Of a stretch of 64,000 bases of DNA, positions 1 to 64,000 are shown piece after piece. The stretch covers positions 2,035,501 through 2,099,500 of the forward strand of contig NZ_CALSBP010000002.1 of assembly GCF_943373825.1 (NCBI RefSeq). Reading direction: 5' to 3'. Both the position numbers and the translations under genes were made by a program. Below the pieces are notes generated by a model. The model was not told where the DNA came from, ran no database searches, and was given only the letters and a program-made list of their open reading frames with translations. The first letter of the stretch is position 1, and each line of letters opens with the position of its first letter. The DNA is from Aquimarina spinulae (GTDB lineage: Bacteria; Bacteroidota; Bacteroidia; Flavobacteriales; Flavobacteriaceae).

Positions 1-740
1 CTATAAAAGAAGGAAAATATCCAGTAATTATATATAATCGGGGTGGTAATAGAGATTTCGGAGCATTACAACTTTTTAAAGGAAAAGCAAAACGTCCAGT
101 CGCCTACTATTTTTCAAAATTAGCAAACGAAGGCTATGTGGTAATTGGTTGTAATTATAGGGGTTGTGGAAAAAGTGAAGGAAATGATGAATTTGGAGGG
201 CAAGATGTTAATGATGTCATCAATCTAATTCAAGTCGTAAAAGAAATCCCCGAAGCAGATACCGAAAAGATAGGAATGTATGGCTGGAGTAGAGGAGGAA
301 TGATGACTTACCTAGCATTGCCAAAAACAAATCAAATTAAGGCAGCAGTTGTTGGGGGAGCACCTTCGGATATGACAATAATTGATAGGCCGAATATGGA
401 AACAAACGTATATTCAGAATTAATTCCAGATTACTGGGATAATAAAGAAGAAGAGCTAAAAAAAAGATCTGCTTATTATTTTGCTAATAAATTCTCAAAA
501 AACATACCAATTTTGCTCTTACATGGAAATTCTGACTGGCGAGTAAAATCTACTAATTCACTTAAACTTGCATTGGAATTTGATAAAAACAGAATCCCAT
601 ATAGATTAAAAATATTTGAAGGAGGCAGTCATGGCCTTCGAGAATTTAGAAATGATGTTGACAAAGAAGTATTAAGTTGGTTTAATAGATTCTTAAAAAA
701 CAATGAACCTGTTCCCAATATGGAATTGCATAGAAATTGA
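1..740 (+). CDS. alpha/beta hydrolase, prolyl-oligopeptidase-like (5' end cut)
   Basis: Only the C-terminal part is present. The frame is open from base 3 with no stop, so the real start lies before the window. The residues before the first internal ATG (138) already look like the strand/loop region of an S9-type alpha/beta hydrolase (YPVIIYNRGG). The nucleophile elbow is GWSRGG, followed by a plausible catalytic Asp in NSDWRV and the catalytic His in GGSHG, in the usual Ser-Asp-His order. The family includes dipeptidyl/acylaminoacyl peptidases and generic esterases; the substrate cannot be told. No neighbour upstream is visible. Confidence 0.8.
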   Translation, partial: IKEGKYPVIIYNRGGNRDFGALQLFKGKAKRPVAYYFSKLANEGYVVIGCNYRGCGKSEGNDEFGGQDVNDVINLIQVVKEIPEADTEKIGMYGWSRGGMMTYLALPKTNQIKAAVVGGAPSDMTIIDRPNMETNVYSELIPDYWDNKEEELKKRSAYYFANKFSKNIPILLLHGNSDWRVKSTNSLKLALEFDKNRIPYRLKIFEGGSHGLREFRNDVDKEVLSWFNRFLKNNEPVPNMELHRN

Positions 741-811
741 ATATGGTCGAGAAAATGTGTAATATTCTACTAAAAAAAGCTATTCCTTATATACACTATT
801 AGACCAACATC

Positions 812-855
812 ATGACGGATATCATAGTTATTTTATGCTATCTGATTTATTTTTA
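812..855 (+). promoter_or_regulatory. FNR-type operator plus -7 element for usp-cls-patatin-crp operon
   Basis: ATGACGGATATCAT (812-825) is a perfect TGAY-N4-RTCA palindrome. Exactly 22 nt after it comes TATTTTTA (848-855), a TAnnTTTG-type -7 element with a final G-to-A change. This geometry recurs at the other TGAY sites and suits an activator bound around -41/-43. Confidence 0.7.
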
Positions 856-875
856 GAACTATAAATCTTTTACAC

Positions 876-1715
876 ATGAAAAACATCCTTCTTCCCACCG
901 ACTTTTCAGACAATGCCAGAAATGCAATACATTATGCTGTAGAGTTTTTTAAAAATGAACTTTGCACTTTTCACCTCTTTAATGTACAGAAAGCATCTCA
1001 TTATACTACAGATGATTTAATGGCTGCTCCAGCTAATACTACAATACACCAATCGGTAATTAGCGATACTAAAAAGAAACTTAGTCAAATGGTCAAAGAA
1101 CTAACCGACCAATATCCAAATCAAAACTATACATTTAATACCATTACCGACTATGATGTCTTTATAGATGCTATACGACAAGTGGTTAAATCTAAGAATA
1201 TCGATATAATCATTATGGGAACAAATGGTGCTACAGGAGCATCAGAGGTGGTTTTTGGCAGTAATACACTTAATGTTATTCGCAAAATAGACTGCCCTAT
1301 AATAGCCATTCCTCAAGGGCATAAATTTAAAGATCCAAAAACCATTTTATATGCTATAGACTACTGGGATCATTTTAACACAGAAGGTATCGAGCCTTTA
1401 ATGGATACTATTATAAAACATAAATCTTCTTTACGGGTTCTTAAAATCAAAGAAGATGATACTATTACTGTAGCCGATTTTGATGACAAAAAACATATGA
1501 AGGAGTTTTTTAAAGAAATAAATCATACATTTCACTCTATTATTAATGTACCAACTGCTTTAGCTATTAATAGTTTTGTGCAAATCATGGATATTGATAT
1601 GACGGCTATGTTTATCAAAAGAGAAACATTTTTAGATCGATTTTTTAAGGGGTCAGAAACCTCTAAAATAAGTTATGGAACAAGAGTGCCTCTTTTAATT
1701 ATGCACAGCCAATAA
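876..1715 (+). CDS. universal stress protein, UspA family (two-domain length)
   Basis: A 279-residue protein beginning MKNILLPTDFSDNA, the typical first strand of UspA-fold proteins. The nucleotide-binding signature G-x2-G-x9-G-S is complete in the N-terminal domain (GTNGATGASEVVFGSN). The C-terminal half has the length of a second Usp domain but no such signature. It is one of eight proteins of this type in the window. It heads an operon: the cardiolipin synthase gene starts 24 bp after its stop. The FNR-type site at 812-825 suggests induction at low oxygen. Usp proteins bind ATP and aid survival in starvation or hypoxia in other bacteria; the specific role here is unknown. Confidence 0.9.
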   Translation: MKNILLPTDFSDNARNAIHYAVEFFKNELCTFHLFNVQKASHYTTDDLMAAPANTTIHQSVISDTKKKLSQMVKELTDQYPNQNYTFNTITDYDVFIDAIRQVVKSKNIDIIIMGTNGATGASEVVFGSNTLNVIRKIDCPIIAIPQGHKFKDPKTILYAIDYWDHFNTEGIEPLMDTIIKHKSSLRVLKIKEDDTITVADFDDKKHMKEFFKEINHTFHSIINVPTALAINSFVQIMDIDMTAMFIKRETFLDRFFKGSETSKISYGTRVPLLIMHSQ

Positions 1716-1739
1716 ATCTTATAAAACTCATACAATAAA

Positions 1740-3161
1740 ATGTTATTATATATTGCTACTACGCTTTATATCCTGCTGGGAATTTTTATTGTTATACGAC
1801 TGCTTTTAAATGGAATGCGGCCTACTAAAACATTGGCTTGGCTTCTTACTATTTTTACGATTCCTGTTGGTGGCATCTTTTTGTACTTAATGCTTGGTAG
1901 AAATCGTAGAAAAAATAAATTATTCCGATTAAAACATACACCAAAAGTAACTTCATACATCGCAAAAGCATTGGATCAATATTCTTCAATAACAGAAGAA
2001 GAATATGCAGAACACCACAAAATCATTTCTCTAATTACCAAAAACTCCTACTTTGCTCCCTGTACAGGAAATAACGTGAAATTGCTTAAAAATGGTGAAG
2101 CTACTTTTCAAGCCATATTTGACGCTTTAGAGAACGCAGAGCATTTTATTCATTTAGAATATTACATTTTTGAAGAAGGTAAATTAACATCTGATCTTTT
2201 CGAGCTTTTTCAGAAAAAAGTAAAAAACGGAGTAAAAGTACGTGTATTATACGATGGTATAGGTAGTATGTCTTTGAGTAAAAAGTATATCAAAAAACTA
2301 CAAAACATAGGAGTCGAAATCCATAAATTCTTGCCTATAAAATTTGGTAAATTTTTATCATCGATAAACTATAGAAACCATCGTAAGATCATAGTAATAG
2401 ACGGTAAGATTGCATTTACAGGAGGTATCAACGTATCTGATAAATACGTAAAAGGTGATGCTAACCTAGGGGTTTGGCATGATATGCATTTACAACTCAA
2501 TGGTCCCGTTGTTCATAGTCTTCAGGCCATTTTTGCAATGGATTGGTATATGATAAGTGCTAATGATGAAGTTCTGGACACTTCATATTTTCATACCTAT
2601 AAAAAGACAGAAGGTTCTACAGCCCAAATCGTACATAGTGGCCCGGATTCTGATTTTTCGGCAACCCAACAGATGTATTTTTCTATAATTAATGAAGCCA
2701 AAGACTATATCTATATTACAAACCCCTATATTATCCCTGGAGAATCCATTCTGGATGCATTAAAAGTAGCCTCAATGAGTGGAATTGATGTAAGAGTGCT
2801 ACTTTCAGAAAAATCGGATAACGTTATAGTCAAATGGTGTATTCGTTCTTATTTTGAAGATCTGCTACAGGCGGGAGTAAAAATACACCTGTTCTCTGAA
2901 GGTTTTATACACAGTAAAACCATTGTCGCCGACAGTACCATATCGTCTGTAGGAACAACTAACCTGGATGTTAGAAGTTTTGAACAAAACTATGAGGTAA
3001 ATGCAGTAATCTACGACGATAATTTTGCTATAGAATTAAGAGATGATTTTTTGAGAGACATTAAAAATAGTAAACAATTAGATTTTAACACTTTTATACA
3101 ACGCCCCTGGAGTGAAAAATTAAAAGAAGGTTTTGCCAAAATCTTTAGTCCGGTTTTGTAA
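1740..3161 (+). CDS. cls: cardiolipin synthase, two-HKD phospholipase D family
   Basis: The protein (473 aa) has two N-terminal hydrophobic segments (about residues 1-22 and 32-52), then two phospholipase-D active-site motifs: HxK(x4)D at H214/K216/D221 and at H391/K393/D398. This matches bacterial ClsA in length and arrangement. ClsA condenses two phosphatidylglycerol molecules to cardiolipin and glycerol at the inner membrane. It sits between a usp gene (24 bp upstream) and a patatin phospholipase gene (about 8 bp downstream), so the operon pairs lipid synthesis with lipid hydrolysis under one low-oxygen-type promoter. Confidence 0.93.
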   Translation: MLLYIATTLYILLGIFIVIRLLLNGMRPTKTLAWLLTIFTIPVGGIFLYLMLGRNRRKNKLFRLKHTPKVTSYIAKALDQYSSITEEEYAEHHKIISLITKNSYFAPCTGNNVKLLKNGEATFQAIFDALENAEHFIHLEYYIFEEGKLTSDLFELFQKKVKNGVKVRVLYDGIGSMSLSKKYIKKLQNIGVEIHKFLPIKFGKFLSSINYRNHRKIIVIDGKIAFTGGINVSDKYVKGDANLGVWHDMHLQLNGPVVHSLQAIFAMDWYMISANDEVLDTSYFHTYKKTEGSTAQIVHSGPDSDFSATQQMYFSIINEAKDYIYITNPYIIPGESILDALKVASMSGIDVRVLLSEKSDNVIVKWCIRSYFEDLLQAGVKIHLFSEGFIHSKTIVADSTISSVGTTNLDVRSFEQNYEVNAVIYDDNFAIELRDDFLRDIKNSKQLDFNTFIQRPWSEKLKEGFAKIFSPVL

Positions 3162-3169
3162 ATTTATTG

Positions 3170-3955
3170 ATGAAAATGAAAGCATTTAAAAACATAGGGA
3201 TAGTACTCTCTGGCGGAGGATTTAAAGGTGTTGCGCACATAGGAGTTATACACGCCCTTGAGGAAGCCGGAATAACCGTTGATTTTGTTTCGGGTGCCAG
3301 TGCAGGAGCTATTGTAGGATCACTATATGCTGGGGGTTATGCTCCAGAGGAAATAAAAAATTTCTTTACCAAAACCCCTTTATTCAAATTAAATCGGTTC
3401 TCCCGAAAAAAAGCTGGGTTTTTAGATTCTGAAAAATTTTATAATGACTTGCTTACGTATTTCCCCGAAAACTCCTTTGAATCCTTACATAAAAAACTAT
3501 TTGTTACAGCAACCAATCTTATAGAAGGAACAACAAAAGTATTTAATACAGGAGAGTTGATAAAACCTTTATTGGCATCTGCTGCATTTCCCGGTGTTTT
3601 TACTCCGGTAACCATTAATAATGAATTATATGCAGATGGTGGAATTTTGGATAATTTCCCGGTATCACCGCTCAAAAAACATTGTGACCTGATTATTGGT
3701 GTAGATGTATCTCCGATTAGGAAACCAAAAATTTCTGATTTTAAGCATTCATATAACGTTATGCAACGCGCTTATTACCTTAGAGCTATGCCAAATGCCG
3801 AAGTTAAGTTTAATCTATGCGATATTATAATTCAACCTAAGAAATTGGTTAATCATGGTATTTTTAGCAGTAGTAGTTTGGATAAAATATATGATCTTGG
3901 ATATCAGGAAGCAAAATTACAATTAGGATTATTCCTAAAAAACCTAGAAGGATGA
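3170..3955 (+). CDS. patatin-like phospholipase (RssA/YchK type)
   Basis: The oxyanion motif GGGFKG (residues 15-20), the nucleophile elbow GASAG (S44) and the DGG motif with D156 make up the patatin Ser-Asp dyad. At 261 aa it has the compact single-domain length of RssA-type proteins, with no outer-membrane barrel. I chose the ATG at 3170; the TTG one codon earlier is less likely. The gene follows cls closely and its stop overlaps the next start (ATGA at 3952-3955), so translation of the Crp-like regulator is probably coupled to it. Likely a cytoplasmic lipid acyl hydrolase; the substrate is not known. Confidence 0.9.
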   Translation: MKMKAFKNIGIVLSGGGFKGVAHIGVIHALEEAGITVDFVSGASAGAIVGSLYAGGYAPEEIKNFFTKTPLFKLNRFSRKKAGFLDSEKFYNDLLTYFPENSFESLHKKLFVTATNLIEGTTKVFNTGELIKPLLASAAFPGVFTPVTINNELYADGGILDNFPVSPLKKHCDLIIGVDVSPIRKPKISDFKHSYNVMQRAYYLRAMPNAEVKFNLCDIIIQPKKLVNHGIFSSSSLDKIYDLGYQEAKLQLGLFLKNLEG

Positions 3956-4584
3956 TTAAAGAAATAAAAAATAAATATGGTCACCTTTTTGAAGACGAAT
4001 TGCTCGAAGAAATTAATCAGGTAGGAACTTTTAAAGAAATCCCCGAAGGCTTTGAACTCATCAAACCCGGAAGCTATATTAAATTTATGCCTTTGATCAT
4101 TAGTGGTGCTATAAAAGTGCTTAGAGGAGATAATGATGGCGACGAATTATTATTATATTTTTTAGAACAAGGAGATACCTGTGCAATGACATTATCTTGC
4201 TGCCTGGGGCATCATAAAAGTGAGATTAAAGCCATTGCTGAGACAGATACCAAATTAGTAATGATTCCTATCGAAAAAATGGAAGAATGGACAACAAAAT
4301 ACAAATCCTGGAGAGGTTTTGTTTTTAGTAGTTATCATAAACGATTAGTAGAAACCATTGAAACCATAGACAGTATTGCTTTTCTAAATATGGATGATCG
4401 TTTATTAAAGCACCTTAAGGACAAAACCAAAATCAGTCATACCAACATTATCAATACTACACATCAGCAAATTGCATATGATCTTCATACGTCTAGAGTT
4501 GTAATCTCCCGATTGCTTAAAAAACTTGAGAAAAAAGGTGTTGTTAAACTTAACAGAAACAATATCGAAGTATTAGAAATGTAA
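3952..4584 (+). CDS. Crp/Fnr-family transcriptional regulator with atypical recognition helix and a Cys trio
   Basis: This 210-aa protein has an N-terminal cNMP-binding-type beta-roll and a C-terminal winged helix-turn-helix (about 166-200, TTHQQIAYDLHTSRVVISRL). In FNR and CRP the recognition helix carries Glu four residues before the key Arg to read TGA half-sites. Here R187 is kept but that position is V183, so another half-site is expected. C77, C83 and C84 lie together just after the EQGDT turn and could form a thiol, persulfide or metal sensor. It is the last gene of the usp-cls-patatin operon (4-bp ATGA overlap). The GTAAC-N4-GTTAC operators at 4628, 8681, 10216 and 42541 are its best target candidates (inference). 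Confidence 0.88.
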   Translation: MIKEIKNKYGHLFEDELLEEINQVGTFKEIPEGFELIKPGSYIKFMPLIISGAIKVLRGDNDGDELLLYFLEQGDTCAMTLSCCLGHHKSEIKAIAETDTKLVMIPIEKMEEWTTKYKSWRGFVFSSYHKRLVETIETIDSIAFLNMDDRLLKHLKDKTKISHTNIINTTHQQIAYDLHTSRVVISRLLKKLEKKGVVKLNRNNIEVLEM

Positions 4585-4627
4585 ACTGTTGATATTCTTA
4601 GTAAAGAATACCCTTTAAACAAGCTTT

Positions 4628-4671
4628 GTAACAATTGTTAATGTATTGCAATAATAATTGTATTATTTTTC
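4628..4671 (+). promoter_or_regulatory. GTAAC-type operator plus -7 element for the CHAT gene
   Basis: GTAACAATTGTTAA (4628-4641) matches GTAAC-N4-GTTAC with one change at the last base. TATTTTTC (4664-4671) follows after exactly 22 nt. About 50 bases (4624-4674) are nearly identical to the promoter at 8677-8727, with only about four mismatches. Confidence 0.6.
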
Positions 4672-4809
4672 AAACTGTACATAGTATAAACATTTAGTTA
4701 TGTCTGACTCTGATAAGTATTAAATAAAAACAACTAAAATATTCCTATAATTTCGGTTTCTTTGTGATTAACACAAAAGTTAAACCTGCGTAATCGCAAA
4801 ATATTATTT

Positions 4810-7800
4810 ATGCAACGACTATTATCTGTTTTATCTACACCATTGATTAAAATTTTAATGCTCATTACTATTGGGCAAAACGCTTATTCACAAGGAGAAA
4901 AAGATATACTATTAGCTTCTCAATACTACAAAAAGGCAGATTCATTACTCACCGAAGAAGTTTACAAAAACTCTATCGATTTTTTTGAAAAATCTCTTTT
5001 ACTATATCAAAAAAACAAGGATTGGGAAAAGGCAGCAAATTGCTTTAACAAAATATCTAGTATACAAAACAAGATTTCTAATTTCACAAAATCTCTTGAG
5101 AATGCTAATAATGCTTTAGAAATTTGTGAGAAACATTTACAAGATAATAGTGAAGAAAAGGCAAATGCTTTTGATAATATAGGTCATTATCATGAAAATA
5201 ATTCTCCTGCTTTTCAAAAAGCGTTAGATTATTTTCAAAAAGCATTAGAAATTCGTTTAAAAATCTCTCCAAAAGATCCTAAAAACATTGCTTTATCTTA
5301 TGATAATATTGGGGTACTATACCACAGGCAAGGAGGGATTCCTATGGCTATAAAAAACTACGATAGAGCATTAGAAATCAGACTTAAAAATTATGGAGAA
5401 AACCACCCGATAACTTCAAAATCTTATATTAAAATTGGGATGCTAAATAGAATTCAAGGCAAAAACCAAGAAGCAATATCTAACTTTAATAAAGCACTAG
5501 ATATTTTAATTCAAAAATATGGCGAAGATCACATAAAAATAGCTAATCTACATTCGCGTATTGCAGGCTCATACACGTTTCTATCAGCCTACGAAAAGGC
5601 AGAATTTCACATAAAAAAAGCATTAGAAATAAGAACAAATAGTAATAGTGAGGATCGTAAATCATTAGCAAGTCTTTATTATAAATTAGGAATGCTTTAT
5701 ATAGATACGGATAGATTTAAATTATCCGAAAAAAAATATCAAAAGGCATTAGAGATATATACCGAATTATATGGGGATCAAAATATTCATGTTGCTAATG
5801 CATATTATGGTTTAGGAAGTCTTTATGGTATCATGGGGTTTTATGATAGAAAATTGGACTATTTACAAAAATCGTTAAAGATATATCTAAAAAAAGCTAA
5901 AAATCATTCTGCTTTAAGTAACATTTATCATAATATGGGTAATACTTATGTTGATAAAGGAGCTTATGAAAAGGCGTTGCAGTTTTATAAAAAATCTATA
6001 GACATCTCTATTAAAACTGTCGGAAAAGAACATTATCTGGTTTCATATGGATATAGTGGTATGGCATCAGTGTATCAAAATCAAAACAATTATGACCTTG
6101 CACTTGAGTATAATAATAAATCGCTAAAAATTAGAATAAGTAATTTTGGGGAAGATCATCCTATCGTTGCTACATCTTATAATAAAATTGGAGATGTTTT
6201 TTTAAAAAAGGAACAATATGACAATGCATTACATTACTATAAAGCTGCCTTAAATGTATATAAGAAAACATTTAATACAGATTATCTTGAAACGGCTAAA
6301 TCTCTAGCAAAAATAGGGGTGTTAAAACAAGAAAAAAAACAATTTGATGAAGCATTGCATTATTTTAATGAATCCTTAGAAATGTATAAAAGATTATACG
6401 TAGAAAATAATGGGGTTATAGCAGATATATATAATCATATAGCAAAAACATATTCTTATTCTGAAAAATACCAAGATGCATTACAAAACTACGACAATGC
6501 TCAAAAAGCAAATAACAAATATAAAATCGGTGAAATTAAAAACAACAATACATCATCTTATAATAATTATATAGACCCTAATATTTCATTAACCACCTTA
6601 AAAGGAAAAGCAAAGATTTATAAAGATTTATATCAACAGAATAATGATCTCAATGATCTAATTCATGCCATTAATATTTATCTAAAAATAGATCCCTTAA
6701 TCAATACTATTAGGCAAACTTTTACAGGTCATCACGACAAGGTGAATTTTGCTCGAATTACAAAAGAAATTTACCATGAAGCAATAGAATGTCATATGTT
6801 GTTATATGCAGCAAAAAAAGACCCAAAATCGTTGGAAAAAGCTTTTTATTACGCCGAAAAAAGTAAAGCCAATATTCTAAAAGAACTACTCACTAATACA
6901 AACGCAAAAAAGTTTACTGGATTACCCGAAGAAATTTTAGTTTTAGAAAAAAAATTAAGGATTGATTATGCTTTTTATCAATCTAAAATCAAACAAGAAT
7001 TCTCTAATCAGAAAATAGACACTTCTAAAATTGCTTTTTACGAAAACAACCTTTTTGATATTAACCAACGACAAGATTCTTTAAACTTAGTTATAGAAAA
7101 AAAATATTCAAAATATTATCAATTTAAACATAAAAATACTATTGTATCAATACCACAAATCCAAGAACAACTAAATGAAAATAGTACTCTATTGGAGTTT
7201 TTTACATCAGATAGTAATACCTATGCTTTTACAATTAACAAAAACACTATTACGGTACAAAAATTAATTACACCAAAACTTATTGACAAAATAGAACGTT
7301 TTAGGAACAGTATTATATCTAAAGATATACATGAATATAAAACAATAGGAAATAATTTATATAATCAATTGATCACTCCTGTTATCGATCAATTAATCGG
7401 AGATGAATTGATAATTATTCCTGATGGTCCTCTATGGCAACTTGATTTTGAACTCCTACTCACTAAAAAAGAGAGTTCTAATAACCCTTCCTTATTACCC
7501 TATATGTTGCGAGACTATATAACCACTTATACAAACTCTGCCAATTTATTGTTCACACCCATTACAACAAATGCTCAGCCTGTTACTACAAATTTTCAGT
7601 CAAAGCCAAAACAGGAATGCTTAGCATTTTCATTTTCAAATAATACACAAGATACTTTAAAAAATGTTTTAAGTTTAGCCATTCTTAGAGATGCTAGTGA
7701 TGATCTTCCTGGCACTAGAAAAGAAATCAAAGCAATCTCAAACATTATTGATGGGCAATATTACTTTGGAAAACAAGCTGTAGAGTCTAATTTTAAAAAA

Positions 7801-8358
7801 TATGCAGGACAATATAATATTCTTCATCTAGCTTTACACGGAGATATTGATAACGAAAACCCTAATAATTCCAAACTTTATTTTACGAAAAGTAACGATT
7901 CTATAGAAGACGATTTATTATATAGTCATGAATTATTTGCTCTGGATATTCCTGCAGAGCTTACTGTATTGAGTGCCTGTAATACTGGAACTGGAAAAAT
8001 TGCCAAAGGAGAAGGAATTATGAGTTTAGGAACTGCATTTCAGTATGCAGGAACCGAAAGCTTATTACTTACCCGTTGGGAAGTATCTGATCAAACGACT
8101 CCAGAGTTAATGAAATATTTTTATACTCATTTACGATCAGGAATGAACAAAGGAAAAGCACTACAGCAAGCGAAGCTTGATTACCTTTCTACTGGTAATA
8201 TAAACCGACTAGATCCTTTTTATTGGGGAGGGTTTTATCTCGTAGGAAATTCTGCTCCAGTTTCTTTTCATAATAATTATACTTGGTTATATTGGGTAAT
8301 AGGATTAGGAGGTTTAATATGGCTACTATTTTTGTTTAGGAAAAAAAATAACAACTAA
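4810..8358 (+). CDS. TPR-repeat CHAT-domain protein (caspase-like), C-terminal membrane anchor
   Basis: This 1182-aa protein has an N-terminal signal-like segment, a long array of tetratricopeptide repeats of the 42-residue kinesin-light-chain type (roughly 30-580, with recurring A-L-x-I-R/Y and KSL positions) and a linker. A C-terminal CHAT domain follows, with the caspase-type dyad H1010 (LALHGD) and C1057 (LSACNTG). A hydrophobic helix at about 1155-1175 ends in RKKNNN. CHAT proteases are caspase relatives; TPR-CHAT proteins cleave specific partners in some defence systems, but many Bacteroidota copies have no known role. It is monocistronic, and its promoter nearly matches that of the persulfide dioxygenase gene, which places it in the same regulon. 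The partner is not visible. Confidence 0.88.
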   Translation: MQRLLSVLSTPLIKILMLITIGQNAYSQGEKDILLASQYYKKADSLLTEEVYKNSIDFFEKSLLLYQKNKDWEKAANCFNKISSIQNKISNFTKSLENANNALEICEKHLQDNSEEKANAFDNIGHYHENNSPAFQKALDYFQKALEIRLKISPKDPKNIALSYDNIGVLYHRQGGIPMAIKNYDRALEIRLKNYGENHPITSKSYIKIGMLNRIQGKNQEAISNFNKALDILIQKYGEDHIKIANLHSRIAGSYTFLSAYEKAEFHIKKALEIRTNSNSEDRKSLASLYYKLGMLYIDTDRFKLSEKKYQKALEIYTELYGDQNIHVANAYYGLGSLYGIMGFYDRKLDYLQKSLKIYLKKAKNHSALSNIYHNMGNTYVDKGAYEKALQFYKKSIDISIKTVGKEHYLVSYGYSGMASVYQNQNNYDLALEYNNKSLKIRISNFGEDHPIVATSYNKIGDVFLKKEQYDNALHYYKAALNVYKKTFNTDYLETAKSLAKIGVLKQEKKQFDEALHYFNESLEMYKRLYVENNGVIADIYNHIAKTYSYSEKYQDALQNYDNAQKANNKYKIGEIKNNNTSSYNNYIDPNISLTTLKGKAKIYKDLYQQNNDLNDLIHAINIYLKIDPLINTIRQTFTGHHDKVNFARITKEIYHEAIECHMLLYAAKKDPKSLEKAFYYAEKSKANILKELLTNTNAKKFTGLPEEILVLEKKLRIDYAFYQSKIKQEFSNQKIDTSKIAFYENNLFDINQRQDSLNLVIEKKYSKYYQFKHKNTIVSIPQIQEQLNENSTLLEFFTSDSNTYAFTINKNTITVQKLITPKLIDKIERFRNSIISKDIHEYKTIGNNLYNQLITPVIDQLIGDELIIIPDGPLWQLDFELLLTKKESSNNPSLLPYMLRDYITTYTNSANLLFTPITTNAQPVTTNFQSKPKQECLAFSFSNNTQDTLKNVLSLAILRDASDDLPGTRKEIKAISNIIDGQYYFGKQAVESNFKKYAGQYNILHLALHGDIDNENPNNSKLYFTKSNDSIEDDLLYSHELFALDIPAELTVLSACNTGTGKIAKGEGIMSLGTAFQYAGTESLLLTRWEVSDQTTPELMKYFYTHLRSGMNKGKALQQAKLDYLSTGNINRLDPFYWGGFYLVGNSAPVSFHNNYTWLYWVIGLGGLIWLLFLFRKKNNN

Positions 8359-8680
8359 ACAAATTTGGATTGACAACATTTATGAACTCATTTGAAATTT
8401 TTGTTTGTCAACAAGAATTTTGGCTTTTGTTCTGTAATAAACATTTTTATGAAAGTATGAGAAATAGAGTCGTAGCCGGGCTATGATAAAAAAACAAAAT
8501 TAGAGCGCAAAATGTGAAATTAACAGGTAAAAGAAACCCTAAATGAGTTCTACGTTAAATTTATAACTATCTATCCAAATATTAGCTTTTCTATTATATT
8601 TTTTTTGCGTTTCGCAACGCAAATATCAACAATCCTTTCTTTTTTCAGAAAAAGTTTAGATAACTTCATTTAATTACTTT
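8359..8680. other. AT-rich intergenic region without a gene
   Basis: No credible ORF on either strand. A 10-bp inverted pair (GAACTCATTT near 8390 and AAATGAGTTC near 8542) flanks a stretch containing AGTCGTAGCCGGGCTATG. That looks more like a degenerate intergenic repeat than a gene, but I cannot confirm other copies. The promoter of the next gene starts at 8681. Confidence 0.3.
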
Positions 8681-8724
8681 GTAACAATTGTTACTGTATT
8701 GCAATAATAATTGCCTTATTTTTG
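8681..8724 (+). promoter_or_regulatory. GTAAC-type operator plus perfect -7 element
   Basis: GTAACAATTGTTAC (8681-8694) is a perfect 14-bp palindrome. TATTTTTG (8717-8724) is an exact TAnnTTTG -7 element after 22 nt. It lies in front of the persulfide dioxygenase gene at 8789. Confidence 0.72.
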
Positions 8725-8788
8725 AAAAATAAATAATAAATACATAGCTTCTCTTCCTAAAATCAAGAAAAGCTTAAAAATAGAATAC

Positions 8789-10201
8789 ATGAAGATAGAA
8801 CAAATATATACAGGATGTCTCGCTCAGGGAGCTTATTATATAGAAAGTAACGGTGAAGTAGCAATTATAGATCCTCTACGAGAAATAAAATCATATATAG
8901 AAAAAGCAGATGAAGATAATGCAAAAATCAAGTATATTTTTGAAACTCATTTTCATGCAGATTTTGTAAGTGGTCATGTAACACTAGCCAAAGAAACTGG
9001 TGCCGATATTATATTCGGGCCTAGTGCTAACCCTTCTTTTGAAGTAACAATTGCCAAAGATGGGCAAGAGTTTCGACTAGGAGAGATTACCATAATTGCA
9101 CTACATACTCCAGGACATACTATGGAGAGTACTACTTATCTTCTTAAAGATACTACAGGTAAAGATCATGCAATTTTTAGCGGAGATACCTTATTTCTTG
9201 GTGATGTTGGTCGCCCGGATCTCGCTCAAAAAGCAGCGCATATGACTCAGGAAGAGTTAGCAGCAACACTTTATGACAGTTTACGCACCAAAATCATGCC
9301 TCTGGCAGATGATGTTATTGTATATCCTGCACATGGTGCTGGTTCTGCTTGTGGTAAAAACATGATGAAAGAGACAGTAGATACTTTGGGGAATCAAAAG
9401 AAAATGAATTATGCACTTAGAGCAGATATGACTAAGGAAGAATTCGTAAAAGAAGTAACCGATGGGTTACTGCCTCCTCCTTTATATTTTCCGCTTAATG
9501 TAAAAATGAATAAAGAAGGGTATACTGATATAGACGAGGTAATTCAAAAAGGTACAAGACCATTTTCTCCAAACGATTTTGAAGCTCTCGCCAATGAAAC
9601 CGGAGCTGTAGTTCTAGATGTAAGACATCAGACCGAATATGTAAAAGGGCATATCCCCCGATCAATATTTATCGGTATCGATGGTGGATTTGCACCCTGG
9701 GTTGGAGCCTTAATCGCAGATGTACAACAACCAATTTTATTAGTAACACCAGAAGGAAGAGTAGAAGAAACAATTACTCGGTTATCACGAGTAGGGTTTG
9801 ATAATACCCTGGGATATCTCGAAGGTGGTTTCGAAGCCTGGAAAAAAGCAAGTAAAGACTATGATACCTTAACTTCAATCTCTGCATTAGAATTTAAAAA
9901 TGCTATAGAAGAAGAGAACACCCCTGTTTTTGATGTACGTAAAGAAAGTGAATTTACAGCAGAACATATTGATGATGCACATCATACACCATTAGATTTT
10001 ATTAATGATTATTTAGCTGAATTTCCTACCGATAAAACTTTCTATGTACATTGTGCGGGAGGGTATCGCTCTGTGATTGCAGCATCCATACTAAAAAGTC
10101 GTGGTATTCATAACCTTATAGATATAGCCGGAGGTTTTAAAGACATAAAAGAAGTAGGTATTAAAACTACAGATTATGTGTGCCCTTCGACAATAAAATA
10201 A
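8789..10201 (+). CDS. MBL-fold persulfide dioxygenase with two rhodanese domains (CstB-like)
   Basis: The N-terminal metallo-beta-lactamase domain (about 1-240) carries H54-F-H56-A-D58, HTPGHT and the GDVGRPDL motif typical of ETHE1/CstB non-heme-iron persulfide dioxygenases. A first rhodanese-fold domain (about 260-350) lacks the catalytic Cys. The second (about 370-465) has it in the loop HCAGGYRS (C422). MBL, pseudo-rhodanese, active rhodanese is the order of staphylococcal CstB, which turns persulfides into sulfite or thiosulfate. It is followed by a YeeE/YedE transporter pair, and both units carry GTAAC operators. The likely role is cytoplasmic sulfide/persulfide detoxification. Confidence 0.9.
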   Translation: MKIEQIYTGCLAQGAYYIESNGEVAIIDPLREIKSYIEKADEDNAKIKYIFETHFHADFVSGHVTLAKETGADIIFGPSANPSFEVTIAKDGQEFRLGEITIIALHTPGHTMESTTYLLKDTTGKDHAIFSGDTLFLGDVGRPDLAQKAAHMTQEELAATLYDSLRTKIMPLADDVIVYPAHGAGSACGKNMMKETVDTLGNQKKMNYALRADMTKEEFVKEVTDGLLPPPLYFPLNVKMNKEGYTDIDEVIQKGTRPFSPNDFEALANETGAVVLDVRHQTEYVKGHIPRSIFIGIDGGFAPWVGALIADVQQPILLVTPEGRVEETITRLSRVGFDNTLGYLEGGFEAWKKASKDYDTLTSISALEFKNAIEEENTPVFDVRKESEFTAEHIDDAHHTPLDFINDYLAEFPTDKTFYVHCAGGYRSVIAASILKSRGIHNLIDIAGGFKDIKEVGIKTTDYVCPSTIK

Positions 10202-10215
10202 AATATAACAGTTTT

Positions 10216-10259
10216 GTAACTAAGGTTACAGACAACTCGTTTTCAATTTAATTACTTTG
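10216..10259 (+). promoter_or_regulatory. GTAAC-type operator plus -7 element for the YeeE/YedE pair
   Basis: TGTAACTAAGGTTACA (10215-10230) contains GTAAC-N4-GTTAC. TTACTTTG (10252-10259), one mismatch from TAnnTTTG, follows the 14-mer after 22 nt, the same spacing as at 8681. Confidence 0.65.
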
Positions 10260-10277
10260 CCTAAAAAATTAATATAA

Positions 10278-10835
10278 ATGAATTGGATTTATAATCCTTG
10301 GCCGTGGTATGTATCGGGACCACTAATCGCGTTAGTATTATTTTTATTACTAATGGTAGGAAAAAGGTTTGGTATGTCATCTAATCTAAGAACGATATGT
10401 ACTATCTGTGGAGCAGGAAAAACATCAGATTTTTTTAGATTCGACTGGAAGGCTCAACGATGGAATCTGGTTGTGGTACTTGGTGTAATTATAGGAGGAT
10501 TCATTGCCAATACTTTTTTATCGGTAGACAATTCTGTGTCTATTGATCCAAAAGTAGTTTCGGACCTTCAATCCAAGGGGTTTAATAGTGCCGGAATGGA
10601 ATACATGCCCGATATGTTATTTTCTAATGAAGCTTTAACAGATCCTAAAATACTCTTTTTACTCATAATCGGTGGACTATTTGTAGGTTTTGGAGCTAGA
10701 TATGCTGGCGGGTGTACTTCGGGACATGCTATCTCTGGATTAAGCAACTTGCAAATCCCTTCTCTTATTGCTGTGATTGGATTTTTTATTGGTGGACTAA
10801 CTATGATACATTTTATTTTTCCTTTAATTTTTTAA
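10278..10835 (+). CDS. YeeE/YedE family sulfur-compound transporter, first half
   Basis: This 185-aa membrane protein has four to five hydrophobic helices and the family signature GGCTSGHAISG, whose Cys lines the thiosulfate/sulfur path in characterised YeeE proteins. It is about half the length of full YeeE, and the next gene (4 bp on) supplies the second half, as in many Bacteroidota and Proteobacteria. Its place after the persulfide dioxygenase, with the same operator type, supports import or export of a reduced sulfur species. The direction is not determined. Confidence 0.88.
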   Translation: MNWIYNPWPWYVSGPLIALVLFLLLMVGKRFGMSSNLRTICTICGAGKTSDFFRFDWKAQRWNLVVVLGVIIGGFIANTFLSVDNSVSIDPKVVSDLQSKGFNSAGMEYMPDMLFSNEALTDPKILFLLIIGGLFVGFGARYAGGCTSGHAISGLSNLQIPSLIAVIGFFIGGLTMIHFIFPLIF

Positions 10836-10839
10836 ACAT

Positions 10840-11253
10840 ATGCGTTCAATTATATATTTAGGTATTGGTATTTTCTTCGGAATTGTTTTATTCAAATCTG
10901 AAGCAGCATCGTGGTTTAGAATCTATGAAATGTTTCAGTTTGGATCCTTTCATATGTACGGAATCATTGGTTCTGCGGTAGGATTAGGTATTATCATTAC
11001 TCAAACTATAAAAAGATTTAAAATAAAGTCGTTTTATGGTGACCCTATAACTTTTGCTCCTAAAGACAGAAGTTTCAAAAGATATATATTTGGAGGTACT
11101 CTTTTTGGATTGGGATGGGCTCTTGCAGGGGCATGCCCTGGGCCGATGTTTGCTCTTTTGGGAGCTGGCTATTTACCAATTCTAATCGTACTTATCTCTT
11201 CTATACTGGGTACTTTACTATACGGAATAGTTAAAAACAAACTACCCCACTAA
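10840..11253 (+). CDS. YeeE/YedE-type (DUF6691) transporter, second half
   Basis: A 137-aa membrane protein with about four helices and the motif GACPGPMFALLGAG, the second Cys-containing re-entrant signature of the family. Its start is 4 bp after the first half-gene, so the two are co-translated and probably form one pore. The last 12 bp overlap the 3' end of the convergent D-lactate dehydrogenase gene. Confidence 0.88.
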   Translation: MRSIIYLGIGIFFGIVLFKSEAASWFRIYEMFQFGSFHMYGIIGSAVGLGIIITQTIKRFKIKSFYGDPITFAPKDRSFKRYIFGGTLFGLGWALAGACPGPMFALLGAGYLPILIVLISSILGTLLYGIVKNKLPH

Positions 11254-12246
11254 CTCTAGGGTTAATTCGTTTTTACCAGGCTCATTTTGTTGCCAGCAAT
11301 TAATGTTATAAAAGGTTGTTTCTGCAATAGTAGTAAGTGCTTCTTTGGTAGCAAACGCCTGATGAGGCGTAAGAATTACATTAGGTAAATCAAGAAGTTG
11401 TTGTAGTATTTTATCCTTAGGTTTATTTTCAGAATGATCATAAAAAAAGATTCCATTTTCATTTTCATACACATCTGTACCATATCCAGCTATACTTTTT
11501 GATGCTAACGCTTGCAATACATCTTGTGTATGCACTAATGCACCCCTTGCAATATTGATAAGTATCGCTTCTTTTTTCATCTGCTGAATTCGATGCATAT
11601 CTATAAGATGATGCGTCTGGCTATTGAGTGGCGTACATAAAAAGATAATATCGGATTGCTTACATAAATTGTCAAGAGTCGTATATGATACTTTATATTT
11701 TTCTTCTAATTTTTTATCTTCATATATATCATGGCCTATGATCTCACAATTAAACCCGTGCATTATTCTGGTAATTATTTTTCCTATTCTACCGGTTCCA
11801 ATAATACCAACAGTTTTTTTATTGATATCAAAACCTACAAGGTGACTCAACGAAAAATTATATGTACTTACTTGGTGATTAGAAGATATGAGTTTGCGGC
11901 TAAGGGCTAACAATAATGCAACAGCGTGTTCTGCTATGGTTTGTGGAGAATATCCGGCTGCATTAGCCACTTTGATCCCTAACTTTTTGGCTGTACTAAT
12001 GTTAACATTGTCGTATCCTGTAGAACGAAGTGCTATATATTTAACTCCAAAATCTTTTAATCTTTCTAAAACCATAGAAGACCCATCATCTGCAGAGAAA
12101 ATAGATATAGCATCAAAGCCTAATGCCAGCCCAGCAGTTTTTGGAGTAAGTCGTTCTGGCACATATTTAATTTGATGCTTTTCATTATTTGCCTTTTCCA
12201 GAAAAGGAATTTCAAAATCTTTGGCGTTATATATCAATATCTTCAT
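11242..12246 (-). CDS. ldhA: D-lactate dehydrogenase (2-hydroxyacid dehydrogenase, LdhA-like)
   Basis: An NAD-dependent D-isomer-specific dehydrogenase of 334 aa from the ATG at 12246, preferred to the codon five residues upstream because MKILIYNAKD is the usual N-terminus. The nucleotide-binding loop is GTGRIG (150-155). Catalytic residues are R234 (NIARG), a Glu at 261-263 (DVYENE) and H295 (TPHQAFATKEAL), the last close to E. coli LdhA. It reduces pyruvate to D-lactate and fits fermentative or low-oxygen growth. Its start overlaps the upstream lipoprotein gene by 20 bp, making it the last gene of the hsp20 transcription unit. Confidence 0.9.
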   Translation of the reverse strand: MKILIYNAKDFEIPFLEKANNEKHQIKYVPERLTPKTAGLALGFDAISIFSADDGSSMVLERLKDFGVKYIALRSTGYDNVNISTAKKLGIKVANAAGYSPQTIAEHAVALLLALSRKLISSNHQVSTYNFSLSHLVGFDINKKTVGIIGTGRIGKIITRIMHGFNCEIIGHDIYEDKKLEEKYKVSYTTLDNLCKQSDIIFLCTPLNSQTHHLIDMHRIQQMKKEAILINIARGALVHTQDVLQALASKSIAGYGTDVYENENGIFFYDHSENKPKDKILQQLLDLPNVILTPHQAFATKEALTTIAETTFYNINCWQQNEPGKNELTLELVG

Positions 12247-12892
12247 TAGTAAGTTCTTCAATAATTAATAATTGTTGTCCCTTTAATGCCCAAACCAGTA
12301 CTTTAACATAGTCGGTTACTGCTTTTTTAATATTTTCTGGCTCTGTAATATCTATTGATCCTTTCCATATTAATTCTCTTTCTTTATCTGGGCAAATGCA
12401 ATACAGTGAAGATTCTGCATGAAAAATTTGATATTCTTCATAATAATCTTCATCATAATATATATCCTGATTTTCATAATAGTCATCTCTAAAACTGTCA
12501 AATGTTTTATCCAGATTTCTATATGCTTTTACAACAGTTACTTTATCTTCGACTCCTAATACTTTAGAAAGTAAAATTGCATCGAAGCCATTTTCTATAA
12601 GCTGAGACTCAAGAGCCATCATTTCTTTTTCGGTTTTTGGAGAGGTGGTAAAAGAACTCTCAAAATAATCTAAACTTTTTACGGCATTAACACCACTTTT
12701 CTTTAGTTCTGTTGCTAATTTCTTTTCGAATACTTTTCGGGCACTTTCATCTGGAGTAATTCCAATAACCAGAACTTTTTGAGCTTCAAATGTATCAATA
12801 TCAGGGTTTTTCCAGTTTTCGACTAATTCACTAGATGAACAACTGTACAGTAATCCACTAATAATTAAAAGATATATATATAATTTGTTCAT
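12227..12892 (-). CDS. predicted lipoprotein of unknown function
   Basis: 221 aa with a lipoprotein signal (hydrophobic stretch 3-15, lipobox LLYSC, Cys at about 18). The body starts with a strand-like VLVIGITPDESARKVFEKKLA and has an acidic, Tyr-rich middle (DDYYENQDIYYDEDYYEEY). This resembles DUF4136-type envelope lipoproteins, though I do not recognise a precise family. It lies between a flavodoxin-like membrane protein (19 bp) and ldhA (overlap) in the same operon. Confidence 0.7.
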   Translation of the reverse strand: MNKLYIYLLIISGLLYSCSSSELVENWKNPDIDTFEAQKVLVIGITPDESARKVFEKKLATELKKSGVNAVKSLDYFESSFTTSPKTEKEMMALESQLIENGFDAILLSKVLGVEDKVTVVKAYRNLDKTFDSFRDDYYENQDIYYDEDYYEEYQIFHAESSLYCICPDKERELIWKGSIDITEPENIKKAVTDYVKVLVWALKGQQLLIIEELTNEDIDI

Positions 12893-12911
12893 ATTTTCTT
12901 GGTATAGGTTA

Positions 12912-13433
12912 TTAAAATTTATGTAAGGTTTTCGGCTTTATAATTTTATCTAATCGTTCTACTACTATACTGGTATATTCTGGTGCTTTTTCGATAATAG
13001 ATTCACCAGATATCACATCAACATCTTCTAAGGCTATATTACTACTTCCTACAGTTGATAGGATAATGAGCTTATCTAATTGACTCGGGTGATTTTTAAT
13101 AAACTTTTTTACATTTCTAGGTGGGCTTCCATACTCCCACGAATTAATAATAACCAAAGCATCCCACTTGTCAATATTTACAGTAAACATCGTATATACA
13201 TCTATTATCTTAAAATAAACTGCATCATTTTGATAATGCCTAATGATACCCTGAACCAAAGAATCTTTAAATCTGCTTCCTTGTGAAGCTATCAAAACTT
13301 TAGTTTCCAGATTAGTATCATTAACTTCAAAAGGGATTACGGTATCCATAGAATAGGTATACTCGTACCACACCCAAAATCCGGCAAAGAGTATCAAAAC
13401 AGAAAATATTATGATTTTTAGTATACGTTTCAT
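12912..13433 (-). CDS. membrane-anchored flavodoxin-like fold protein
   Basis: 173 aa: one N-terminal membrane helix (about 4-26), then a domain with flavodoxin-like strand-loop patterns, including KVLIASQGSRFKDSLVQGI where a flavodoxin binds the FMN phosphate, DALVIINSWEYGSPP and a strand LIILSTVGSS. The first loop lacks the usual run of Ser/Thr, so FMN binding is doubtful. The domain would face the periplasm. Its start is 4 bp after the stop of the coiled-coil gene at 13438-13881. Confidence 0.6.
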   Translation of the reverse strand: MKRILKIIIFSVLILFAGFWVWYEYTYSMDTVIPFEVNDTNLETKVLIASQGSRFKDSLVQGIIRHYQNDAVYFKIIDVYTMFTVNIDKWDALVIINSWEYGSPPRNVKKFIKNHPSQLDKLIILSTVGSSNIALEDVDVISGESIIEKAPEYTSIVVERLDKIIKPKTLHKF

Positions 13434-13437
13434 CTAC

Positions 13438-13881
13438 TTAACTCAATAGACGTTTTTGTTTGCCTTCTTTCATTATAGTTTTTATCAAATCAAAAACCTT
13501 TCTTTTTGTTTCTTTGTAACTATTTAGGTACTTACTTACTGCCATTGTTAACTCCCAATGATTCTCTTTGTATTGTTTTTCCTCTACAGGTTGATCAACC
13601 CCGTCTAACAATATGGTAAGTTCATTATGGTGATTAATTATTTTTTTTAATAATGGGTCGAGACCTTTCCTGCTAAGAGATAGTTCTTGTAATATGTTCT
13701 TACTTTTCTCAAAAATTTTTTTTGAAATTAGTTGTACGGTATGGTTTTCTATAAGTTCATCTAAAAAATGCTGTTCATCTTTGATAAATTTAAGTTCTGA
13801 TACCCAGTTTAAAGAAATTTCATGTAATTCTTCTGGGCTTCGCCATTCTACATATTTTATATTTGGTTGCTTTGCTTTCAT
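13438..13881 (-). CDS. coiled-coil protein of unknown function, paralogue of the protein at 14515
   Basis: 147 aa, almost entirely helical. Near the N-terminus it reads LNWVSELKFIKDEQHFLDELIENHTV, which aligns with LKWKSSLRFIEGEIHFINQLLNSYVF in the protein at 14515-14931. Both are soluble, with no signal peptide. The two related genes bracket hsp20, so a stress-linked role is plausible, but no function is known to me. A hairpin just upstream (13912-13950) may limit read-through from hsp20. Confidence 0.65.
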   Translation of the reverse strand: MKAKQPNIKYVEWRSPEELHEISLNWVSELKFIKDEQHFLDELIENHTVQLISKKIFEKSKNILQELSLSRKGLDPLLKKIINHHNELTILLDGVDQPVEEKQYKENHWELTMAVSKYLNSYKETKRKVFDLIKTIMKEGKQKRLLS

Positions 13882-13911
13882 GATTTCTATTTTAAGGTCA
13901 TCATTTTTAGA

Positions 13912-13950
13912 TAAAAAGACAGAGAATAATGTCCCTAAATCTATTCTCTG
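13912..13950 (-). terminator. hairpin and T-rich tail after hsp20
   Basis: CAGAGAATA (13920-13928) pairs with TATTCTCTG (13942-13950). On the minus strand it is followed by a T-rich run (TCTTTTTATC), as in an intrinsic terminator, probably a leaky one because no separate promoter is evident for the next genes. Confidence 0.55.
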
Positions 13951-13965
13951 CCTTTCTTGTATAGA

Positions 13966-14409
13966 TTAATCTATTTCAATTACCTTTTTAGGTTGTTCTT
14001 TTGTTTCTTCTTTTTTTAGAAGATTAAGAGTAAGCACTCCATTTTTGTAGACAGCTTTAACCTTTTCATTCTGGTTTACGCTGGTAGGTAACTGTAATTT
14101 TCTATCGAACTCGTTATAACTAAATTCTCTACGTGTGTACCCTTTATCCTCTTCTACTTCTTCTTTACTTTTTTGAGCACAAATGTGTAACACATCATCT
14201 TCCATAGTCACTTCAATATCTTTCTTTGAAAAACCAGGAACTGCGAGTTCAATTTCAAAATTATCCTTGTTTTCTTTGACATTCATTGCAGGAAGATTTT
14301 TGTCTTTTATAAAAAAATCGTCTGCAAAAAAATCATCTGTATCTAACCATGTAGAAACACGGTCATTGATCCAGGGAAATCTGTTTTTGTTAAATTTAAT
14401 TAATGACAT
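13966..14409 (-). CDS. Hsp20/alpha-crystallin family small heat shock protein
   Basis: 147 aa with a central alpha-crystallin domain from about 38 (NMKVNVKENKDNFEIELAVPGF-like start) to about 130, ending in the hallmark GVLTLNLLKKEE. A short N-terminal arm and a charged C-terminal tail match the usual length. Small heat shock proteins hold unfolded clients without ATP. The FNR-type site at 14472-14485, 22 nt from a -7 element, suggests low-oxygen induction, as for the alpha-crystallin of the mycobacterial dormancy regulon. Confidence 0.93.
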   Translation of the reverse strand: MSLIKFNKNRFPWINDRVSTWLDTDDFFADDFFIKDKNLPAMNVKENKDNFEIELAVPGFSKKDIEVTMEDDVLHICAQKSKEEVEEDKGYTRREFSYNEFDRKLQLPTSVNQNEKVKAVYKNGVLTLNLLKKEETKEQPKKVIEID

Positions 14410-14441
14410 AACGTTAAGGTTTATTAGAGTTATTATTATGC

Positions 14442-14485
14442 TAAAATTAAGCTGACAACGGGTATATTAAAATGACAATTATCAG
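14442..14485 (-). promoter_or_regulatory. FNR-type operator plus -7 element for hsp20
   Basis: On the minus strand CTGATAATTGTCAT (14485-14472) has a perfect TGAT-N4-GTCA core. TAATTTTA (14449-14442) follows after 22 nt, with the G-to-A variant of TAnnTTTG. Confidence 0.7.
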
Positions 14486-14514
14486 TTTATTAGCGTTTTA
14501 ACCTGTATTTAACG

Positions 14515-14931
14515 TTACTTCTTTTTCTTTTTTAAAACTCCGCCTGCATACAGAAAAACTTCAGATTTCAATCTGCTGAAATTTTTATAGAAGTCATCAA
14601 AAGTACGCCTTACCAGAATATGATTTTTATAGTAAAAATTGTCACAAGAAATAGTATCGCATTCTAGCATACCGCCTAATTCACTCTCATGTGTTCTTAT
14701 ACCTTGACTTATATGTTGTATCTCCTTCTCTATGTCTGTGATTTGCTGTTTAAACCCTTGTAATCGCTCAAAAAGATTCGGAGTAGTAGGTTCAAAAACA
14801 TAAGAATTTAATAATTGATTGATAAAATGTATTTCACCTTCGATAAATCGAAGACTTGATTTCCATTTTAGGATATCAAAATGGATCTCTTTTAGTTCTT
14901 TATCAGAGGTATTATCTGTTGCTGCCATCAT
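14515..14931 (-). CDS. coiled-coil protein of unknown function (own FNR-type promoter)
   Basis: About 138 aa, soluble and mostly helical, with a lysine-rich C-terminus. It is a distant paralogue of the product at 13438. The frame is open further upstream to a TTG at 14958. That codon overlaps the -7 element (14958-14965), so transcription would begin inside it; I therefore chose the ATG pair at 14931/14928. The gene stands alone, 105 bp upstream of hsp20. Function unknown. Confidence 0.65.
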   Translation of the reverse strand: MMAATDNTSDKELKEIHFDILKWKSSLRFIEGEIHFINQLLNSYVFEPTTPNLFERLQGFKQQITDIEKEIQHISQGIRTHESELGGMLECDTISCDNFYYKNHILVRRTFDDFYKNFSRLKSEVFLYAGGVLKKKKK

Positions 14932-14957
14932 TTTTTCTAGGTTTTTAAAGCTTACCA

Positions 14958-15001
14958 AAAAGGTACTTAACCTCTATAAATTAAAAAGTGATAATTATCA
15001 G
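14958..15001 (-). promoter_or_regulatory. FNR-type operator plus -7 element for the coiled-coil gene
   Basis: The TGATAATTATCA core (14989-15000) is a perfect palindrome. TACCTTTT (minus strand, 14965-14958) follows the 14-mer after 22 nt. The site lies in the short gap after the nitroreductase stop and decides the start of the downstream gene. Confidence 0.65.
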
Positions 15002-15013
15002 GTTTTGTAAGTT

Positions 15014-15988
15014 TTAACAAGGAGGTAGTTTACAAGGTGTAATAATATCTTTAATATCTAATCTTTTTCGTATCCTTTCTGGGTATTCTTTTACTTTACC
15101 TATTCGCAAAAGCATTTGTATTTCTTTGTCTATCTTTAATGATGTCTTTAATAAATCATAATATTCTTTTTCTTCTAATACTTGACTCATAGGGTGAACC
15201 GCAATTTGGCTATCTATACATTCTAACCAAACTCGTTCTAATAATCTTCCTGTTTTTATCAATTCGGCTTTACTATAAGAATCAGATGTGATCAAAATAT
15301 ATCCTGAGCAAGAATTTAGCTGTTCTTTTGCACTCTTAATAGAACTTTTTATGAATGTTTTTCCTGTGACTGATTTTTTTGTAAAAAAAAGATTGAATAA
15401 AAAACGTTCAATTCCTTTTATTCCTAATGCTTCAGATGTTATTCCATCTTTTCTATGTTTTTCTTCTTTATAAGAAAAAGTCATCCATTTTGCCAATTCT
15501 CTAAGCTTACTAGTGTCTTTCATCTGAAAACTATACGCATCTAAAGAATAATCAATGATTTTTTTGGTCTCTTTATTTTCTATTGGAAAGTATAAAATAC
15601 CATCTGATGGGTTGATCAGTTTTGTTATTATTCTATCGTCTATTTTTTTTTCTAAATATGGTTTTCTAATTGTTAAACGTTTCTTTATCAATTCAATATT
15701 TCGATTTGTTTTTACCAAATTATGATCTTGTTGAAGATTAAGGATTACTTCAGCATCATTAATCGTTACAGCTGAATTATAGCCTAAATCTTGTGCAGAT
15801 AACACACAGTTTTCTATAAATGCTCCTATTGAAATCCATGTTTCTCTATTATTTGGATCAACAAATGGTAATACTCTATCATAATTAGGGTACACTTTAA
15901 TCTTATTATTTTTTGGTATCTCAACAGTCCACATTTGGGCATTATGACTACTTGGAGCATAAGAACCGTATGTTATTATTTCTTTCAT
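15014..15988 (-). CDS. nitroreductase-fold protein of the Acg type
   Basis: 324 aa with a nitroreductase start, YGSYAPSSHNAQMW (FMN-phosphate loop), an internal second half containing GRLLERVWLEC and HPMSQVLE, and the extended length of the mycobacterial Acg/Rv2032 group rather than classical 200-aa nitroreductases. Acg-type proteins are dormancy-regulon members whose best-studied homologue sequesters FMN; activity here is unknown. The surrounding usp and hsp20 genes echo that setting. No clear operator was found upstream (15989-16052). Confidence 0.8.
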   Translation of the reverse strand: MKEIITYGSYAPSSHNAQMWTVEIPKNNKIKVYPNYDRVLPFVDPNNRETWISIGAFIENCVLSAQDLGYNSAVTINDAEVILNLQQDHNLVKTNRNIELIKKRLTIRKPYLEKKIDDRIITKLINPSDGILYFPIENKETKKIIDYSLDAYSFQMKDTSKLRELAKWMTFSYKEEKHRKDGITSEALGIKGIERFLFNLFFTKKSVTGKTFIKSSIKSAKEQLNSCSGYILITSDSYSKAELIKTGRLLERVWLECIDSQIAVHPMSQVLEEKEYYDLLKTSLKIDKEIQMLLRIGKVKEYPERIRKRLDIKDIITPCKLPPC

Positions 15989-16052
15989 ATTAGTAGTTTA
16001 AGAATAACTAAGTTTTTTTATTCCTTGCACTAGTTCTACTTATCATAAAAAA

Positions 16053-17423
16053 TCAAACCATAATTTCTATGGTATCATGTAGTTTAGGAATCTGAACTTT
16101 CCATTGATACGTGTCTTGTATTTTTACGCGTAATACATCTGCTGGAGTTGCTTCGCCATGAATCAAAAATACTTTTTCGGGAACATTCTTAATCTCACTC
16201 ATCCAATCTAATAATTCTCGCTGATCTGCGTGGGCAGACAGGCTTTCTATACCATAAATATTTGCTTTTACCGGATAATATTTACCAAATAGTTTGACCT
16301 CATGAGCTCCTTCTTGCAATTGTCTTCCACGAGTTCCTTCTGCCTGAAAACCCACAAGTACTACAGAGGTATTTACATTGTCTATAAGCTGTTGCAAATA
16401 GGTAAGTACTCTGCCTCCGGTAACCATTCCGCTACCTGCAATAACAATTTTGGGACGGGGATTATCGACCACTTCCCATGTTTCTTTATAAGACATCACA
16501 ATATTAGTATGATTACAAATAGCATGGTATTCGTTCATAGGTAATTTATGCCAGTCGGGAAAGCTTTCAAAAACAGAAAGCACATTGTTTCCCATTGGGC
16601 TATCTACATAAACAGGAAGGTTAGGAATACGATTTTTTTGATATAGTTTCCAAAGTATATACATCAAAGCTTGTAACCTCTCTACTGCAAATGAAGGAAT
16701 GATTAAAACCCCTCTGTTATACAATGTATCATTAATCAAAGTGATAAGTCTTTCTTCGACATCTTCGGGAGGGTGTAACTTATTACCATAGGTGCTTTCT
16801 ATAAAAAGAAAATCTGCCCAATCTGGTTTTTCTGGAGCATAAAGCAATACATCATCTGTTCTTCCCAGGTCTCCAGAAAACACCAATATCTTTCCGTAAA
16901 GATTTAACTCTATAAAAGTAGACCCTATAATATGTCCGTTATATCTGAATCTAAATTGTATATCATGAGATAACGAAACCCATGTATCTTTTTCTTCTCT
17001 TTTAAAATACCCAATTGTTTTCTCTACATCATCCTTGGTATAAAAAGGTAATGCAGGATCATGCTTAGAGTATCCTTCTTTGTTAGCTTTTTCTGCTTCT
17101 TCTTCGTGTATTTTTGCACTATCTCTTAAAATAATTTCTGTAATTGCCAATGTAGGCGCAGTAGCTATAATATCACCGGTAAACCCTTGTTTAATTAATC
17201 TTGGCAAATAACCTGTATGATCCAAATGCCCATGAGTAAGCAGTACACTATCAATAGCAGAAGCATCGATAGGCAAGTCTATCCAGTTTAATTCTCGTAA
17301 TTCTTTAACCCCTTGAAACATCCCACAATCAATTAGTATATTTTTTTGAGGAGTTTCGAGATAAAACTTAGATCCGGTAACCGTTCCTGCAGCTCCCAAA
17401 AAGTGAATTTTGATTGATGGCAT
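16053..17423 (-). CDS. MBL-fold beta-CASP hydrolase (CPSF73-like RNA-processing family)
   Basis: 456 aa. The metallo-beta-lactamase core has H64-G-H66-L-D68-H69 and GAAGTVTGS at the N-terminus. A beta-CASP insert (PSFAVERLQALMYIL, PVYVDSPMG) and motifs A-C (GSGMVTGGR, SLSAHADQRELLDW, VFLIHGE) follow. The family contains RNA endo/exonucleases; bacterial orphan copies of this length are common near stress genes. The upstream nuclease gene ends 11 bp before its start, so they form one operon. Probably a cytoplasmic RNase; the substrate is unknown. Confidence 0.9.
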   Translation of the reverse strand: MPSIKIHFLGAAGTVTGSKFYLETPQKNILIDCGMFQGVKELRELNWIDLPIDASAIDSVLLTHGHLDHTGYLPRLIKQGFTGDIIATAPTLAITEIILRDSAKIHEEEAEKANKEGYSKHDPALPFYTKDDVEKTIGYFKREEKDTWVSLSHDIQFRFRYNGHIIGSTFIELNLYGKILVFSGDLGRTDDVLLYAPEKPDWADFLFIESTYGNKLHPPEDVEERLITLINDTLYNRGVLIIPSFAVERLQALMYILWKLYQKNRIPNLPVYVDSPMGNNVLSVFESFPDWHKLPMNEYHAICNHTNIVMSYKETWEVVDNPRPKIVIAGSGMVTGGRVLTYLQQLIDNVNTSVVLVGFQAEGTRGRQLQEGAHEVKLFGKYYPVKANIYGIESLSAHADQRELLDWMSEIKNVPEKVFLIHGEATPADVLRVKIQDTYQWKVQIPKLHDTIEIMV

Positions 17424-17434
17424 AAGACTTTATT

Positions 17435-18271
17435 TTATGCTGTACATAGCACTTTGATTTCATTTATGATATTTTGTTTTCGCTGTTCAGAAATGCCTAA
17501 ATGATCCAGAAAAAAAATCTGTTCTATCAATTGTTTTGCTAAAACAACATTCCGGCTTAATAAAAATTGTTTTTCGCGATTTGTTAAAAGTGTAGAAACC
17601 GTTATTGGATATAACCCTAAACGATCAATTCTATCTTTAAGGCTATTTTCTATAGGATAATCCCAACTTAATAAATACAACCCCGCACACTTGCCATATT
17701 GAATTGCGTCCTTTGTAAAACGCGTGTTGGTCACAACCCAACCATGATTAGGTGTCATTTCTCCATTATTTTTATGATGCGTTTCAATATCCCTAAATCG
17801 GGAATGGATATATAAAGGGACTTTTACATTACAATTGCGCCCTTCTTCACTATGAAACTTACATTCTATAACCAGGTAATCACTATTTTTTCTGGCTACT
17901 ACATCAACTTCATGAGAAACACACATACCTTGAATAATTTCCCCTACTTCTACCTGATAACCAGAATACTGCAAAATAGATGCAACAAAACGTTCGAAAG
18001 GGAAACCTGTTGGTCCCAACTCATAAATTGCTTTTTTTAGTTTGTATTTTGAAGCAAAAACAGATTTCTTCTTTTTAAGTAATGCGAAAGCTCTATTATA
18101 AATTTCTCTGGTAGAAATACCCTGATATAATTCGTCTCTAACAACTCCCAGAATATGTTCTATTGCTTTATCATCTGCACCACTTCGCTTTAAGGAATTG
18201 CGAAGTTTGTGGAGTGAAAATTTAACTTTTTCTCCAGAAGATTTTATAACATCAAAATTCTGGTTTTGCAT
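17435..18271 (-). CDS. ATP-cone domain fused to an Mrr-like restriction endonuclease domain
   Basis: 278 aa. Residues about 5-90 form an ATP-cone (IKSSGEKVKFSLHKLRNSLKRSG... start, REIYNRAF), the nucleotide-sensing module of ribonucleotide reductases and NrdR. Residues about 90-210 are a PD-(D/E)xK nuclease of the Mrr_cat type: FERFVASIL, GYQVEVG, D123 in HEVDVVA and E136-C-K138. The remaining tail is helical. The logical reading is a nuclease gated by ATP/dATP levels. It is co-transcribed with a beta-CASP hydrolase and an upstream small gene. No methyltransferase is nearby, so a classical restriction system is unlikely. Confidence 0.82.
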   Translation of the reverse strand: MQNQNFDVIKSSGEKVKFSLHKLRNSLKRSGADDKAIEHILGVVRDELYQGISTREIYNRAFALLKKKKSVFASKYKLKKAIYELGPTGFPFERFVASILQYSGYQVEVGEIIQGMCVSHEVDVVARKNSDYLVIECKFHSEEGRNCNVKVPLYIHSRFRDIETHHKNNGEMTPNHGWVVTNTRFTKDAIQYGKCAGLYLLSWDYPIENSLKDRIDRLGLYPITVSTLLTNREKQFLLSRNVVLAKQLIEQIFFLDHLGISEQRKQNIINEIKVLCTA

Positions 18272-18306
18272 TAAAATTATTTAAATATTAAATACAACTA
18301 AATACC

Positions 18307-18729
18307 TTAATGAATACGCTGTTGATCTTTTTTGAAATATGATCTTATCAAAGCTTTGGTTTGATTATCGGTCATACTATCTGCTTTGAGCACATCTTTT
18401 ACCTTTTCACCAATATCTTTATAATTGGTTGTTAATTCTTTATTGAATTTTTCTCCTGTTTCTGCGGGCCCATAAATCACAATCCTATCTGCATCTTTTA
18501 TAAGAAGGACAATCTTCTTAAAATAGGCTTTAAATTGGTGTTTCTCTCGTTCGAGATATTTACTATCCTGAACTACATCCTGCGGCCCGCCTTTAAGTCG
18601 TGTTCCCGAACCGCCATGAATACGAAAGTTTTCAATTTCTGATAGTATGGTAGTCATATCCTCGCTATCTTCTTTAACAGAAATGATATGAGCCTTTTCT
18701 TTATCTATCCAAATTCCTATATGTTTCAT
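18307..18729 (-). CDS. conserved small protein resembling eRF1-like (baeRF) domains
   Basis: 140 aa beginning KHIGIWIDKEKAHIISV, followed by a Gly-rich segment (GGSGTRLKGGP) and RIVIYGPAETGEKFNKEL, a pattern seen in short bacterial proteins related to the archaeo-eukaryotic release factor domain. I cannot place it with certainty. It is the first gene of a run with the ATP-cone nuclease (35 bp) and beta-CASP hydrolase, so it may take part in RNA or translation turnover during stress. Confidence 0.6.
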   Translation of the reverse strand: MKHIGIWIDKEKAHIISVKEDSEDMTTILSEIENFRIHGGSGTRLKGGPQDVVQDSKYLEREKHQFKAYFKKIVLLIKDADRIVIYGPAETGEKFNKELTTNYKDIGEKVKDVLKADSMTDNQTKALIRSYFKKDQQRIH

Positions 18730-18801
18730 CTGTTTATTTTTTATGGTTAAAGAGTATTAACAGCAGTTATGAGATGTAAACTGCATGATTATAGTATCTA
18801 C

Positions 18802-19653
18802 TTAATTTGCTAAATCATGTAAGGCCAGTACAGGTACTTGCGAATGATGTCCTAAACTTTTTACCATTGGTCTTGAAAATATACTTCCAAAAAAACTGTG
18901 TTTTCTATTGATAAAAGTAATCATATCACTCTCCCGGCTTTCTACAAAACTACTAAGCCCTCCTTTTACATCTATATTATGCAGTGTATGAAAAGTATAT
19001 TTTATACCATCTAGGTATTCTACGAGCAATTTCTTATTGTTTTCTTGTTCTTCATCTAGATCATCATCATTAGTAACATGAAGAATTCTTATTTCAGCAT
19101 TTGTGATTCGTGCTATTTCAATTAGATATTGAAGCTCTCTGCGTTTAATCTGAGTTCTATAATCTGTTGGAAATACAATTTCTTTTGGCTCCTTATAATT
19201 GGTATTTTCTGGTATTGCCATAACAGGGCAATTTCTTACTTTTTCCATCACCAAAACTGTATTACTACCATAAATCAGGTCTCCAGCATTAGTCGTCCCT
19301 TTGGTTCCCATAACGATCATTTCGATATCCTTTTTCTCTACGGTATCTTTGATCGCACTCAATACATTATTGAATTGAGATATCATAAAAAAATTATGGT
19401 TAGGATTATCATCTCTAAAACTCAACCTTTCTTCGATTTTACTTAAGCCTTTTTCTGATTTTTCTTTGGCCTCTTCATAAAATCGTTCTCCTGGTTCGGG
19501 AATCATCATACTTTCTAATGCATAACCTGTTGCATTAAACACATTAAGTACGTAAAAATCACATGTTTCGTTTTTATATAGCTCTATAGCATATAGTATA
19601 GCATTCCACGCGTTTTTTGAAAAATCCGTGGGCAATAAAATCTTTTTTTTCAT
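18802..19653 (-). CDS. universal stress protein, UspA family (tandem copy 1)
   Basis: 283 aa from the ATG at 19653 (the GTG one codon earlier is less likely). MKKKILLPTDFSKNAWNAILYAIELYKN opens the N-terminal Usp domain; GTKGTTNAGDLIYGSN fits G-x2-G-x9-G-S for ATP binding. The C-terminal domain lacks it. It has its own FNR-type promoter at 19681-19724, overlapping the stop of the upstream usp gene. It is the last of five tandem, divergent copies on this strand. Confidence 0.9.
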   Translation of the reverse strand: MKKKILLPTDFSKNAWNAILYAIELYKNETCDFYVLNVFNATGYALESMMIPEPGERFYEEAKEKSEKGLSKIEERLSFRDDNPNHNFFMISQFNNVLSAIKDTVEKKDIEMIVMGTKGTTNAGDLIYGSNTVLVMEKVRNCPVMAIPENTNYKEPKEIVFPTDYRTQIKRRELQYLIEIARITNAEIRILHVTNDDDLDEEQENNKKLLVEYLDGIKYTFHTLHNIDVKGGLSSFVESRESDMITFINRKHSFFGSIFSRPMVKSLGHHSQVPVLALHDLAN

Positions 19654-19680
19654 CACTTTAGGTCTTTAGGATTAGTTTTA

Positions 19681-19724
19681 TAAATGTATAGGTATAGCCT
19701 TGTAAAAACTATGATAATTATCAG
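19681..19724 (-). promoter_or_regulatory. FNR-type operator plus -7 element for usp copy 1
   Basis: ATGATAATTATCAG (19711-19724) has a perfect TGATAATTATCA core. The minus-strand TACATTTA (19688-19681) follows after 22 nt. The operator overlaps the stop codon of the gene at 19721. Confidence 0.7.
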
Positions 19725-20569
19725 CTTAACTCAGGAATGACTAAGAAAGGAATAGTCGTATGAAATCCTATTTTTTTTATAACGGGTTCGTGTGTAATAT
19801 TTTCTATAAGACTATGTTTATATTTTGACATACACAGCATATCAACATTCATCTCATCAATAAATTCATTAATAAGTTTTGCTTTTTGAGTAAATCGAGG
19901 AATCCAATGAATACAATAATTATAGTCTTTAAAATTTTCTTTAAGATTCTTAAGATTATGTTCTTGTATTTCGTCTAATTTTTCTTTTTCATGAATATGC
20001 ATTATCCTAATATTTGAAGAAAATACAGAAACAATCTCTAGAAGAGGTTTTAAAGACTCTATACTATAGAGGCATTTAAAATCTGTTGCAAAAGCAATCT
20101 CTGTAGGTTTTTTAAAATCAAATTCATCTGGTACTGCCAGTATTGCGCAATCCTTAATATTATTGATAACTTTAACCGTATTACTTCCTATAAGAACTTC
20201 TTTGGCACCACTGGCTCCCTTAGTTCCCATAACAACAAGATCAATATTCTTACTTTTTATGGTTTTGTTAATGGTATCGGTAAGTTTTTTGGAAACAGAA
20301 ATGGTCTCAAACGTATGCTTTAAATCTTCTGTATCTCTAACTATAGAATGAAGTGTTTCGGTAAGCTTTTCTTGAGATTCATTACTTAATTCCTGATATA
20401 ACAAATCTCCTTTTGTAGTATTAATCCTGCTCGTTAAAACCGGAGTATCTACATCAAAAGTATTTAAAATATAGAATTGACATTCCTGATCTTGAAATAA
20501 TCGGGTCGCATAAAAAAGTGCACCATAGGCATTATTAGAAAAATCTGTGGGAACAAGTATCCTTTTCAT
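19721..20569 (-). CDS. universal stress protein, UspA family (tandem copy 2)
   Basis: 282 aa beginning MKRILVPTDFSNNAYGALFYATRLF. GTKGASGAKEVLIGSN gives the Usp nucleotide-binding signature. The C-terminal half ends in the FHTTIPFLVIPE strand common to this cluster. Its promoter carries a TGAY-type operator with one mismatch (20627-20640), so it can be expressed apart from its neighbours. Confidence 0.9.
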   Translation of the reverse strand: MKRILVPTDFSNNAYGALFYATRLFQDQECQFYILNTFDVDTPVLTSRINTTKGDLLYQELSNESQEKLTETLHSIVRDTEDLKHTFETISVSKKLTDTINKTIKSKNIDLVVMGTKGASGAKEVLIGSNTVKVINNIKDCAILAVPDEFDFKKPTEIAFATDFKCLYSIESLKPLLEIVSVFSSNIRIMHIHEKEKLDEIQEHNLKNLKENFKDYNYCIHWIPRFTQKAKLINEFIDEMNVDMLCMSKYKHSLIENITHEPVIKKIGFHTTIPFLVIPELS

Positions 20570-20596
20570 TTCTTTTCAGTTTTACAAATTATATCA

Positions 20597-20640
20597 TAAA
20601 ACTAGTTTTATAATAGCAAGAATACTATGACAAATCTCAT
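20597..20640 (-). promoter_or_regulatory. imperfect FNR-type operator plus -7 element for usp copy 2
   Basis: ATGACAAATCTCAT (20627-20640) departs from TGAY-N4-RTCA at one core base. On the minus strand TAGTTTTA (20604-20597) lies 22 nt away, as at the other sites. Confidence 0.55.
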
Positions 20641-20654
20641 ATCTGTACAAACTC

Positions 20655-21509
20655 TTAAATCGCAGTATCAGCCGGGATCACTAAAAAAGGGATTATAGTA
20701 CTAAATGTCATTTTTTTGATGATCGGTTCTTTTATTATTTTTTCGACAAAACTATGCTCATAATTAATCATTACCAGAATATCGATTTCTAGTTCTTCAA
20801 TAAATTCCTGAATAGCATGTTCTACAGTTGAAAAATCAGGCATGACATGAAAATCATATTTTACACGTTTAAAATAATGTTCTAATGAACTAGAATTATA
20901 ATGTTGAGAAGGTTCTAATTCGGGTTTATCATATATATGAATCATTCTAACGGTTGCATTCTGACTTTTGGCAAATTCTAGTATTGGAGCAATCTCTGCC
21001 TTATGATACATTCGCTCAAAATCTGTTGCAAAAGCTATTGCCGAAATTTCTTTAAAATATGAATCATCAGGAATGATAAGGATAGGACAATGCGATACAT
21101 TCTTAACTACTTTCTGCGTGGTACTTCCCAAAAAAAGATTTTTACTCCCGGTTGTTCCTTTGGTACCAATAATGATCATACCAAAAGAACTGTCTTCTAA
21201 AAGCGTATTCATGTTTTGAACCAAAGATCCTTTCTTGCTTATGGTTTTAAAAGTATGATGCAACCCTGGTTTAGAGTTATGGATATCTTCTAAAGTCATT
21301 TTCAGTCCTTGCTCAGATTCCATCTTAATCGCTTTATAAAGATGACCAATACGCTGAGAACTCACAACACTTATAAGTTGTATTGGTTCAAGATCATACG
21401 TGTTTAACAAATAAAACTCACAAGGAACATTTCTATATAACTCTATAGCATACAATATAGTATTCCAAGCATTATCAGAAAAATCTGTGGGGATTAGAAT
21501 TTGTTTCAT
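20655..21509 (-). CDS. universal stress protein, UspA family (tandem copy 3)
   Basis: 284 aa starting MKQILIPTDFSDNAWNTILYAIELY. The signature is GTKGTTGSKNLFLGST, with S-T instead of S-N. No operator is seen in the 40 bp to the upstream usp gene, so it is probably transcribed by read-through from copies 4 and 5. Confidence 0.88.
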   Translation of the reverse strand: MKQILIPTDFSDNAWNTILYAIELYRNVPCEFYLLNTYDLEPIQLISVVSSQRIGHLYKAIKMESEQGLKMTLEDIHNSKPGLHHTFKTISKKGSLVQNMNTLLEDSSFGMIIIGTKGTTGSKNLFLGSTTQKVVKNVSHCPILIIPDDSYFKEISAIAFATDFERMYHKAEIAPILEFAKSQNATVRMIHIYDKPELEPSQHYNSSSLEHYFKRVKYDFHVMPDFSTVEHAIQEFIEELEIDILVMINYEHSFVEKIIKEPIIKKMTFSTIIPFLVIPADTAI

Positions 21510-21549
21510 TTGTCTATATTTATCAGACCTGCGAGATCTAGAGTTAATA

Positions 21550-22401
21550 TCACGCTATCCTCTCTTTAGAAGGGATTACCAAAAAAGGGATATTGGTATG
21601 ATAGGCTACTTGGTTAATTACTGGTTTGAATAAAAGATTTTCAAAGAAAGAATGTTTATTGTGAATCATGATCAATAAATCGATTTTGTACTTTTTCTGA
21701 AAATCTTCTACAGCTTCTAGTACATCCACTCCTTCGGCAATGTGAAAAATATGAGCATTATTTTTAAAATACTTGTCCAATTCCTCCTTAATCTTGTGCT
21801 GTTCAGGCCCTAAAGCAACTCCATAATACGCATTTAAGATATTAAGTCTGCAAATATATTTATCACAAATTTCTTTTACTAAAGGTAAATATTTATTATC
21901 AATACTAAGATTATAATCTGTCGGAAACAAAACCTCTTTTGGTTTTTCAAATTCAAAACCAGAAGGAACTGCAATAACAGGGCAATTTACTTTTTTTATC
22001 GTATACATAGTATGTGTCCCAATAAAGACTTCTTTGGCACCAGTAGCTCCTTTGGTACCCATTACTATTAGATCAATATTGTATTTTTCGACAACCGACT
22101 TAATTTCTCCTATCAGAGTATTAAAAACCGATAATCTAACAAAACTGTGTTTCGGGTTATTAAATTCTTCTTTGATTTTTTCTTCTGTTCGTTCGATATC
22201 GCGTTTAGAATTTATCATTGCAATATCTTCCATGCCATACGGCGCAGGATTCTCGATAAGATACCCTGTGTGATAAGACACCGGAGTAAATGTATTGAGT
22301 AAATAAAAAGTAGTCTCTTCCTCTCTAAACAAATTTAAAGCATATCTAATCGCATTAAATGCATTATCAGAGAAATCGGTAGGTAATAAAATTCGTTTCA
22401 T
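21550..22401 (-). CDS. universal stress protein, UspA family (tandem copy 4)
   Basis: 283 aa starting MKRILLPTDFSDNAFNAIRYALNLF. The ATP-binding signature GTKGATGAKEVFIGTH is close to canonical, with G-T in place of G-S. It lies 12 bp after copy 5 and is clearly co-transcribed with it. The C-terminal domain has the FEFEKPKEVLFPTDYN start shared by several paralogues. Confidence 0.9.
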   Translation of the reverse strand: MKRILLPTDFSDNAFNAIRYALNLFREEETTFYLLNTFTPVSYHTGYLIENPAPYGMEDIAMINSKRDIERTEEKIKEEFNNPKHSFVRLSVFNTLIGEIKSVVEKYNIDLIVMGTKGATGAKEVFIGTHTMYTIKKVNCPVIAVPSGFEFEKPKEVLFPTDYNLSIDNKYLPLVKEICDKYICRLNILNAYYGVALGPEQHKIKEELDKYFKNNAHIFHIAEGVDVLEAVEDFQKKYKIDLLIMIHNKHSFFENLLFKPVINQVAYHTNIPFLVIPSKERIA

Positions 22402-22413
22402 CTCTATATAATT

Positions 22414-23262
22414 TTAATATCGTTGTAAGTTTTGCATCACTAAAAAAGGAATCTTAATATGTAGTCCTATTTTATCAATTGTAGATCGATCTAAAAGATT
22501 TTCTAAATAAGAACGCCTTGAATTTACCATTACCAAAAAGTCTATTTCATTACGTTCTATAAACTGATTTATAGCATGGGTAAGGTTTTCTGCTGTCTCT
22601 TGATGAAATATTACTTCTGCATTAGGTAATGATTCTTTTAAGAAATACTTATTATCTTCTTGCCTGATAGAAAGCTTGTCAAAGTCCGAGATATATAAAA
22701 AATTAATAATAGACCTGAAGCTTTTAGTTAATGTACTAAACAATTTGAGTTCTCTTCGCTTAAATGGTAATTGATAATTTGTAGGAAATAGAATGTTTTT
22801 TGGCGAATTGTAACTACAATCACTTGGGATTACCAATACAGGGCATTTTACATATTTAAGGACTTGTAAGGTATTGCTTCCAAAAGTAAGTTTTCGATCA
22901 TTAGTTTCTCCTCTTGTACCCATAATCAGAATATCTATATTTTCCTTATCTACCAAGTCATTAGCCTCATCGGTTAGACTCCCAAACATGGATAGTAATT
23001 TATACTCATGTCGAGGATTAGGTGAAATATTCTTCATTTCTGAAAGCGCTTTCTCTAGTGCCATATTAGAGCTTTTGTACACTCTTTCTTTTAGTTCATC
23101 AAAAATTTCGCGAGAAACTACGGTGTTATGATCGTATACCTCATCGGCATAAGCATGTAGAATAAAGAAATCACATCGCTCATATTTAAAAAGTTCAACA
23201 GCATATCGTAAAGCATTCATGGCATTTTCTGAAAAATCTGTAGGAATTAATATTTTTCTCAT
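22414..23262 (-). CDS. universal stress protein, UspA family (tandem copy 5, promoter-proximal)
   Basis: 282 aa from the ATG at 23262 (MRKILIPTDFSENAMNAL). An in-frame start ten codons further upstream is unlikely because the Usp fold begins at MRKIL and the extra residues lack similarity. The signature GTRGETNDRKLTFGSN is intact. It is the first gene of the tandem usp block, with an FNR-type operator at 23320-23333 that sits back to back with the one for the copper ATPase. Confidence 0.9.
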   Translation of the reverse strand: MRKILIPTDFSENAMNALRYAVELFKYERCDFFILHAYADEVYDHNTVVSREIFDELKERVYKSSNMALEKALSEMKNISPNPRHEYKLLSMFGSLTDEANDLVDKENIDILIMGTRGETNDRKLTFGSNTLQVLKYVKCPVLVIPSDCSYNSPKNILFPTNYQLPFKRRELKLFSTLTKSFRSIINFLYISDFDKLSIRQEDNKYFLKESLPNAEVIFHQETAENLTHAINQFIERNEIDFLVMVNSRRSYLENLLDRSTIDKIGLHIKIPFLVMQNLQRY

Positions 23263-23289
23263 TGTTTGCTTTTTTTGATATGTTATCCT

Positions 23290-23333
23290 CAAAATTAGAT
23301 AATTGCAGATGCAAAAACTATGATTTTTGTCAG
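23290..23333 (-). promoter_or_regulatory. FNR-type operator plus perfect -7 element for the usp block
   Basis: ATGATTTTTGTCAG (23320-23333) contains TGAT-N4-GTCA. The minus-strand TAATTTTG (23297-23290) is an exact TAnnTTTG, 22 nt away. Confidence 0.72.
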
Positions 23334-23343
23334 TTGAATAATC

Positions 23344-23387
23344 ATGACATTTGTCATATTATATAAATGCATACTTTTTCATATTTG
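23344..23387 (+). promoter_or_regulatory. FNR-type operator plus -7 element for ccoI
   Basis: ATGACATTTGTCAT (23344-23357) is a perfect palindromic site. CATATTTG (23380-23387), one mismatch from TAnnTTTG, follows after 22 nt. It is only 10 bp from the operator of the divergent usp block. Confidence 0.7.
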
Positions 23388-23402
23388 TAGCAAACAAATT
23401 CT

Positions 23403-25799
23403 ATGTCAGAGCATACTTGTTTTCACTGTGGAGATGATTGCAGTAAGACGGTAATCAAATTTGATCAAAAAACATTCTGCTGTAATGGGTGCAAAACTGT
23501 ATTTGAAATTTTTTCGACTCATGATTTATCCTGTTATTATGACTTACAGTCTGCTCCTGGCGCCATTCCTGAAGAAATTCAAGGAAAATACGATTATCTC
23601 GACACTCCTGCTATTGCTGAAAAATTAATAGAATTTAATGATGGTAACACTCAGATCATCACACTATATATTCCACACATGCATTGTAGTTCCTGCATTT
23701 GGATATTAGAAAATCTACATAAGCTTCAACCAGCGATTACAGCCTCTCAGGTTAATTTCCCTAAAAAAACAGTTCGTATTACTTTTAATAGTGACCGTAT
23801 TTCTCTTAAAGCATTGGTCACTTTACTTAATTCTATAGGCTATGAACCCTATATTAGCCTGGATGACTACTCTACAGGGAAGACACAAATAAACCGAAGT
23901 TTGATTTATAAACTTGGTATTGCAGGTTTTGCTTTTGGAAATGTGATGTTTTTATCGTTTCCAGAATATTTTGAAGTATCAGAATACTGGTTAGAACAAT
24001 ACAAACACGTTTTTCGTTGGTTAATGTTTACTTTTTCATTGCCCGTTGTATTTTATGCTGCACAAGATTATTTTATTTCTGCCTATAAAGGATTACGATC
24101 CAAAATATTAAATATAGATATTCCCATCGCTTTAGGGATTCTGGTTCTTTTTCTAAGAAGTACTACAGAGATTATTTTTGATTGGGGAACCGGTTTTTTT
24201 GATAGTCTTACCGGACTGGTATTTTTTCTGTTGTTAGGAAAATTCTTCCAGCAAAAAACCTATTCCTTTTTATCTTTCGAAAGAGATTATAAATCTTATT
24301 TCCCCATTGCGGTAACAAGAATTGCCTTTTCACAACACAAAAAAGAAAGAAAAGAAGAAAATATACAAGTTTACGATATTAAAAAAGGTGATCGACTATT
24401 GATCAGAAATGGAGAATTAATCCCCGTAGATGCAATTCTTATCGAAGGCGATGCCCAAATTGACTACAGTTTTGTAACTGGCGAAAGTGAATCGGTTACC
24501 AAACAATCGGGTGATACTCTTTTTGCCGGAGGCAGACAACTTTATGGAGCTATAGAAATCGAAGTTTTAAAATCTGTAGAACAAAGCTATCTTACCCAAT
24601 TATGGAGTAACGATGTATTTAATAAAGATAAAACAGCCTCATTTACCAATCTTACAGATACGATAAGTAAATATTTCACGATTACAATCCTATGTATTGC
24701 CATACTCGCTACTTCTTTTTGGCTATTTGTTGATCCCTCAAAAGCAGCACAAGTATTCACAGCAGTACTTATTATCGCCTGTCCTTGTGCGTTAGCTTTA
24801 GCAAGACCTTTTGCCTTGGGTAACATCCTTCGCATCTTCGGAAAAACCAAATTCTATCTCAAAAATGCAGATGTTATTGAACGATTAGCAAGGGTAGATA
24901 CCATGATTTTTGACAAAACCGGTACCATAACTACTACAATTACAAGCGAAGTTACTTATGAAGGAATGAAACTAACACCAGAGGAAGAATCCTTACTTAA
25001 AAACACTTTACGAGCATCAAATCATCCGCTTAGCAGAACACTTTATGATATATTAGCAGAACACGATATTCTAACCTTAGACGAATATCATGAACATATA
25101 GGAAAAGGAATTGAAGGTAAACTTGAAGAAGACACTATCAAAATAGGGTCTGCAAATTTTGTAGGACAGGACATTAATTCTGAAATTAAAGACACTACAG
25201 TTCATATTAGTACTAATGAACAATATAAAGGCCATTACGTTTTTCATAATCAATATAGAAAAGGAGTTAAAAAAGTATTCGATCAATTAACTCAAGGTTA
25301 CAAACTCGCTATTTTATCAGGAGATAATGAAGGAGAAAAAGAATATTTAAAAAAATTACTCCCTAAAAACACTTCTTTACTTTTTGATCAAAAACCAGAT
25401 GATAAGCTAAACTATATCAAATCTTTACAACAACATAACCAAAACGTCATCATGGTTGGTGATGGATTAAATGATGCCGGAGCCTTAGCCCAAAGTGATG
25501 TAGGTATAGCTGTTTCAGAGAATGTAAATGTATTTTCTCCGGCATGTGATGCGATTCTGGATGCTTCAAAATTCGATACCATATCTGTTTATCTTAACCT
25601 TTCCAAAAAAGCGATTGCGATTATTAAATCAAGTTTCGTCCTATCGTTTTTATATAATATTATAGGTTTATACTTTGCTGTTACCGGTCAACTCTCTCCT
25701 GTGATAGCAGCAATACTAATGCCATTAAGTTCGATCTCTATTGTTGCATATGTTACCGTGCTAACAAACTGGTCTGGAAGAAAATTAATATCAAAATAA
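23403..25799 (+). CDS. ccoI: CcoI/FixI copper-translocating P1B-type ATPase
   Basis: 798 aa. An N-terminal Cys-rich segment (CFHCGDDC, CCNGCKTVF) is followed by an HMA domain with HMHC95-SS-C98. Then come the membrane helices, the ion site C460-P-C462, the phosphorylation motif D504-KTGT and the hinge GDGLNDAGAL. The Cys-rich N-terminus and overall size are typical of CcoI/FixI, which supplies copper for the binuclear centre of cbb3 oxidase. The oxidase operon lies 12 kb away under the same operator class. The pdxH-like gene starts 2 bp after its stop. Confidence 0.9.
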   Translation: MSEHTCFHCGDDCSKTVIKFDQKTFCCNGCKTVFEIFSTHDLSCYYDLQSAPGAIPEEIQGKYDYLDTPAIAEKLIEFNDGNTQIITLYIPHMHCSSCIWILENLHKLQPAITASQVNFPKKTVRITFNSDRISLKALVTLLNSIGYEPYISLDDYSTGKTQINRSLIYKLGIAGFAFGNVMFLSFPEYFEVSEYWLEQYKHVFRWLMFTFSLPVVFYAAQDYFISAYKGLRSKILNIDIPIALGILVLFLRSTTEIIFDWGTGFFDSLTGLVFFLLLGKFFQQKTYSFLSFERDYKSYFPIAVTRIAFSQHKKERKEENIQVYDIKKGDRLLIRNGELIPVDAILIEGDAQIDYSFVTGESESVTKQSGDTLFAGGRQLYGAIEIEVLKSVEQSYLTQLWSNDVFNKDKTASFTNLTDTISKYFTITILCIAILATSFWLFVDPSKAAQVFTAVLIIACPCALALARPFALGNILRIFGKTKFYLKNADVIERLARVDTMIFDKTGTITTTITSEVTYEGMKLTPEEESLLKNTLRASNHPLSRTLYDILAEHDILTLDEYHEHIGKGIEGKLEEDTIKIGSANFVGQDINSEIKDTTVHISTNEQYKGHYVFHNQYRKGVKKVFDQLTQGYKLAILSGDNEGEKEYLKKLLPKNTSLLFDQKPDDKLNYIKSLQQHNQNVIMVGDGLNDAGALAQSDVGIAVSENVNVFSPACDAILDASKFDTISVYLNLSKKAIAIIKSSFVLSFLYNIIGLYFAVTGQLSPVIAAILMPLSSISIVAYVTVLTNWSGRKLISK

Positions 25800-25801
25800 C
25801 A

Positions 25802-26413
25802 ATGAATACTCCTGATGACCATAATCCGATACAACATTTCCAGCAATGGTTTTATGAGGTAGATAAAGCTCATCCCGAGGACGAAGCTAATGCAATGTTA
25901 CTCTCCACCATCGGGGTAGATGGTTTTCCCAAAAGTAGAATTGTATTATTAAAACGCTTCACCTGGGAGGGTTTTATCTTTTTTACCAACTATAACAGTG
26001 AAAAAGGAAAGGCCATAGCACAAAATAATAAAGTTTCTATTGCCTTTAATTGGACAGCAGCAGGAAAGAACGTTTTAATTGAAGGAGAAGCAGAAAAAAT
26101 TGCCAGTAATTTATCAGAAGGATATTTCGAATCACGACCAGAGGGTAGTAAATTAGGAGCCTGGGCTTCTGATCAAAGTAAAGTAGTTTCTTCGCGAAAA
26201 GTGCTCGAAAATCAATTAAAACACTACGAAACCAAATTCAAGAATCAAATTATTCCAAGACCAGAGCATTGGGGAGGATACATGATCAGACCCAATAGAT
26301 TTGAATTTATAGAACACAATCAGACAGAAGAGTATACTCGCACCATAACATATAAACTTCTGCCAGATTATAACTGGACAAAAAATACTATTTTTCTTCA
26401 CATTATCGCATAG
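25802..26413 (+). CDS. pdxH: pyridoxamine 5'-phosphate oxidase-like protein with unusual C-terminus
   Basis: 203 aa. The first 165 residues are a normal PdxH: ANAMLLSTIGVDGFPKSRIVLLK, FFTNYNSEKGKAI, the FMN/PLP motif SRPEGSKLGAWASDQS and HWGGYMIRPNRFEF. The C-terminus then reads IEHNQTEEYTRTITYKLL, where PdxH normally has EFWQG...RLHDR and a conserved end. The Arg/His that hold PLP are thus missing. It may be an altered or weakened enzyme. It is co-transcribed with ccoI. A degraded copy of the same odd C-terminus is found at 26967-27035. Confidence 0.8.
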   Translation: MNTPDDHNPIQHFQQWFYEVDKAHPEDEANAMLLSTIGVDGFPKSRIVLLKRFTWEGFIFFTNYNSEKGKAIAQNNKVSIAFNWTAAGKNVLIEGEAEKIASNLSEGYFESRPEGSKLGAWASDQSKVVSSRKVLENQLKHYETKFKNQIIPRPEHWGGYMIRPNRFEFIEHNQTEEYTRTITYKLLPDYNWTKNTIFLHIIA

Positions 26414-26504
26414 TCCAACTTCTTGAAATTCACTGAAAACTGGGTGGTATTAGAAATCTATATCTCATATTTTCATCAATCAAAAGATAGTTTACCTAAT
26501 TAAT

Positions 26505-26891
26505 ATGAAATATAAAACATTACACTGTGCAAGATATTTTTTTACCATTCTAGGGTATTTATTTTTTCTAAACCTAATACTATCATGTGAGTCCGATTTA
26601 GATCCAATAACTCTTACAGAAGCAGAACTTCATGTTTCCGTTTCAGGAACTTTATCGGGAAATCCTCGTAGTAGTATTTCTGTAGCTATTTATCATACCA
26701 AAAATGACGCTATAGAGGAAATAAACACAATCAAATCTGCTCATACAGATGATGACGGGATTGCCATTTTTGACCACTTGGAAATTGGTAAAAGATATTG
26801 GATTAGAATCGACTCGATATTATTAAAAAATATTAAACTTAGTGAAGAGTTAAATGCCGGGTTTAACGAATTTATTATCAGAATCCTTTGA
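26505..26891 (+). CDS. small predicted lipoprotein of unknown function
   Basis: 128 aa with a signal segment and lipobox LILSC (Cys at about 28), then a compact domain of alternating strands (AELHVSVSGTLSGNPRSSISVAIYH... AIFDHLEIGKRYWIRID). This looks like a carboxypeptidase-regulatory or SusE-like beta-sandwich, where a ligand-dependent IFDHL turn is common. The protein would be exported and lipid-anchored. Neighbours give no clue. Confidence 0.65.
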   Translation: MKYKTLHCARYFFTILGYLFFLNLILSCESDLDPITLTEAELHVSVSGTLSGNPRSSISVAIYHTKNDAIEEINTIKSAHTDDDGIAIFDHLEIGKRYWIRIDSILLKNIKLSEELNAGFNEFIIRIL

Positions 26892-26966
26892 CCTCACTAT
26901 CCCAAATAATCCTTTAACTAACATCTTTAATATGATACTAAACAAATAGAAAGAGAACTTTTAATA

Positions 26967-27035
26967 CCACCTGGTTTGAGTTTAGAACATAACCAGATAG
27001 AAGAATTTACTCATCACACAGCATATAAACCTTAA
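26967..27035 (+). pseudogene. degraded 3' fragment of a second pdxH-like gene
   Basis: Translated, this stretch gives LEHNQIEEFTHHTAYKP and a stop, matching IEHNQTEEYTRTITYKLLP at the end of the PdxH-like protein. Just upstream the nucleotide match continues (ggtttgagttt against agatttgaattt), but a 2-nt deletion shifts the frame. No remainder of the gene is visible. It is a relic of a local duplication. Confidence 0.45.
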
Positions 27036-27235
27036 CCAACACAATAATTATTTCAGTGAATATCCATTTAAAATTAATCTTTCTAACAATATCTATTCTA
27101 TGTAAAGCCATCTACAATTAAGTGATTTTTCACATATAAGTTTAGTTCACTGCACATTAGGTCTGTCTTCAAAAAAGAGAAGAGTTCATTCTTAAAATTC
27201 TATTCTTATTTAGATTCAATTAATATATTGGCTTT

Positions 27236-27279
27236 ATGACAATTATCATGCTTTAAGACCCTATTTGCGAATAGTTTTA
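27236..27279 (+). promoter_or_regulatory. distal FNR-type operator plus -7 element, nap cluster
   Basis: ATGACAATTATCAT (27236-27249) is a perfect site. TAGTTTTA (27272-27279) lies 22 nt downstream. The next gene starts at 27497. Confidence 0.6.
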
Positions 27280-27423
27280 TCCGTATATTATGAGGTGAAA
27301 AAAGACATCTAACTATTTGTTTATTCTCTAATCTTAGAAAAATAAATAGCATACTCAGAGTATCATTAAAAATGAGAATGATGGTTGATTTTGAGCCTTG
27401 TATTTAATCAATTTAAACTAAAC

Positions 27424-27467
27424 CTGATTGATATCATTGCACGCAATAATAAATGAACCAATATTTA
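27424..27467 (+). promoter_or_regulatory. proximal FNR-type operator, nap cluster
   Basis: CTGATTGATATCAT (27424-27437) has a TGAT-N4-ATCA core. At the 22-nt position lies AATATTTA (27460-27467), which keeps the A and TTT of TAnnTTTG. It would start transcription about 25 nt before the porin ATG. Confidence 0.6.
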
Positions 27468-27496
27468 CCGTAGTTAATTTATAATCAAATCTTACT

Positions 27497-28759
27497 ATGA
27501 AACTCGTTAAACTTAGTACCCTCATTTTTTTCACATTACTTATTACAACTACTAATGCTCAATTAAAAATCGATGCCGAAGTACGACCTCGATTCGAATA
27601 CAGGCATGGATTTAAAACGCTGTTCCCAGATGATGCAGATCCCGCAACATTTGTATCTCAGCGTACACGATTAAATGCTGGATATAAAATGGAGAAATTA
27701 AATTTTTATGTAAGCCTGCAAGATGTAAGAGTATGGGGAGATGTACCCCAACTCAATACAGCAGACAAAAATGGTTTTAGTCTCCATCAAGCTTGGGGAG
27801 AAATTCTTTTTAATCCCAATATCTCATTAAAACTAGGACGCCAGGAAATTGCATATGACGATCAGCGTATTTTTGGAAACGTAGGCTGGGCACAGCAAGC
27901 CAGAAGTCACGATGCTGCACTTATAAAATATAATAAAGACAGCTTCAAATTCGATCTAGGTTTTGCATTTAACCGGGGAGAAGAATCCCTAACAGAACAT
28001 ACACTTACAACACCGAATACGTATAAAAGTATTCAATACCTATGGTTACATAAAGATTGGGAGAGTTTTTCGGGAAGCTTCCTTTTTCTTAACAATGGAT
28101 TACAGTATACAGATGCCACCAATTCTGATAATAATGAAACCAGATACAGCCAAACTGTAGGAACTCATTTAAAATATAAAAAAGGAAAACTTGGTCTTAC
28201 ATCTAATCTTTATTATCAATTTGGAAATGATCTGGGTGATAATGACCTAAGTGCATATTTATTAGGCCTAGAAGCAGATTATAAATTATCAGAACAATGG
28301 AAAATAGTACTTGGTGGAGAACTACAAAGTGGTAATGATAATGGAGCTCCTGCAAATGGAGATAACGAAGCTTTTACTCCTTTTTATGGTACTAATCACA
28401 AGTTTAATGGATTAATGGATTATTTCTATGTTGGAAACCATATCGGAAATGTAGGGCTAATCGACTTGTATCTAAAAGCTAATGTGAAATTTAATCAAAA
28501 ATCTACATTAAATGTGGCTGCGCATAATTTTATGGCAGCAGCAGATTTACCTGCAAACGAATCTAAACAACTGGGTACAGAAATAGACCTGGTATATTCA
28601 TATAATTTACAAAAAAATGTAAATATTAAAGCTGGATATTCTCATCTCTTTGCTTCAGACGGAATGGAGATACTTAAAAATAATTTTGATGGGAATACCA
28701 ATAATTGGGGATGGATCATGGTGACAATTAAACCAACTCTATTTACAACCAACAAATAA
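27497..28759 (+). CDS. outer-membrane porin, alginate-export/OprD-like beta-barrel
   Basis: 420 aa with a cleavable signal peptide (about 1-21, ending TTNAQ). Repeated amphipathic strands follow, with motifs typical of the Bacteroidota alginate_exp-type barrels: IDAEVRPRFEYRHGF, SQRTRLNAGYKM, LKLGRQEIAYDDQRIFGNVGWAQQARSHDA and an aromatic C-terminal strand. As first gene of the nap cluster it could let nitrate or nitrite pass the outer membrane. That role is inferred from position only. Confidence 0.82.
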   Translation: MKLVKLSTLIFFTLLITTTNAQLKIDAEVRPRFEYRHGFKTLFPDDADPATFVSQRTRLNAGYKMEKLNFYVSLQDVRVWGDVPQLNTADKNGFSLHQAWGEILFNPNISLKLGRQEIAYDDQRIFGNVGWAQQARSHDAALIKYNKDSFKFDLGFAFNRGEESLTEHTLTTPNTYKSIQYLWLHKDWESFSGSFLFLNNGLQYTDATNSDNNETRYSQTVGTHLKYKKGKLGLTSNLYYQFGNDLGDNDLSAYLLGLEADYKLSEQWKIVLGGELQSGNDNGAPANGDNEAFTPFYGTNHKFNGLMDYFYVGNHIGNVGLIDLYLKANVKFNQKSTLNVAAHNFMAAADLPANESKQLGTEIDLVYSYNLQKNVNIKAGYSHLFASDGMEILKNNFDGNTNNWGWIMVTIKPTLFTTNK

Positions 28760-28766
28760 TAAAACT

Positions 28767-29006
28767 ATGCCAATTAAGAGTTATTTAGCCCATCCGCAAA
28801 AAGGAGAAAAAAATGAGCTTATCGATGCACTATCTTCACTAGAGCAATGTGAAGTCATGCCAGCCAATAATAAGGATGTACTCATCTTAATTACAGAAAC
28901 CGAAAATGAAACCGAAGAAGCAATTCTAAAAGAAAAACTAGATACTATAGAAAGTCTAAAATTATTGGCTATGGTTTCTGGATTTAATACACCACAAAAC
29001 AATTAG
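28767..29006 (+). CDS. napD: NapD-like chaperone for periplasmic nitrate reductase
   Basis: 79 aa, a ferredoxin-like small protein. It retains the NapD end motif ESLKLLAMVSGF and the central strand DVLILITETENE. NapD binds the twin-arginine signal of NapA and holds it until cofactor insertion is complete. The gene sits 4 bp upstream of napA. Confidence 0.82.
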   Translation: MPIKSYLAHPQKGEKNELIDALSSLEQCEVMPANNKDVLILITETENETEEAILKEKLDTIESLKLLAMVSGFNTPQNN

Positions 29007-29010
29007 TATT

Positions 29011-31335
29011 ATGTATACCTCTCTCACAAATAGAAGAAAATTCATAAAAAAGATGGCTATGTTGTCTGCGATGACTGCCGCAGCAACTATGTTTCCGGGA
29101 ATCTTATTTGCAGACGAACAGGAAAAAGGGTTACCAAGTGGTGATATCGATTGGACAAAGGCTCCATGTAGATTTTGTGGTGTAGGATGTGGAGTGCTTG
29201 TAGGAACAGAAAACGGAAAAGCTGTAGCTGTAAAAGGAGATCCTAAGAGCAGTGTCAATAAAGGGCTACTTTGTGTAAAAGGATACCATCAAATCATGTG
29301 TATTCAATCAAAAGATAGACTAACTCATGCATTGGTAAAGAAAAACGGTCAATACGTTAAAACTCCAATCAATGAAGCTTTAGACATTGTTGCCAACAAA
29401 ATGAAGGAGACTATTCAAAAGCATGGTAAAGATAGTGTAGCCATGTACACTTCTGGTCAATCTACAATTCCTGAAGGATATGTTGCTTCAAAATTAATGA
29501 AAGGTGCGATTGGCACAAATAACTTAGATTGTAATGCCCGTTTATGTATGGCGAGTGCAGTAGCCGGTTTTTTAACCTCTTTTGGCGCTGATGAACCCAT
29601 GGGTTGTTATGAAGATATCGACCATGCAGACTATTTTATTACATGGGGTAATAATATGGCAGAAATGCATCCAGTGTTGTTCTCCAGAATGCTAGAACAA
29701 AAAAATAGAAGAGGCGCTAAGATTATTGATTTTGCAACACGTACAACACGTTCTAGTACTGCATCTGATAGATCTATATTATTTGAGCCTCAAACCGACT
29801 TGGCCGTTGCCAATGCAATTTGTTATGAAATTATCAATAATGGATGGGTAAATAAATCTTTTGTAGAAAAACATTGCAACTTTAGCAAAGGGCTAACCAA
29901 TATGGGATATGGTCTGGAAGATAATTACAAATTTAAAGACAAGCCACAAAAAATAGATTTTGAAGCTTATAAAAAATTCTTAAACGATTATACTCCAGAA
30001 AAGGTAGCTAAGTATTCAAAAGTATCTGCAAAAGACATTAAGTATTTAGCCTCTATATACGGAGATCCAAATAAAAAGGTAGTTTCTTATTGGTGCATGG
30101 GAATGAACCAGCACACTAGAGGAACGTGGATGAACAACTTAGTCTATAACATCCATTTACTTACCGGAAAAATTTCACAACCGGGAAATGGCCCATTTTC
30201 ATTAACCGGGCAACCATCTGCTTGTGGTACTGCAAGAGAAGTAGGTACTTTTACTCATAAATTGCCTAAAGGAGTCGTGATGAACGAAAAACATAGACGT
30301 CTGGCAGCAAAAATATGGAAAGTACCTTATGAACGTATCCCTTCTAAACCAACGTATCATGCCACAGAAATGTTTAGAGCAATTGATCGTGGAGATATCA
30401 AATTTATTTGGACACAAGTAACTAATCCATTGGTTTCAATGCCAAAAACAAGCAGGTATCGACCGGGTATGGAGAAAGACTCCTGTTTTGTTGTAGTTTC
30501 TGATGTTTTTCCTACACCAACTTCTGATGTAGCAGATGTCATTCTACCAGCATCATGGCATATAGAAAAAAGTGGATTGTATGGAAATTCTGAACGAAGA
30601 ACACAACATTGGGATAAAATGGTAGATGGTCCCGGAGAAACTACTCCTGATGCATGGATGACCATTGAAATTGCAAAACGACTGGGATATGGTGATTTGT
30701 TTCCATATAGTGAAGAAAATCATGTCGAGGAAATTTATAATGAGTATCGGCAGTTTCATGAAGGAGCAAAACATGGTATGGCGCCTTTAGAAGTTCTGAA
30801 AAAAGAATCTGGTGTAATATGGCCATATGTAAACGGAAAATCTACGCAATGGCGTTTCAATTCAAAATATGATCCGGCTTGTTCTAATGGTGAAGATTTT
30901 CATTTTTATGGAAAACCAGACGGAAAAGCAATTATATGGCAACGTCCTTATGAACCGGCTCCAGAAGAACCTGATAATGAATATCCGTTTTGGTTAAATA
31001 CCGGAAGAGTTGTTGAGCATTGGCATACAGGTTCTATGACACGTAGGATTCCTGTTTTACATAAAGCGATGCCAAGTGCCTATGTAGAGTTTCATCCAGA
31101 AGACGCAAAAGCATTAGGAATTAGAGATGGCGAAAATATAAAAGTAACATCACGTAGAGGTTCGTGTATATTACCTGCATCGATAAACAAAAGAGGATTA
31201 CCTACCAAAGGTCAGGTCTTTGTCCCCTTCTTCGATGAAAACATGTTAATTAATGACGTTACTTTGGATGCTTTCTGCCCAATTTCTAAAGAACCTGATT
31301 ATAAAAAATGTGCTGTTAAAGTTGAAAAAGCATAG
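29011..31335 (+). CDS. napA: periplasmic nitrate reductase catalytic subunit NapA
   Basis: 774 aa with a twin-arginine signal (NRRKFIKK at 7-14). The [4Fe-4S] motif is C53-x2-C56-x3-C60 ... C88. The molybdenum ligand is C179 in CNARLCMASAV, the NapA/Nas pattern. The C-terminal MGD-binding domain begins near NTGRVVEHWHTGSMTRR, another NapA hallmark. It reduces nitrate to nitrite in the periplasm. NapA is slightly shorter than the enterobacterial form (about 830). It is followed by multiheme cytochromes and a ferredoxin/NrfD pair. Confidence 0.94.
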   Translation: MYTSLTNRRKFIKKMAMLSAMTAAATMFPGILFADEQEKGLPSGDIDWTKAPCRFCGVGCGVLVGTENGKAVAVKGDPKSSVNKGLLCVKGYHQIMCIQSKDRLTHALVKKNGQYVKTPINEALDIVANKMKETIQKHGKDSVAMYTSGQSTIPEGYVASKLMKGAIGTNNLDCNARLCMASAVAGFLTSFGADEPMGCYEDIDHADYFITWGNNMAEMHPVLFSRMLEQKNRRGAKIIDFATRTTRSSTASDRSILFEPQTDLAVANAICYEIINNGWVNKSFVEKHCNFSKGLTNMGYGLEDNYKFKDKPQKIDFEAYKKFLNDYTPEKVAKYSKVSAKDIKYLASIYGDPNKKVVSYWCMGMNQHTRGTWMNNLVYNIHLLTGKISQPGNGPFSLTGQPSACGTAREVGTFTHKLPKGVVMNEKHRRLAAKIWKVPYERIPSKPTYHATEMFRAIDRGDIKFIWTQVTNPLVSMPKTSRYRPGMEKDSCFVVVSDVFPTPTSDVADVILPASWHIEKSGLYGNSERRTQHWDKMVDGPGETTPDAWMTIEIAKRLGYGDLFPYSEENHVEEIYNEYRQFHEGAKHGMAPLEVLKKESGVIWPYVNGKSTQWRFNSKYDPACSNGEDFHFYGKPDGKAIIWQRPYEPAPEEPDNEYPFWLNTGRVVEHWHTGSMTRRIPVLHKAMPSAYVEFHPEDAKALGIRDGENIKVTSRRGSCILPASINKRGLPTKGQVFVPFFDENMLINDVTLDAFCPISKEPDYKKCAVKVEKA

Positions 31336-31338
31336 GTT

Positions 31339-32037
31339 ATGAAAAAGAGACTCGGAATCATATCACTTTTTTTATTGTTGTTCATAGCCTTTATTACTAT
31401 TTGGAATTATAGTTATCAAGAAGGTTTGGAAGAAAGTTATATCCCTATTGAAGAAAATTCAACCGAAACATTTATTCCGTTAGAGAGTGGTGTGTTCAAA
31501 CGTTCTGGATTGGCATTAGAGTATGCGAATATGCCTGTCGATGAAGAACATCAAAGGTCACTAGACACTTATTATGATAATAGGGCATATCCAGGTGCGC
31601 CACCCAGTATCCCGCACCTTGTAAAGGAAGAAATGAGTTTAGGAGCAAATACCTGTTTGCAATGTCATGAAAATGGAGGTTTCGTTACCAAATTTAATGC
31701 ATATGCACCGGTTACACCCCATCCAGAAATGGTTAATTGCAGGCAATGTCATGTAGTACAAAATACTGAAACTCTCTTTACCGAAAATGGTTTTGCAAAG
31801 GCTCATGCTCCAAAAGTTGGGATAAATAATGCTTTACCTGGGAGCCCGCCAATGATCCCGCATCAAATACAAATGAGAGAAAATTGTTTGTCTTGTCATG
31901 CTGGACCCGCAGCTCCAAAAGAGATCAGAGTATCTCATCCAGAACGTATAAATTGTAGGCAATGTCATGTTCCTAAAGATAAAACAGTTACTGATATTGA
32001 AGTTTTCACAAGAGCTAATATTACCGAAAATGAATAG
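31339..32037 (+). CDS. tetraheme cytochrome made of two fused NapB-like units
   Basis: 232 aa with an N-terminal membrane/signal helix (5-22). Four CxxCH motifs lie at 106-110, 134-138, 183-187 and 206-210. The protein is an internal duplication: PGAPPSIPH...CLQCH...HPEMVNCRQCHV and PGSPPMIPH...CLSCH...HPERINCRQCHV. Each half has the heme pair of NapB, so this is a double NapB in one chain. Classical NapB has two hemes and about 150 residues. It starts 3 bp after napA and probably passes electrons directly to it. Confidence 0.88.
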   Translation: MKKRLGIISLFLLLFIAFITIWNYSYQEGLEESYIPIEENSTETFIPLESGVFKRSGLALEYANMPVDEEHQRSLDTYYDNRAYPGAPPSIPHLVKEEMSLGANTCLQCHENGGFVTKFNAYAPVTPHPEMVNCRQCHVVQNTETLFTENGFAKAHAPKVGINNALPGSPPMIPHQIQMRENCLSCHAGPAAPKEIRVSHPERINCRQCHVPKDKTVTDIEVFTRANITENE

Positions 32038-32656
32038 ATATAATAACATACATATTCTGATGTATACTCTCCTTACCGTTATATTATTTTCTTGTAAACA
32101 CGGAGAAGGTGAATACCATAATATTACGGATAAAATAGAAGCCAAGAGCAAAAATTATCACGGTACTTCTATTTCTTCAGAACAGTATTTAGAAGGTATA
32201 AAAACAATCAAAGTCACAGAAGGAGAACACACATTTTTGATTCCTGAACGTAAAAGTGAAATCAAATCATATGCCTGTACCGAATGTCATACCAAACCAC
32301 TAGAAGAATTAAAAAGTAAAGATCCTTCAAAAAAAGCACATTGGGATATTAAGCTGGCTCATGCAGATTTAAATACTATGAACTGCATTACTTGTCATAA
32401 TGGTAATGATATGGACAACTTAACAAGTTTAACAGGCACAAGCATTGATTTTAATAGAAGTTATAAATTATGTAGCCAATGCCACAGCAAACAGTTTAAA
32501 GATTGGAAAGGTGGTGCACATGGCAAAAAGCTAGGAGGATGGGCTCCTCCCAGAGCATCAATGACTTGTGTAAATTGCCACAACCCGCACAATCCAGGTT
32601 TTGAAACCAGGTGGCCTGCCGGGTATAATACTCAAAAAGTAAAAGAACGAGAATAG
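32030..32656 (+). CDS. tetraheme c-type cytochrome lipoprotein
   Basis: 208 aa from the ATG at 32030, which overlaps the stop of the preceding gene by 8 bp. An alternative ATG lies ten codons later. A signal ends in the lipobox ILFSC. Four CxxCH sites follow (CTECH, CITCH, CSQCH, CVNCH), with extra His residues for bis-His ligation, as in small tetraheme cytochromes. It is predicted to be lipid-anchored in the periplasm and to carry electrons between the NrfD module and the double NapB. No NapC/NrfH membrane anchor is present. Confidence 0.82.
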   Translation: MNRYNNIHILMYTLLTVILFSCKHGEGEYHNITDKIEAKSKNYHGTSISSEQYLEGIKTIKVTEGEHTFLIPERKSEIKSYACTECHTKPLEELKSKDPSKKAHWDIKLAHADLNTMNCITCHNGNDMDNLTSLTGTSIDFNRSYKLCSQCHSKQFKDWKGGAHGKKLGGWAPPRASMTCVNCHNPHNPGFETRWPAGYNTQKVKERE

Positions 32657-32700
32657 TTTAGCTATCACACTTTCATGTAATACCTCTTAACAATTTAACA

Positions 32701-33822
32701 ATGAGCGACAATACTAAAAAATGGTTTTCTCTAAACCTAAATAGCAAAAAGAAACAAAGTACAGGTTCTTGTGGTTGTGGAAAAACATCTGGTGGATGCG
32801 GTTCTCATACTAAAGATCAAATTAGTGATAAGGAATTTGATGCTGCAGTAGATGCTGCTATCGGCGATGAACGTAAAAAAGATGGTTTCGATCAAGTTTT
32901 TGATGTACAAATGGATCGCCGAACTGCTTTTAGGAAACTAACCGCTAGTTTAGTCATCGGAGCCGGAGCAGTAAGTACGTCTTGTAATCTGACTACCGGA
33001 GAAGAAACCAAAGAAAAAGCACAAATCGATTGGGAAGAACAGTTTAAAGGCAACTACAAATTAATGACCGATGAGGAGAAAAAAGCCACTGTTGACCGAT
33101 TAGTACGTTCCTATCAATTGCGAAAAGGGAAAAATATAAGTATGTCTTCTAAAAACGCCGAGAAAGACGTGCTTTTTGGATATGCTTTTAATATCTCTAA
33201 ATGCCAAGGGTACATGGATTGTGTAAGTGCTTGCGTTGAAGAAAATAATCAGGATCGAAATTCGCAGATGGAGTATATTCGAATTCATGAAATGAAAGAT
33301 GGTAAAGGTCTTAAGTTTGATGAAGCCGATGACAATTATTACCACGAAGTCCCGGCAGAAGGTCATTTTTATATGGGAACACAATGTTTTCATTGTGACA
33401 ACCCCCCATGTGTAGAAGTTTGCCCTGTGCAAGCTACATGGCGTGAAGAAGATGGACTAGTAGTTGTAGATTATGACTGGTGCGTGGGCTGTAGGTATTG
33501 TATGGCAGCTTGCCCATATGATGGCCGACGATTTAACTGGAGTACTCCCGAAGTTCCCGAAAATGAGATTAACAAAAATCAACATTACTTAGGAAATCGT
33601 ATGCGTAAAAAAGGGGTAATGGAAAAATGTACTTTCTGTGTACAGCGTTCACGAGCTGGTAAAAATCCCGCTTGTGTAGAAGCTTGCCCAACAGGAGCAC
33701 GAATTTTTGGAAACTTATTAGACCCGGACAGTACAATACGATGGGTTCTTAATAATAAAAAAGTATTTAGACTAAAAGAAGATCTTGGGACAGAACCTAA
33801 GTTCTGGTATTTTATGGATTAA
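32701..33822 (+). CDS. NrfC/PsrB-type four-cluster ferredoxin subunit with long N-terminal extension
   Basis: 373 aa. Residues 20-37 are Cys/Gly-rich (SCGCGKTSGGCG), which is unusual. Then comes a Tat-like segment (DRRTAFRKLTASLVIGAG, with RR not at the extreme N-terminus). Four cysteine groups for [4Fe-4S] clusters follow (CQGYMDCVSACVE; CFHCDNPPCVEVCPV; CVGCRYCMAACPY; CTFCVQRSRAGKNPACVEACPTGA). This is the electron-transfer partner of the NrfD protein encoded next. It probably sits on the periplasmic face of the membrane. Confidence 0.88.
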   Translation: MSDNTKKWFSLNLNSKKKQSTGSCGCGKTSGGCGSHTKDQISDKEFDAAVDAAIGDERKKDGFDQVFDVQMDRRTAFRKLTASLVIGAGAVSTSCNLTTGEETKEKAQIDWEEQFKGNYKLMTDEEKKATVDRLVRSYQLRKGKNISMSSKNAEKDVLFGYAFNISKCQGYMDCVSACVEENNQDRNSQMEYIRIHEMKDGKGLKFDEADDNYYHEVPAEGHFYMGTQCFHCDNPPCVEVCPVQATWREEDGLVVVDYDWCVGCRYCMAACPYDGRRFNWSTPEVPENEINKNQHYLGNRMRKKGVMEKCTFCVQRSRAGKNPACVEACPTGARIFGNLLDPDSTIRWVLNNKKVFRLKEDLGTEPKFWYFMD

Positions 33823-33829
33823 TAAAATT

Positions 33830-33950
33830 GCGTGAGGGATTGAAACGGCATCCTTTTCTGTTACTTCGAGATGTCATTCTGAGCTTGTCGAAGAACGAGA
33901 AGTAGGTAAGAAAAGATATAGTGAAAAGCCCGACCCAATGGGCACGCCAA
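33830..33950 (+). repeat. intergenic repeat element, Flavobacteriaceae type
   Basis: The gap between the ferredoxin and nrfD genes holds GCGTGAGGGATTGAAACGGC, then GTCATTCTGAGCTTGTCGAA, then GTGAAAAGCCCGACCC. As I recall, stretches like these recur in intergenic regions of many Flavobacteriaceae. The repeat runs into the first ATG (33938) of the nrfD frame. Copy number cannot be checked here. Confidence 0.5.
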
Positions 33951-33961
33951 AAAAACAACAC

Positions 33962-35182
33962 ATGAAACGACTTAAAGTTTTTGGAAGTTTAGTTAAAGAT
34001 AGCCTGGATACTACGACTCAAGGCTCAAAAAAATATCACATCTGGATGGCATTTTTGACTTTTGTCATGCTAATTGGTATGTACTGTTATTCTTTACAAA
34101 TAGAACACGGCCTAAGTGTCACAGGAATGACCGATAGAGTAAGCTGGGGACTGTATATTTCTAATTTTACATTTCTTGTTGGTGTTGCTGCAGCTGCAGT
34201 AATGCTCGTTATGCCAACTTACGTACTAAAAGATATTGATTTTAAACAAGCTGTACTTATTGGCGAGGGACTAGCCGTAGCTGCATTGATTATGTGTTTG
34301 GCTTTTGTTGTAGCCGATATGGGTGGGCCATCTGTATTGTGGCATATGATACCAGGAATCGGAGTCTTTAATTTTCCAGCTTCAATGTTAACCTGGGATG
34401 TTATTGTGCTTAACGGGTATTTATTTTTAAACATCTCGATTCCGTTTTACATTTTGTTTACACGTTATCAGGGAAAAGTGCCTAATCCAAAAATCTATGT
34501 TCCAGGAGCAATTTTGTCTGTATTTTGGGCAGTAGCTATTCATTTGGTAACTGCATTTCTATATCAAGGCTTACAAGCTCGTCCTTTTTGGAACAACGCA
34601 TTATTAGGCCCTCGATTTTTGGCATCTGCCTTTGCTGCCGGGCCTGCCTTGATTATTCTTGTTCTGGCAATCATCAGAACATTTACAGAATTTAAAATAG
34701 AAGATAAAACGATCAAAAAAATTGGTATGATCGTTACTGTAGCAGCTCAAATCAACCTGATCATGTTAGTATCTGAGTTATTTAAAGAATTTTATGCTCC
34801 AACACACCATAGTGAAAGCGCATATTACTTATTCTTTGGTCTACAAGGTAAAACAGCGTTGTTACCGTGGATATGGACAGCAATTCCTTTAAATGTCTTG
34901 GCAACCGTATTGCTAACTTTTGGTAAACTGCGCAACAATTTAAAGGTGTTATATTTCTGTTGTTTTATTCTCTTTATAGCCATCTGGATAGAAAAAGGAT
35001 TCGGTTTGATCGTTCCTGGCTTTATCCCCGGACCTTATGGAAAAATTTCAGAATACACTCCTACAGGAATAGAAATTGGAGTAACTCTTGGTATTTGGGC
35101 TTTAGGAGCTTTTGTTTTTACTATACTGGCAAAAACTGCTATCAAGATAGAAACAGGAAAATTACAGTTTAGAAAAAAATAA
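33962..35182 (+). CDS. NrfD/PsrC-type membrane quinol-interacting subunit
   Basis: 406 aa from the ATG at 33962. The earlier ATG at 33938 lies in the repeat-like sequence and adds no conserved residues. About eight to ten membrane helices fit the NrfD family, beginning with KKYHIWMAFLTFVMLIGMYCYSLQIEHG. NrfD proteins pass electrons from quinol to a four-cluster ferredoxin. With the ferredoxin encoded upstream, it replaces NapC as quinol dehydrogenase for NapA. A terminator follows the stop. Confidence 0.88.
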   Translation: MKRLKVFGSLVKDSLDTTTQGSKKYHIWMAFLTFVMLIGMYCYSLQIEHGLSVTGMTDRVSWGLYISNFTFLVGVAAAAVMLVMPTYVLKDIDFKQAVLIGEGLAVAALIMCLAFVVADMGGPSVLWHMIPGIGVFNFPASMLTWDVIVLNGYLFLNISIPFYILFTRYQGKVPNPKIYVPGAILSVFWAVAIHLVTAFLYQGLQARPFWNNALLGPRFLASAFAAGPALIILVLAIIRTFTEFKIEDKTIKKIGMIVTVAAQINLIMLVSELFKEFYAPTHHSESAYYLFFGLQGKTALLPWIWTAIPLNVLATVLLTFGKLRNNLKVLYFCCFILFIAIWIEKGFGLIVPGFIPGPYGKISEYTPTGIEIGVTLGIWALGAFVFTILAKTAIKIETGKLQFRKK

Positions 35183-35187
35183 ATAAA

Positions 35188-35216
35188 GCCGAATTTTTAA
35201 TAAAATTCGGCCTTTT
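35188..35216 (+). terminator. strong bidirectional-type terminator
   Basis: GCCGAATTTT (35188-35197), loop TAAT, AAAATTCGGC (35202-35211), then CTTTT. It ends the nap cluster and faces the tiny-ORF array on the opposite strand. Confidence 0.85.
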
Positions 35217-35236
35217 AGTATCTAATAATTCTTAGC

Positions 35237-35371
35237 TTAATGCGCGTAGCGCTTAACTCCTGTGAACAAAGTGTCTTCATAATTATAAAGCTTTGGTACA
35301 CAATCCAAAAACATATTTTGTTTTTGTGTTGCTGTTTTTAGTTGTTTTCTAATATTTCGTAAAGTTCTCAT
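35237..35371 (-). CDS. tiny ORF array, member 1 (44 aa, divergent)
   Basis: 44 codons: starts MRTLRNIRKQLKTATQKQ and ends GVKRYAH. The MRTL start, basic character and position in step with the other four members suggest a diverged or differently extended copy. The middle (FLDCVPKLYNYEDTLF) has no counterpart in them. No function is known. Confidence 0.5.
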   Translation of the reverse strand: MRTLRNIRKQLKTATQKQNMFLDCVPKLYNYEDTLFTGVKRYAH

Positions 35372-35421
35372 GATGATTAGTTTTTGATCCCAAGGTATTG
35401 GGATAGGTTGATAAATATGAA

Positions 35422-35508
35422 TTATCTGTATCGCCTTTTTGAATTCCAGGTATATCCGATAGGAGCGTTTAATTTTCTTGTGATTCTGTTACTATCTATA
35501 GTTCTCAT
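35422..35508 (-). CDS. tiny ORF array, member 2 (28 aa)
   Basis: 28 codons with the same protein sequence as members 3 and 4 (MRTIDSNRITRKL, then APIGYTW and SKRRYR at the end). Relative to member 4 it differs at eight codons, all synonymous (for example GCA/GCT, CCA/CCT, ATT/ATC). That is the pattern of selection on a translated peptide. Net charge is about +7. Confidence 0.65.
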   Translation of the reverse strand: MRTIDSNRITRKLNAPIGYTWNSKRRYR

Positions 35509-35570
35509 AATTTCTGTTTTTTTTGATTAATGTATAAATTGTTATATTTTTCTAATAGTCGTATTTAAAA

Positions 35571-35657
35571 TTATCTGTATCGTCTTTTCGAATTCCAGGT
35601 ATATCCAATTGGTGCATTTAATTTTCTCGTGATTCTGTTACTGTCTATAGTTCTCAT
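35571..35657 (-). CDS. tiny ORF array, member 3 (28 aa)
   Basis: 28 codons, protein identical to members 2 and 4. It differs from member 4 only at two synonymous codons (ACA/ACG and CGT/CGA). The spacers before each copy share ATACAT(C/T)AATC and an A-rich run ending in AGAAAT or similar before ATGAGAACT. Confidence 0.65.
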   Translation of the reverse strand: MRTIDSNRITRKLNAPIGYTWNSKRRYR

Positions 35658-35717
35658 GATTTTTGTTTTTTTGATTGATGTATAAATTGTTATTTTTTTA
35701 AATAGTTATGCTTAAAA

Positions 35718-35804
35718 TTATCTGTAACGTCTTTTCGAATTCCAGGTATATCCAATTGGTGCATTTAATTTTCTTGTGATTCTGTTACTGTCTATAGTTC
35801 TCAT
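35718..35804 (-). CDS. tiny ORF array, member 4 (28 aa)
   Basis: 28 codons, identical in protein to members 2 and 3. The repeat unit (ORF plus about 60-nt spacer) is about 145-149 nt. The peptide is strongly basic, with a single Asp and an aromatic GYTW core, and has no signal peptide or membrane helix. Confidence 0.65.
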   Translation of the reverse strand: MRTIDSNRITRKLNAPIGYTWNSKRRYR

Positions 35805-35862
35805 AATGTCTATTTTTTGATTGATGTATAAATTGTTTTTTTTAAAATTATTGTACCTAAAA

Positions 35863-35949
35863 TTATCTGTAACGTCTTTTTGAATTCCAAACATAACCTT
35901 TGGTTGCCGTTAATTTTTTAGTGATTTGATTGTTGTCTAAAGTTCTCAT
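35863..35949 (-). CDS. tiny ORF array, member 5 (28 aa, first in transcription order)
   Basis: 28 codons of the same length, with substitutions in the middle (MRTLDNNQITKKLTATKGYVW) but the same end, NSKRRYR. Framework residues M-R-T, D5, N7, I9-T10, K12-L13, G18-Y19, W21-N-S-K-R-R-Y-R are shared with members 2-4. No clear -7/-33 promoter was found between 35950 and 36115 on this strand. Confidence 0.6.
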   Translation of the reverse strand: MRTLDNNQITKKLTATKGYVWNSKRRYR

Positions 35950-36115
35950 AATTTCTGTTTTTATAATTGATGTATACCTACTAGACGTCGATAAATCATT
36001 TTTGTTACAGTACTATGTATAAAAAGGTACTATTTTAACAATTATTAACATTATACACCTATAAAAGGTCAATAAATTAGATATTCTTGCTAAGAATGGG
36101 CTTAATTAATAAAAC

Positions 36116-36159
36116 CTGATAAATGTCATTTTTTTAGAAAATGTTCGCGCATACTTTTG
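36116..36159 (+). promoter_or_regulatory. FNR-type operator plus perfect -7 element, cco operon
   Basis: CTGATAAATGTCAT (36116-36129) has TGAT-N4-GTCA. TACTTTTG (36152-36159), an exact TAnnTTTG, follows after 22 nt; ccoS starts 20 bp later. Confidence 0.78.
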
Positions 36160-36179
36160 ACTCATAATCAAAAGTAAGC

Positions 36180-36374
36180 ATGGGTGTAATCTATATACTC
36201 TTAACGATTAGTATTATCGTTGCCATCGTCTTTTTTATTAGCTTTATTATATCGGTCAGAAATGGTCAATATGATGATGTCTATACTCCTTCTGTTAGGA
36301 TGCTTTTTGATGATGAACTTATAAAAGAAAGCAAAGAAAAATCTTCGGAATCCACTAAAACTAAACAATCTTAA
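36180..36374 (+). CDS. ccoS: cbb3-type cytochrome oxidase assembly protein CcoS
   Basis: 64 aa: one N-terminal membrane helix (about 3-25), then the CcoS pattern RNGQYDDVYTPSVRMLFDDE and a polar tail. CcoS is needed to assemble the heme/copper centres of CcoN. It is the first gene of the oxidase operon, 1 bp from ccoNO. Confidence 0.9.
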   Translation: MGVIYILLTISIIVAIVFFISFIISVRNGQYDDVYTPSVRMLFDDELIKESKEKSSESTKTKQS

Positions 36375-36375
36375 T

Positions 36376-38577
36376 ATGGAAATGGAACAATTCTATTACG
36401 ATAATAAAATCGTAAAAAAATTCTTATATGCCACTCTGCTCTGGGGTGTTGTTGGGATGTCTGTAGGCTTGCTACTGGCGTTTCTATTTTTATTCCCTAA
36501 TCTAACAGATGGAATCTCATGGTTAAGCTTTGGGAGATTAAGACCATTGCATACCAATGCTGTTATTTTTGCATTTGTTGGTAACGCTATTTTTGCAGGA
36601 GTATACTACTCTACTCAACGTTTGCTAAAAACCCGTATGTTTAATGATACACTTAGTAACGTTAACTTTTGGGCATGGCAATTGATCATTGTTGGTGCCG
36701 CTATTACACTTCCGTTAGGATATACCTCTTCAAAAGAATATGCCGAGTTAGAATGGCCTTTTGATATTGCAATTGCTATTGTCTGGGTAGCCTTTGGATG
36801 GAATCTTATTGGAACTATTTTAAAAAGAAGACAACGCCATATGTATGTTGCTATATGGTTTTACCTGGCGACTTTTGTTACAGTAGCTGTTCTCCATATT
36901 TTTAATAGCCTTGCATTACCCGTAAGTGCCTTAAAAAGTTATTCTGTATATGCAGGTGTTCAGGATGCTTTAGTACAATGGTGGTATGGTCATAATGCGG
37001 TTGCATTCTTTCTTACTACTCCTTTCCTAGGTTTAATGTACTATTTTATTCCAAAAGCTGCAAATAGACCGGTCTATTCATATCGATTATCTATTGTTCA
37101 CTTTTGGTCTTTAATATTTATCTATATATGGGCAGGGCCTCATCACCTTTTATATTCATCTTTACCAGATTGGGCACAGAATCTTGGTGTAGCATTTTCT
37201 GTTATGCTAATTGCTCCGTCCTGGGGAGGTATGATTAATGGATTACTAACATTAAGAGGTGCCTGGGATAAGGTGCGTACCGATCCTGTATTAAAATTTA
37301 TGGTAGTTGCTATTACTGGTTATGGTATGGCCACTTTTGAAGGGCCTATGTTATCCTTAAAGAATGTAAACGCTATTGCACACTTTAGCGATTGGATTAT
37401 TGCTCACGTGCATGTTGGTGCATTAGCCTGGAATGGATTTTTAACCTTTGGGATGGCCTATTGGTTAATTCCGAGACTGTTCAAAACCAAATTGTGGTCG
37501 ACAGGATTGGCTAATGCTCATTTCTGGATTGGTACTCTGGGGATCATCATGTATGCATTACCAATGTATGTTGCCGGATTTGTACAAGCTTCTATGTGGA
37601 AACAATTTAATCCAGACGGAACACTTACTTACGGTAATTTCTTAGAAACTGTAAATGAAATCATCCCAATGTACTGGATGCGTGCTATCGGTGGTAGTTT
37701 ATTCATCTTCGGGATGTTTATCATGTTATACAACGTTATTAAAACCATAAAGAATGGTAGTACCGTGACAGACGAGCTTGCAGAAGCTGCTCCTCTTACC
37801 AAAGTGACCAAACATAGAACCGTTAAAGAAGGATATCATACCTGGTTAGAGAGAAGACCTGTAAAACTAACCATTTTTGCTACTATAGCAATCTTAATTG
37901 GTGGGGTCGTACAAATAGTTCCTACGTTAATGGTAAAATCTAATATACCAACGATTACCAGCGTAAAACCATATACTCCTCTTGAGTTAGAAGGAAGAGA
38001 CATTTATATTAGAGAAAGTTGTGTGTCTTGTCATTCACAAATGATCAGACCTTTCCGTAGTGAAGTAGAACGATATGGCGAATACTCTAAAGCAGGTGAA
38101 TATGTCTATGATCATCCTTTCCTATGGGGAAGTAAGCGTACGGGGCCAGATTTAATGCGAATTGGAGGGAAATATTCTGATAACTGGCACTTAAATCATT
38201 TTTATGATCCGCAAACAACCTCTTCGGGATCTATTATGCCAAGTTATAAGTGGCTGATCAAAAACAAGCTTGATCGATCTAATACAGAAACCAAAATGAA
38301 TGCTATGGTAACTCTTGGTGTTCCTTATACTCCCGAAGAAATTACCAGAGCACAGCAATGGATGGATGAGCAAGCAACTACTATAGAGAAAAACTTGTAT
38401 ACCGATCCCGATTTTGTAAAAACCTACGAAGCTGATAAAAAATATGCACAGGAAAATGGGTTGGACTTTATCGAGATGCGAGATAGAGAAGTTGTAGCCT
38501 TGATTGCCTACATACAACGGTTAGGAACCGATATAAAAGTTAAAAACGAAGAAACTGTAGTTCAAACTAAAGAATAA
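36376..38577 (+). CDS. ccoN: fused cbb3 oxidase subunits I and II (CcoN-CcoO)
   Basis: 733 aa. The N-terminal part (about 1-490) is the twelve-helix heme-copper oxidase subunit I, with the conserved HTNAVIFAF, WWYGHNAVAFFLTTPFLG (Cu/heme ligand region), GPHHLLY and HVHVGALAWNGF. After a linker, a CcoO-type domain starts with an inner-membrane helix and a heme c site C549-x2-C552-H553 (SCVSCHSQMIRP). The fusion is typical of Bacteroidota. Together with CcoP it reduces oxygen with high affinity and pumps protons. Confidence 0.95.
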   Translation: MEMEQFYYDNKIVKKFLYATLLWGVVGMSVGLLLAFLFLFPNLTDGISWLSFGRLRPLHTNAVIFAFVGNAIFAGVYYSTQRLLKTRMFNDTLSNVNFWAWQLIIVGAAITLPLGYTSSKEYAELEWPFDIAIAIVWVAFGWNLIGTILKRRQRHMYVAIWFYLATFVTVAVLHIFNSLALPVSALKSYSVYAGVQDALVQWWYGHNAVAFFLTTPFLGLMYYFIPKAANRPVYSYRLSIVHFWSLIFIYIWAGPHHLLYSSLPDWAQNLGVAFSVMLIAPSWGGMINGLLTLRGAWDKVRTDPVLKFMVVAITGYGMATFEGPMLSLKNVNAIAHFSDWIIAHVHVGALAWNGFLTFGMAYWLIPRLFKTKLWSTGLANAHFWIGTLGIIMYALPMYVAGFVQASMWKQFNPDGTLTYGNFLETVNEIIPMYWMRAIGGSLFIFGMFIMLYNVIKTIKNGSTVTDELAEAAPLTKVTKHRTVKEGYHTWLERRPVKLTIFATIAILIGGVVQIVPTLMVKSNIPTITSVKPYTPLELEGRDIYIRESCVSCHSQMIRPFRSEVERYGEYSKAGEYVYDHPFLWGSKRTGPDLMRIGGKYSDNWHLNHFYDPQTTSSGSIMPSYKWLIKNKLDRSNTETKMNAMVTLGVPYTPEEITRAQQWMDEQATTIEKNLYTDPDFVKTYEADKKYAQENGLDFIEMRDREVVALIAYIQRLGTDIKVKNEETVVQTKE

Positions 38578-38582
38578 ACGCC

Positions 38583-38768
38583 ATGCTAAAATTTATAAAA
38601 GGCCATATGGAAAGTATTGAAGGTATTGAAATCTATCCAATGATTTCGCTTCTTATCTTTTTTATCTTCTTTGCCGCATTATTCTGGTGGGTTTTCACCG
38701 CAAAAAAAGAGCATATAAAAGAAGTAAGCCAAATTCCATTAGAAACTGAAAACGAAAACGTGTTATGA
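38583..38768 (+). CDS. ccoQ: CcoQ-like small subunit
   Basis: 61 aa with one membrane helix (about 19-42, ending WWVFTAKKEH). The arrangement IEIYPMISLLIFFIFFAALFW is typical of CcoQ/FixQ. It overlaps the ccoP start by 4 bp. It stabilises the cbb3 complex in other bacteria. Confidence 0.85.
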   Translation: MLKFIKGHMESIEGIEIYPMISLLIFFIFFAALFWWVFTAKKEHIKEVSQIPLETENENVL

Positions 38769-39655
38769 GAAGTACTGCATCCTATATAAGAATTATTGCT
38801 TTTCTATTCCTAGCATACTTATTAATAGAATTAACCGTAGAATCAGGAGAACAATCTGCATTTATAGCACAACCTCTCACCTGGTTAGTATTAGGAATGG
38901 TTTTACTGTTTATTATAGCAATAGAAATTAGTTTAGAAGCATTAAGAAGTATCCTCTTTCGTTCTTTAAAACCTGATGCGCAAGAACGCTACATTCTGGC
39001 AGAAAAAGCTAAAAAAGAAAAACAATTTAAATGGATTAAAAGCATCTATTTAAAGCTCCTCGACAGTAAACCTGTAGAAAGTGAAGAAGAAATCATTTTG
39101 GATCACAACTATGATGGGATTAAAGAGCTCGATAATAATTTACCACCATGGTGGGTGTATATGTTTTATGCTACAATTATATTTGGTATAGTCTATTTAG
39201 TTCGCTTTCATGTATTTAATGAATATACCCAAGCAGAAGAATATGAAACTGAAGTAGCCGAAGCGAAAATTGCAATCGAAAAATACAAAAAAACGGCTAA
39301 AGATTTGGTAGACGTAAATACGGTTACATTACTAACAGATGCTTCTGATATTAGTGCAGGTAAAGCCGTTTATACAACCAATTGTGTCGCTTGTCATAAG
39401 GCAGATGGTGGTGGTGGTATTGGACCAAACCTTACCGATGAACATTGGATTCTGGGAGGAGGTATCAAAAATGTGTTTAGAACAATTTCTGAAGGAGGTC
39501 GAGATGGAAAAGGAATGGTTGCTTGGAAACAAACTCTAAAACCTGTTGAAATGGCACAAGTAGCGAGTTACATCATCACATTAGGAGGTACAACTCCAGC
39601 CGAACCAAAAGAAGCACAAGGAGAAATATGGACTGATCCCGATATACAGAAATAA
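38765..39655 (+). CDS. ccoP: cbb3 oxidase diheme-family subunit CcoP, single-heme form
   Basis: 296 aa. Two N-terminal membrane helices (about 8-25 and 36-57), a soluble stretch, then the cbb3 CcoP N-terminal signature EYDGIKELDNNLPPWWVYMFY-like with a third helix. A single heme c domain has C207-x2-C210-H211 (NCVACHKADGGGGIGPNLTD). Many proteobacterial CcoP have two hemes; Bacteroidota often one. It accepts electrons from cytochrome c and passes them to CcoO/N. Confidence 0.93.
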   Translation: MRSTASYIRIIAFLFLAYLLIELTVESGEQSAFIAQPLTWLVLGMVLLFIIAIEISLEALRSILFRSLKPDAQERYILAEKAKKEKQFKWIKSIYLKLLDSKPVESEEEIILDHNYDGIKELDNNLPPWWVYMFYATIIFGIVYLVRFHVFNEYTQAEEYETEVAEAKIAIEKYKKTAKDLVDVNTVTLLTDASDISAGKAVYTTNCVACHKADGGGGIGPNLTDEHWILGGGIKNVFRTISEGGRDGKGMVAWKQTLKPVEMAQVASYIITLGGTTPAEPKEAQGEIWTDPDIQK

Positions 39656-39731
39656 AAAAGTAGAAGGAAGAAATTCCTGAATCTGTTTCGGATTTAACAA
39701 CTGTAGTACTGAACGAATAAAATCAAAACCA

Positions 39732-41153
39732 TTGGAAACACCCGAAAACGAAAGATTTAGAGATTCTATCGGCACCATAAACGAAGAGGGTAAACGTGCA
39801 TGGGTGTATCCCAAAAAACCTAGTGGTAAATATTACGATTATCGCAAATGGGTGAGTTATGGATTATTGATATTTCTGATTTCTGCTCCTTTCATCAAAA
39901 TTAACGGTAACCAGTTCTTACTATTTAATGTCCTAGAACGTCGTTTTAACATTTTTGGAGCACCATTTTGGCCACAGGATTTTCATTTGTTTGTGATATC
40001 AATGCTCATTGGTGTTATATTTATAACTCTATTCACCGTTGCTTTTGGTAGGATATTTTGTGGATGGATATGCCCGCAAACGATTTTCATGGAAATGGTT
40101 TTTCGAAGAATAGAATACTGGATCGAAGGCGATCGTGGAAAACAAATACGCCTGAACAAACAACCCTGGAATGCAGAAAAGATTCGAAAACGTATCCTTA
40201 AATGGGTTATATTTTTTATTATTTCGTTTTTAATTGCAAATATATTTTTAGCCTATTTGATCGGAAGCGACGTATTATTACGATATATCATTGATGGACC
40301 ACTACAACATATAAGTACCTTAATCTCCTTACTTATATTTACGGCTGTCTTTTATTTTGTATTCGCTTGGTTTAGAGAACAGGTTTGTATTATTGCATGC
40401 CCCTATGGGAGATTACAAGGTGTATTACTCGACTCTAAATCAATTGTAGTTGCTTATGATTATAAGCGTGGAGAGAAAGAAGAAGGAAGAGCCAAGTTTA
40501 AGAAAAATGAAGACCGCCCTTCTACCGGAAAAGGAGATTGTATTGATTGTTTTCAATGTGTACATGTTTGTCCGACAGGAATTGATATCCGTAACGGCAC
40601 ACAGCTAGAATGTGTAAATTGTACGGCTTGTATTGATGCCTGCGATCATATGATGGAAAAGGTAAACCTTCCTAAAGGATTAATACGATATGCCAGTGAA
40701 GATAACATTGCTAAAAAAGCAAAATTTAAATTTACCCCAAGATTAAAAGGATATAGCGCTGTTCTGGTAATTCTAACTGGTGTTTTACTAGGAATGTCGT
40801 TTCTAAGAAACGACGTAGAAGCAAATATCTTACGACTACCAGGGCAATTATACGAGAGAAAAGAGAATAATATCATTAGTAACGTATACACCTATAAACT
40901 GGTTAATAAAACTACGGCAGAAATTGAAGATGTTCGTTTTGAATTGATGTCCCATAAAGGGAAAATAGAACTAGTCACTCATAAGAATTTTAATGTTCCT
41001 AAACAAGGAATTGCCGAAGGTACTTTGTTTATTGAAATTAATGGTGCTGCTCTAAATGGGGATAGTGACCGATTAAAAATCGGAGTATATAGCAACGACA
41101 AATTAATCGAAACGACAACCACCGCATTTTTAGGACCTAGAAGTTATAGATAA
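39732..41153 (+). CDS. ccoG: CcoG/RdxA copper-reducing ferredoxin-like membrane protein
   Basis: 473 aa. Start is the TTG at 39732: no in-frame ATG exists between the upstream stop (39678) and residue 90, and FRDSIGTINEEGKRAWVYPKKPSGKYYDYRKW is the conserved N-terminus of the family. Five membrane helices, the CGWICPQTIFMEMVFRRIEYWIEG motif, CPYGRLQG and two [4Fe-4S] groups (CIDCFQCVHVCPTG; CVNCTACIDACD) follow, then a C-terminal Ig-like periplasmic domain. CcoG reduces Cu(II) during cbb3 assembly. Confidence 0.93.
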   Translation: METPENERFRDSIGTINEEGKRAWVYPKKPSGKYYDYRKWVSYGLLIFLISAPFIKINGNQFLLFNVLERRFNIFGAPFWPQDFHLFVISMLIGVIFITLFTVAFGRIFCGWICPQTIFMEMVFRRIEYWIEGDRGKQIRLNKQPWNAEKIRKRILKWVIFFIISFLIANIFLAYLIGSDVLLRYIIDGPLQHISTLISLLIFTAVFYFVFAWFREQVCIIACPYGRLQGVLLDSKSIVVAYDYKRGEKEEGRAKFKKNEDRPSTGKGDCIDCFQCVHVCPTGIDIRNGTQLECVNCTACIDACDHMMEKVNLPKGLIRYASEDNIAKKAKFKFTPRLKGYSAVLVILTGVLLGMSFLRNDVEANILRLPGQLYERKENNIISNVYTYKLVNKTTAEIEDVRFELMSHKGKIELVTHKNFNVPKQGIAEGTLFIEINGAALNGDSDRLKIGVYSNDKLIETTTTAFLGPRSYR

Positions 41154-41275
41154 TAAAAAGTATAAATTATAGTGGATTGTAGCCTTTGCCTGAATGACAA
41201 GTGTATTTTGATATTTTGTTCCTTTTCATCATTCTGGCATAGGCCCAACCCATAACCGAACTAAAGAAAAATATT

Positions 41276-41722
41276 ATGAAAATAAACTGGGGAACCGCCA
41301 TCGTATTAGTATTTATAGGGTTTATCTCTTTTATCCTATATTTTGTTGTAAAAATGAATATTAATTCAGACTATGAACATGATTTGGTAACAGAAGATTA
41401 TTATAAGCAAGAACTCGCTTTTCAGAATGAAATCAATGCTGAAAAAAACTCAAAAACATTACTAAAAGATGTTATAGTTAAAAAAACGGCAGTAGGTCTA
41501 GCCATCTCTTTTCCAGAAGATAAAAACTACAATGATATTTCTGGCACTATATCCTTCTACAGACCATCGAATAAAAAGTTGGATTTCGAAATTCCTATTT
41601 CACTCTCTGCTTCAGAAGTAATAATTGAAGATAAGAATCTATTAGAAGGACGTTGGAACATCACCATCGATTGGAAATACGAAAACATTTCATATTTGTT
41701 TAAAAAATCATTTACATATTAA
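41276..41722 (+). CDS. ccoH: FixH/CcoH family protein
   Basis: 148 aa: one membrane helix (about 8-26), then a periplasmic beta-rich domain with DLVTEDYYKQELAFQNEINAEKN, the FixH/CcoH signature. CcoH interacts with the CcoI and CcoN subunits during assembly. It is separated from ccoG by 122 bp in which I see no gene or terminator. Confidence 0.9.
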   Translation: MKINWGTAIVLVFIGFISFILYFVVKMNINSDYEHDLVTEDYYKQELAFQNEINAEKNSKTLLKDVIVKKTAVGLAISFPEDKNYNDISGTISFYRPSNKKLDFEIPISLSASEVIIEDKNLLEGRWNITIDWKYENISYLFKKSFTY

Positions 41723-41725
41723 AAA

Positions 41726-42427
41726 ATGCTTATCTCTGCACTCATACTTGGTCTATTGGGTAGTTTTCACTGTGTGGGAATGTGCGGCCCTATTGCCTTT
41801 ATGTTGCCGGTAAATAAGTCTAATACTACTCAAAAATTCTTCCAGGTATTTCTGTATCATTTTGGGCGATTATTATCCTATAGCATCATTGGATTATTCT
41901 TCGGAATCATAGGAAAGAGTTTAAATCTTTTCGGGTTACAGCAAAAGTTATCTATTGCAGTTGGGGTTTTGATGATCATAATTGTAATGATCCCTTATCA
42001 AACTTTTTCTAAATACAATTTCTCAAAACCGATCTATAAAATTATCTCCAAAGTCAAAAATGCTTTGGGCGAAGCCTTAAAAAAGAAAACACCAGATACT
42101 TTTCTTTCTATTGGTTTCTTAAATGGTTTTTTGCCCTGTGGTTTGGTGTATATGGCTGTTTTTGGAGCCATTGCCTCTGGCCATATCCTTAAAGGTAGTT
42201 TATATATGACTTTTTTTGGGTTAGGAACCATACCCTTAATGACAATGGCTGTATATGCCGGGAATTTTTTAACCCGAAAAGCACGACAACACGTTCAAAA
42301 AATTATTCCAGTGTTTGTAGTCATAATTGGGCTATTATTTATCATACGAGGTCTTGGATTAGGCATACCATATCTTTCTCCCAAACCTGTAACCGAAATA
42401 GTTTCTGCAAATTTTGAGTGCCACTAA
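41726..42427 (+). CDS. sulfite exporter TauE/SafE-type membrane protein, cbb3-linked
   Basis: 233 aa with about six helices. It begins LISALILGLLGSFHCVGMCGPIAFMLP, whose Cys-containing HCxGMCGP motif marks the copper-linked subgroup next to cbb3 operons. NGFLPCGLVYMA in the middle is the second repeat. It starts 3 bp after ccoH. Related proteins (CcoS-linked, DsbD-like) handle copper or thiols; the specific cargo is not certain. Confidence 0.85.
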   Translation: MLISALILGLLGSFHCVGMCGPIAFMLPVNKSNTTQKFFQVFLYHFGRLLSYSIIGLFFGIIGKSLNLFGLQQKLSIAVGVLMIIIVMIPYQTFSKYNFSKPIYKIISKVKNALGEALKKKTPDTFLSIGFLNGFLPCGLVYMAVFGAIASGHILKGSLYMTFFGLGTIPLMTMAVYAGNFLTRKARQHVQKIIPVFVVIIGLLFIIRGLGLGIPYLSPKPVTEIVSANFECH

Positions 42428-42540
42428 CTACAGATTTTAGTGGATTATATTTTAATTATAATAGCACATTTAAGGTCTGTATTTTTATAGTACTATGACC
42501 CCTAACAAAATACCCTTCTCTACTTGCCAAAACACATATT

Positions 42541-42584
42541 GTAACCTTTGTTACCAAAACAAAGAATGAAAAACGTTAAATTTA
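42541..42584 (+). promoter_or_regulatory. GTAAC-type operator plus -7-like element for sulfite-oxidase-like gene
   Basis: GTAACCTTTGTTAC (42541-42554) is a perfect half-site pair. TAAATTTA (42577-42584), TAnnTTTG with a final A, follows after 22 nt, and the ATG is at 42612. Confidence 0.65.
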
Positions 42585-42611
42585 TGAGGTAAAACAGTAA
42601 ATGTTTGCCAA

Positions 42612-43832
42612 ATGAAAAGACGAAACTTTGTTAAAAAAGCAGTACTAAGTTCTATGGTAACAGTCATAGGATATGATATTGTTTTTGGAGCCATAATGCC
42701 CGAAGGATATGAACCACTAGCATTGCAGGGTTCAGATCCTTATAAAATGTTCAAAAAAGATAAAGAAATGGTAATCTTAAATGATAAACCATGGAACATT
42801 GAGGCTAAAGCTCATTTATTGGATGATAAAATAACTCCTAATAAATATATGTTTATTAGAAACAATGGTCTAATTCCTAATACTATAAATGCCAAAAATT
42901 GGACATTAACTATTGATGGAGAATCTGTAGTCCAAAAGAAAACATATACGCTTGCCGAATTAAAATCAAAATTTAAACAATATACTTACCAACTAACTTT
43001 AGAATGTGGTGGTAACGGTCGTAGTGAATTTGACCCTCCCGCAAAAGGCAATCAATGGACTGTTGGAGCCGTATCTTGTGCAAAATGGACAGGCATTAGG
43101 TTACGAGATCTTCTTGAAGATGCAGGTATAAAGGACAATGCAGTGTATATTGGCTATCATGCTATCGACACTCATTTAAGTATGGATCCCAATAAAGAAC
43201 CTATATCCCGAGGAGCTCCAGTAGCAAAAGCTCTTCAAGATGAAACATTATTAGCCTTTAAAATGAACGGAGAAGATATCCCATTGGCTCATGGGTATCC
43301 TTTACGTTTAATTGCTGGAGGATGGCCCGCTTCTGTTTCTGGTAAATGGATCAACAGAATAAGTATTCGTAATAAAATACATGATGGCACCAAAATGAAA
43401 GGCACTGCATATCGAGTCCCTTGTGAACCAATATCACCTGGCAAAAAAGTAAGTGATGAAGATATGTGTATCATAGAATCGATGCCTGTAAAATCTTTGA
43501 TTACATATCCCAAATCAGGAGCAATGATTAATAAAGGGGAAAAATTAAATATCAGAGGGCATGCCTGGGCTGGCGAATTGGAAGTCGGTAAAATGGAATA
43601 TTCGATTGATTTTGGATCAACATGGGAAAAATGTTCAATAGAAAAACCTGTAAATCGACTTGCCTGGCAACATTTTTATGCGACTATTGATTTCCCGAAA
43701 AAAGGATACTATGAAGTCTGGGCACGTGCCACAGACGTACAAGGCGTTAGCCAACCCATGATTCTACCTGGCTGGAACCCAAAAGGGTATCTAAATAATG
43801 CATGTCATCGTATTGCAGTAAAAATCATATAA
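42612..43832 (+). CDS. periplasmic sulfite dehydrogenase-like molybdoenzyme (SorA family)
   Basis: 406 aa with a twin-arginine signal (RRNFVKK at 3-9). The Mo-binding fold of the sulfite oxidase family is clear: C132 in LECGGNGR, RGVPVAKAL-like loop, and the RLIAGGWPASVSGKWI motif. The C-terminal dimerisation domain (about 280-400) is present. The gene overlaps none of its neighbours, but the cytochrome gene starts right after it. It likely oxidises sulfite to sulfate in the periplasm and passes electrons to that cytochrome. A GTAAC operator links it to the persulfide dioxygenase. Confidence 0.88.
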   Translation: MKRRNFVKKAVLSSMVTVIGYDIVFGAIMPEGYEPLALQGSDPYKMFKKDKEMVILNDKPWNIEAKAHLLDDKITPNKYMFIRNNGLIPNTINAKNWTLTIDGESVVQKKTYTLAELKSKFKQYTYQLTLECGGNGRSEFDPPAKGNQWTVGAVSCAKWTGIRLRDLLEDAGIKDNAVYIGYHAIDTHLSMDPNKEPISRGAPVAKALQDETLLAFKMNGEDIPLAHGYPLRLIAGGWPASVSGKWINRISIRNKIHDGTKMKGTAYRVPCEPISPGKKVSDEDMCIIESMPVKSLITYPKSGAMINKGEKLNIRGHAWAGELEVGKMEYSIDFGSTWEKCSIEKPVNRLAWQHFYATIDFPKKGYYEVWARATDVQGVSQPMILPGWNPKGYLNNACHRIAVKII

Positions 43833-44309
43833 ATGGAACAGCAAAAACAATTTAAGCACTATGTAAAAGCCATTTATCGCCTTCTGGTGATACTGTTCTT
43901 TATGGTGGGAATAATTACTATTGGTGGGATTTATCTTCTTATTGATCCAACATTGTCTATTTTTAAAAAAAACGAACCCAATTCAATATACCTTACAACT
44001 ACAGAAGAAAATGAAGATAAAATTGAAAATGGAATACACTTAAGAACTGGGCTGGTAGACGCCGAAGGATTAATGGAAGTAGTAAATAATTGTACTAATT
44101 GTCATTCGTCTAAGCTCATTATGCAAAACAGAATGACTACAGAACGATGGATAACTACAATACGTTGGATGCAAGAGACTCAAAATTTATGGGATTTAGG
44201 GAGTAATGAAAAAATTATTGTAAATTATCTCGTTGCTAATTACCCTCCCAAGAGAAAGGGAAGACGTGAACTATTAACAAATATTGAGTGGTATGATTTA
44301 CAGGATTAG
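43833..44309 (+). CDS. membrane-anchored monoheme cytochrome c (SorB-like)
   Basis: 158 aa: one N-terminal membrane helix (about 17-37), a linker, and a heme c site C87-x2-C90-H91 (NNCTNCHSSKLIMQNRM), with Met residues after it that could be the sixth ligand. It begins 1 bp after the molybdoenzyme stop, as sorA-sorB pairs do, so it is probably the electron acceptor. Its last 17 bp overlap the rhodanese gene. Confidence 0.85.
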   Translation: MEQQKQFKHYVKAIYRLLVILFFMVGIITIGGIYLLIDPTLSIFKKNEPNSIYLTTTEENEDKIENGIHLRTGLVDAEGLMEVVNNCTNCHSSKLIMQNRMTTERWITTIRWMQETQNLWDLGSNEKIIVNYLVANYPPKRKGRRELLTNIEWYDLQD

Positions 44310-45264
44310 CAGGATAATAATTTTAGGAGCACTATTTTTTTCCTGTACAAAATCTAAGGATAAAGTAAAGGATGTGATTTCTACAGAAACCAAAATAGAT
44401 ACAAAAACTTATTATAGTTCTAAACATCTAATAGAAGCCGAAGAACTAGTATCTCTTTCTAAACAACAACATATAAAAATAATAGATTTTAGAAAAGCAA
44501 AAGATTATGCCAAAAATCATATTAATGGGGCGATAAATATCTGGCGTGCAGATATAGAAGATTCTTCATATCCTTATAACGGGATGATGGCTAAAAAAGA
44601 AAGAATTGAGCAATTATTTAGTAGATTAGGTGTTAAAAATAACGATACCTTAATAGTATATGATGATAGAGGATCTTGTGATGCTGCTCGCTTTTGGTGG
44701 GTACTTAAAAATTATAATTTTCAATCTGTAAAAATATTAAACGGAGGATTAATCTCCTGGGAAAAAGCAGGGGGCTCGATTAATAATCATACTGTATCGA
44801 TTACTCCTTCAACTTTTACACTTCCTAATAATAATACTTTTGAACTATATATTAGAAAAGAAGAAATCATTAAAGCCATAAACTCTAGTAAACAAGTCGT
44901 TATTCTAGATACCAGAAATATTGAAGAATTTAGCGGTAAAAGACAAAAACAAGGAGCTTTTAAAGCGGGAAGAATTCCTAAAAGCATACTCATCGATTGG
45001 GCAGAAACCATAGATCATCAAGGAACACACAAATTTAAATCTTATGATAATTTAAATATGATTTACAGTAGAATGAGAGCTTCAAAAACAGATACTATCA
45101 TCACATATTGTCATAGTGGAGTGCGCTCAGCACATACTACCTTTGTACTCACAGAACTGTTAGGTTACAAAAATGTGAAAAATTATGATGGCTCATGGAT
45201 AGAATGGAGTTATTTTGATGTTCTTCCATTTGAGCAAGATAGTACGACAACAATAAAGAATTAA
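44293..45264 (+). CDS. lipid-anchored two-domain rhodanese (SseA-type sulfurtransferase)
   Basis: 323 aa from the ATG at 44293 (a TTG at 44284 is the upstream alternative). Lipobox LFFSC makes it a lipoprotein. It has two rhodanese domains, like thiosulfate/mercaptopyruvate sulfurtransferases. The first (about 40-150, LIVYDDRGSCDAARFWW) lacks the catalytic Cys loop. The second has YCHSGVRSAH with the active Cys. It overlaps the cytochrome gene by 17 bp. It would transfer sulfane sulfur in the periplasm, matching the sulfur theme of the operon. Confidence 0.88.
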   Translation: MIYRISRIIILGALFFSCTKSKDKVKDVISTETKIDTKTYYSSKHLIEAEELVSLSKQQHIKIIDFRKAKDYAKNHINGAINIWRADIEDSSYPYNGMMAKKERIEQLFSRLGVKNNDTLIVYDDRGSCDAARFWWVLKNYNFQSVKILNGGLISWEKAGGSINNHTVSITPSTFTLPNNNTFELYIRKEEIIKAINSSKQVVILDTRNIEEFSGKRQKQGAFKAGRIPKSILIDWAETIDHQGTHKFKSYDNLNMIYSRMRASKTDTIITYCHSGVRSAHTTFVLTELLGYKNVKNYDGSWIEWSYFDVLPFEQDSTTTIKN

Positions 45265-45270
45265 TTAGTT

Positions 45271-46155
45271 ATGGAAAAATATATAAACGCATTTACCGAC
45301 TCTTTTATAGGTAATGTACAATGGACCTGGAGATCAATACTATTTGAGGTTCCCTGGTACATGAATTATTTCTGGGGCCTTATTATTATATCACTATTAG
45401 TGTGGGGGTTAGAAGTTGTTTTTCCGTGGAGAAAAAATCAATCCATTTTCAGAAAAGATTTTTGGTTAGATGGTTTCTATATGTTTTTTAATTTTTTCCT
45501 TTTTGCCATTGCCATAAGTGGTTTTTATAAGCTACTTGAAGTGACCTTTATAGATATTGGGATTTCTGCAAAAACATTAACCATAATTGATGTTTCTAAT
45601 CTTTCTACGTGGGCACAACTTCTATTATTTTTTGTTGTGCTAGACTTTGTACAATGGTTTACACATATCCTACTTCATAAGTATCCTTTTCTATGGAAGT
45701 TTCATAAAATACATCATTCTGTTAAAGAAATGGGATTTGCCGCACATCTAAGATATCACTGGATGGAAAACATTTTCTATAAACCACTTAAAACTATTGG
45801 TGTAATGGTTCTAGGTGGTTTTGAACCAGAGCAGGCTTACATTGTACATTTTCTGGCCATTACAATCGGTCATTTTAATCATTCGAATATAAAGATTACC
45901 TGGGGACCGCTTAAATACATCCTCAATAACCCGGTCATGCATTTATATCATCATTCTTATGTATTACCAAAAGGCTCTTACGGTGTAAATTTTGGGATTA
46001 GTTTAAGCCTTTGGGATTATATTTTTAAGACCAGTTATATCCCCGAAGATAGCGGGACAATAGCATTAGGGTTTCCTGGGGATGAAAAAATCCCAAAAAA
46101 TTTCATTGGTCAAATCATCTATGGTTTTAGAACATCAAAACAGAAAAAAGAATAG
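45271..46155 (+). CDS. fatty acid hydroxylase / sterol desaturase family membrane protein
   Basis: 294 aa with four to five membrane helices and the three histidine boxes of the family: HILLH, HKIHHS and HHSYVLP (also HFNHSN). These bind a diiron centre that hydroxylates or desaturates lipid chains. It follows the rhodanese gene by 6 bp and probably shares its transcript. The substrate is unknown. Confidence 0.88.
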   Translation: MEKYINAFTDSFIGNVQWTWRSILFEVPWYMNYFWGLIIISLLVWGLEVVFPWRKNQSIFRKDFWLDGFYMFFNFFLFAIAISGFYKLLEVTFIDIGISAKTLTIIDVSNLSTWAQLLLFFVVLDFVQWFTHILLHKYPFLWKFHKIHHSVKEMGFAAHLRYHWMENIFYKPLKTIGVMVLGGFEPEQAYIVHFLAITIGHFNHSNIKITWGPLKYILNNPVMHLYHHSYVLPKGSYGVNFGISLSLWDYIFKTSYIPEDSGTIALGFPGDEKIPKNFIGQIIYGFRTSKQKKE

Positions 46156-46176
46156 ATTTTCAAGCTTTTAAGATAA

Positions 46177-47541
46177 TTATACGGTCATCGAAAACAACAT
46201 AGTCTCTGGTATTTTGCGTTGTAATCTCAGATCAAAAGCCATACAAATATTGCGAACAAAGGGACGACCTTTTTCTGTGACATGAATATGAGAATCATTA
46301 ATCACCAATAATTGATCTGCTTCTAATTCTTTTAAGTTCTGTAACACCTCTGGTAGTTCTTTAAAATACATATGATCATCCTCCCATTTGGTGCTAAAAT
46401 GACACATCAAATTAAGAATATGCTTGCGTATAATCTGATCTTCTATGGTTAAAATATGCCCTCGATACACGGGAATAATACCTTCTTTTACCAAATGCTG
46501 GTACTCTTCTACTCCTTTTACATTTTGGGCAAAACCATACCAACTATCACTAATTGCAGATACTCCTAAACCAATCATTGCATGTGTTTTGGAGGCAGTA
46601 TATCCCATAAAATTACGATGCAGAGTTTGATTTTTCATAGATTGGTATAGCGAATCATTTTTTAAGGCAAAATGATCCATCCCGATTTCTACATAACCTA
46701 CTTCTGATAGCAATTTTTTCCCTACCTCATATTGTTTTCGTTTTTGCTCTCCTGTTGGGAGATCTGATTCGTTAAAACCACGTTGCCCATTACCTTTTTG
46801 CCATGGCACATGTGCATAACTGTAGAATGCCAACCGATCGGGCAGTAGCTCTTTTGTCTTTAGGATAGTATGAACAACTGCTTCCTGAGTCTGAAAAGGC
46901 AGCCCAAAAATGATGTCATGTCCTACCGAAGTAAAACCAATTTCCCTAGCAGTCTCTGTCACATATTTTACATTCTCAAAAGGTTGAATTCTATGAATTG
47001 CTCTCTGAACCGTTTCATTATAATCCTGAACTCCAAAACTTACTCTTCTAAAACCAACATCATACAATGCCTGCAAATGTTCTCGAGTTGTATTATTGGG
47101 ATGTCCTTCAAAACTTAATTCACAATCTTTTGCTTGTTCTACTCCCGAGAAAATACCATTAATTAAATACTGTAAATTATCTGGTGAAAAAAATGTAGGT
47201 GTGCCTCCTCCCAGGTGTAATTCTTTTATTTTAGGTTTAGTCTCAAAAATCTTAAGGTACAATTGCCATTCTTTTAAGATTGTATTTATATAAGGTTCTT
47301 CTACATCATGCCGTTTTGTAATACGTTTATTGCATCCGCAAAATGTGCACATACTTTCACAAAATGGCAGGTGAATATATAAACTAATCCCTTCTTCTTC
47401 ATTACTTTCTACAAATGATCGTTGTATAGAAGTTGTCCATTTTTTTAATGAAAAAGTATCTATATCCCAATAAGGAACAGTAGGATAACTTGTATATCGA
47501 GGTCCCGGAATATTATATTTATGAATTAAATTTGCGCACAT
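46177..47541 (-). CDS. hemN: oxygen-independent coproporphyrinogen III oxidase HemN
   Basis: 454 aa. The radical-SAM cluster motif is C61-x3-C65-x2-C68 (CESMCTFCGC). Other HemN motifs are GGGTPTFF, GHPNNTTREHLQALYDVGFRRVSFGVQD and the C-terminal region with HFSTKW. It is close to E. coli HemN in length. It makes protoporphyrinogen without oxygen, supplying heme to the cytochromes. No TGAY site was found upstream (47542-47638), although hemN is often oxygen-regulated. Confidence 0.94.
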   Translation of the reverse strand: MCANLIHKYNIPGPRYTSYPTVPYWDIDTFSLKKWTTSIQRSFVESNEEEGISLYIHLPFCESMCTFCGCNKRITKRHDVEEPYINTILKEWQLYLKIFETKPKIKELHLGGGTPTFFSPDNLQYLINGIFSGVEQAKDCELSFEGHPNNTTREHLQALYDVGFRRVSFGVQDYNETVQRAIHRIQPFENVKYVTETAREIGFTSVGHDIIFGLPFQTQEAVVHTILKTKELLPDRLAFYSYAHVPWQKGNGQRGFNESDLPTGEQKRKQYEVGKKLLSEVGYVEIGMDHFALKNDSLYQSMKNQTLHRNFMGYTASKTHAMIGLGVSAISDSWYGFAQNVKGVEEYQHLVKEGIIPVYRGHILTIEDQIIRKHILNLMCHFSTKWEDDHMYFKELPEVLQNLKELEADQLLVINDSHIHVTEKGRPFVRNICMAFDLRLQRKIPETMLFSMTV

Positions 47542-47638
47542 TTTTTTTGTTTTTAGAACTATTCTTAGTTGTCAAGATGGTTAGCTTCAACTTAATTGGT
47601 TATATAAACCGACTATTTCTTCTTTCTTCATTTATAAG

Positions 47639-48475
47639 TCACTCATGCAATACCAAAAAAGGAATAGTAATGTGATAACTTATTTTTTCGACTGTAGGGT
47701 GAAACAAAATACGTTGGAAGAAATTAAGGTTTTTGGCAATCATAGTAATCATATCGATGTCTCGGCTTTCAACAAAACATTGTATAGCCTCTTCGATATT
47801 GGGGTTAGACAGGAAGTGAAAACTATGCTCTATTTCATCAATAGAATCATCTAGAAAGTCTTTATTTTTTCTTTGTCGATCGGTTAATTCTTGTTCTTTT
47901 TTGGCAACATGCAAAACCCGTAAAGCGGCTTCATTTAACGTAAGAGTATCCATAATCGTATTTAATACCCTACTTTTGTATAGCATATTATAATCTGTGG
48001 GAAATGCAATTTCTTTAGGTTTGGTATACTTGGCTTTTTCGGGTATTACCAAAACCGGGCATTTTACTTTTGTGATTACATCTCCTGTATTACTACCTAT
48101 GGTTTTTTCTTTAATCCCCGAAGCACCTTTGGTTCCCATAACGATAAAATCAATATTCTTTTCTTTGACCTGTTTTCTAATTGCATCTACAAAAAAGATA
48201 TATTCATTAATTGTGAAAAAGCTATGTTTTGTATTTAAAGGTAGTTTCTCTATTTTTTTAAGCAATAATTGCATTTGCTCTGTATCGCTTTGAGTGCTTT
48301 TTTCTAAGACTGTTTTTTTTGAACCATAAAAAGAATCTCCTCCTATCATTTCTTCAAAGGGAGAGACATGTAACAAATAAAAATTACATTTCACCCTTTT
48401 AAAAAATGATAATGCGTATGTAATCGCATTCCACGAATTTTCAGAAAAATCTGTAGGGATCAGGATGTTCTTCAT
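47639..48475 (-). CDS. universal stress protein, UspA family
   Basis: 278 aa starting MKNILIPTDFSENSWNAITYALSFF. The ATP-binding signature GTKGASGIKEKTIGSN is complete. The C-terminal domain starts KPKEIAFPTDYN, as in the tandem copies at 18802-23262. Its FNR-type promoter (48497-48540) has a perfect -7 element. Confidence 0.9.
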   Translation of the reverse strand: MKNILIPTDFSENSWNAITYALSFFKRVKCNFYLLHVSPFEEMIGGDSFYGSKKTVLEKSTQSDTEQMQLLLKKIEKLPLNTKHSFFTINEYIFFVDAIRKQVKEKNIDFIVMGTKGASGIKEKTIGSNTGDVITKVKCPVLVIPEKAKYTKPKEIAFPTDYNMLYKSRVLNTIMDTLTLNEAALRVLHVAKKEQELTDRQRKNKDFLDDSIDEIEHSFHFLSNPNIEEAIQCFVESRDIDMITMIAKNLNFFQRILFHPTVEKISYHITIPFLVLHE

Positions 48476-48496
48476 TTTTAATACTTTCTAATACAG

Positions 48497-48540
48497 CAAA
48501 TGTATTAGGATGTACTCATGAAAAATATGACAAAAATCAG
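48497..48540 (-). promoter_or_regulatory. FNR-type operator plus perfect -7 element for usp
   Basis: ATGACAAAAATCAG (48527-48540) contains TGAC-N4-ATCA. The minus-strand TACATTTG (48504-48497) is an exact TAnnTTTG, 22 nt away. Confidence 0.72.
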
Positions 48541-48559
48541 TTTGGGTGCTTTTGTATTT

Positions 48560-49624
48560 TTATTCTACTAACTGAAGACCAGGTAAATCCAAAATTTTTA
48601 TGTTACGCCCTTCAATTTCAATCAATCCATCTTTTTTAAAACTGGATAGTGTGCGTATCAAACTTTCTGTCGCAATCCCGGCAACACTAGCCAAATCATT
48701 TCTGGATATTTTTATACTATCTTTAGGTTTTTTATTCAATACATCGGCAAATTGAAGTATGGTTTGAGCCGTTTTTTTACGTACCGAGCTATAGGCCATT
48801 TGTAATAATTGCTCTTTGATATCAGAAAGATTATCGGTAAGTAACTCCATTAATTCAAGAGAAATATTTTTACTCTTTTCTAATATCTCTTTTAGGTTAT
48901 TCTTTGATATTCCTGCTAATTCTGAATCTTCGACTGCTGTTGCCGATTCTAGATATGGAGTATTATCTATAAACGAAGTGAACCCCAGGAAATCATCGGT
49001 TTTGTATAAAGTAGTGATTAATTCTTTACCATTCTCATCCATTTTATGACTTTTAACAACTCCTTTTAAAATCAAATATATGTTATTAGAATGTTCTCCT
49101 TCTTCATAGATTACTTCTCCTTTTTTAAATTCAGAAATTTCACCATGATCATCAAAAAAATTCTTAAGCTCATGTAAATTTCTAAGTCCGCTATCTTCAG
49201 AAGTATTTGTTGCCGAAGTAGAAAACTCTTGATCTTTAACAATTTTAGAGAGTAATGCTGCTTTTGCAAGACGACTTTCGATTGCACTCAATAGTTCTTC
49301 TTCTTCAAAAGGTTTGGTTAGATAATCATCTGCTCCCAGATCCATTCCTTTTCGAATCTCTTTGTGTTCTGTTTTTGCAGACAAAAATATAAAAGGAATA
49401 TGATTGGTTGCTATATCATAGGATAGTGCTTCAAGTACTCCATATCCATCAACCTCTGGCATCATAATATCGCAAACAATGATGTCTGGCTTTTCTTCTT
49501 TTGCTTTGGTAATACCTACTTTTCCGTTAGGAGATGTGATTACTTTATAATCCGAAAGCTCTAACAGTTCTGCGGTATTTTCTCTAAGTGCCGTATCATC
49601 TTCGATTAAAAGAATAGTTTTCAT
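48560..49624 (-). CDS. response regulator with receiver domain fused to Crp/Fnr domains
   Basis: 354 aa. The receiver domain (about 1-120) has the phosphoacceptor D52 (VCDIMMPE) and K104 (LTKPF). The Crp-type beta-roll follows at about 145-260, and a helix-turn-helix at about 303-340. The recognition helix ATESLIRTLSSF keeps E320 and R324, the FNR/CRP pair that reads TGA. No cysteine cluster is present, so it cannot sense oxygen like FNR and needs phosphorylation. It is translated with the kinase (4-bp ATGA overlap). It is the likely regulator of the TGAY sites. Confidence 0.9.
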   Translation of the reverse strand: MKTILLIEDDTALRENTAELLELSDYKVITSPNGKVGITKAKEEKPDIIVCDIMMPEVDGYGVLEALSYDIATNHIPFIFLSAKTEHKEIRKGMDLGADDYLTKPFEEEELLSAIESRLAKAALLSKIVKDQEFSTSATNTSEDSGLRNLHELKNFFDDHGEISEFKKGEVIYEEGEHSNNIYLILKGVVKSHKMDENGKELITTLYKTDDFLGFTSFIDNTPYLESATAVEDSELAGISKNNLKEILEKSKNISLELMELLTDNLSDIKEQLLQMAYSSVRKKTAQTILQFADVLNKKPKDSIKISRNDLASVAGIATESLIRTLSSFKKDGLIEIEGRNIKILDLPGLQLVE

Positions 49625-50856
49625 GATTCGTGAGTATTGGTTGTAGGTATTGTAACAATAAATGTAGACCCTTGATTTTCCTTACTTGTAAAAGTAATAC
49701 TACCCCCTAGGTTTTCCAAATGACTTTTCACAATATTTAACCCAATACCTGTTCCTTGATCTAATAAGGCATTTTCTGCCCTAAAATATCGTTTAAAAAT
49801 AAAGTCTTGTTCTTTTTTAGGAATACCAATACCTTGATCAATAATCTTAAATGTAAGGATATCATCCTCGAAACATACCTGCAAATCAATTACTGTATGT
49901 TCTCCAGAATATTTGATAGCATTATTGATTAGATTTGTAAGTACGAGTTCTAAAATCTTTTCATCAAACTCTATAACGTAATCATCAATATCCTTAGGGT
50001 AATTTATTCTCTGTCCGTCTTTAAGTAACATATTAGCATCATAAACCACTTCATTAACCACTTTACTAAGAGGGAACTGGCTATACTTATAAGTTACTTT
50101 TCCTGTTTCGAGACGTTCAATAGATAAAAAATCATTAAGGATATTATCCAGGTATTTCACTTTATTTTTTATGGTATCGAGATGCTTTTCTCTTTTTTCC
50201 TGTTGCTCGGTTTTAGTGTATTTTCCGGTAAGCGTGGCCGAAGTAAGAATACCACTTAACGGTGTTTTAAATTCATGTGAAACAAGTGAAAGGAACTTTG
50301 TTTTTAACTCACTTAAATCTCTTTCCTTTTTTAAAGATTCTTTAGTTTGAGCTTCGGCTTCCATACGAAGTTTTACTTCTTCTTTTAATTCTTGTATGGT
50401 ATGATGCAGTTCTACTGTACGTTCTTCTATTTTTTGCTCTAGCTTAGCATTTAAATCTTGTATTTGCTGTTCTTGTTGTTTTCGAAGTGTAATATCGATA
50501 ACAAGAGCCATTACATAATTATTACCATAAATTGCAAATGGGTTTAAGCCTGCTTCTACAGGAAATACCGAACCGTCTTTTCGTATTCCAAAAAGATCTC
50601 GCCCTGCACCCATATGTCGCTTTTCACTATGATCTACAAAGCCTTCAAAATGCTTTTTGTGACCGTGATGGTATTTTTTTGGTATCAGGGTATTAAGGTG
50701 TTTTCCTATCAACTCATCAGTCTCATAACCAAAAATAGTATTAGCAGATCCGTTAGTTGCCACTATTGTTTGTTTCTCATTCACCACAATGATACCTTCT
50801 GAAATAGCCTCAGAAAGTAATTTGAAAATGTTATTGTCTTTTTCGAAAACTTTCAT
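49621..50856 (-). CDS. PAS sensor histidine kinase, FixL-like
   Basis: 411 aa. A PAS domain (about 10-125) has H66 at the FixL heme-ligand position (IPKKYHHGHKKHF) and R86 twenty residues later (HMGAGRDLFGIRKDGS), as BjFixL has H200 and R220. A coiled coil (130-185), a dimerisation/phosphoacceptor domain with H194 (SLVSHEFKTPL) and a catalytic domain with N box LTNLINNAIKYS follow, ending GTGIGLNIVKSHLENLGG. It has no membrane helix. It likely senses oxygen via heme, though the same PAS class also occurs without heme. Confidence 0.88.
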   Translation of the reverse strand: MKVFEKDNNIFKLLSEAISEGIIVVNEKQTIVATNGSANTIFGYETDELIGKHLNTLIPKKYHHGHKKHFEGFVDHSEKRHMGAGRDLFGIRKDGSVFPVEAGLNPFAIYGNNYVMALVIDITLRKQQEQQIQDLNAKLEQKIEERTVELHHTIQELKEEVKLRMEAEAQTKESLKKERDLSELKTKFLSLVSHEFKTPLSGILTSATLTGKYTKTEQQEKREKHLDTIKNKVKYLDNILNDFLSIERLETGKVTYKYSQFPLSKVVNEVVYDANMLLKDGQRINYPKDIDDYVIEFDEKILELVLTNLINNAIKYSGEHTVIDLQVCFEDDILTFKIIDQGIGIPKKEQDFIFKRYFRAENALLDQGTGIGLNIVKSHLENLGGSITFTSKENQGSTFIVTIPTTNTHES

Positions 50857-50860
50857 GCTT

Positions 50861-50935
50861 CAAAAGTAATCATTTTGATTTGTTACCAGAACTGATTTAT
50901 GTCATAAAAAATATGACTCAGTCTGATTACATTTA
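50861..50935. promoter_or_regulatory. bidirectional FNR-type operator between kinase and TerB-like genes
   Basis: CTGATTTATGTCAT (50892-50905). To the right, TACATTTA (50928-50935) lies 22 nt away. To the left, TACTTTTG (minus strand, 50868-50861) lies 23 nt away, a perfect -7. One site may drive both directions and give the kinase operon autoregulation. Confidence 0.6.
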
Positions 50936-50963
50936 TATTCATTAACCGATAATTTTTTATGAT

Positions 50964-51371
50964 ATGAATACTGCTCAAAATACAGGAATTATATTTTATC
51001 AAAACCTTGGCAAGCTATTTTATGCAATTGCTGCGTCGGATAAAATAGTTCGTAAATCAGAATATGATTCTTTACGAAAAATTGTAAAAACAGAATGGTT
51101 AAAAGTAGATGATATTGAAGATGAGTTTGGTGTTGATGCTTCTTTTCAAATCGAAATCGTTTTTGACTGGCTTGACTATGAAGAATTGAGTGCAGAAGAG
51201 TGTTTTATTCAATTCGAAACCTTTTTTAAAGAACACCAATCTCGTTTTACAGATAAACTAAAACAATTAATCTGGAGTACAGCTAATGCTATTGCAGGCG
51301 CATTTTCTGGTAAAAATAAATCCGAATTAATGATGCTGGGGCGATTAAAATTAATCTTTGAAAAACAGTAA
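50964..51371 (+). CDS. small TerB-like helical protein
   Basis: 135 aa, all helical and acidic: FYQNLGKLFYAIAASDKIVRKSEYDSLRKIV resembles the start of TerB/co-chaperone DjlA N-terminal domains, which often pair with DnaJ. I do not assign a certain family. The DnaJ-like gene starts 18 bp after it, and the FNR-type operator at 50892 lies upstream, so it would belong to the low-oxygen set. Confidence 0.65.
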   Translation: MNTAQNTGIIFYQNLGKLFYAIAASDKIVRKSEYDSLRKIVKTEWLKVDDIEDEFGVDASFQIEIVFDWLDYEELSAEECFIQFETFFKEHQSRFTDKLKQLIWSTANAIAGAFSGKNKSELMMLGRLKLIFEKQ

Positions 51372-51389
51372 CTAATTTTTGATTAGCAT

Positions 51390-52274
51390 ATGGAGTTTAT
51401 TGATTACTATAAAATATTAGGGGTTTCAAAAAATGCTTCAGATAGTGACATCAAAAAAGCGTATAGAAAATTGGCCAGAAAATATCATCCTGATTTAAAT
51501 CCTAATGATGAAGAAGCTGAAAAAAAGTTTAAAGAGATTAATGAAGCCAATGAAGTATTAAGTAATTCCGAAAACCGAAAAAAATACGATCAATACGGTA
51601 AAGATTGGAAACATGCTGAAGAGTTTGAAAAAGCCAAACAATCACAGCATCAATACAAAAGTACCGGGCAACAACATTACAGAAATCATTCAGAAAGTGA
51701 TTTCTCTGACTTTTTTGAATCTATGTTTGGAGGCTCAAGAAGAAGTGCAACATATGGCAGAACCCGATATAGAGGTGAAGACTACAATGCAGAGCTACAT
51801 CTTAATTTAACCGATGTCTATAAAACACATAAAAGAACGCTAACTGTTAACAAAAAAAATATTCGAATCACAATTCCTGCAGGAGTTGAAAACGGACAAA
51901 TTATAAAAATCAAAAACCATGGAGGCTCAGGAATCCAAGGTGGACCTAATGGCGACCTGTATATCACTTTTGTTATCGAAAACAAAACTCCTTTTAAACG
52001 CAACAAAAGTGATCTTTATTTACATGTTGATATTGATCTATACACAGCAGTCTTAGGCGGTGAAATTATGATTGAAACTCTTGACGGAAAAGTAAAACTA
52101 AATGTAAAACCTGAAACTCAGAATGACACCAAAATAAAACTAAAAGGAAAAGGATTTCCTATATATAAAAAAGAAGGACAATTTGGAGATCTCTTTATTA
52201 CATATGCTATCAAGATCCCAAAAAACCTGTCAGAACAACAAAAAGAATTATTTAGAACATTATCCAAGCTTTAA
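51390..52274 (+). CDS. DnaJ-class chaperone, CbpA-like (no zinc finger)
   Basis: 294 aa. A J domain with the HPD motif ([10 protein letters not shown]) at about 5-70, then a Gly/Ser-rich linker (about 85-125), then the two-lobed substrate-binding C-terminal domain ([26 protein letters not shown]). No CxxCxGxG zinc finger is present, so it is of the CbpA type. A CbpM-like gene follows 10 bp downstream, the usual partner. Confidence 0.9.
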
Positions 52275-52284
52275 ATGTATTATA

Positions 52285-52578
52285 ATGACTAAAGGACATC
52301 TTATACCAGTATTAGAATTCTGCACACGCCACGAGATAGAATTCTCTTTCATAAACTCATTACATGAGTTTGGATTAATTGAAATTATTACGATTCGGCA
52401 AACTGCATTTTTAAACTCTGATGAATTACCCAGGCTCGAACAAATTATACTTTTCAATAAAGAATTAGAAATTAATCTCGAAGGTGTTGAAGTCATCATG
52501 CGTTTGCTAGAACGAGTTCATCAAATTCAAAACGAAATGAATATACTTAAAAATAAATTAGGACTATACGAAAATTAG
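52285..52578 (+). CDS. CbpM-like chaperone modulator
   Basis: 97 aa from the ATG at 52285. An open frame reaches further upstream into the DnaJ gene, but the residue pattern starts at MTKGHLIPVLEFCTRHEIEF. The protein is helical with a MerR-like head (DELPRLEQIILFNKELEINLEGVEVIMRLLERV), as in CbpM, the inhibitor of CbpA. It pairs with the DnaJ-like gene just upstream. A terminator-like hairpin follows at 52674. Confidence 0.8.
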   Translation: MTKGHLIPVLEFCTRHEIEFSFINSLHEFGLIEIITIRQTAFLNSDELPRLEQIILFNKELEINLEGVEVIMRLLERVHQIQNEMNILKNKLGLYEN

Positions 52579-52673
52579 CTTTCATAGCGATTCAAAAACT
52601 TAATCTGTATAGATCAACTTTTTTAAAAAGTAGTTTAATTACAGGTTTTTTAATTACACACTACATAACAAAA

Positions 52674-52702
52674 GGTGGGTTTCATTCGAGACTCGCCTTT
52701 TT
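52674..52702 (+). terminator. hairpin terminator after chaperone operon
   Basis: GGTGGGTTTC (52674-52683) pairs, with some G-T pairs, to GAGACTCGCC (52688-52697). TTTTT follows. Confidence 0.65.
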
Positions 52703-52780
52703 ATTCGTCGACCAAGCTGATCAATATCATATTTTTTGATGGTTCGCTATCTTACTTTTATATGAATTAAAAACTTTCGT

Positions 52781-53668
52781 ATGAAAACTCTTATCACTTG
52801 TATTGTTTTTTTAAGTTTCATCGCTTGTAAAAAACAAACGCCTATTCAAAAATCATCAGAGCAAAAAGAAACTGAGCAACAACATACAGAACAAAAAGCA
52901 GAAGATACTGTATCTGTTTTTTCTGAAGAAAGCCTGGAGTTAGATCAGGAAAAAACAAAAGCCATAAAAAGAGAACGATTAATCACTGCCAAAGATGATA
53001 AAACTCAATTACAGGAATTAGTAGTTTCTAAAAGCTTCTTAAAAGAAGAAGATCTTTATGTTTTAGATTACCAATACCCGTACCTAAATGAGAAAATTGA
53101 TCCTTTATACTCGGTATTTAATGATTTTATTTCAGAAAACTATCTGAATATTGAAAAAACCGAAAATCAAATTCTTGAAGACAAAGAGTTACTTTGTGAT
53201 ACCTTAAAAATTAATAGGTTTAGAGATAAAAGAATTATTGATTATAAAATCTATAGTGTAAAAAGTGATCGTATTAGTGTTGTCCTTTACAAAGAGAATT
53301 ATTATTCTGGAATGTTATATTCTACATATCTCTTTGATTGTGTAAACTTTGATCTTAAGAAACATAATTTCATTTATTTTGATGATTTCTTTGAAACTGG
53401 CTCAGAAGAAGAAGTGTTTACTACTATAAATACAATTATAAAGGACGGTATTAGTTCTGGAGAATTGTATTATGACTGTTGGGAGCTTTCAAAAGGGGAT
53501 TTTAAAGCTTATAAAAACAATTTTGTGGTAAATGATGATACCGTAGAATTTTATTTTGATGATTGTGTTATTTGCCCTTCCTATACGGGAACATATTCTA
53601 TAGAAATCCCCATTAAAGACATAATGCATCTTATCAAAAAATATAATGACCGCCCGATAGTAAGTTAA
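52781..53668 (+). CDS. lipoprotein, DUF3298/RsiV-like
   Basis: 295 aa with a signal and lipobox SFIAC (Cys at about 16). A low-complexity Glu/Lys/Gln-rich linker follows (residues 20-60). The C-terminal domain (about 85-290) reads DYQYPYLNEKIDPLYSVFNDFI, YYSGMLYSTYLFDCVNFDLKKHNFIYFDDFF, which fits DUF3298/RsiV-type folds of Bacteroidota. Such domains resemble lysozyme-responsive anti-sigma factors, but no sigma factor gene is adjacent. Function unknown. Confidence 0.7.
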   Translation: MKTLITCIVFLSFIACKKQTPIQKSSEQKETEQQHTEQKAEDTVSVFSEESLELDQEKTKAIKRERLITAKDDKTQLQELVVSKSFLKEEDLYVLDYQYPYLNEKIDPLYSVFNDFISENYLNIEKTENQILEDKELLCDTLKINRFRDKRIIDYKIYSVKSDRISVVLYKENYYSGMLYSTYLFDCVNFDLKKHNFIYFDDFFETGSEEEVFTTINTIIKDGISSGELYYDCWELSKGDFKAYKNNFVVNDDTVEFYFDDCVICPSYTGTYSIEIPIKDIMHLIKKYNDRPIVS

Positions 53669-53728
53669 TTTCTTTAATTAAAAAATTTCTCGACTCATTA
53701 TTATAACTTAGCAATTAAAAGAGGATAG

Positions 53729-54028
53729 ATGAAAAGTAGTTTTAACAATATCATAGAATCAAAAACACCTGTGTTAGTAGATTTTTTTGCAGATTGGTGC
53801 GGCCCCTGTAAAATGCTTGCTCCTATTCTTAAAGAGGTTAAAGATGAGCTAGGAGATACGATCAAGATTGTAAAGATAGATGTTGATAAAAATCAACCTT
53901 TGGCATCAAAATATCAGGTTCGAGGTGTTCCTACAATGATTTTGTTTAAAGATGGTAAACAACTTTGGAGACAATCTGGAGTATTGCAAAAAAATGATTT
54001 GATTGGCGTAATAAATTCACATCAATAA
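53729..54028 (+). CDS. trxA: thioredoxin
   Basis: 99 aa, the minimal thioredoxin length. The active-site motif W23-C24-GPC27 (DWCGPCKML) and the cis-Pro loop RGVPTMILF are both intact. It is cytoplasmic and reduces protein disulfides. Its stop is 2 bp before deoC, so the two form a short operon with deoD. Confidence 0.93.
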   Translation: MKSSFNNIIESKTPVLVDFFADWCGPCKMLAPILKEVKDELGDTIKIVKIDVDKNQPLASKYQVRGVPTMILFKDGKQLWRQSGVLQKNDLIGVINSHQ

Positions 54029-54030
54029 CC

Positions 54031-54675
54031 ATGGCACTCAATACATATATAGATCACACATTATTAAAAGCGAATGCTACAGTTGATGATATTAAAAAAC
54101 TTTGTGCAGAAGCAAAAGAACATCATTTTTATGCAGTTTGTGTGAACAGTTATTATGTTGGTTTGGCAGAGAGTGAATTAATGCACACAGATGTTAATAT
54201 AGCTGCCGTGATAGGTTTTCCTTTGGGAGCTACCATCACCAAAGCAAAAGTATACGAAGCCCAACAATGTATTGATGAAGGGTCGAATGAAATTGATATG
54301 GTACTCAATATCGGACTATTAAAATCTGGATATTATAAAATTGTAGAAGAAGAAATAAAAGCAATAAAAAAAGCGATTGGAAAGCATGTTTTAAAGGTAA
54401 TTTTTGAAAACTGCTATCTCACAGACGAAGAAAAGAAAATCGCCTGCCAATTATCCCTTAATGCTGGAGCAGATTTTATAAAAACATCAACAGGTTTTGG
54501 CACTGGTGGTGCTACTATAGAGGATGTACAACTTATGAAAAATGAAGTGAAAAATGCAATGCAAATAAAAGCTTCTGGAGGAATCAGGGATGCAGAAACA
54601 GCAAAACAATATATTGATTTAGGTGTATCCAGAATAGGCACCTCATCTGGGATCACTATAGTAACTTCAAAATAA
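54031..54675 (+). CDS. deoC: deoxyribose-phosphate aldolase DeoC
   Basis: 214 aa. TIM-barrel fold with the Schiff-base Lys K151 (GADFIKTSTGFG) and the proton-relay Lys in IKASGGIRD. It cleaves 2-deoxyribose-5-phosphate to acetaldehyde and glyceraldehyde-3-phosphate. deoD follows by 6 bp, giving a deoxyribonucleoside salvage pair. Confidence 0.95.
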   Translation: MALNTYIDHTLLKANATVDDIKKLCAEAKEHHFYAVCVNSYYVGLAESELMHTDVNIAAVIGFPLGATITKAKVYEAQQCIDEGSNEIDMVLNIGLLKSGYYKIVEEEIKAIKKAIGKHVLKVIFENCYLTDEEKKIACQLSLNAGADFIKTSTGFGTGGATIEDVQLMKNEVKNAMQIKASGGIRDAETAKQYIDLGVSRIGTSSGITIVTSK

Positions 54676-54681
54676 AACAAG

Positions 54682-55380
54682 ATGAGTTTACATATTGCAG
54701 CACAACCGGGAGACATAGCAGAAACCGTCTTATTACCAGGAGATCCTATGCGTGCAAAATGGATTGCACAAACCTTTCTCGATAATCCGATCTGTTATAA
54801 TGAAGTTAGAGGAATGCTAGGGTATACCGGAAGTTACAAAGGTAAATCTGTCTCTGTACAAGGAACCGGAATGGGGATTCCTTCTGCTCTAATCTACAGT
54901 CATGAACTTATTAATGACTATGGGGTTAAGAATTTAATTCGCGTAGGCTCGGCAGGTTCATATCAAAAAGATATTAAGCTTAAAGATATTGTTATTGCAA
55001 TGGCCGCTTCTTCTACTTCGAATATCAATACTGCCAGATTTATAAATTCGGACTACTCTCCTACTGTAGATTTTGAATTATTTATGAAAGCAATACGATA
55101 TGCAAAAGATAATAACATTCCTATTAAAGCCGGAAATGTATTATCTTCTGATGAATTCTACGAAGATGATCCTAATTCATATAAGCGTTGGGCAGAATTT
55201 GGAGTGCTTTGTGTCGAAATGGAAACAGCTGGATTGTATACTATTGCGGCAAAACATAATGTTAAAGCTTTAGCCATTTTAACGATATCTGATTCATTAG
55301 TCACAGGAGAAAAAACTTCTTCAGAAGAAAGAGCAACTACTTTTAATAAAATGGTTGAAATTGCTCTGGGAACTCTTTAA
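54682..55380 (+). CDS. deoD: purine-nucleoside phosphorylase DeoD
   Basis: 232 aa of the hexameric low-molecular-weight class: LPGDPMRAKWIA, VQGTGMGIPSALIYS, RVGSAGSY, the active-site SSDEFYED and MVEMETAGLY-type VEMETAGLY motif, and the SDS motif at the end (TISDSLVTGE). It turns purine (deoxy)nucleosides and phosphate into base and pentose phosphate, feeding DeoC. Confidence 0.95.
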   Translation: MSLHIAAQPGDIAETVLLPGDPMRAKWIAQTFLDNPICYNEVRGMLGYTGSYKGKSVSVQGTGMGIPSALIYSHELINDYGVKNLIRVGSAGSYQKDIKLKDIVIAMAASSTSNINTARFINSDYSPTVDFELFMKAIRYAKDNNIPIKAGNVLSSDEFYEDDPNSYKRWAEFGVLCVEMETAGLYTIAAKHNVKALAILTISDSLVTGEKTSSEERATTFNKMVEIALGTL

Positions 55381-55406
55381 AATACTTTATAATAAAGCAA
55401 TAGTTA

Positions 55407-55437
55407 CCTCACAGGCTTAAAAACCTGTGAGGGTTAT
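55407..55437. terminator. bidirectional terminator between deoD and usp
   Basis: CCTCACAGG (55407-55415), 8-nt loop, CCTGTGAGG (55424-55432), with T-rich flanks. It serves the converging deoD and usp genes. Confidence 0.8.
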
Positions 55438-55441
55438 TGTT

Positions 55442-56281
55442 TTAGATTTTAAATGTAATCACAGGCTTATTTGCATGGTTTGCAATATCCTCACCTATAC
55501 TTCCATTAAAGAAATGTGCCAAACCACGACGGCCATGGGTCGGAATCGCAATGATATCTGCATTGATCTTTTTACAATAATTAAAAACTCCGCTTTCTAC
55601 ACTGTAGTCATTAAAGTAGATTACCTTATCATACATATCCAGATTACCAGAATCTGCTTTAAAAAGAAATTCTTTTACTCTTTCTTCTATTTGATCCGAA
55701 CTTCTAAATTGTTCTCCTGGTAGATTAACATATAGCAAATGTATATTAGCATCCAGAGCATTAAATAACTTCATCGCATTGTGATATGCTTTAATATTTT
55801 CTATTTTAAAATCACAGGCAAATACAACTTCTTTTAAAGCAAAGTTATCTACAGGGTTCTTTATAACCAACACAGGAATATCTGATGTACGCACTACTTT
55901 TTCTGTGTTTGATCCTATAAACACTTCTTCTCGCAAACCACTAATACCATGGGATCCCATAACGATAAGATCTGCTTCATTTTCATGAGCAACTTCATTA
56001 ATTTCACTAAAAATCTTATAGTTTTGTACCGTCTCTGTAATTTTAATACCTTTTAGGTATTCTTTATCTAGAAAGGTACTAAACCTTTTTTCGGCGAGTT
56101 TCATATAATACATCGCTTCATTTGCCTCCTGAGTTTCATTTTTAATTAATACGGCTTCAGACAATCCCAGCATATGCAATACTATGATTTCAGCATTTTG
56201 TTGTTTCGCTAATAATGCCGCAACCTGTAATGCGTATTCTGAATATTCTGAAAAGTCTACGGGTACAAGAATTTTTTTCAT
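55442..56281 (-). CDS. universal stress protein, UspA family (divergent copy)
   Basis: 279 aa starting MKKILVPVDFSEYSEYALQVAALLAK, closer to canonical Usp than the tandem copies. ATP motif: GSHGISGLREEVFIGSN, with ten rather than nine residues before the last G-S. The C-terminal domain also carries IAIPTHGRRGLAHFFNGSIGE, a second Usp-like phosphate loop. The FNR-type operator at 56333-56346 has a perfect -7 element. Confidence 0.9.
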   Translation of the reverse strand: MKKILVPVDFSEYSEYALQVAALLAKQQNAEIIVLHMLGLSEAVLIKNETQEANEAMYYMKLAEKRFSTFLDKEYLKGIKITETVQNYKIFSEINEVAHENEADLIVMGSHGISGLREEVFIGSNTEKVVRTSDIPVLVIKNPVDNFALKEVVFACDFKIENIKAYHNAMKLFNALDANIHLLYVNLPGEQFRSSDQIEERVKEFLFKADSGNLDMYDKVIYFNDYSVESGVFNYCKKINADIIAIPTHGRRGLAHFFNGSIGEDIANHANKPVITFKI

Positions 56282-56302
56282 GATTATCTGTTTTTATACT
56301 AT

Positions 56303-56346
56303 CAAAATTAGAAGATGTTATTGCCAATTAAAATGATAATTATCAT
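56303..56346 (-). promoter_or_regulatory. FNR-type operator plus perfect -7 element for usp
   Basis: ATGATAATTATCAT (56333-56346) is a perfect palindrome. The minus-strand TAATTTTG (56310-56303) lies 22 nt away. No matching -7 element exists towards acyP on the other side. Confidence 0.75.
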
Positions 56347-56412
56347 ATCAATACAATACATAACATGTCTTAAAAATAATTTTTATAGTATCTTTAAATA
56401 CTACTACAGACA

Positions 56413-56685
56413 ATGCAAAAACATTATAACATCACAGTAAAAGGAAAAGTCCAGGGAGTTTGGTATCGAAAAAGCACCCAGGAAAAAGCCAGAATACTCC
56501 AAATTACAGGAAACGTAAGAAACCTACCTAACGGAAATGTTTACATAGAAGCCGAAGGAAATAAAAACCAACTTAACCTCTTATTAGAATGGTGTGCTAT
56601 AGGCCCAGAATTTGCAAAAGTAGATGATCTATCTTTTGAAGAAGGTGACTTGCAACTTTTTAAAAGCTTCGATATTTTGCGTTAG
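56413..56685 (+). CDS. acyP: acylphosphatase
   Basis: 90 aa, the exact family length. GKVQGVWYRKSTQEKA holds the catalytic R19 and the phosphate cradle; N37 in NVRNLPNG positions water. It hydrolyses acyl phosphates such as 1,3-bisphosphoglycerate. It is monocistronic and starts 67 bp after the operator of the divergent usp gene. Confidence 0.93.
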   Translation: MQKHYNITVKGKVQGVWYRKSTQEKARILQITGNVRNLPNGNVYIEAEGNKNQLNLLLEWCAIGPEFAKVDDLSFEEGDLQLFKSFDILR

Positions 56686-56733
56686 ATAATCTTTATTAAT
56701 TAAATCATAAATTAATTTAAGATCTTGTTAAGT

Positions 56734-56777
56734 ATGACATTTCTCATTTTTAACCCTTTTAATGGGTGGTATTTTTA
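56734..56777 (+). promoter_or_regulatory. imperfect FNR-type operator plus -7 element for peroxiredoxin
   Basis: ATGACATTTCTCAT (56734-56747) has one core mismatch from TGAY-N4-RTCA. TATTTTTA (56770-56777) lies 22 nt away. Confidence 0.5.
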
Positions 56778-56883
56778 AGCTATAAACTTAAAAAAATGTG
56801 CTTATGTATATGTTTAATAGTCTTCCTTTTGTGAGAATCATATCATAAGTCTTTCTCTTACTTAAATTAAAAATATTAAAATT

Positions 56884-57549
56884 ATGGAATCAACAGAAAT
56901 AGAGACAAATAGCATACCTAGAATAGGCGATGATGCACCAGATTTTGAAGCATTAACCACACACGGTAATTTAAAATTTTCTGAGTTTGCAGATGGAAAA
57001 TGGGCGATCTTGTTTTCGCATCCAGCAGATTTTACACCAGTATGTACGACAGAATTGAGTGGTTTTGCAGAAAGAAAACAAGAATTTGAAGCTCTAAACA
57101 CTAAACTTATTGGTCTAAGTATTGATAGTATTCATTCTCATCTGGCTTGGGTAAATAATGTAAAAGAAAAAACCGGAGTATACCTTGATTTTCCAATAAT
57201 CGCAGATCTGGATATGAAAGTCGCCAAACTATATGGCATGTTACAACCTAATGAAAGTGCAACAGCAGCTGTACGAGCCGTATTTTTTATAGACCCATAC
57301 CAAAAAATCAGACTTATTATGTATTATCCTCTTAATGTAGGGCGTAATATGGATGAGATCCTTAGAGTATTGCAAGGTCTACAAGTGTCTGATGAGCATA
57401 AAGTAGCTTTACCACTGAATTGGAAAAAAGGAGATAAAGTAATCGTTCCTCCTCCAAAGACGTTGAAGCAAATGGAAGAGAGAATACAGGATACATCTTG
57501 TGAAAAAGTAGATTTTTACCTTGCCAGAAAAGAATTAAATCTCAACTAA
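56884..57549 (+). CDS. 1-Cys peroxiredoxin (Prx6-like)
   Basis: 221 aa. Peroxidatic C54 sits in HPADFTPVCTTE, with the conserved Thr/Arg neighbours. The C-terminal domain (FIDPYQKIRLIMYYPLNVGRNMDEILRVLQGLQ) is that of the Prx6/AhpC-TSA long form. The other Cys, near the end (TSCEKVDFYLA), is not at a resolving position, so a 1-Cys mechanism is likely. It reduces peroxides. A terminator follows. Confidence 0.92.
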   Translation: MESTEIETNSIPRIGDDAPDFEALTTHGNLKFSEFADGKWAILFSHPADFTPVCTTELSGFAERKQEFEALNTKLIGLSIDSIHSHLAWVNNVKEKTGVYLDFPIIADLDMKVAKLYGMLQPNESATAAVRAVFFIDPYQKIRLIMYYPLNVGRNMDEILRVLQGLQVSDEHKVALPLNWKKGDKVIVPPPKTLKQMEERIQDTSCEKVDFYLARKELNLN

Positions 57550-57571
57550 ATACGTAGCTAAGAACATAACC

Positions 57572-57606
57572 AAACCTCCTACATTTTATATGCTTGGGAG
57601 GTTTTT
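57572..57606 (+). terminator. terminator after peroxiredoxin gene
   Basis: AAACCTCC (57572-57579) pairs with GGAGGTTT (57597-57604), followed by T's, with a 17-nt loop. Confidence 0.7.
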
Positions 57607-57647
57607 GATTACTAATAAACAGAGGTCATAACTATTTAAAAAACAAC

Positions 57648-57680
57648 AAAGCCTACTAGAACCCATTTCTAGCAGGCTTT
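57648..57680 (-). terminator. terminator of the YHS gene (minus strand)
   Basis: AAAGCCTACTAGAA (57648-57661) and TTCTAGCAGGCTTT (57667-57680) form a 14-bp stem with one mismatch. The minus strand runs into TTGTTGTTTTTT afterwards. Confidence 0.7.
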
Positions 57681-57741
57681 GTCAACTAACCAATCAATTA
57701 TTGAAAAAACTTAGCATTATATGCAGCTCAATAAAACTGCA

Positions 57742-58191
57742 TTACTTTTTTATTTTTATTTTTTGCCAATTCGTATCAGCTTTCTTTTGCAACTTTGGAG
57801 CATCTTCATTTATCCATTTATCCAGTGTATTAATCCCCCACGAATTATAAAATAAGTATAACTTACCATCTCTTACTTCAAAGGTTTTAGGATTAATATC
57901 CACTTTTTCACTATTCACTGCTACAGCATAGGCACAATACCCACCATACTGTGGAACATATTTATCGGGATTGTTTTTAAATTTCTCCAAATTTTCCTGA
58001 CTTGCAAATTTGTAGTTTACTTTATCATGAGTTGCTATAAACTTACTATCTCCCTTAACTGCCTTATTGCTAAAGTATTCTGTAACATCATATCCTTCTG
58101 CTACAAAATCTTTATTAGTATTATAATCTACTTGCTGAGCACTTACTGTTGCTACAAAGGCAAAGAATAGTATAGCTATGTATGGTTTCAT
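57742..58191 (-). CDS. YHS domain-containing exported protein
   Basis: 149 aa with a signal peptide (about 1-18, ending VSAQQ). The YHS domain (about 28-90) has the pattern GYDVTEYFSNKAVKGDSKF, VNYKFASQENLEKFKNNPDKYVPQYGGYCAYAVA. YHS domains often bind metals (copper, iron) through Cys/His, but here only one Cys is present (GGYCAYA). It is probably periplasmic; its role is not known. Confidence 0.85.
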   Translation of the reverse strand: MKPYIAILFFAFVATVSAQQVDYNTNKDFVAEGYDVTEYFSNKAVKGDSKFIATHDKVNYKFASQENLEKFKNNPDKYVPQYGGYCAYAVAVNSEKVDINPKTFEVRDGKLYLFYNSWGINTLDKWINEDAPKLQKKADTNWQKIKIKK

Positions 58192-58278
58192 GTATTAGTT
58201 TTATTACGCTCTTATCCATTAAGTCGTAAAAAAACCTAATCATTACACTTTTAACATAATTATAGGATGTTTAAGCTA

Positions 58279-58797
58279 TTATAGTAGAAAATTAGTAGTT
58301 TCTGGATACGGTATTAGAGCACTAATCAATAGACTAATGCTATCTTTTGCTATTAAGGTAATCGATAACAATGTAGCAGTAACTACCACAGCAGAAGCCA
58401 CATTATTTTGTTGAATATCTTTAAATTCATTTACACCTTTGGTAAGAGCAGAAAAAAGTAAAAAAACCGAAGTATTAATAAGCAAAGCAAATATAAATCC
58501 GATACATAGATATAAGCCAGAATATTGAATAATTTCTCCAAACGCAATTTCATTTTCTGCAGACATCGATAGTCGAATCATATTTGTTATCGATGGGATA
58601 ATCTCCCCGAGAATCATACCTATCGATAAAATAATTCCTGCTGCAAAAACAGAAAAAGCCATATTATCTTCTCTAAAGGAGATATTCTTAAAAAATACTC
58701 TTTGCAAGATTTTAAAAGAAATAAACAGTATGAGTACAGAAACGACAATAGCAAGTACAATTTCTATAAAAGCAAGGGTTAATAGTTTCGTTTGCAT
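58279..58797 (-). CDS. DUF350 family membrane protein
   Basis: 172 aa with four membrane helices and the DUF350/UPF0719 signature (DNMAFSVFAAGIILSIGMILGEIIPS). Its start is 5 bp after the stop of the transglutaminase-like gene, so it is probably co-transcribed. In many bacteria DUF350 genes sit next to polyamine or glutathionylspermidine-like genes, which are not seen here. Function unknown. Confidence 0.8.
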   Translation of the reverse strand: MQTKLLTLAFIEIVLAIVVSVLILFISFKILQRVFFKNISFREDNMAFSVFAAGIILSIGMILGEIIPSITNMIRLSMSAENEIAFGEIIQYSGLYLCIGFIFALLINTSVFLLFSALTKGVNEFKDIQQNNVASAVVVTATLLSITLIAKDSISLLISALIPYPETTNFLL

Positions 58798-58802
58798 GAG
58801 TT

Positions 58803-59822
58803 TTAGGTGTTAGTTAGTACAATATACCAATGATTTACGTTACCAAAATTTTTGGGTAATGTGCCAATGGTAAAATGTTTATTTGTGGTCTCCCATAAAT
58901 AATATCGTTTTCCATTCTGCACTTTATATATTCCTTTTGCCGGAATGTGTAACCCAAGAACAGAGTGCTTATAATAATCGCTATTAAGAATAGCTACATC
59001 ATATCCAAAATGACTAAGAATAGCATAAATAATTACAGTTCTGGTATCACAATCTCCTTTTAGATTTCCCATAAAACCTACAGGATTTTGGATTCCGAAC
59101 GGAATATTACCAATACAACAATCAGAACATTCTTCTAATATCACCCGAATAGATTCTTCATATTTTTCTGGAGACTCACAATCATTTTCAAAAACAAAAG
59201 AATACGGGATATCTTGTATAAACGTCACTACCATTTCTGCAAACTCAAATTGATTTAGTTTGTTCGAGTTTTTAATAGCCGTAAGTTCTTTAAGAATTAA
59301 ATCTAGTCTTGGCGTATCAGAAGTTGCAAGATATTGATACAACTTACCCCAGGATTCCTGTTTATGTTTTTGTACGGTATTAAAATATTCTTTTCTAGAA
59401 GAAAAATAATCCTTTTCCCGAACCGAAAACTTTCCTTTAAAAGTGTTACCATAATTATCTGTCCATTGTCGATTCTGCCGTAATAGTACTATAGAATCTC
59501 CTTCTTCCAGAGCTTTCTCTCGATAAATATATTCTGAAATATCAGATTTTTGGCTTTCTATAGATATCGGAATAGTATCCAACATATGTCGTAATCCTAG
59601 TATAGATCCCAAAACAAAAGTACTGTACACTATATAACGCCATTGAAATCTTTTTTGATTACTATCTAATTTCCCTAATAACCACGAAAGCAATAATAAC
59701 ACTAATGCAAAGGCCCAGAATAAAGAAATAGAGAAAAAAGCTTGTACAACACTACTGCTCACCAAAGAGATTAATATGATCGCCGGAAACGAAAAACAAC
59801 CTAATTTCTTTTTAATTGCCAT
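58803..59822 (-). CDS. membrane protein with transglutaminase-like cysteine protease domain
   Basis: 339 aa. Three or so N-terminal membrane helices (about 10-90) precede a soluble domain. Catalytic-type residues are in KGDCDTRTVIIYAILSHFGYDVAI (Cys), HSVLGLH (His) and WETTNKHF (possible Asp/Glu), the order of transglutaminase-like proteases. CCIGNIPFGIQNPVGF may bind metal or substrate. It lies between a DUF350 protein and a LuxE-like protein with 2-5 bp gaps. Confidence 0.72.
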   Translation of the reverse strand: MAIKKKLGCFSFPAIILISLVSSSVVQAFFSISLFWAFALVLLLLSWLLGKLDSNQKRFQWRYIVYSTFVLGSILGLRHMLDTIPISIESQKSDISEYIYREKALEEGDSIVLLRQNRQWTDNYGNTFKGKFSVREKDYFSSRKEYFNTVQKHKQESWGKLYQYLATSDTPRLDLILKELTAIKNSNKLNQFEFAEMVVTFIQDIPYSFVFENDCESPEKYEESIRVILEECSDCCIGNIPFGIQNPVGFMGNLKGDCDTRTVIIYAILSHFGYDVAILNSDYYKHSVLGLHIPAKGIYKVQNGKRYYLWETTNKHFTIGTLPKNFGNVNHWYIVLTNT

Positions 59823-59824
59823 AT

Positions 59825-60805
59825 TTATAGTGCCATTAAATTACAGCCTCTGATATCACTATGATCAAATCTACCAATAATTTCGAAACTCCCATCGGGA
59901 TACATTTTACCTAAATCCTGAGTAGCGATAAAAGAACATGAATTTATATTTGCCAGATCTATAACATTTATACCTCCTGTTTTATTAACTCCTAATGGAG
60001 TTAAAGCATCTTCGGGATTTCTGATCGAAACTTTCATCCAGGGAGGGCAGTAAAAAAGTCCATCTTTTTTAGAATAGGCTTGCGATAATAATTCTGTCAT
60101 CCCATATTCGCTATGAATCTGAGAAACTCCAAAATCATTTTTAAGAACCTTATGTAATTCTTCACGAATCATTTCTTTTCTGCGACCTTTCATACCACCA
60201 GTTTCCATAATTATTGATGTCTCATTTAATCGTACATCATAATTCTCAACAAGATCCAATAAAGCAAACGAAACTCCCAGAAGTAGTATTTTTTTATCTT
60301 CTGCAATAAGTTGTCGAAGGGTTTCTACCAATTTTTTAGTATCATGCAAATAAAACCCACTTTCGGGATGATTACTATCATTGATTAATTTTTCGGCCAT
60401 ATATACCAAAGAAGAGCCATCTCTTTCTAAATAAGAAGGTAGTAATGCTAATACTATATAATCAGTAATATCACCATAGAAATGTTGAAATCCTTTTCTA
60501 AAACTTCTTTCATACACTGTAAGATCACTAACATGGTGTTTACTAGTCACATTACCTGTTGTACCGCTACTGGTAAAAATTTTATGTATGGAAGCTCTAG
60601 TGCTTACAATTTTCTCTTGTTTAAAGAATTGGATTGGCAAATATGGAATATCATCAATACATTTTACTGAAGTTTTTGCTATTCCTAAAAGATTACAAAA
60701 CCTCTGATATGTTATATTGTTGCTGTATTGATGTCTAAAAATATGTAGGGCCGATCTCTCAAAATCTGTGTTGTTTTGAATAGAAAAAATAGTATCAGCC
60801 TGCAT
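59825..60805 (-). CDS. LuxE-like acyl-protein synthetase
   Basis: 326 aa. It matches the LuxE/AMP-dependent synthetase subfamily: LPIQFFKQEKIVST, the P-loop-like TSSGTTGNVTSKHHV and a C-terminal YGMTELLSQAY. It probably activates a fatty acid or aryl acid by adenylation. No LuxC reductase is adjacent. The following transglutaminase-like gene starts 2 bp after its stop, so the products may act on one pathway. Substrate unknown. Confidence 0.85.
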   Translation of the reverse strand: MQADTIFSIQNNTDFERSALHIFRHQYSNNITYQRFCNLLGIAKTSVKCIDDIPYLPIQFFKQEKIVSTRASIHKIFTSSGTTGNVTSKHHVSDLTVYERSFRKGFQHFYGDITDYIVLALLPSYLERDGSSLVYMAEKLINDSNHPESGFYLHDTKKLVETLRQLIAEDKKILLLGVSFALLDLVENYDVRLNETSIIMETGGMKGRRKEMIREELHKVLKNDFGVSQIHSEYGMTELLSQAYSKKDGLFYCPPWMKVSIRNPEDALTPLGVNKTGGINVIDLANINSCSFIATQDLGKMYPDGSFEIIGRFDHSDIRGCNLMAL

Positions 60806-60862
60806 AAGATTTGTTCAACAAATTTTGTAGAACAAAGGTATAAAAAAGAGTGCCTTTTTAGT

Positions 60863-60890
60863 CTTGTTTTTTTAGATTATAAAAAACAAG
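60863..60890. terminator. hairpin between T9SS cargo gene and luxE-like gene
   Basis: CTTGTTTTTT (60863-60872) pairs with AAAAAACAAG (60881-60890). It lies downstream of the minus-strand gene at 60923-61270. Confidence 0.55.
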
Positions 60891-60922
60891 AGGGCTAAAA
60901 AGAAAGTATTTTAAATCAAAAA

Positions 60923-61270
60923 TTATTTAATAATGAGTTTTTTGGTAGCTTTAAGTTCACCTTCGGTTACTTTAATCACATATATCCCAGGATTTAAATG
61001 GGTAATATCTAATTCTCTACCAATTAAAACTTTAAAAAGCACTTTTTCTCCTAAAACTGTAAAAATTGAAACTGTCTTGGTAAGGTTTTTAGTAGAGGTA
61101 ATGTATAATACACTTCCAGCAGGTGCTGGATTGGGGAACAAACGCAATCCTTCGATTTTTATGCTCTTCGAATCTTGTGTTTCGGCTATATCAGACTGTG
61201 CTTGGATTCCTGGAGCAAAGGAAAAGCAGATGAGACTAATACATGTAAGCAGCAAGTAGATTTTTTTCAT
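60923..61270 (-). CDS. small exported protein with T9SS sorting domain
   Basis: 115 aa from the ATG at 61270 (MKKIYLLLTCISLICF). A signal peptide ends near GIQAQ. Nearly all the rest is a type IX secretion C-terminal domain: LRLFPNPAPAGSVLYI, VSIFTVLGEKVLF, LNPGIYVIKVTEGELKATKKLIIK. Little is left as cargo, so it is an almost bare sorting domain, seen in Bacteroidota as short hypothetical genes. Confidence 0.78.
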   Translation of the reverse strand: MKKIYLLLTCISLICFSFAPGIQAQSDIAETQDSKSIKIEGLRLFPNPAPAGSVLYITSTKNLTKTVSIFTVLGEKVLFKVLIGRELDITHLNPGIYVIKVTEGELKATKKLIIK

Positions 61271-61721
61271 ACAAAAATTTATTTTGGGGCAATAAATATA
61301 CAACATTAAAATTAAAAACATTACAAATTATTAGCTTACTTGTGTATAAACCCCAGATTCAATGGTAGTTCTGTACACAAATTACGGTTTTCACTCATTA
61401 AGCATTTTGATTTTATTCTTGTCGGCAAATTTATCTTTTTCACTCTTAATTTTATCTTTTTTATACTGCAACTATGGCTGTACTTTTTTAAAAAGATATC
61501 ATCATAGGTTTAAGAATTCAAAATTCTTACTAACAAAAAAATCAAAATGAATTCAAATTTAAATTTTGTAAATCAAAAATAATGCCTGATATTTGTTTCA
61601 TTATGAAGTTATAAAAGAATTATGTACATAATTGTGCGCATAGAGACCACTCGATTTAGAAGCTAAGGATTCCTTCTTTAGCACTTCTTATTTATATTTT
61701 CAATTCGTAATTCTTATTATA
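61271..61721. other. AT-rich intergenic region, no gene seen
   Basis: About 450 nt without a supported gene. A 62-codon plus-strand frame (61362-61550) is hydrophobic only because it is T-rich. Near 61550 there is a palindromic run (AATTCAAATTTAAATTTTG) with no known role. Confidence 0.4.
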
Positions 61722-63128
61722 ATGACTCAAAAAAAACTTACACTTACCCGTATATTTTCATATTTCAAAATTGCACTAACTGGTAAAGAACAAGAATTTA
61801 CCTCGGGTAGTATTCGCAGAGCGGTTTTCATGCTTTCTGTACCTATGGTTCTGGAAATGATGATGGAATCTATCTTTTTTCTTGTAGATGCTTACTATGT
61901 TTCTAGTCTTGGGGCCAATGCTATTGCTACGGTAGGATTAACAGAATCTGTACTTACCCTTGTATATGCCATTGCTATTGGACTTAGTATGGGAGTTACT
62001 GCAATTGTTGCCCGTAGAGTGGGTGAAAAAGATATTAGTGGTGCCTCACAGACAGCAATACAATCTATACTTTTAGGAATCGTAATTGCTATAATAATTA
62101 GTGCTATAGGTATCGTTTTTCCGAAAGAAATACTTGGACTCATGGGAGCCGAACCAGATCTTATTGCAGACGGATATGGCTATACTCAAGTATTATTAGG
62201 CGGAAACGTGACCATAATGTTGCTGTTTTTAATCAATGCAGTATTTAGAGGTGCAGGTGATGCTTCTGTAGCAATGCGAGTATTAATCTTTTCTAATTTA
62301 TTAAATATCATTCTGGATCCGATTTTTATTTTCGGATTTGGTCCTGTTCCTGCTTTTGGTGTTCAGGGAGCGGCGATTGCTACAACTATAGGTAGAGGTA
62401 GTGCTGTGATATTTCAGCTATTAATTCTTTTTTATGGCTGGAGTAAGATCAAGGTTGCTTTTAAAGATATTGTTTTTAGAGCCGAAATTATGCTTAATCT
62501 TGTTAAGGTCTCTTTGGGAGGGATTGGACAATTTATTATTGGAACATCTAGCTGGGTATTCTTGATGCGAATTATGGCTGAATTTGGTAGTGAAGTATTG
62601 GCAGGCTATACAATAGCTATTAGAGTATTAATGTTTACACTTATGCCTTCTTGGGGAATGAGTAATGCTGCGGCTACGTTAGTAGGTCAAAATCTAGGTG
62701 CTGCAAAGCCAGAACGTGCTGAGCAATCGGTTTGGAAAACAGGAAAATACAATGCATATTTCATGGCTATTGTATCTATATTTTACCTATTATTCGCAGA
62801 AGCAATTATAAGGATCTTTAGTGATGAAGCATTAATCATTGAATATGGAGCCTTAAGTTTACGTGTAATTGCTGCAGGATATGTATTCTATGCGTATGGA
62901 ATGGTGATCATACAATCTTTTAACGGAGCAGGTGATACCAAGACTCCTACTGTCATTAATTTCTTTTGCTTCTGGGTATTTCAGTTACCTTTTGCATACC
63001 TGGCAGCCTTGGTTCTGGATTGGGGCGCAATGGGAGTATTTCTTGCCATTACCTTTGCCGAAGTTTTAATCGCGGTGATTGGAATTATCTGGTTTAAAAA
63101 AGGAAAATGGAAAGAAGTAAAAGTATAG
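61722..63128 (+). CDS. MATE family efflux transporter
   Basis: 468 aa with twelve membrane helices in two pseudo-symmetric halves. MATE signatures: VPMVLEMMMESIFFLVDAYYVSSLGANAIATVGLTESV, GAGDASVAMRVLIFSNLLNIILDPIFIFG and its second-half echo FNGAGDTKTPTVINFFCFWVFQLPFAYL. It exports drugs or cationic compounds with Na+ or H+. It is monocistronic with a strong terminator. Confidence 0.93.
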   Translation: MTQKKLTLTRIFSYFKIALTGKEQEFTSGSIRRAVFMLSVPMVLEMMMESIFFLVDAYYVSSLGANAIATVGLTESVLTLVYAIAIGLSMGVTAIVARRVGEKDISGASQTAIQSILLGIVIAIIISAIGIVFPKEILGLMGAEPDLIADGYGYTQVLLGGNVTIMLLFLINAVFRGAGDASVAMRVLIFSNLLNIILDPIFIFGFGPVPAFGVQGAAIATTIGRGSAVIFQLLILFYGWSKIKVAFKDIVFRAEIMLNLVKVSLGGIGQFIIGTSSWVFLMRIMAEFGSEVLAGYTIAIRVLMFTLMPSWGMSNAAATLVGQNLGAAKPERAEQSVWKTGKYNAYFMAIVSIFYLLFAEAIIRIFSDEALIIEYGALSLRVIAAGYVFYAYGMVIIQSFNGAGDTKTPTVINFFCFWVFQLPFAYLAALVLDWGAMGVFLAITFAEVLIAVIGIIWFKKGKWKEVKV

Positions 63129-63141
63129 TTAATTATAGAAT

Positions 63142-63172
63142 AAGCCCCGTAAAACAAATTTTACGGGGCTTT
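63142..63172 (+). terminator. strong terminator after MATE gene
   Basis: AAGCCCCGTAAAA (63142-63154), loop CAAA, TTTTACGGGGCTT (63159-63171), then T-rich sequence. It also faces the convergent gene. Confidence 0.88.
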
Positions 63173-63193
63173 ATCTGTTAGTAAATCTGGAAG

Positions 63194-64000
63194 TTATTTG
63201 ACTACCTTATAGGTTTCTGTACCATTTTTAATGATATAAAAACCTTTTGGTAATCGATTTGTAATTTCTTTTTCTTCAAATTCATTCTTTATATTATGTC
63301 TAGAGTAAAAAGTTCCATCAAATTTATAAATTTGAATCAAGTAAGGTAAACGTTGAGAGTTTTCTACTGCTAAATTTGTTCTATTTGGACATGAATAAGA
63401 AATTTTTGCTGCAGGCTTTGATCCTCTAGTTAATTCCTCAATTGTTTTATGGGAAGTTACTTCTGAAATTATTTGGTCATATCTTCTAAAACTCTGACCA
63501 GATATACTTGTTACTGTATATTGCATAGTGCCAATTTCTAAAGGATGTCTACTTCTATTGCTTAAAGTACTTGGGTTTGATATACCATTACAAATTGAAG
63601 CTGTAGCTTCTGATCTATCATCACCAAGAAGATTTGTTCTATATATTCTATATCTGTTTGAGGCTACTCTTTTAATCCCTCTATATTCTAAAATAAGAAA
63701 CAAATGATTATTTAAATTCACGCCACTTTGTTTATGTACTGAACTCCAAAAATTTATAGTTACCCAACTAGGATAATTAACTATATCATCTTCAGAGTTA
63801 ATTCTTCCTGATGTTACCAAATTTTGTGGAGATTCTGAGTTTTCATATAATCTATAATAAATTCTTTCCGTGAAGTTACCCCTTAAATCAAAATCAAAAT
63901 AAATTCTGTCATGTTTATTAAGCGAATTACCACTTGATATAATGGATAATTTTTTTAGGTCAAATTGAGAATTAGTCGGAGGTCCAATAGGGCAACGTTC
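63194..64000 (-). CDS. large exported protein, C-terminal part with T9SS domain (5' end outside window)
   Basis: The frame is open on the minus strand from the window end down to 63194, so only the last 268 or so residues are seen. The C-terminus (GTFYSRHNIKNEFEEKEITNRLPKGFYIIKNGTETYKVVK) is a type IX sorting domain of the shorter type. The part before it has recurring Tyr/Arg-rich strands and YRIYRTNLLGD, typical of repetitive extracellular proteins. A start further upstream is required; the TTG at 63820 is internal. Confidence 0.72.
   Translation of the reverse strand, partial: ERCPIGPPTNSQFDLKKLSIISSGNSLNKHDRIYFDFDLRGNFTERIYYRLYENSESPQNLVTSGRINSEDDIVNYPSWVTINFWSSVHKQSGVNLNNHLFLILEYRGIKRVASNRYRIYRTNLLGDDRSEATASICNGISNPSTLSNRSRHPLEIGTMQYTVTSISGQSFRRYDQIISEVTSHKTIEELTRGSKPAAKISYSCPNRTNLAVENSQRLPYLIQIYKFDGTFYSRHNIKNEFEEKEITNRLPKGFYIIKNGTETYKVVK

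Follow-up and report, generated by a model that had tools for sequence, protein, structure and literature searches.

Known low-oxygen systems and the proposed pair

In the FixL-FixJ-FixK cascade of Rhizobiales, FixL, a haem kinase whose autophosphorylation is inhibited by oxygen, acts on FixJ, which carries a receiver and a NarL-type helix-turn-helix (HTH), and FixJ in turn acts on a separate FixK. FNR and Anr of Proteobacteria follow the half-site logic TGAT-N4-ATCA, with a class II site near -41.5. DosR/DevR of Mycobacterium and OsdR of Streptomyces are described, in the excerpt of PMC5069765, as two-component systems with many usp genes around the regulator, together with a nitroreductase, heat-shock proteins and a nitrate reductase. 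The LXA locus of Burkholderia cenocepacia appears, in the excerpt of PMC6127331, as an island with six usp genes, a heat-shock protein and a nitroreductase-like protein, for which an Anr-like CRP-family regulator is suspected, the B. dolosa homologue being FixK under FixLJ. In F. psychrophilum, oxygen limitation strongly induces the cbb3 oxidase and haem synthesis, according to the excerpt of PMC9723704. A literature search of titles and abstract openings found no description of a low-oxygen regulon under a kinase and a phospho-FNR, and no transcription factor named for low-oxygen control in Flavobacteriaceae.

We propose, with a probability of roughly 0.78, that the window (the whole 64,000-nt stretch of DNA analysed, from the marine bacterium Aquimarina spinulae) contains class II promoters of one low-oxygen regulon, which would be activated by a receiver-CRP response regulator under the control of a FixL-like kinase:

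48560..49624 (-), response regulator and candidate activator, 354 aa, with receiver, cNMP-binding fold and HTH_Crp_2 (Pfam)
49621..50856 (-), PAS-HisKA-HATPase kinase (Pfam), sharing 4 nt with the response regulator gene

The pair resembles FixL-FixJ-FixK in its FixL-type PAS kinase, its putatively phosphorylated receiver, its Crp/FNR-type operators and its targets (cbb3 oxidase, copper ATPase), but one receiver-CRP protein would replace FixJ and FixK and work at the targets itself, without fixK transcription as an intermediate step. Its output half, a cNMP-binding fold with HTH_Crp_2, differs from the NarL/LuxR-type HTH that defines FixJ, and its receiver, with Asp52 and Lys104, sets it apart from FixK, a stand-alone Crp/FNR protein. 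With FNR/Anr it shares the half-site logic, the recognition-helix Glu and Arg and the site near -41.5, whereas a receiver is added, the outer base of the operator is A or C (T in Proteobacteria), the -7 element is TAnnTTTG and, in the six rows aligned, the receiver-CRP protein has none of the cluster-ligating cysteines (an N-terminal set plus Cys122) at the positions they take in [4Fe-4S] FNR. The likeness to DosR/DevR and OsdR extends to two-component control and to gene content (usp genes around the regulator, heat-shock proteins, nitrate reductase and an Acg/Rv3131-family nitroreductase at 15014-15988), but DevR has a NarL-type output domain and a different operator, and common descent of the two regulators is not implied. 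The LXA locus, as excerpted in PMC6127331, is likewise a physical island of usp, heat-shock and nitroreductase-like genes, but in another phylum and with a stand-alone CRP-family regulator instead of a receiver fusion. This suggests that islands of usp, heat-shock, nitroreductase and respiration genes came together in separate phyla, each time under another regulator.

Composite promoters in the window

All 14 palindromes that the sequence-only reading had reported were recovered as FNR-like operators, starting at 812, 14472, 14988, 19711, 20627, 23320, 23344, 27236, 36116, 48527, 50892, 52717, 56333 and 56734. They face 15 genes or operons, since operator 50892 is read in both directions, giving 15 directed sites (listed here together with ccoS, the first gene of the cco operon):

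812..855 (+), operator 812-825, -7 element TATTTTTA at 848-855; usp 876-1715 (Pfam)
14442..14485 (-), operator 14472-14485, -7 element TAATTTTA; Hsp20 13966-14409
14958..15001 (-), operator CTGATAATTATCAC at 14988-15001, -7 element TACCTTTT; gene 14515-14958
19681..19724 (-), composite promoter; usp 18802-19656
20597..20640 (-), one core mismatch; usp 19721-20569
23290..23333 (-), operator 23320-23333; usp 22414-23292
23344..23387 (+), operator with degenerate -7 element (CATATTTG); CcoI-type P-type ATPase 23403-25799 (Pfam)
27236..27279 (+), composite promoter; porin-like 27497-28759 and napA 29011-31335 (NapA by NCBIfam)
36116..36159 (+), composite promoter; cco operon, ccoS and then fused ccoNO 36376-38577
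36180..36374 (+), ccoS, 64 aa, FixS/CcoS PF03597 (E 2.8e-18)
48497..48540 (-), composite promoter; usp 47639-48475, the next gene downstream of the response regulator gene
50861..50905 (-), operator 50892-50905, 23-nt spacing; kinase/response-regulator operon
50892..50935 (+), same operator; gene 50964-51371 and DnaJ-like chaperone 51390-52274
52717..52760 (+), composite promoter; gene 52781-53668
56303..56346 (-), composite promoter; usp 55442-56281
56734..56777 (+), one core mismatch; peroxiredoxin 56884-57549

TAnnTTT lies exactly 22 nt 3' of the 14-mer at 13 of the 15 directed sites. The claimed spacing of 22 nt, or 23 at one site, stood at these and at 50892 in the minus direction (23 nt); 23344 is the single site with a degenerate -7 element. 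The eighth base of the element, given as G or A in the sequence-only reading, is T at 14988. The two operators said to carry a core mismatch do so (20627 and 56734). The proposed consensus ATGAY-N4-RTCAT fared less well: it is exact at just four of the 14 operators (812, 23344, 27236 and 56333), the distal outer base is C at seven, and operator 14988 departs from it as listed. The operator is asymmetric, and (A/C)TGAY-N4-RTCAT is the better consensus. Two further exact palindromes (9972 and 60368) fall inside ORFs and have no -7 element.

Several targets have orthologues behind similar sites. The composite also precedes the Hsp20 orthologue in G090 and, in other genera, the orthologues of 50964-51371 (no Pfam match) and of the DnaJ-like chaperone; the CcoI-type ATPase orthologue in G107, a genome with FNR only, has a composite with spacing one base shorter. 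The peroxiredoxin orthologue in G101 (86% identity) has an exact site and a leader of 108 nt, against 107 nt here. The composite downstream of the response regulator gene recurs in 79 of 80 related loci, whereas, of the 76 with a kinase frame, only 23 have a kinase-directed composite close to where that frame starts, a point against the proposed reading. Autoregulation of the kinase/response-regulator operon is proposed from the minus-direction site at operator 50892. The apparent ccoN leader is occupied by ccoS, too short for the ORF list with its lower limit of 80 aa, and the ccoN and ccoO NCBIfam models both score above cut-off in 36376-38577. The porin-like gene has a 218-nt leader, and the promoter at 23290..23333 perhaps also serves the two ORFs after its usp gene. 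The hemN gene, which is targeted in other genera, lacks its own site here, and this counts against the reading. By eye, likely ATG starts lie at about 14931 for gene 14515-14958 (no Pfam match) and at about 23262 for usp 22414-23292, and 52781-53668 has a lipoprotein-like start.

Promoter geometry

Start sites of F. psychrophilum place TAnnTTTG at -12 to -5 (excerpt of PMC9723704), and with the 22-nt spacing this puts the operator centre at -41.5. The fixed spacing and this centre agree with class II Crp/FNR geometry, start sites in A. spinulae being inferred from those of F. psychrophilum. Across the 80 related loci, 212 matches share one spacing, 25 have the next and at most 12 have any other. 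Upstream of the -7 element the profile lacks a conserved TTG: G reaches 5, 15, 3, 3 and 2% at positions 14-18, which we take to be the expected place of a -33 element. The idea of an FNR-operator regulon with class II-like fixed geometry is supported by the window, genome and family sequence tests.

Distribution in the family

The composite was put forward as a searchable motif for Flavobacteriaceae, and across 120 genomes of the family this was borne out, with 1849 exact matches against 143 for the reversed pattern. Motif number follows the regulators: the median is 16 in the 28 genomes with receiver-CRP only, 13 in the 42 with FNR only, 26.5 in the 26 with both and 2 in the 24 with neither. 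In a model that included genome size and another Crp (L040), t values were 8.9 for receiver-CRP, 5.5 for FNR and -1.2 for L040, and genome size also raised motif number (t 2.5). One exception is G048, with neither regulator and 31 sites (82% complete, 6% contaminated). Orthologues of ccoN, hemN and usp follow composite sites in the receiver-CRP-only G027 and in the FNR-only G107 and G059 taken together. At the distal outer position, two FNR-only genomes have A in 26 of 39 sites, two receiver-CRP-only genomes in 17 of 49.

The response regulator and the kinase

By this co-occurrence, the receiver-Crp protein already named in the sequence-only reading is the best candidate. Its residues 4-116 match the receiver family, and Asp52 (the phospho-acceptor), Lys104, Glu320 and Arg324 are each present in 80 of 80 homologues. 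The recognition helix, GIATESLIR, holds Glu320 and Arg324, a pair expected to read TGA half-sites, and resembles GTATESAIR of the cysteine-bearing FNR; the residue that presumably corresponds to Ser212 of FNR is Ile. Receiver-CRP proteins have 1-4 cysteines each. The cysteine-bearing FNR of other family genera uses the same composite and overlapping targets (ccoN, hemN, ccoI, usp), but it is a stand-alone protein, spans roughly 225 aa and carries CxxC plus a Cys where FNR has C122. It had no match in the A. spinulae genome at E 1e-40, so the regulon here can be called FNR-type for its operator and DNA-binding helix alone; in the tree, receiver-CRP and FNR did not come out as sister groups.

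The earlier finding does not mention that the response regulator is paired with a FixL-like, probably haem-binding PAS kinase. The best PDB match of its PAS domain is FixL 1d06 (E 7.4e-15), followed by other haem PAS sensors, DosP included, and the NCBIfam FixL equivalog scores 93 bits, far short of its cut-off of 850. In an alignment with FixL 1d06 and 2cmn, the domain has His66 at the proximal, haem-ligand position and Arg86 at the position of the distal Arg. His66 and the kinase His194 occur in 79 of 79 aligned homologues and Arg86 in 76, being replaced in three. The PAS domain probably binds haem, although a PAS without haem could also retain this His and Arg.

Alternative explanations

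That the regular spacing merely reflects the composition of AT-rich intergenic DNA is vanishingly improbable. One-mismatch palindromes are indeed common in the AT-rich window (31 vs 13.3 expected; exact, 6 vs 0.56), and the palindrome alone is just modestly over-represented; the strong signal is the composite. The genome-wide scan set beforehand as a test came out positive for the exact composite (33 matches vs 5 for the reversed pattern) and failed with one mismatch allowed (184 vs 157, near control level), so isolated near-misses carry no weight on their own. The exact composite likewise exceeds the reversed pattern in the family (counts above) and by 239 vs 0, and 11 of the 33 matches fall inside the window, which is 1% of the genome. 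With any spacing from 11 to 35 nt allowed and TANNTTTG as the element, 15 of 48 matches in the own genome share one spacing and 24 lie within one base of it (binomial P = 3e-10), a single peak like that of the related loci. Six of 19 examined matches outside the window showed no clear fit to a promoter (L005 and L009 in ORFs, L008 and L026 distant from any ORF, L011 at the start of one, L028 with none). It is very unlikely that the receiver-CRP protein is a repressor or dual regulator at these sites: the sign of regulation cannot be read from geometry alone, but a repressor has no need of fixed spacing, and activator sites are arranged in this way, centred at -41.5 and lacking a conserved -33 element.

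The genome has 12 HTH_Crp_2 matches, 11 besides receiver-CRP (one below cut-off), and the activator might be another of them (L040, L035/L036 or the 210-aa protein 3952-4584), with receiver-CRP merely a neighbour. The recognition helices of L040 and L035/L036 are similar (Glu and, after two residues and an aliphatic one, Arg), and the tree places L035/L036 with FNR at modest support (85/82). L040, however, is present in 26 of the 120 genomes and makes no difference to motif number; L036 has relatives (E 1e-38 or better) in just three other genomes (G010, G063 and G093), and G010, with neither main regulator, has one site; in 3952-4584, Val replaces the recognition Glu. These controls are indirect, and we regard another Crp activator as unlikely. 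A limited chance is left to a different signal, such as nitric oxide, redox state or a cyclic nucleotide, sensed with a non-haem or differently tuned PAS, given the cNMP-binding fold kept in the response regulator and the nap and norC-like genes among the targets. Against it stand the match of the PAS to FixL and then to other haem sensors, the invariant haem-ligand His, and the presence among the targets of the cbb3 oxidase, which oxygen limitation raises in F. psychrophilum (excerpt of PMC9723704).

Proposed regulation and outputs

The analysis establishes the motif, its spacing, clustering and family-wide conservation, its co-occurrence with the regulators, and the conservation of domains and residues. 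In the preferred reading of a kinase-controlled receiver-CRP activator, we infer DNA contact, phosphotransfer, haem, oxygen as the signal and activation over repression. Low oxygen, sensed as in FixL by a PAS that probably binds haem, would switch on the kinase, which would phosphorylate Asp52 and so set receiver-CRP activity; the dimer would then bind (A/C)TGAY-N4-RTCAT centred at about -41.5, adjoining or over the -33 region, and recruit RNA polymerase to the TAnnTTT(G/A) -7 element. The functions of FixL, FixJ and FixK would thus be combined in two proteins, a kinase and a phospho-FNR, and in A. spinulae this pair would replace the cysteine-bearing FNR, with which other genera of the family read promoters of the same design.

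We lean towards a broader reading for Flavobacteriaceae, in which one low-oxygen regulon has a conserved promoter geometry and an exchangeable sensor (an iron-sulphur FNR, a haem-kinase with receiver-CRP, or both in many genomes), the pair lying inside, and controlling, an island that resembles the DosR one and holds usp, hsp20, cbb3 and nap genes. It would be a natural case of a redox-sensing factor swapped for a kinase-controlled one, with operators and targets kept, and it names two exchangeable candidate regulators, while the composite motif can serve directly as a map of the regulon in a major family of sea and soil. The predicted outputs are the cbb3 oxidase (ccoS, ccoNO, CcoP-like), the CcoI-type ATPase, the periplasmic nitrate reductase, Usp proteins, Hsp20, the DnaJ-like chaperone and the peroxiredoxin. 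Beyond the window they include ClpB and a NorC-like cytochrome, whose names were assigned by eye.

Operators and -7 elements in the window

The window (64 kb, 33% GC) spans C2:2035501-2099500 of a three-contig genome of 6.24 Mb. It contains 14 operators that give 15 directed sites, which recovers the fourteen palindromes that a sequence-only reading had placed upstream of genes. The fixed spacing of that reading holds as well: 22 nt separate the 14-mer from TAnnTTT in 13 of the 15 sites and 23 nt in one, and in the remaining one the -7 element reads CATATTTG. Its operator, ATGAY-N4-RTCAT, required correction, being exact in only 4 of the 14 while 7 begin with C, although the two core mismatches stand; one operator reads CTGATAATTATCAC. 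Exact palindromes at 9972 and 60368 lie within ORFs and lack a -7 element. The -7 element is about 16-33 nt from the start codon in 12 of the 15 sites, a count that assumes internal ATGs (chosen by eye) for usp 22414 and gene 14515 and takes ccoS as the start of cco; the distance is instead 218 nt for nap, 107 nt for peroxiredoxin and about 5 nt for the kinase. The regulator pair (kinase and receiver-CRP, described below) has its own operator-linked promoter, common to a divergent dnaJ operon, and for hemN (46177-47541), downstream of usp 47639, no composite site of its own was found in the window. A long regulatory leader of ccoN was rejected, because its apparent 217 nt hold ccoS (36180-36374, PF03597). 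The nap leader (27280-27496, + strand, 218 nt) is without a clear ORF and has a second operator-like palindrome at 27424 without a -7 element; a leader RNA or a second operator site is possible there.

Start-site mapping in F. psychrophilum puts TAnnTTTG at -12 to -5 (PMC9723704, available portion). Together with the 22-nt gap, this sets the 14-mer at -48 to -35, centred at -41.5, the class II position, in agreement with the class II-type activator proposed earlier. A conserved TTG at -33 is not seen in the site profile of the best 80 of 535 receiver-CRP loci (G at 5, 15, 3, 3 and 2% at positions 14-18), as expected where an activator replaces the -33 contact. The observation is real and its interpretation sound, and we put the probability of the regulon and its geometry at about 0.95.

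The composite promoter in the genome

The exact composite, TGAYNNNNRTCA-N23-TANNTTT, has 33 matches in the genome versus 5 for the pattern read backwards. Eleven of the 33 fall in the window, which makes up 1% of the genome; the binomial P of 2e-14 overstates the clustering, since the window was not chosen blind. With TANNTTTG and a free spacing of 11-35 nt, a single spacing takes 15 of 48 matches, 23 nt counted from the 12-base core or 22 from the 14-mer; the adjoining spacings have 5 and 4, and no other has more than 3, which bears out the earlier argument that the spacing is too exact for chance. The genome-wide enrichment named there as a check thus appears with the exact composite and disappears with one mismatch (184 versus 157, about control level), and we therefore make no claim for weaker sites beyond the window. 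Among the 22 composites outside it, the 19 that are not on contig C3 were inspected for downstream genes. Thirteen precede an ORF that is 70 aa or longer and begins within 250 nt, its first start codon being in contact with the -7 element at L003 and L027; two are internal to ORFs, and four are ambiguous. The targets, named by eye, include ClpB, a NorC-like cytochrome, a CBS-domain protein, NadA, a MoeB/ThiF-like protein, a cytochrome c, an MlaE-like permease and a PAS protein.

Candidate regulators of the composite

Twelve HTH_Crp_2 matches were found in the genome, two of them encoded in the window. The main candidate and its partner, both assigned from domain matches, are:

48560-49624 (-), receiver-CRP, a protein with a receiver, a cNMP fold and HTH_Crp_2
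49621-50856 (-), PAS histidine kinase, the gene before receiver-CRP

Receiver-CRP is identical over 354 residues to proteins of Aquimarina megaterium XH134 and Aquimarina sp. AU58. Across 120 genomes of the family (taken as Flavobacteriaceae, one per genus), full-length relatives (E 1e-77 or better) occur in 54, after setting aside 16 of 70 genomes with only a partial match. A second candidate reader of the composite is a cysteine-bearing FNR of about 225 aa, with an N-terminal CxxC and a Cys at the FNR Cys122 position, present in 68 of the 120 (70 matches less G020 and G043, without the N-terminus); its cluster binding is judged from sequence to be likely and no firmer, because the third N-terminal Cys is displaced relative to solved FNR. 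Most rows have the recognition helices GIATESLIR (receiver-CRP) and GTATESAIR (FNR). Median composite numbers are 26.5 with both regulators (n=26), 16 with receiver-CRP only (n=28), 13 with FNR only (n=42) and 2 with neither (n=24, G048 included); in genomes of at least 3.0 Mb they are 26.5, 18, 13 and 1 (n=24, 23, 35 and 7). In a linear model the t values are 8.9 for receiver-CRP, 5.5 for FNR and -1.2 for L040, another Crp-type protein of the genome, so that the composite goes with either regulator alone. Co-occurrence does not support L040 or L036, a further such protein, as alternatives. Receiver-CRP is the one of the two regulators present in the A. spinulae genome, where the cysteine-bearing FNR was not found, and this protein, named earlier for footprinting, is probably the activator here, judging from these sequence comparisons.

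G048 (2.4 Mb, 82% complete, 6% contaminated) has 31 composites with neither regulator detected, explained either by missing contigs, by contamination or by a third regulator, and at L104 (G061) and L105 (G071) the FNR and receiver-CRP genes are about 1 kb apart. A tree with other Crp proteins, with several long branches, gave supports of 38/0 for the receiver-CRP group with the divergent L108, 99/96 for its core and 100/98 for FNR, and did not resolve receiver-CRP and FNR as one clade against the others. The outer operator base is C in 21 of 49 receiver-CRP-only sites (A. spinulae, G027) versus 8 of 39 FNR-only sites (G017, G044; P 0.04), and A in 17 of 49 versus 26 of 39 (P 0.005); a specificity difference is suggestive only, since the comparison covers four genomes and the sites are not independent (10 of 16 G027 sites lie within 67 kb).

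Conservation of the composite

The 120 family genomes contain 1849 composites versus 143 reversed, with at least one composite in 113, in keeping with the earlier suggestion of a composite searchable in Flavobacteriaceae. A phylum sample of 148 genomes (15 of the same family, two others of the same order) gave 5-51 composites in each of the 15, with G140 and G203 not far above their own controls, 13 and 12 in the two others of the order, 1-20 in other families of the class (G244 20, G168 13, G218 13) and 0-7 in the rest of the phylum beyond the class. Reversed matches number 1, 0 and 1 in G244, G168 and G218, and this kind of promoter may therefore extend to other families of the class.

Around the receiver-CRP gene, the best 80 of 535 confirmed loci, a sample that leans to close relatives, contain 239 composites (spacing 22-24 from the core) versus 0 reversed, counts that are not independent because the loci are related. 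A spacing of 23 accounts for 212 cases and one of 24 for 25, and no other value between 5 and 45 exceeds 12. A composite lies just downstream of the regulator gene, before usp, in 79 of the 80 (the miss is L174). Seven genomes supplied 15 island pieces with 55 composites; 31 of these lie ahead of a gene matched by BLAST to a window protein (ccoN, ccoI, hemN, hsp20, usp, dnaJ, hyp50964, peroxiredoxin, 2-hydroxyacid dehydrogenase, kinase, a lipoprotein), 22 another ORF (by eye including a ribosome hibernation factor, a CBS protein and an MlaE-like permease) and two no ORF.

Probable kinase sensor and proposed mechanism

For the kinase PAS (residues 1-135), FixL 1d06 ranks first among the PDB matches (E 7.4e-15), ahead of a haem PAS sensor, DosP and more FixL entries. 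In the alignment, His66 and Arg86 fall at the FixL positions that we take to be the proximal haem ligand and the distal arginine. Among the best 80 of 535 loci, all 79 aligned PAS domains keep His66 and 76 of them keep Arg86. Kinase His194 is likewise invariant (79 of 79), as are Asp52 and Lys104 of the receiver (80 of 80), and in 75 of 80 loci the reading frame of the kinase stops at the regulator gene. These residues argue for a PAS domain that probably senses oxygen through haem. At L077, L079, L083, L086, L087, L089, L091 and L096, an extra segment resembling a second PAS separates the haem-type PAS of the kinase from its core, with frames cut at the locus end in all eight.

Low oxygen would activate the kinase, leading to phosphorylation of Asp52 of receiver-CRP; from DNA binding onward, we infer that a receiver-CRP dimer at the operator would recruit RNA polymerase and that the pair would control its own promoter too. 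In F. psychrophilum, oxygen limitation strongly induces cbb3 oxidase and haem synthesis, and the term 'fnr' is absent from the main text of that article (PMC9723704, available portion).

Relation to known systems

The kinase/receiver-CRP pair would share its mode of working with FixL-FixJ-FixK, but it is not a member of that system, because the output domain of FixJ is of the NarL type and FixK lacks a receiver; nor is receiver-CRP an FNR, since it lacks the cysteines. No PDB match spans the receiver and CRP parts among the best 60 of 334, and database names are generic among the 120 matches listed ('response regulator', 'CRP-like cAMP-binding protein'). One study of Crp/FNR regulation that includes a Flavobacteriales genome proposes a MalR-like carbon regulator; 'universal stress' and 'receiver' are absent from that main text (PMC8510549, available portion). 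Judged by title and abstract start, a search of open-licence literature yielded no receiver-CRP regulator or FixL/FixK system in Bacteroidetes, which is not proof of absence. Added here are the corrected operator, a likely regulator and sensor, and the way in which these alternate with FNR across the family.

In gene content, the island resembles the DosR regulon of Actinobacteria, with usp, nitroreductase, heat-shock proteins and nitrate reductase (PMC5069765, available portion), and recalls the LXA locus of Burkholderia (PMC6127331, likewise). The DosR likeness extends to an Acg/Rv3131-family nitroreductase (15014-15988; 203 bits, just above the NCBIfam cut-off of 199).

Other features of the window

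This nitroreductase belongs to a group at 15014-18271 (-), between usp and hsp20 genes and reminiscent of DosR regulons, which also includes a protein like the MBL/beta-CASP ribonucleases, by matches below cut-off, and one resembling an ATP-cone domain by eye. A Flavo-1 RNA (RF01705; 33825-33939, +; 47.5 bits, gathering 42), for which no clear function was found (PMC9723704, available portion), lies between ferredoxin-type and NrfD-type genes in the nap region. A TPR-CHAT protein (4810-8358, +) is encoded downstream of PLD, patatin and a second Crp-type regulator (3952-4584).
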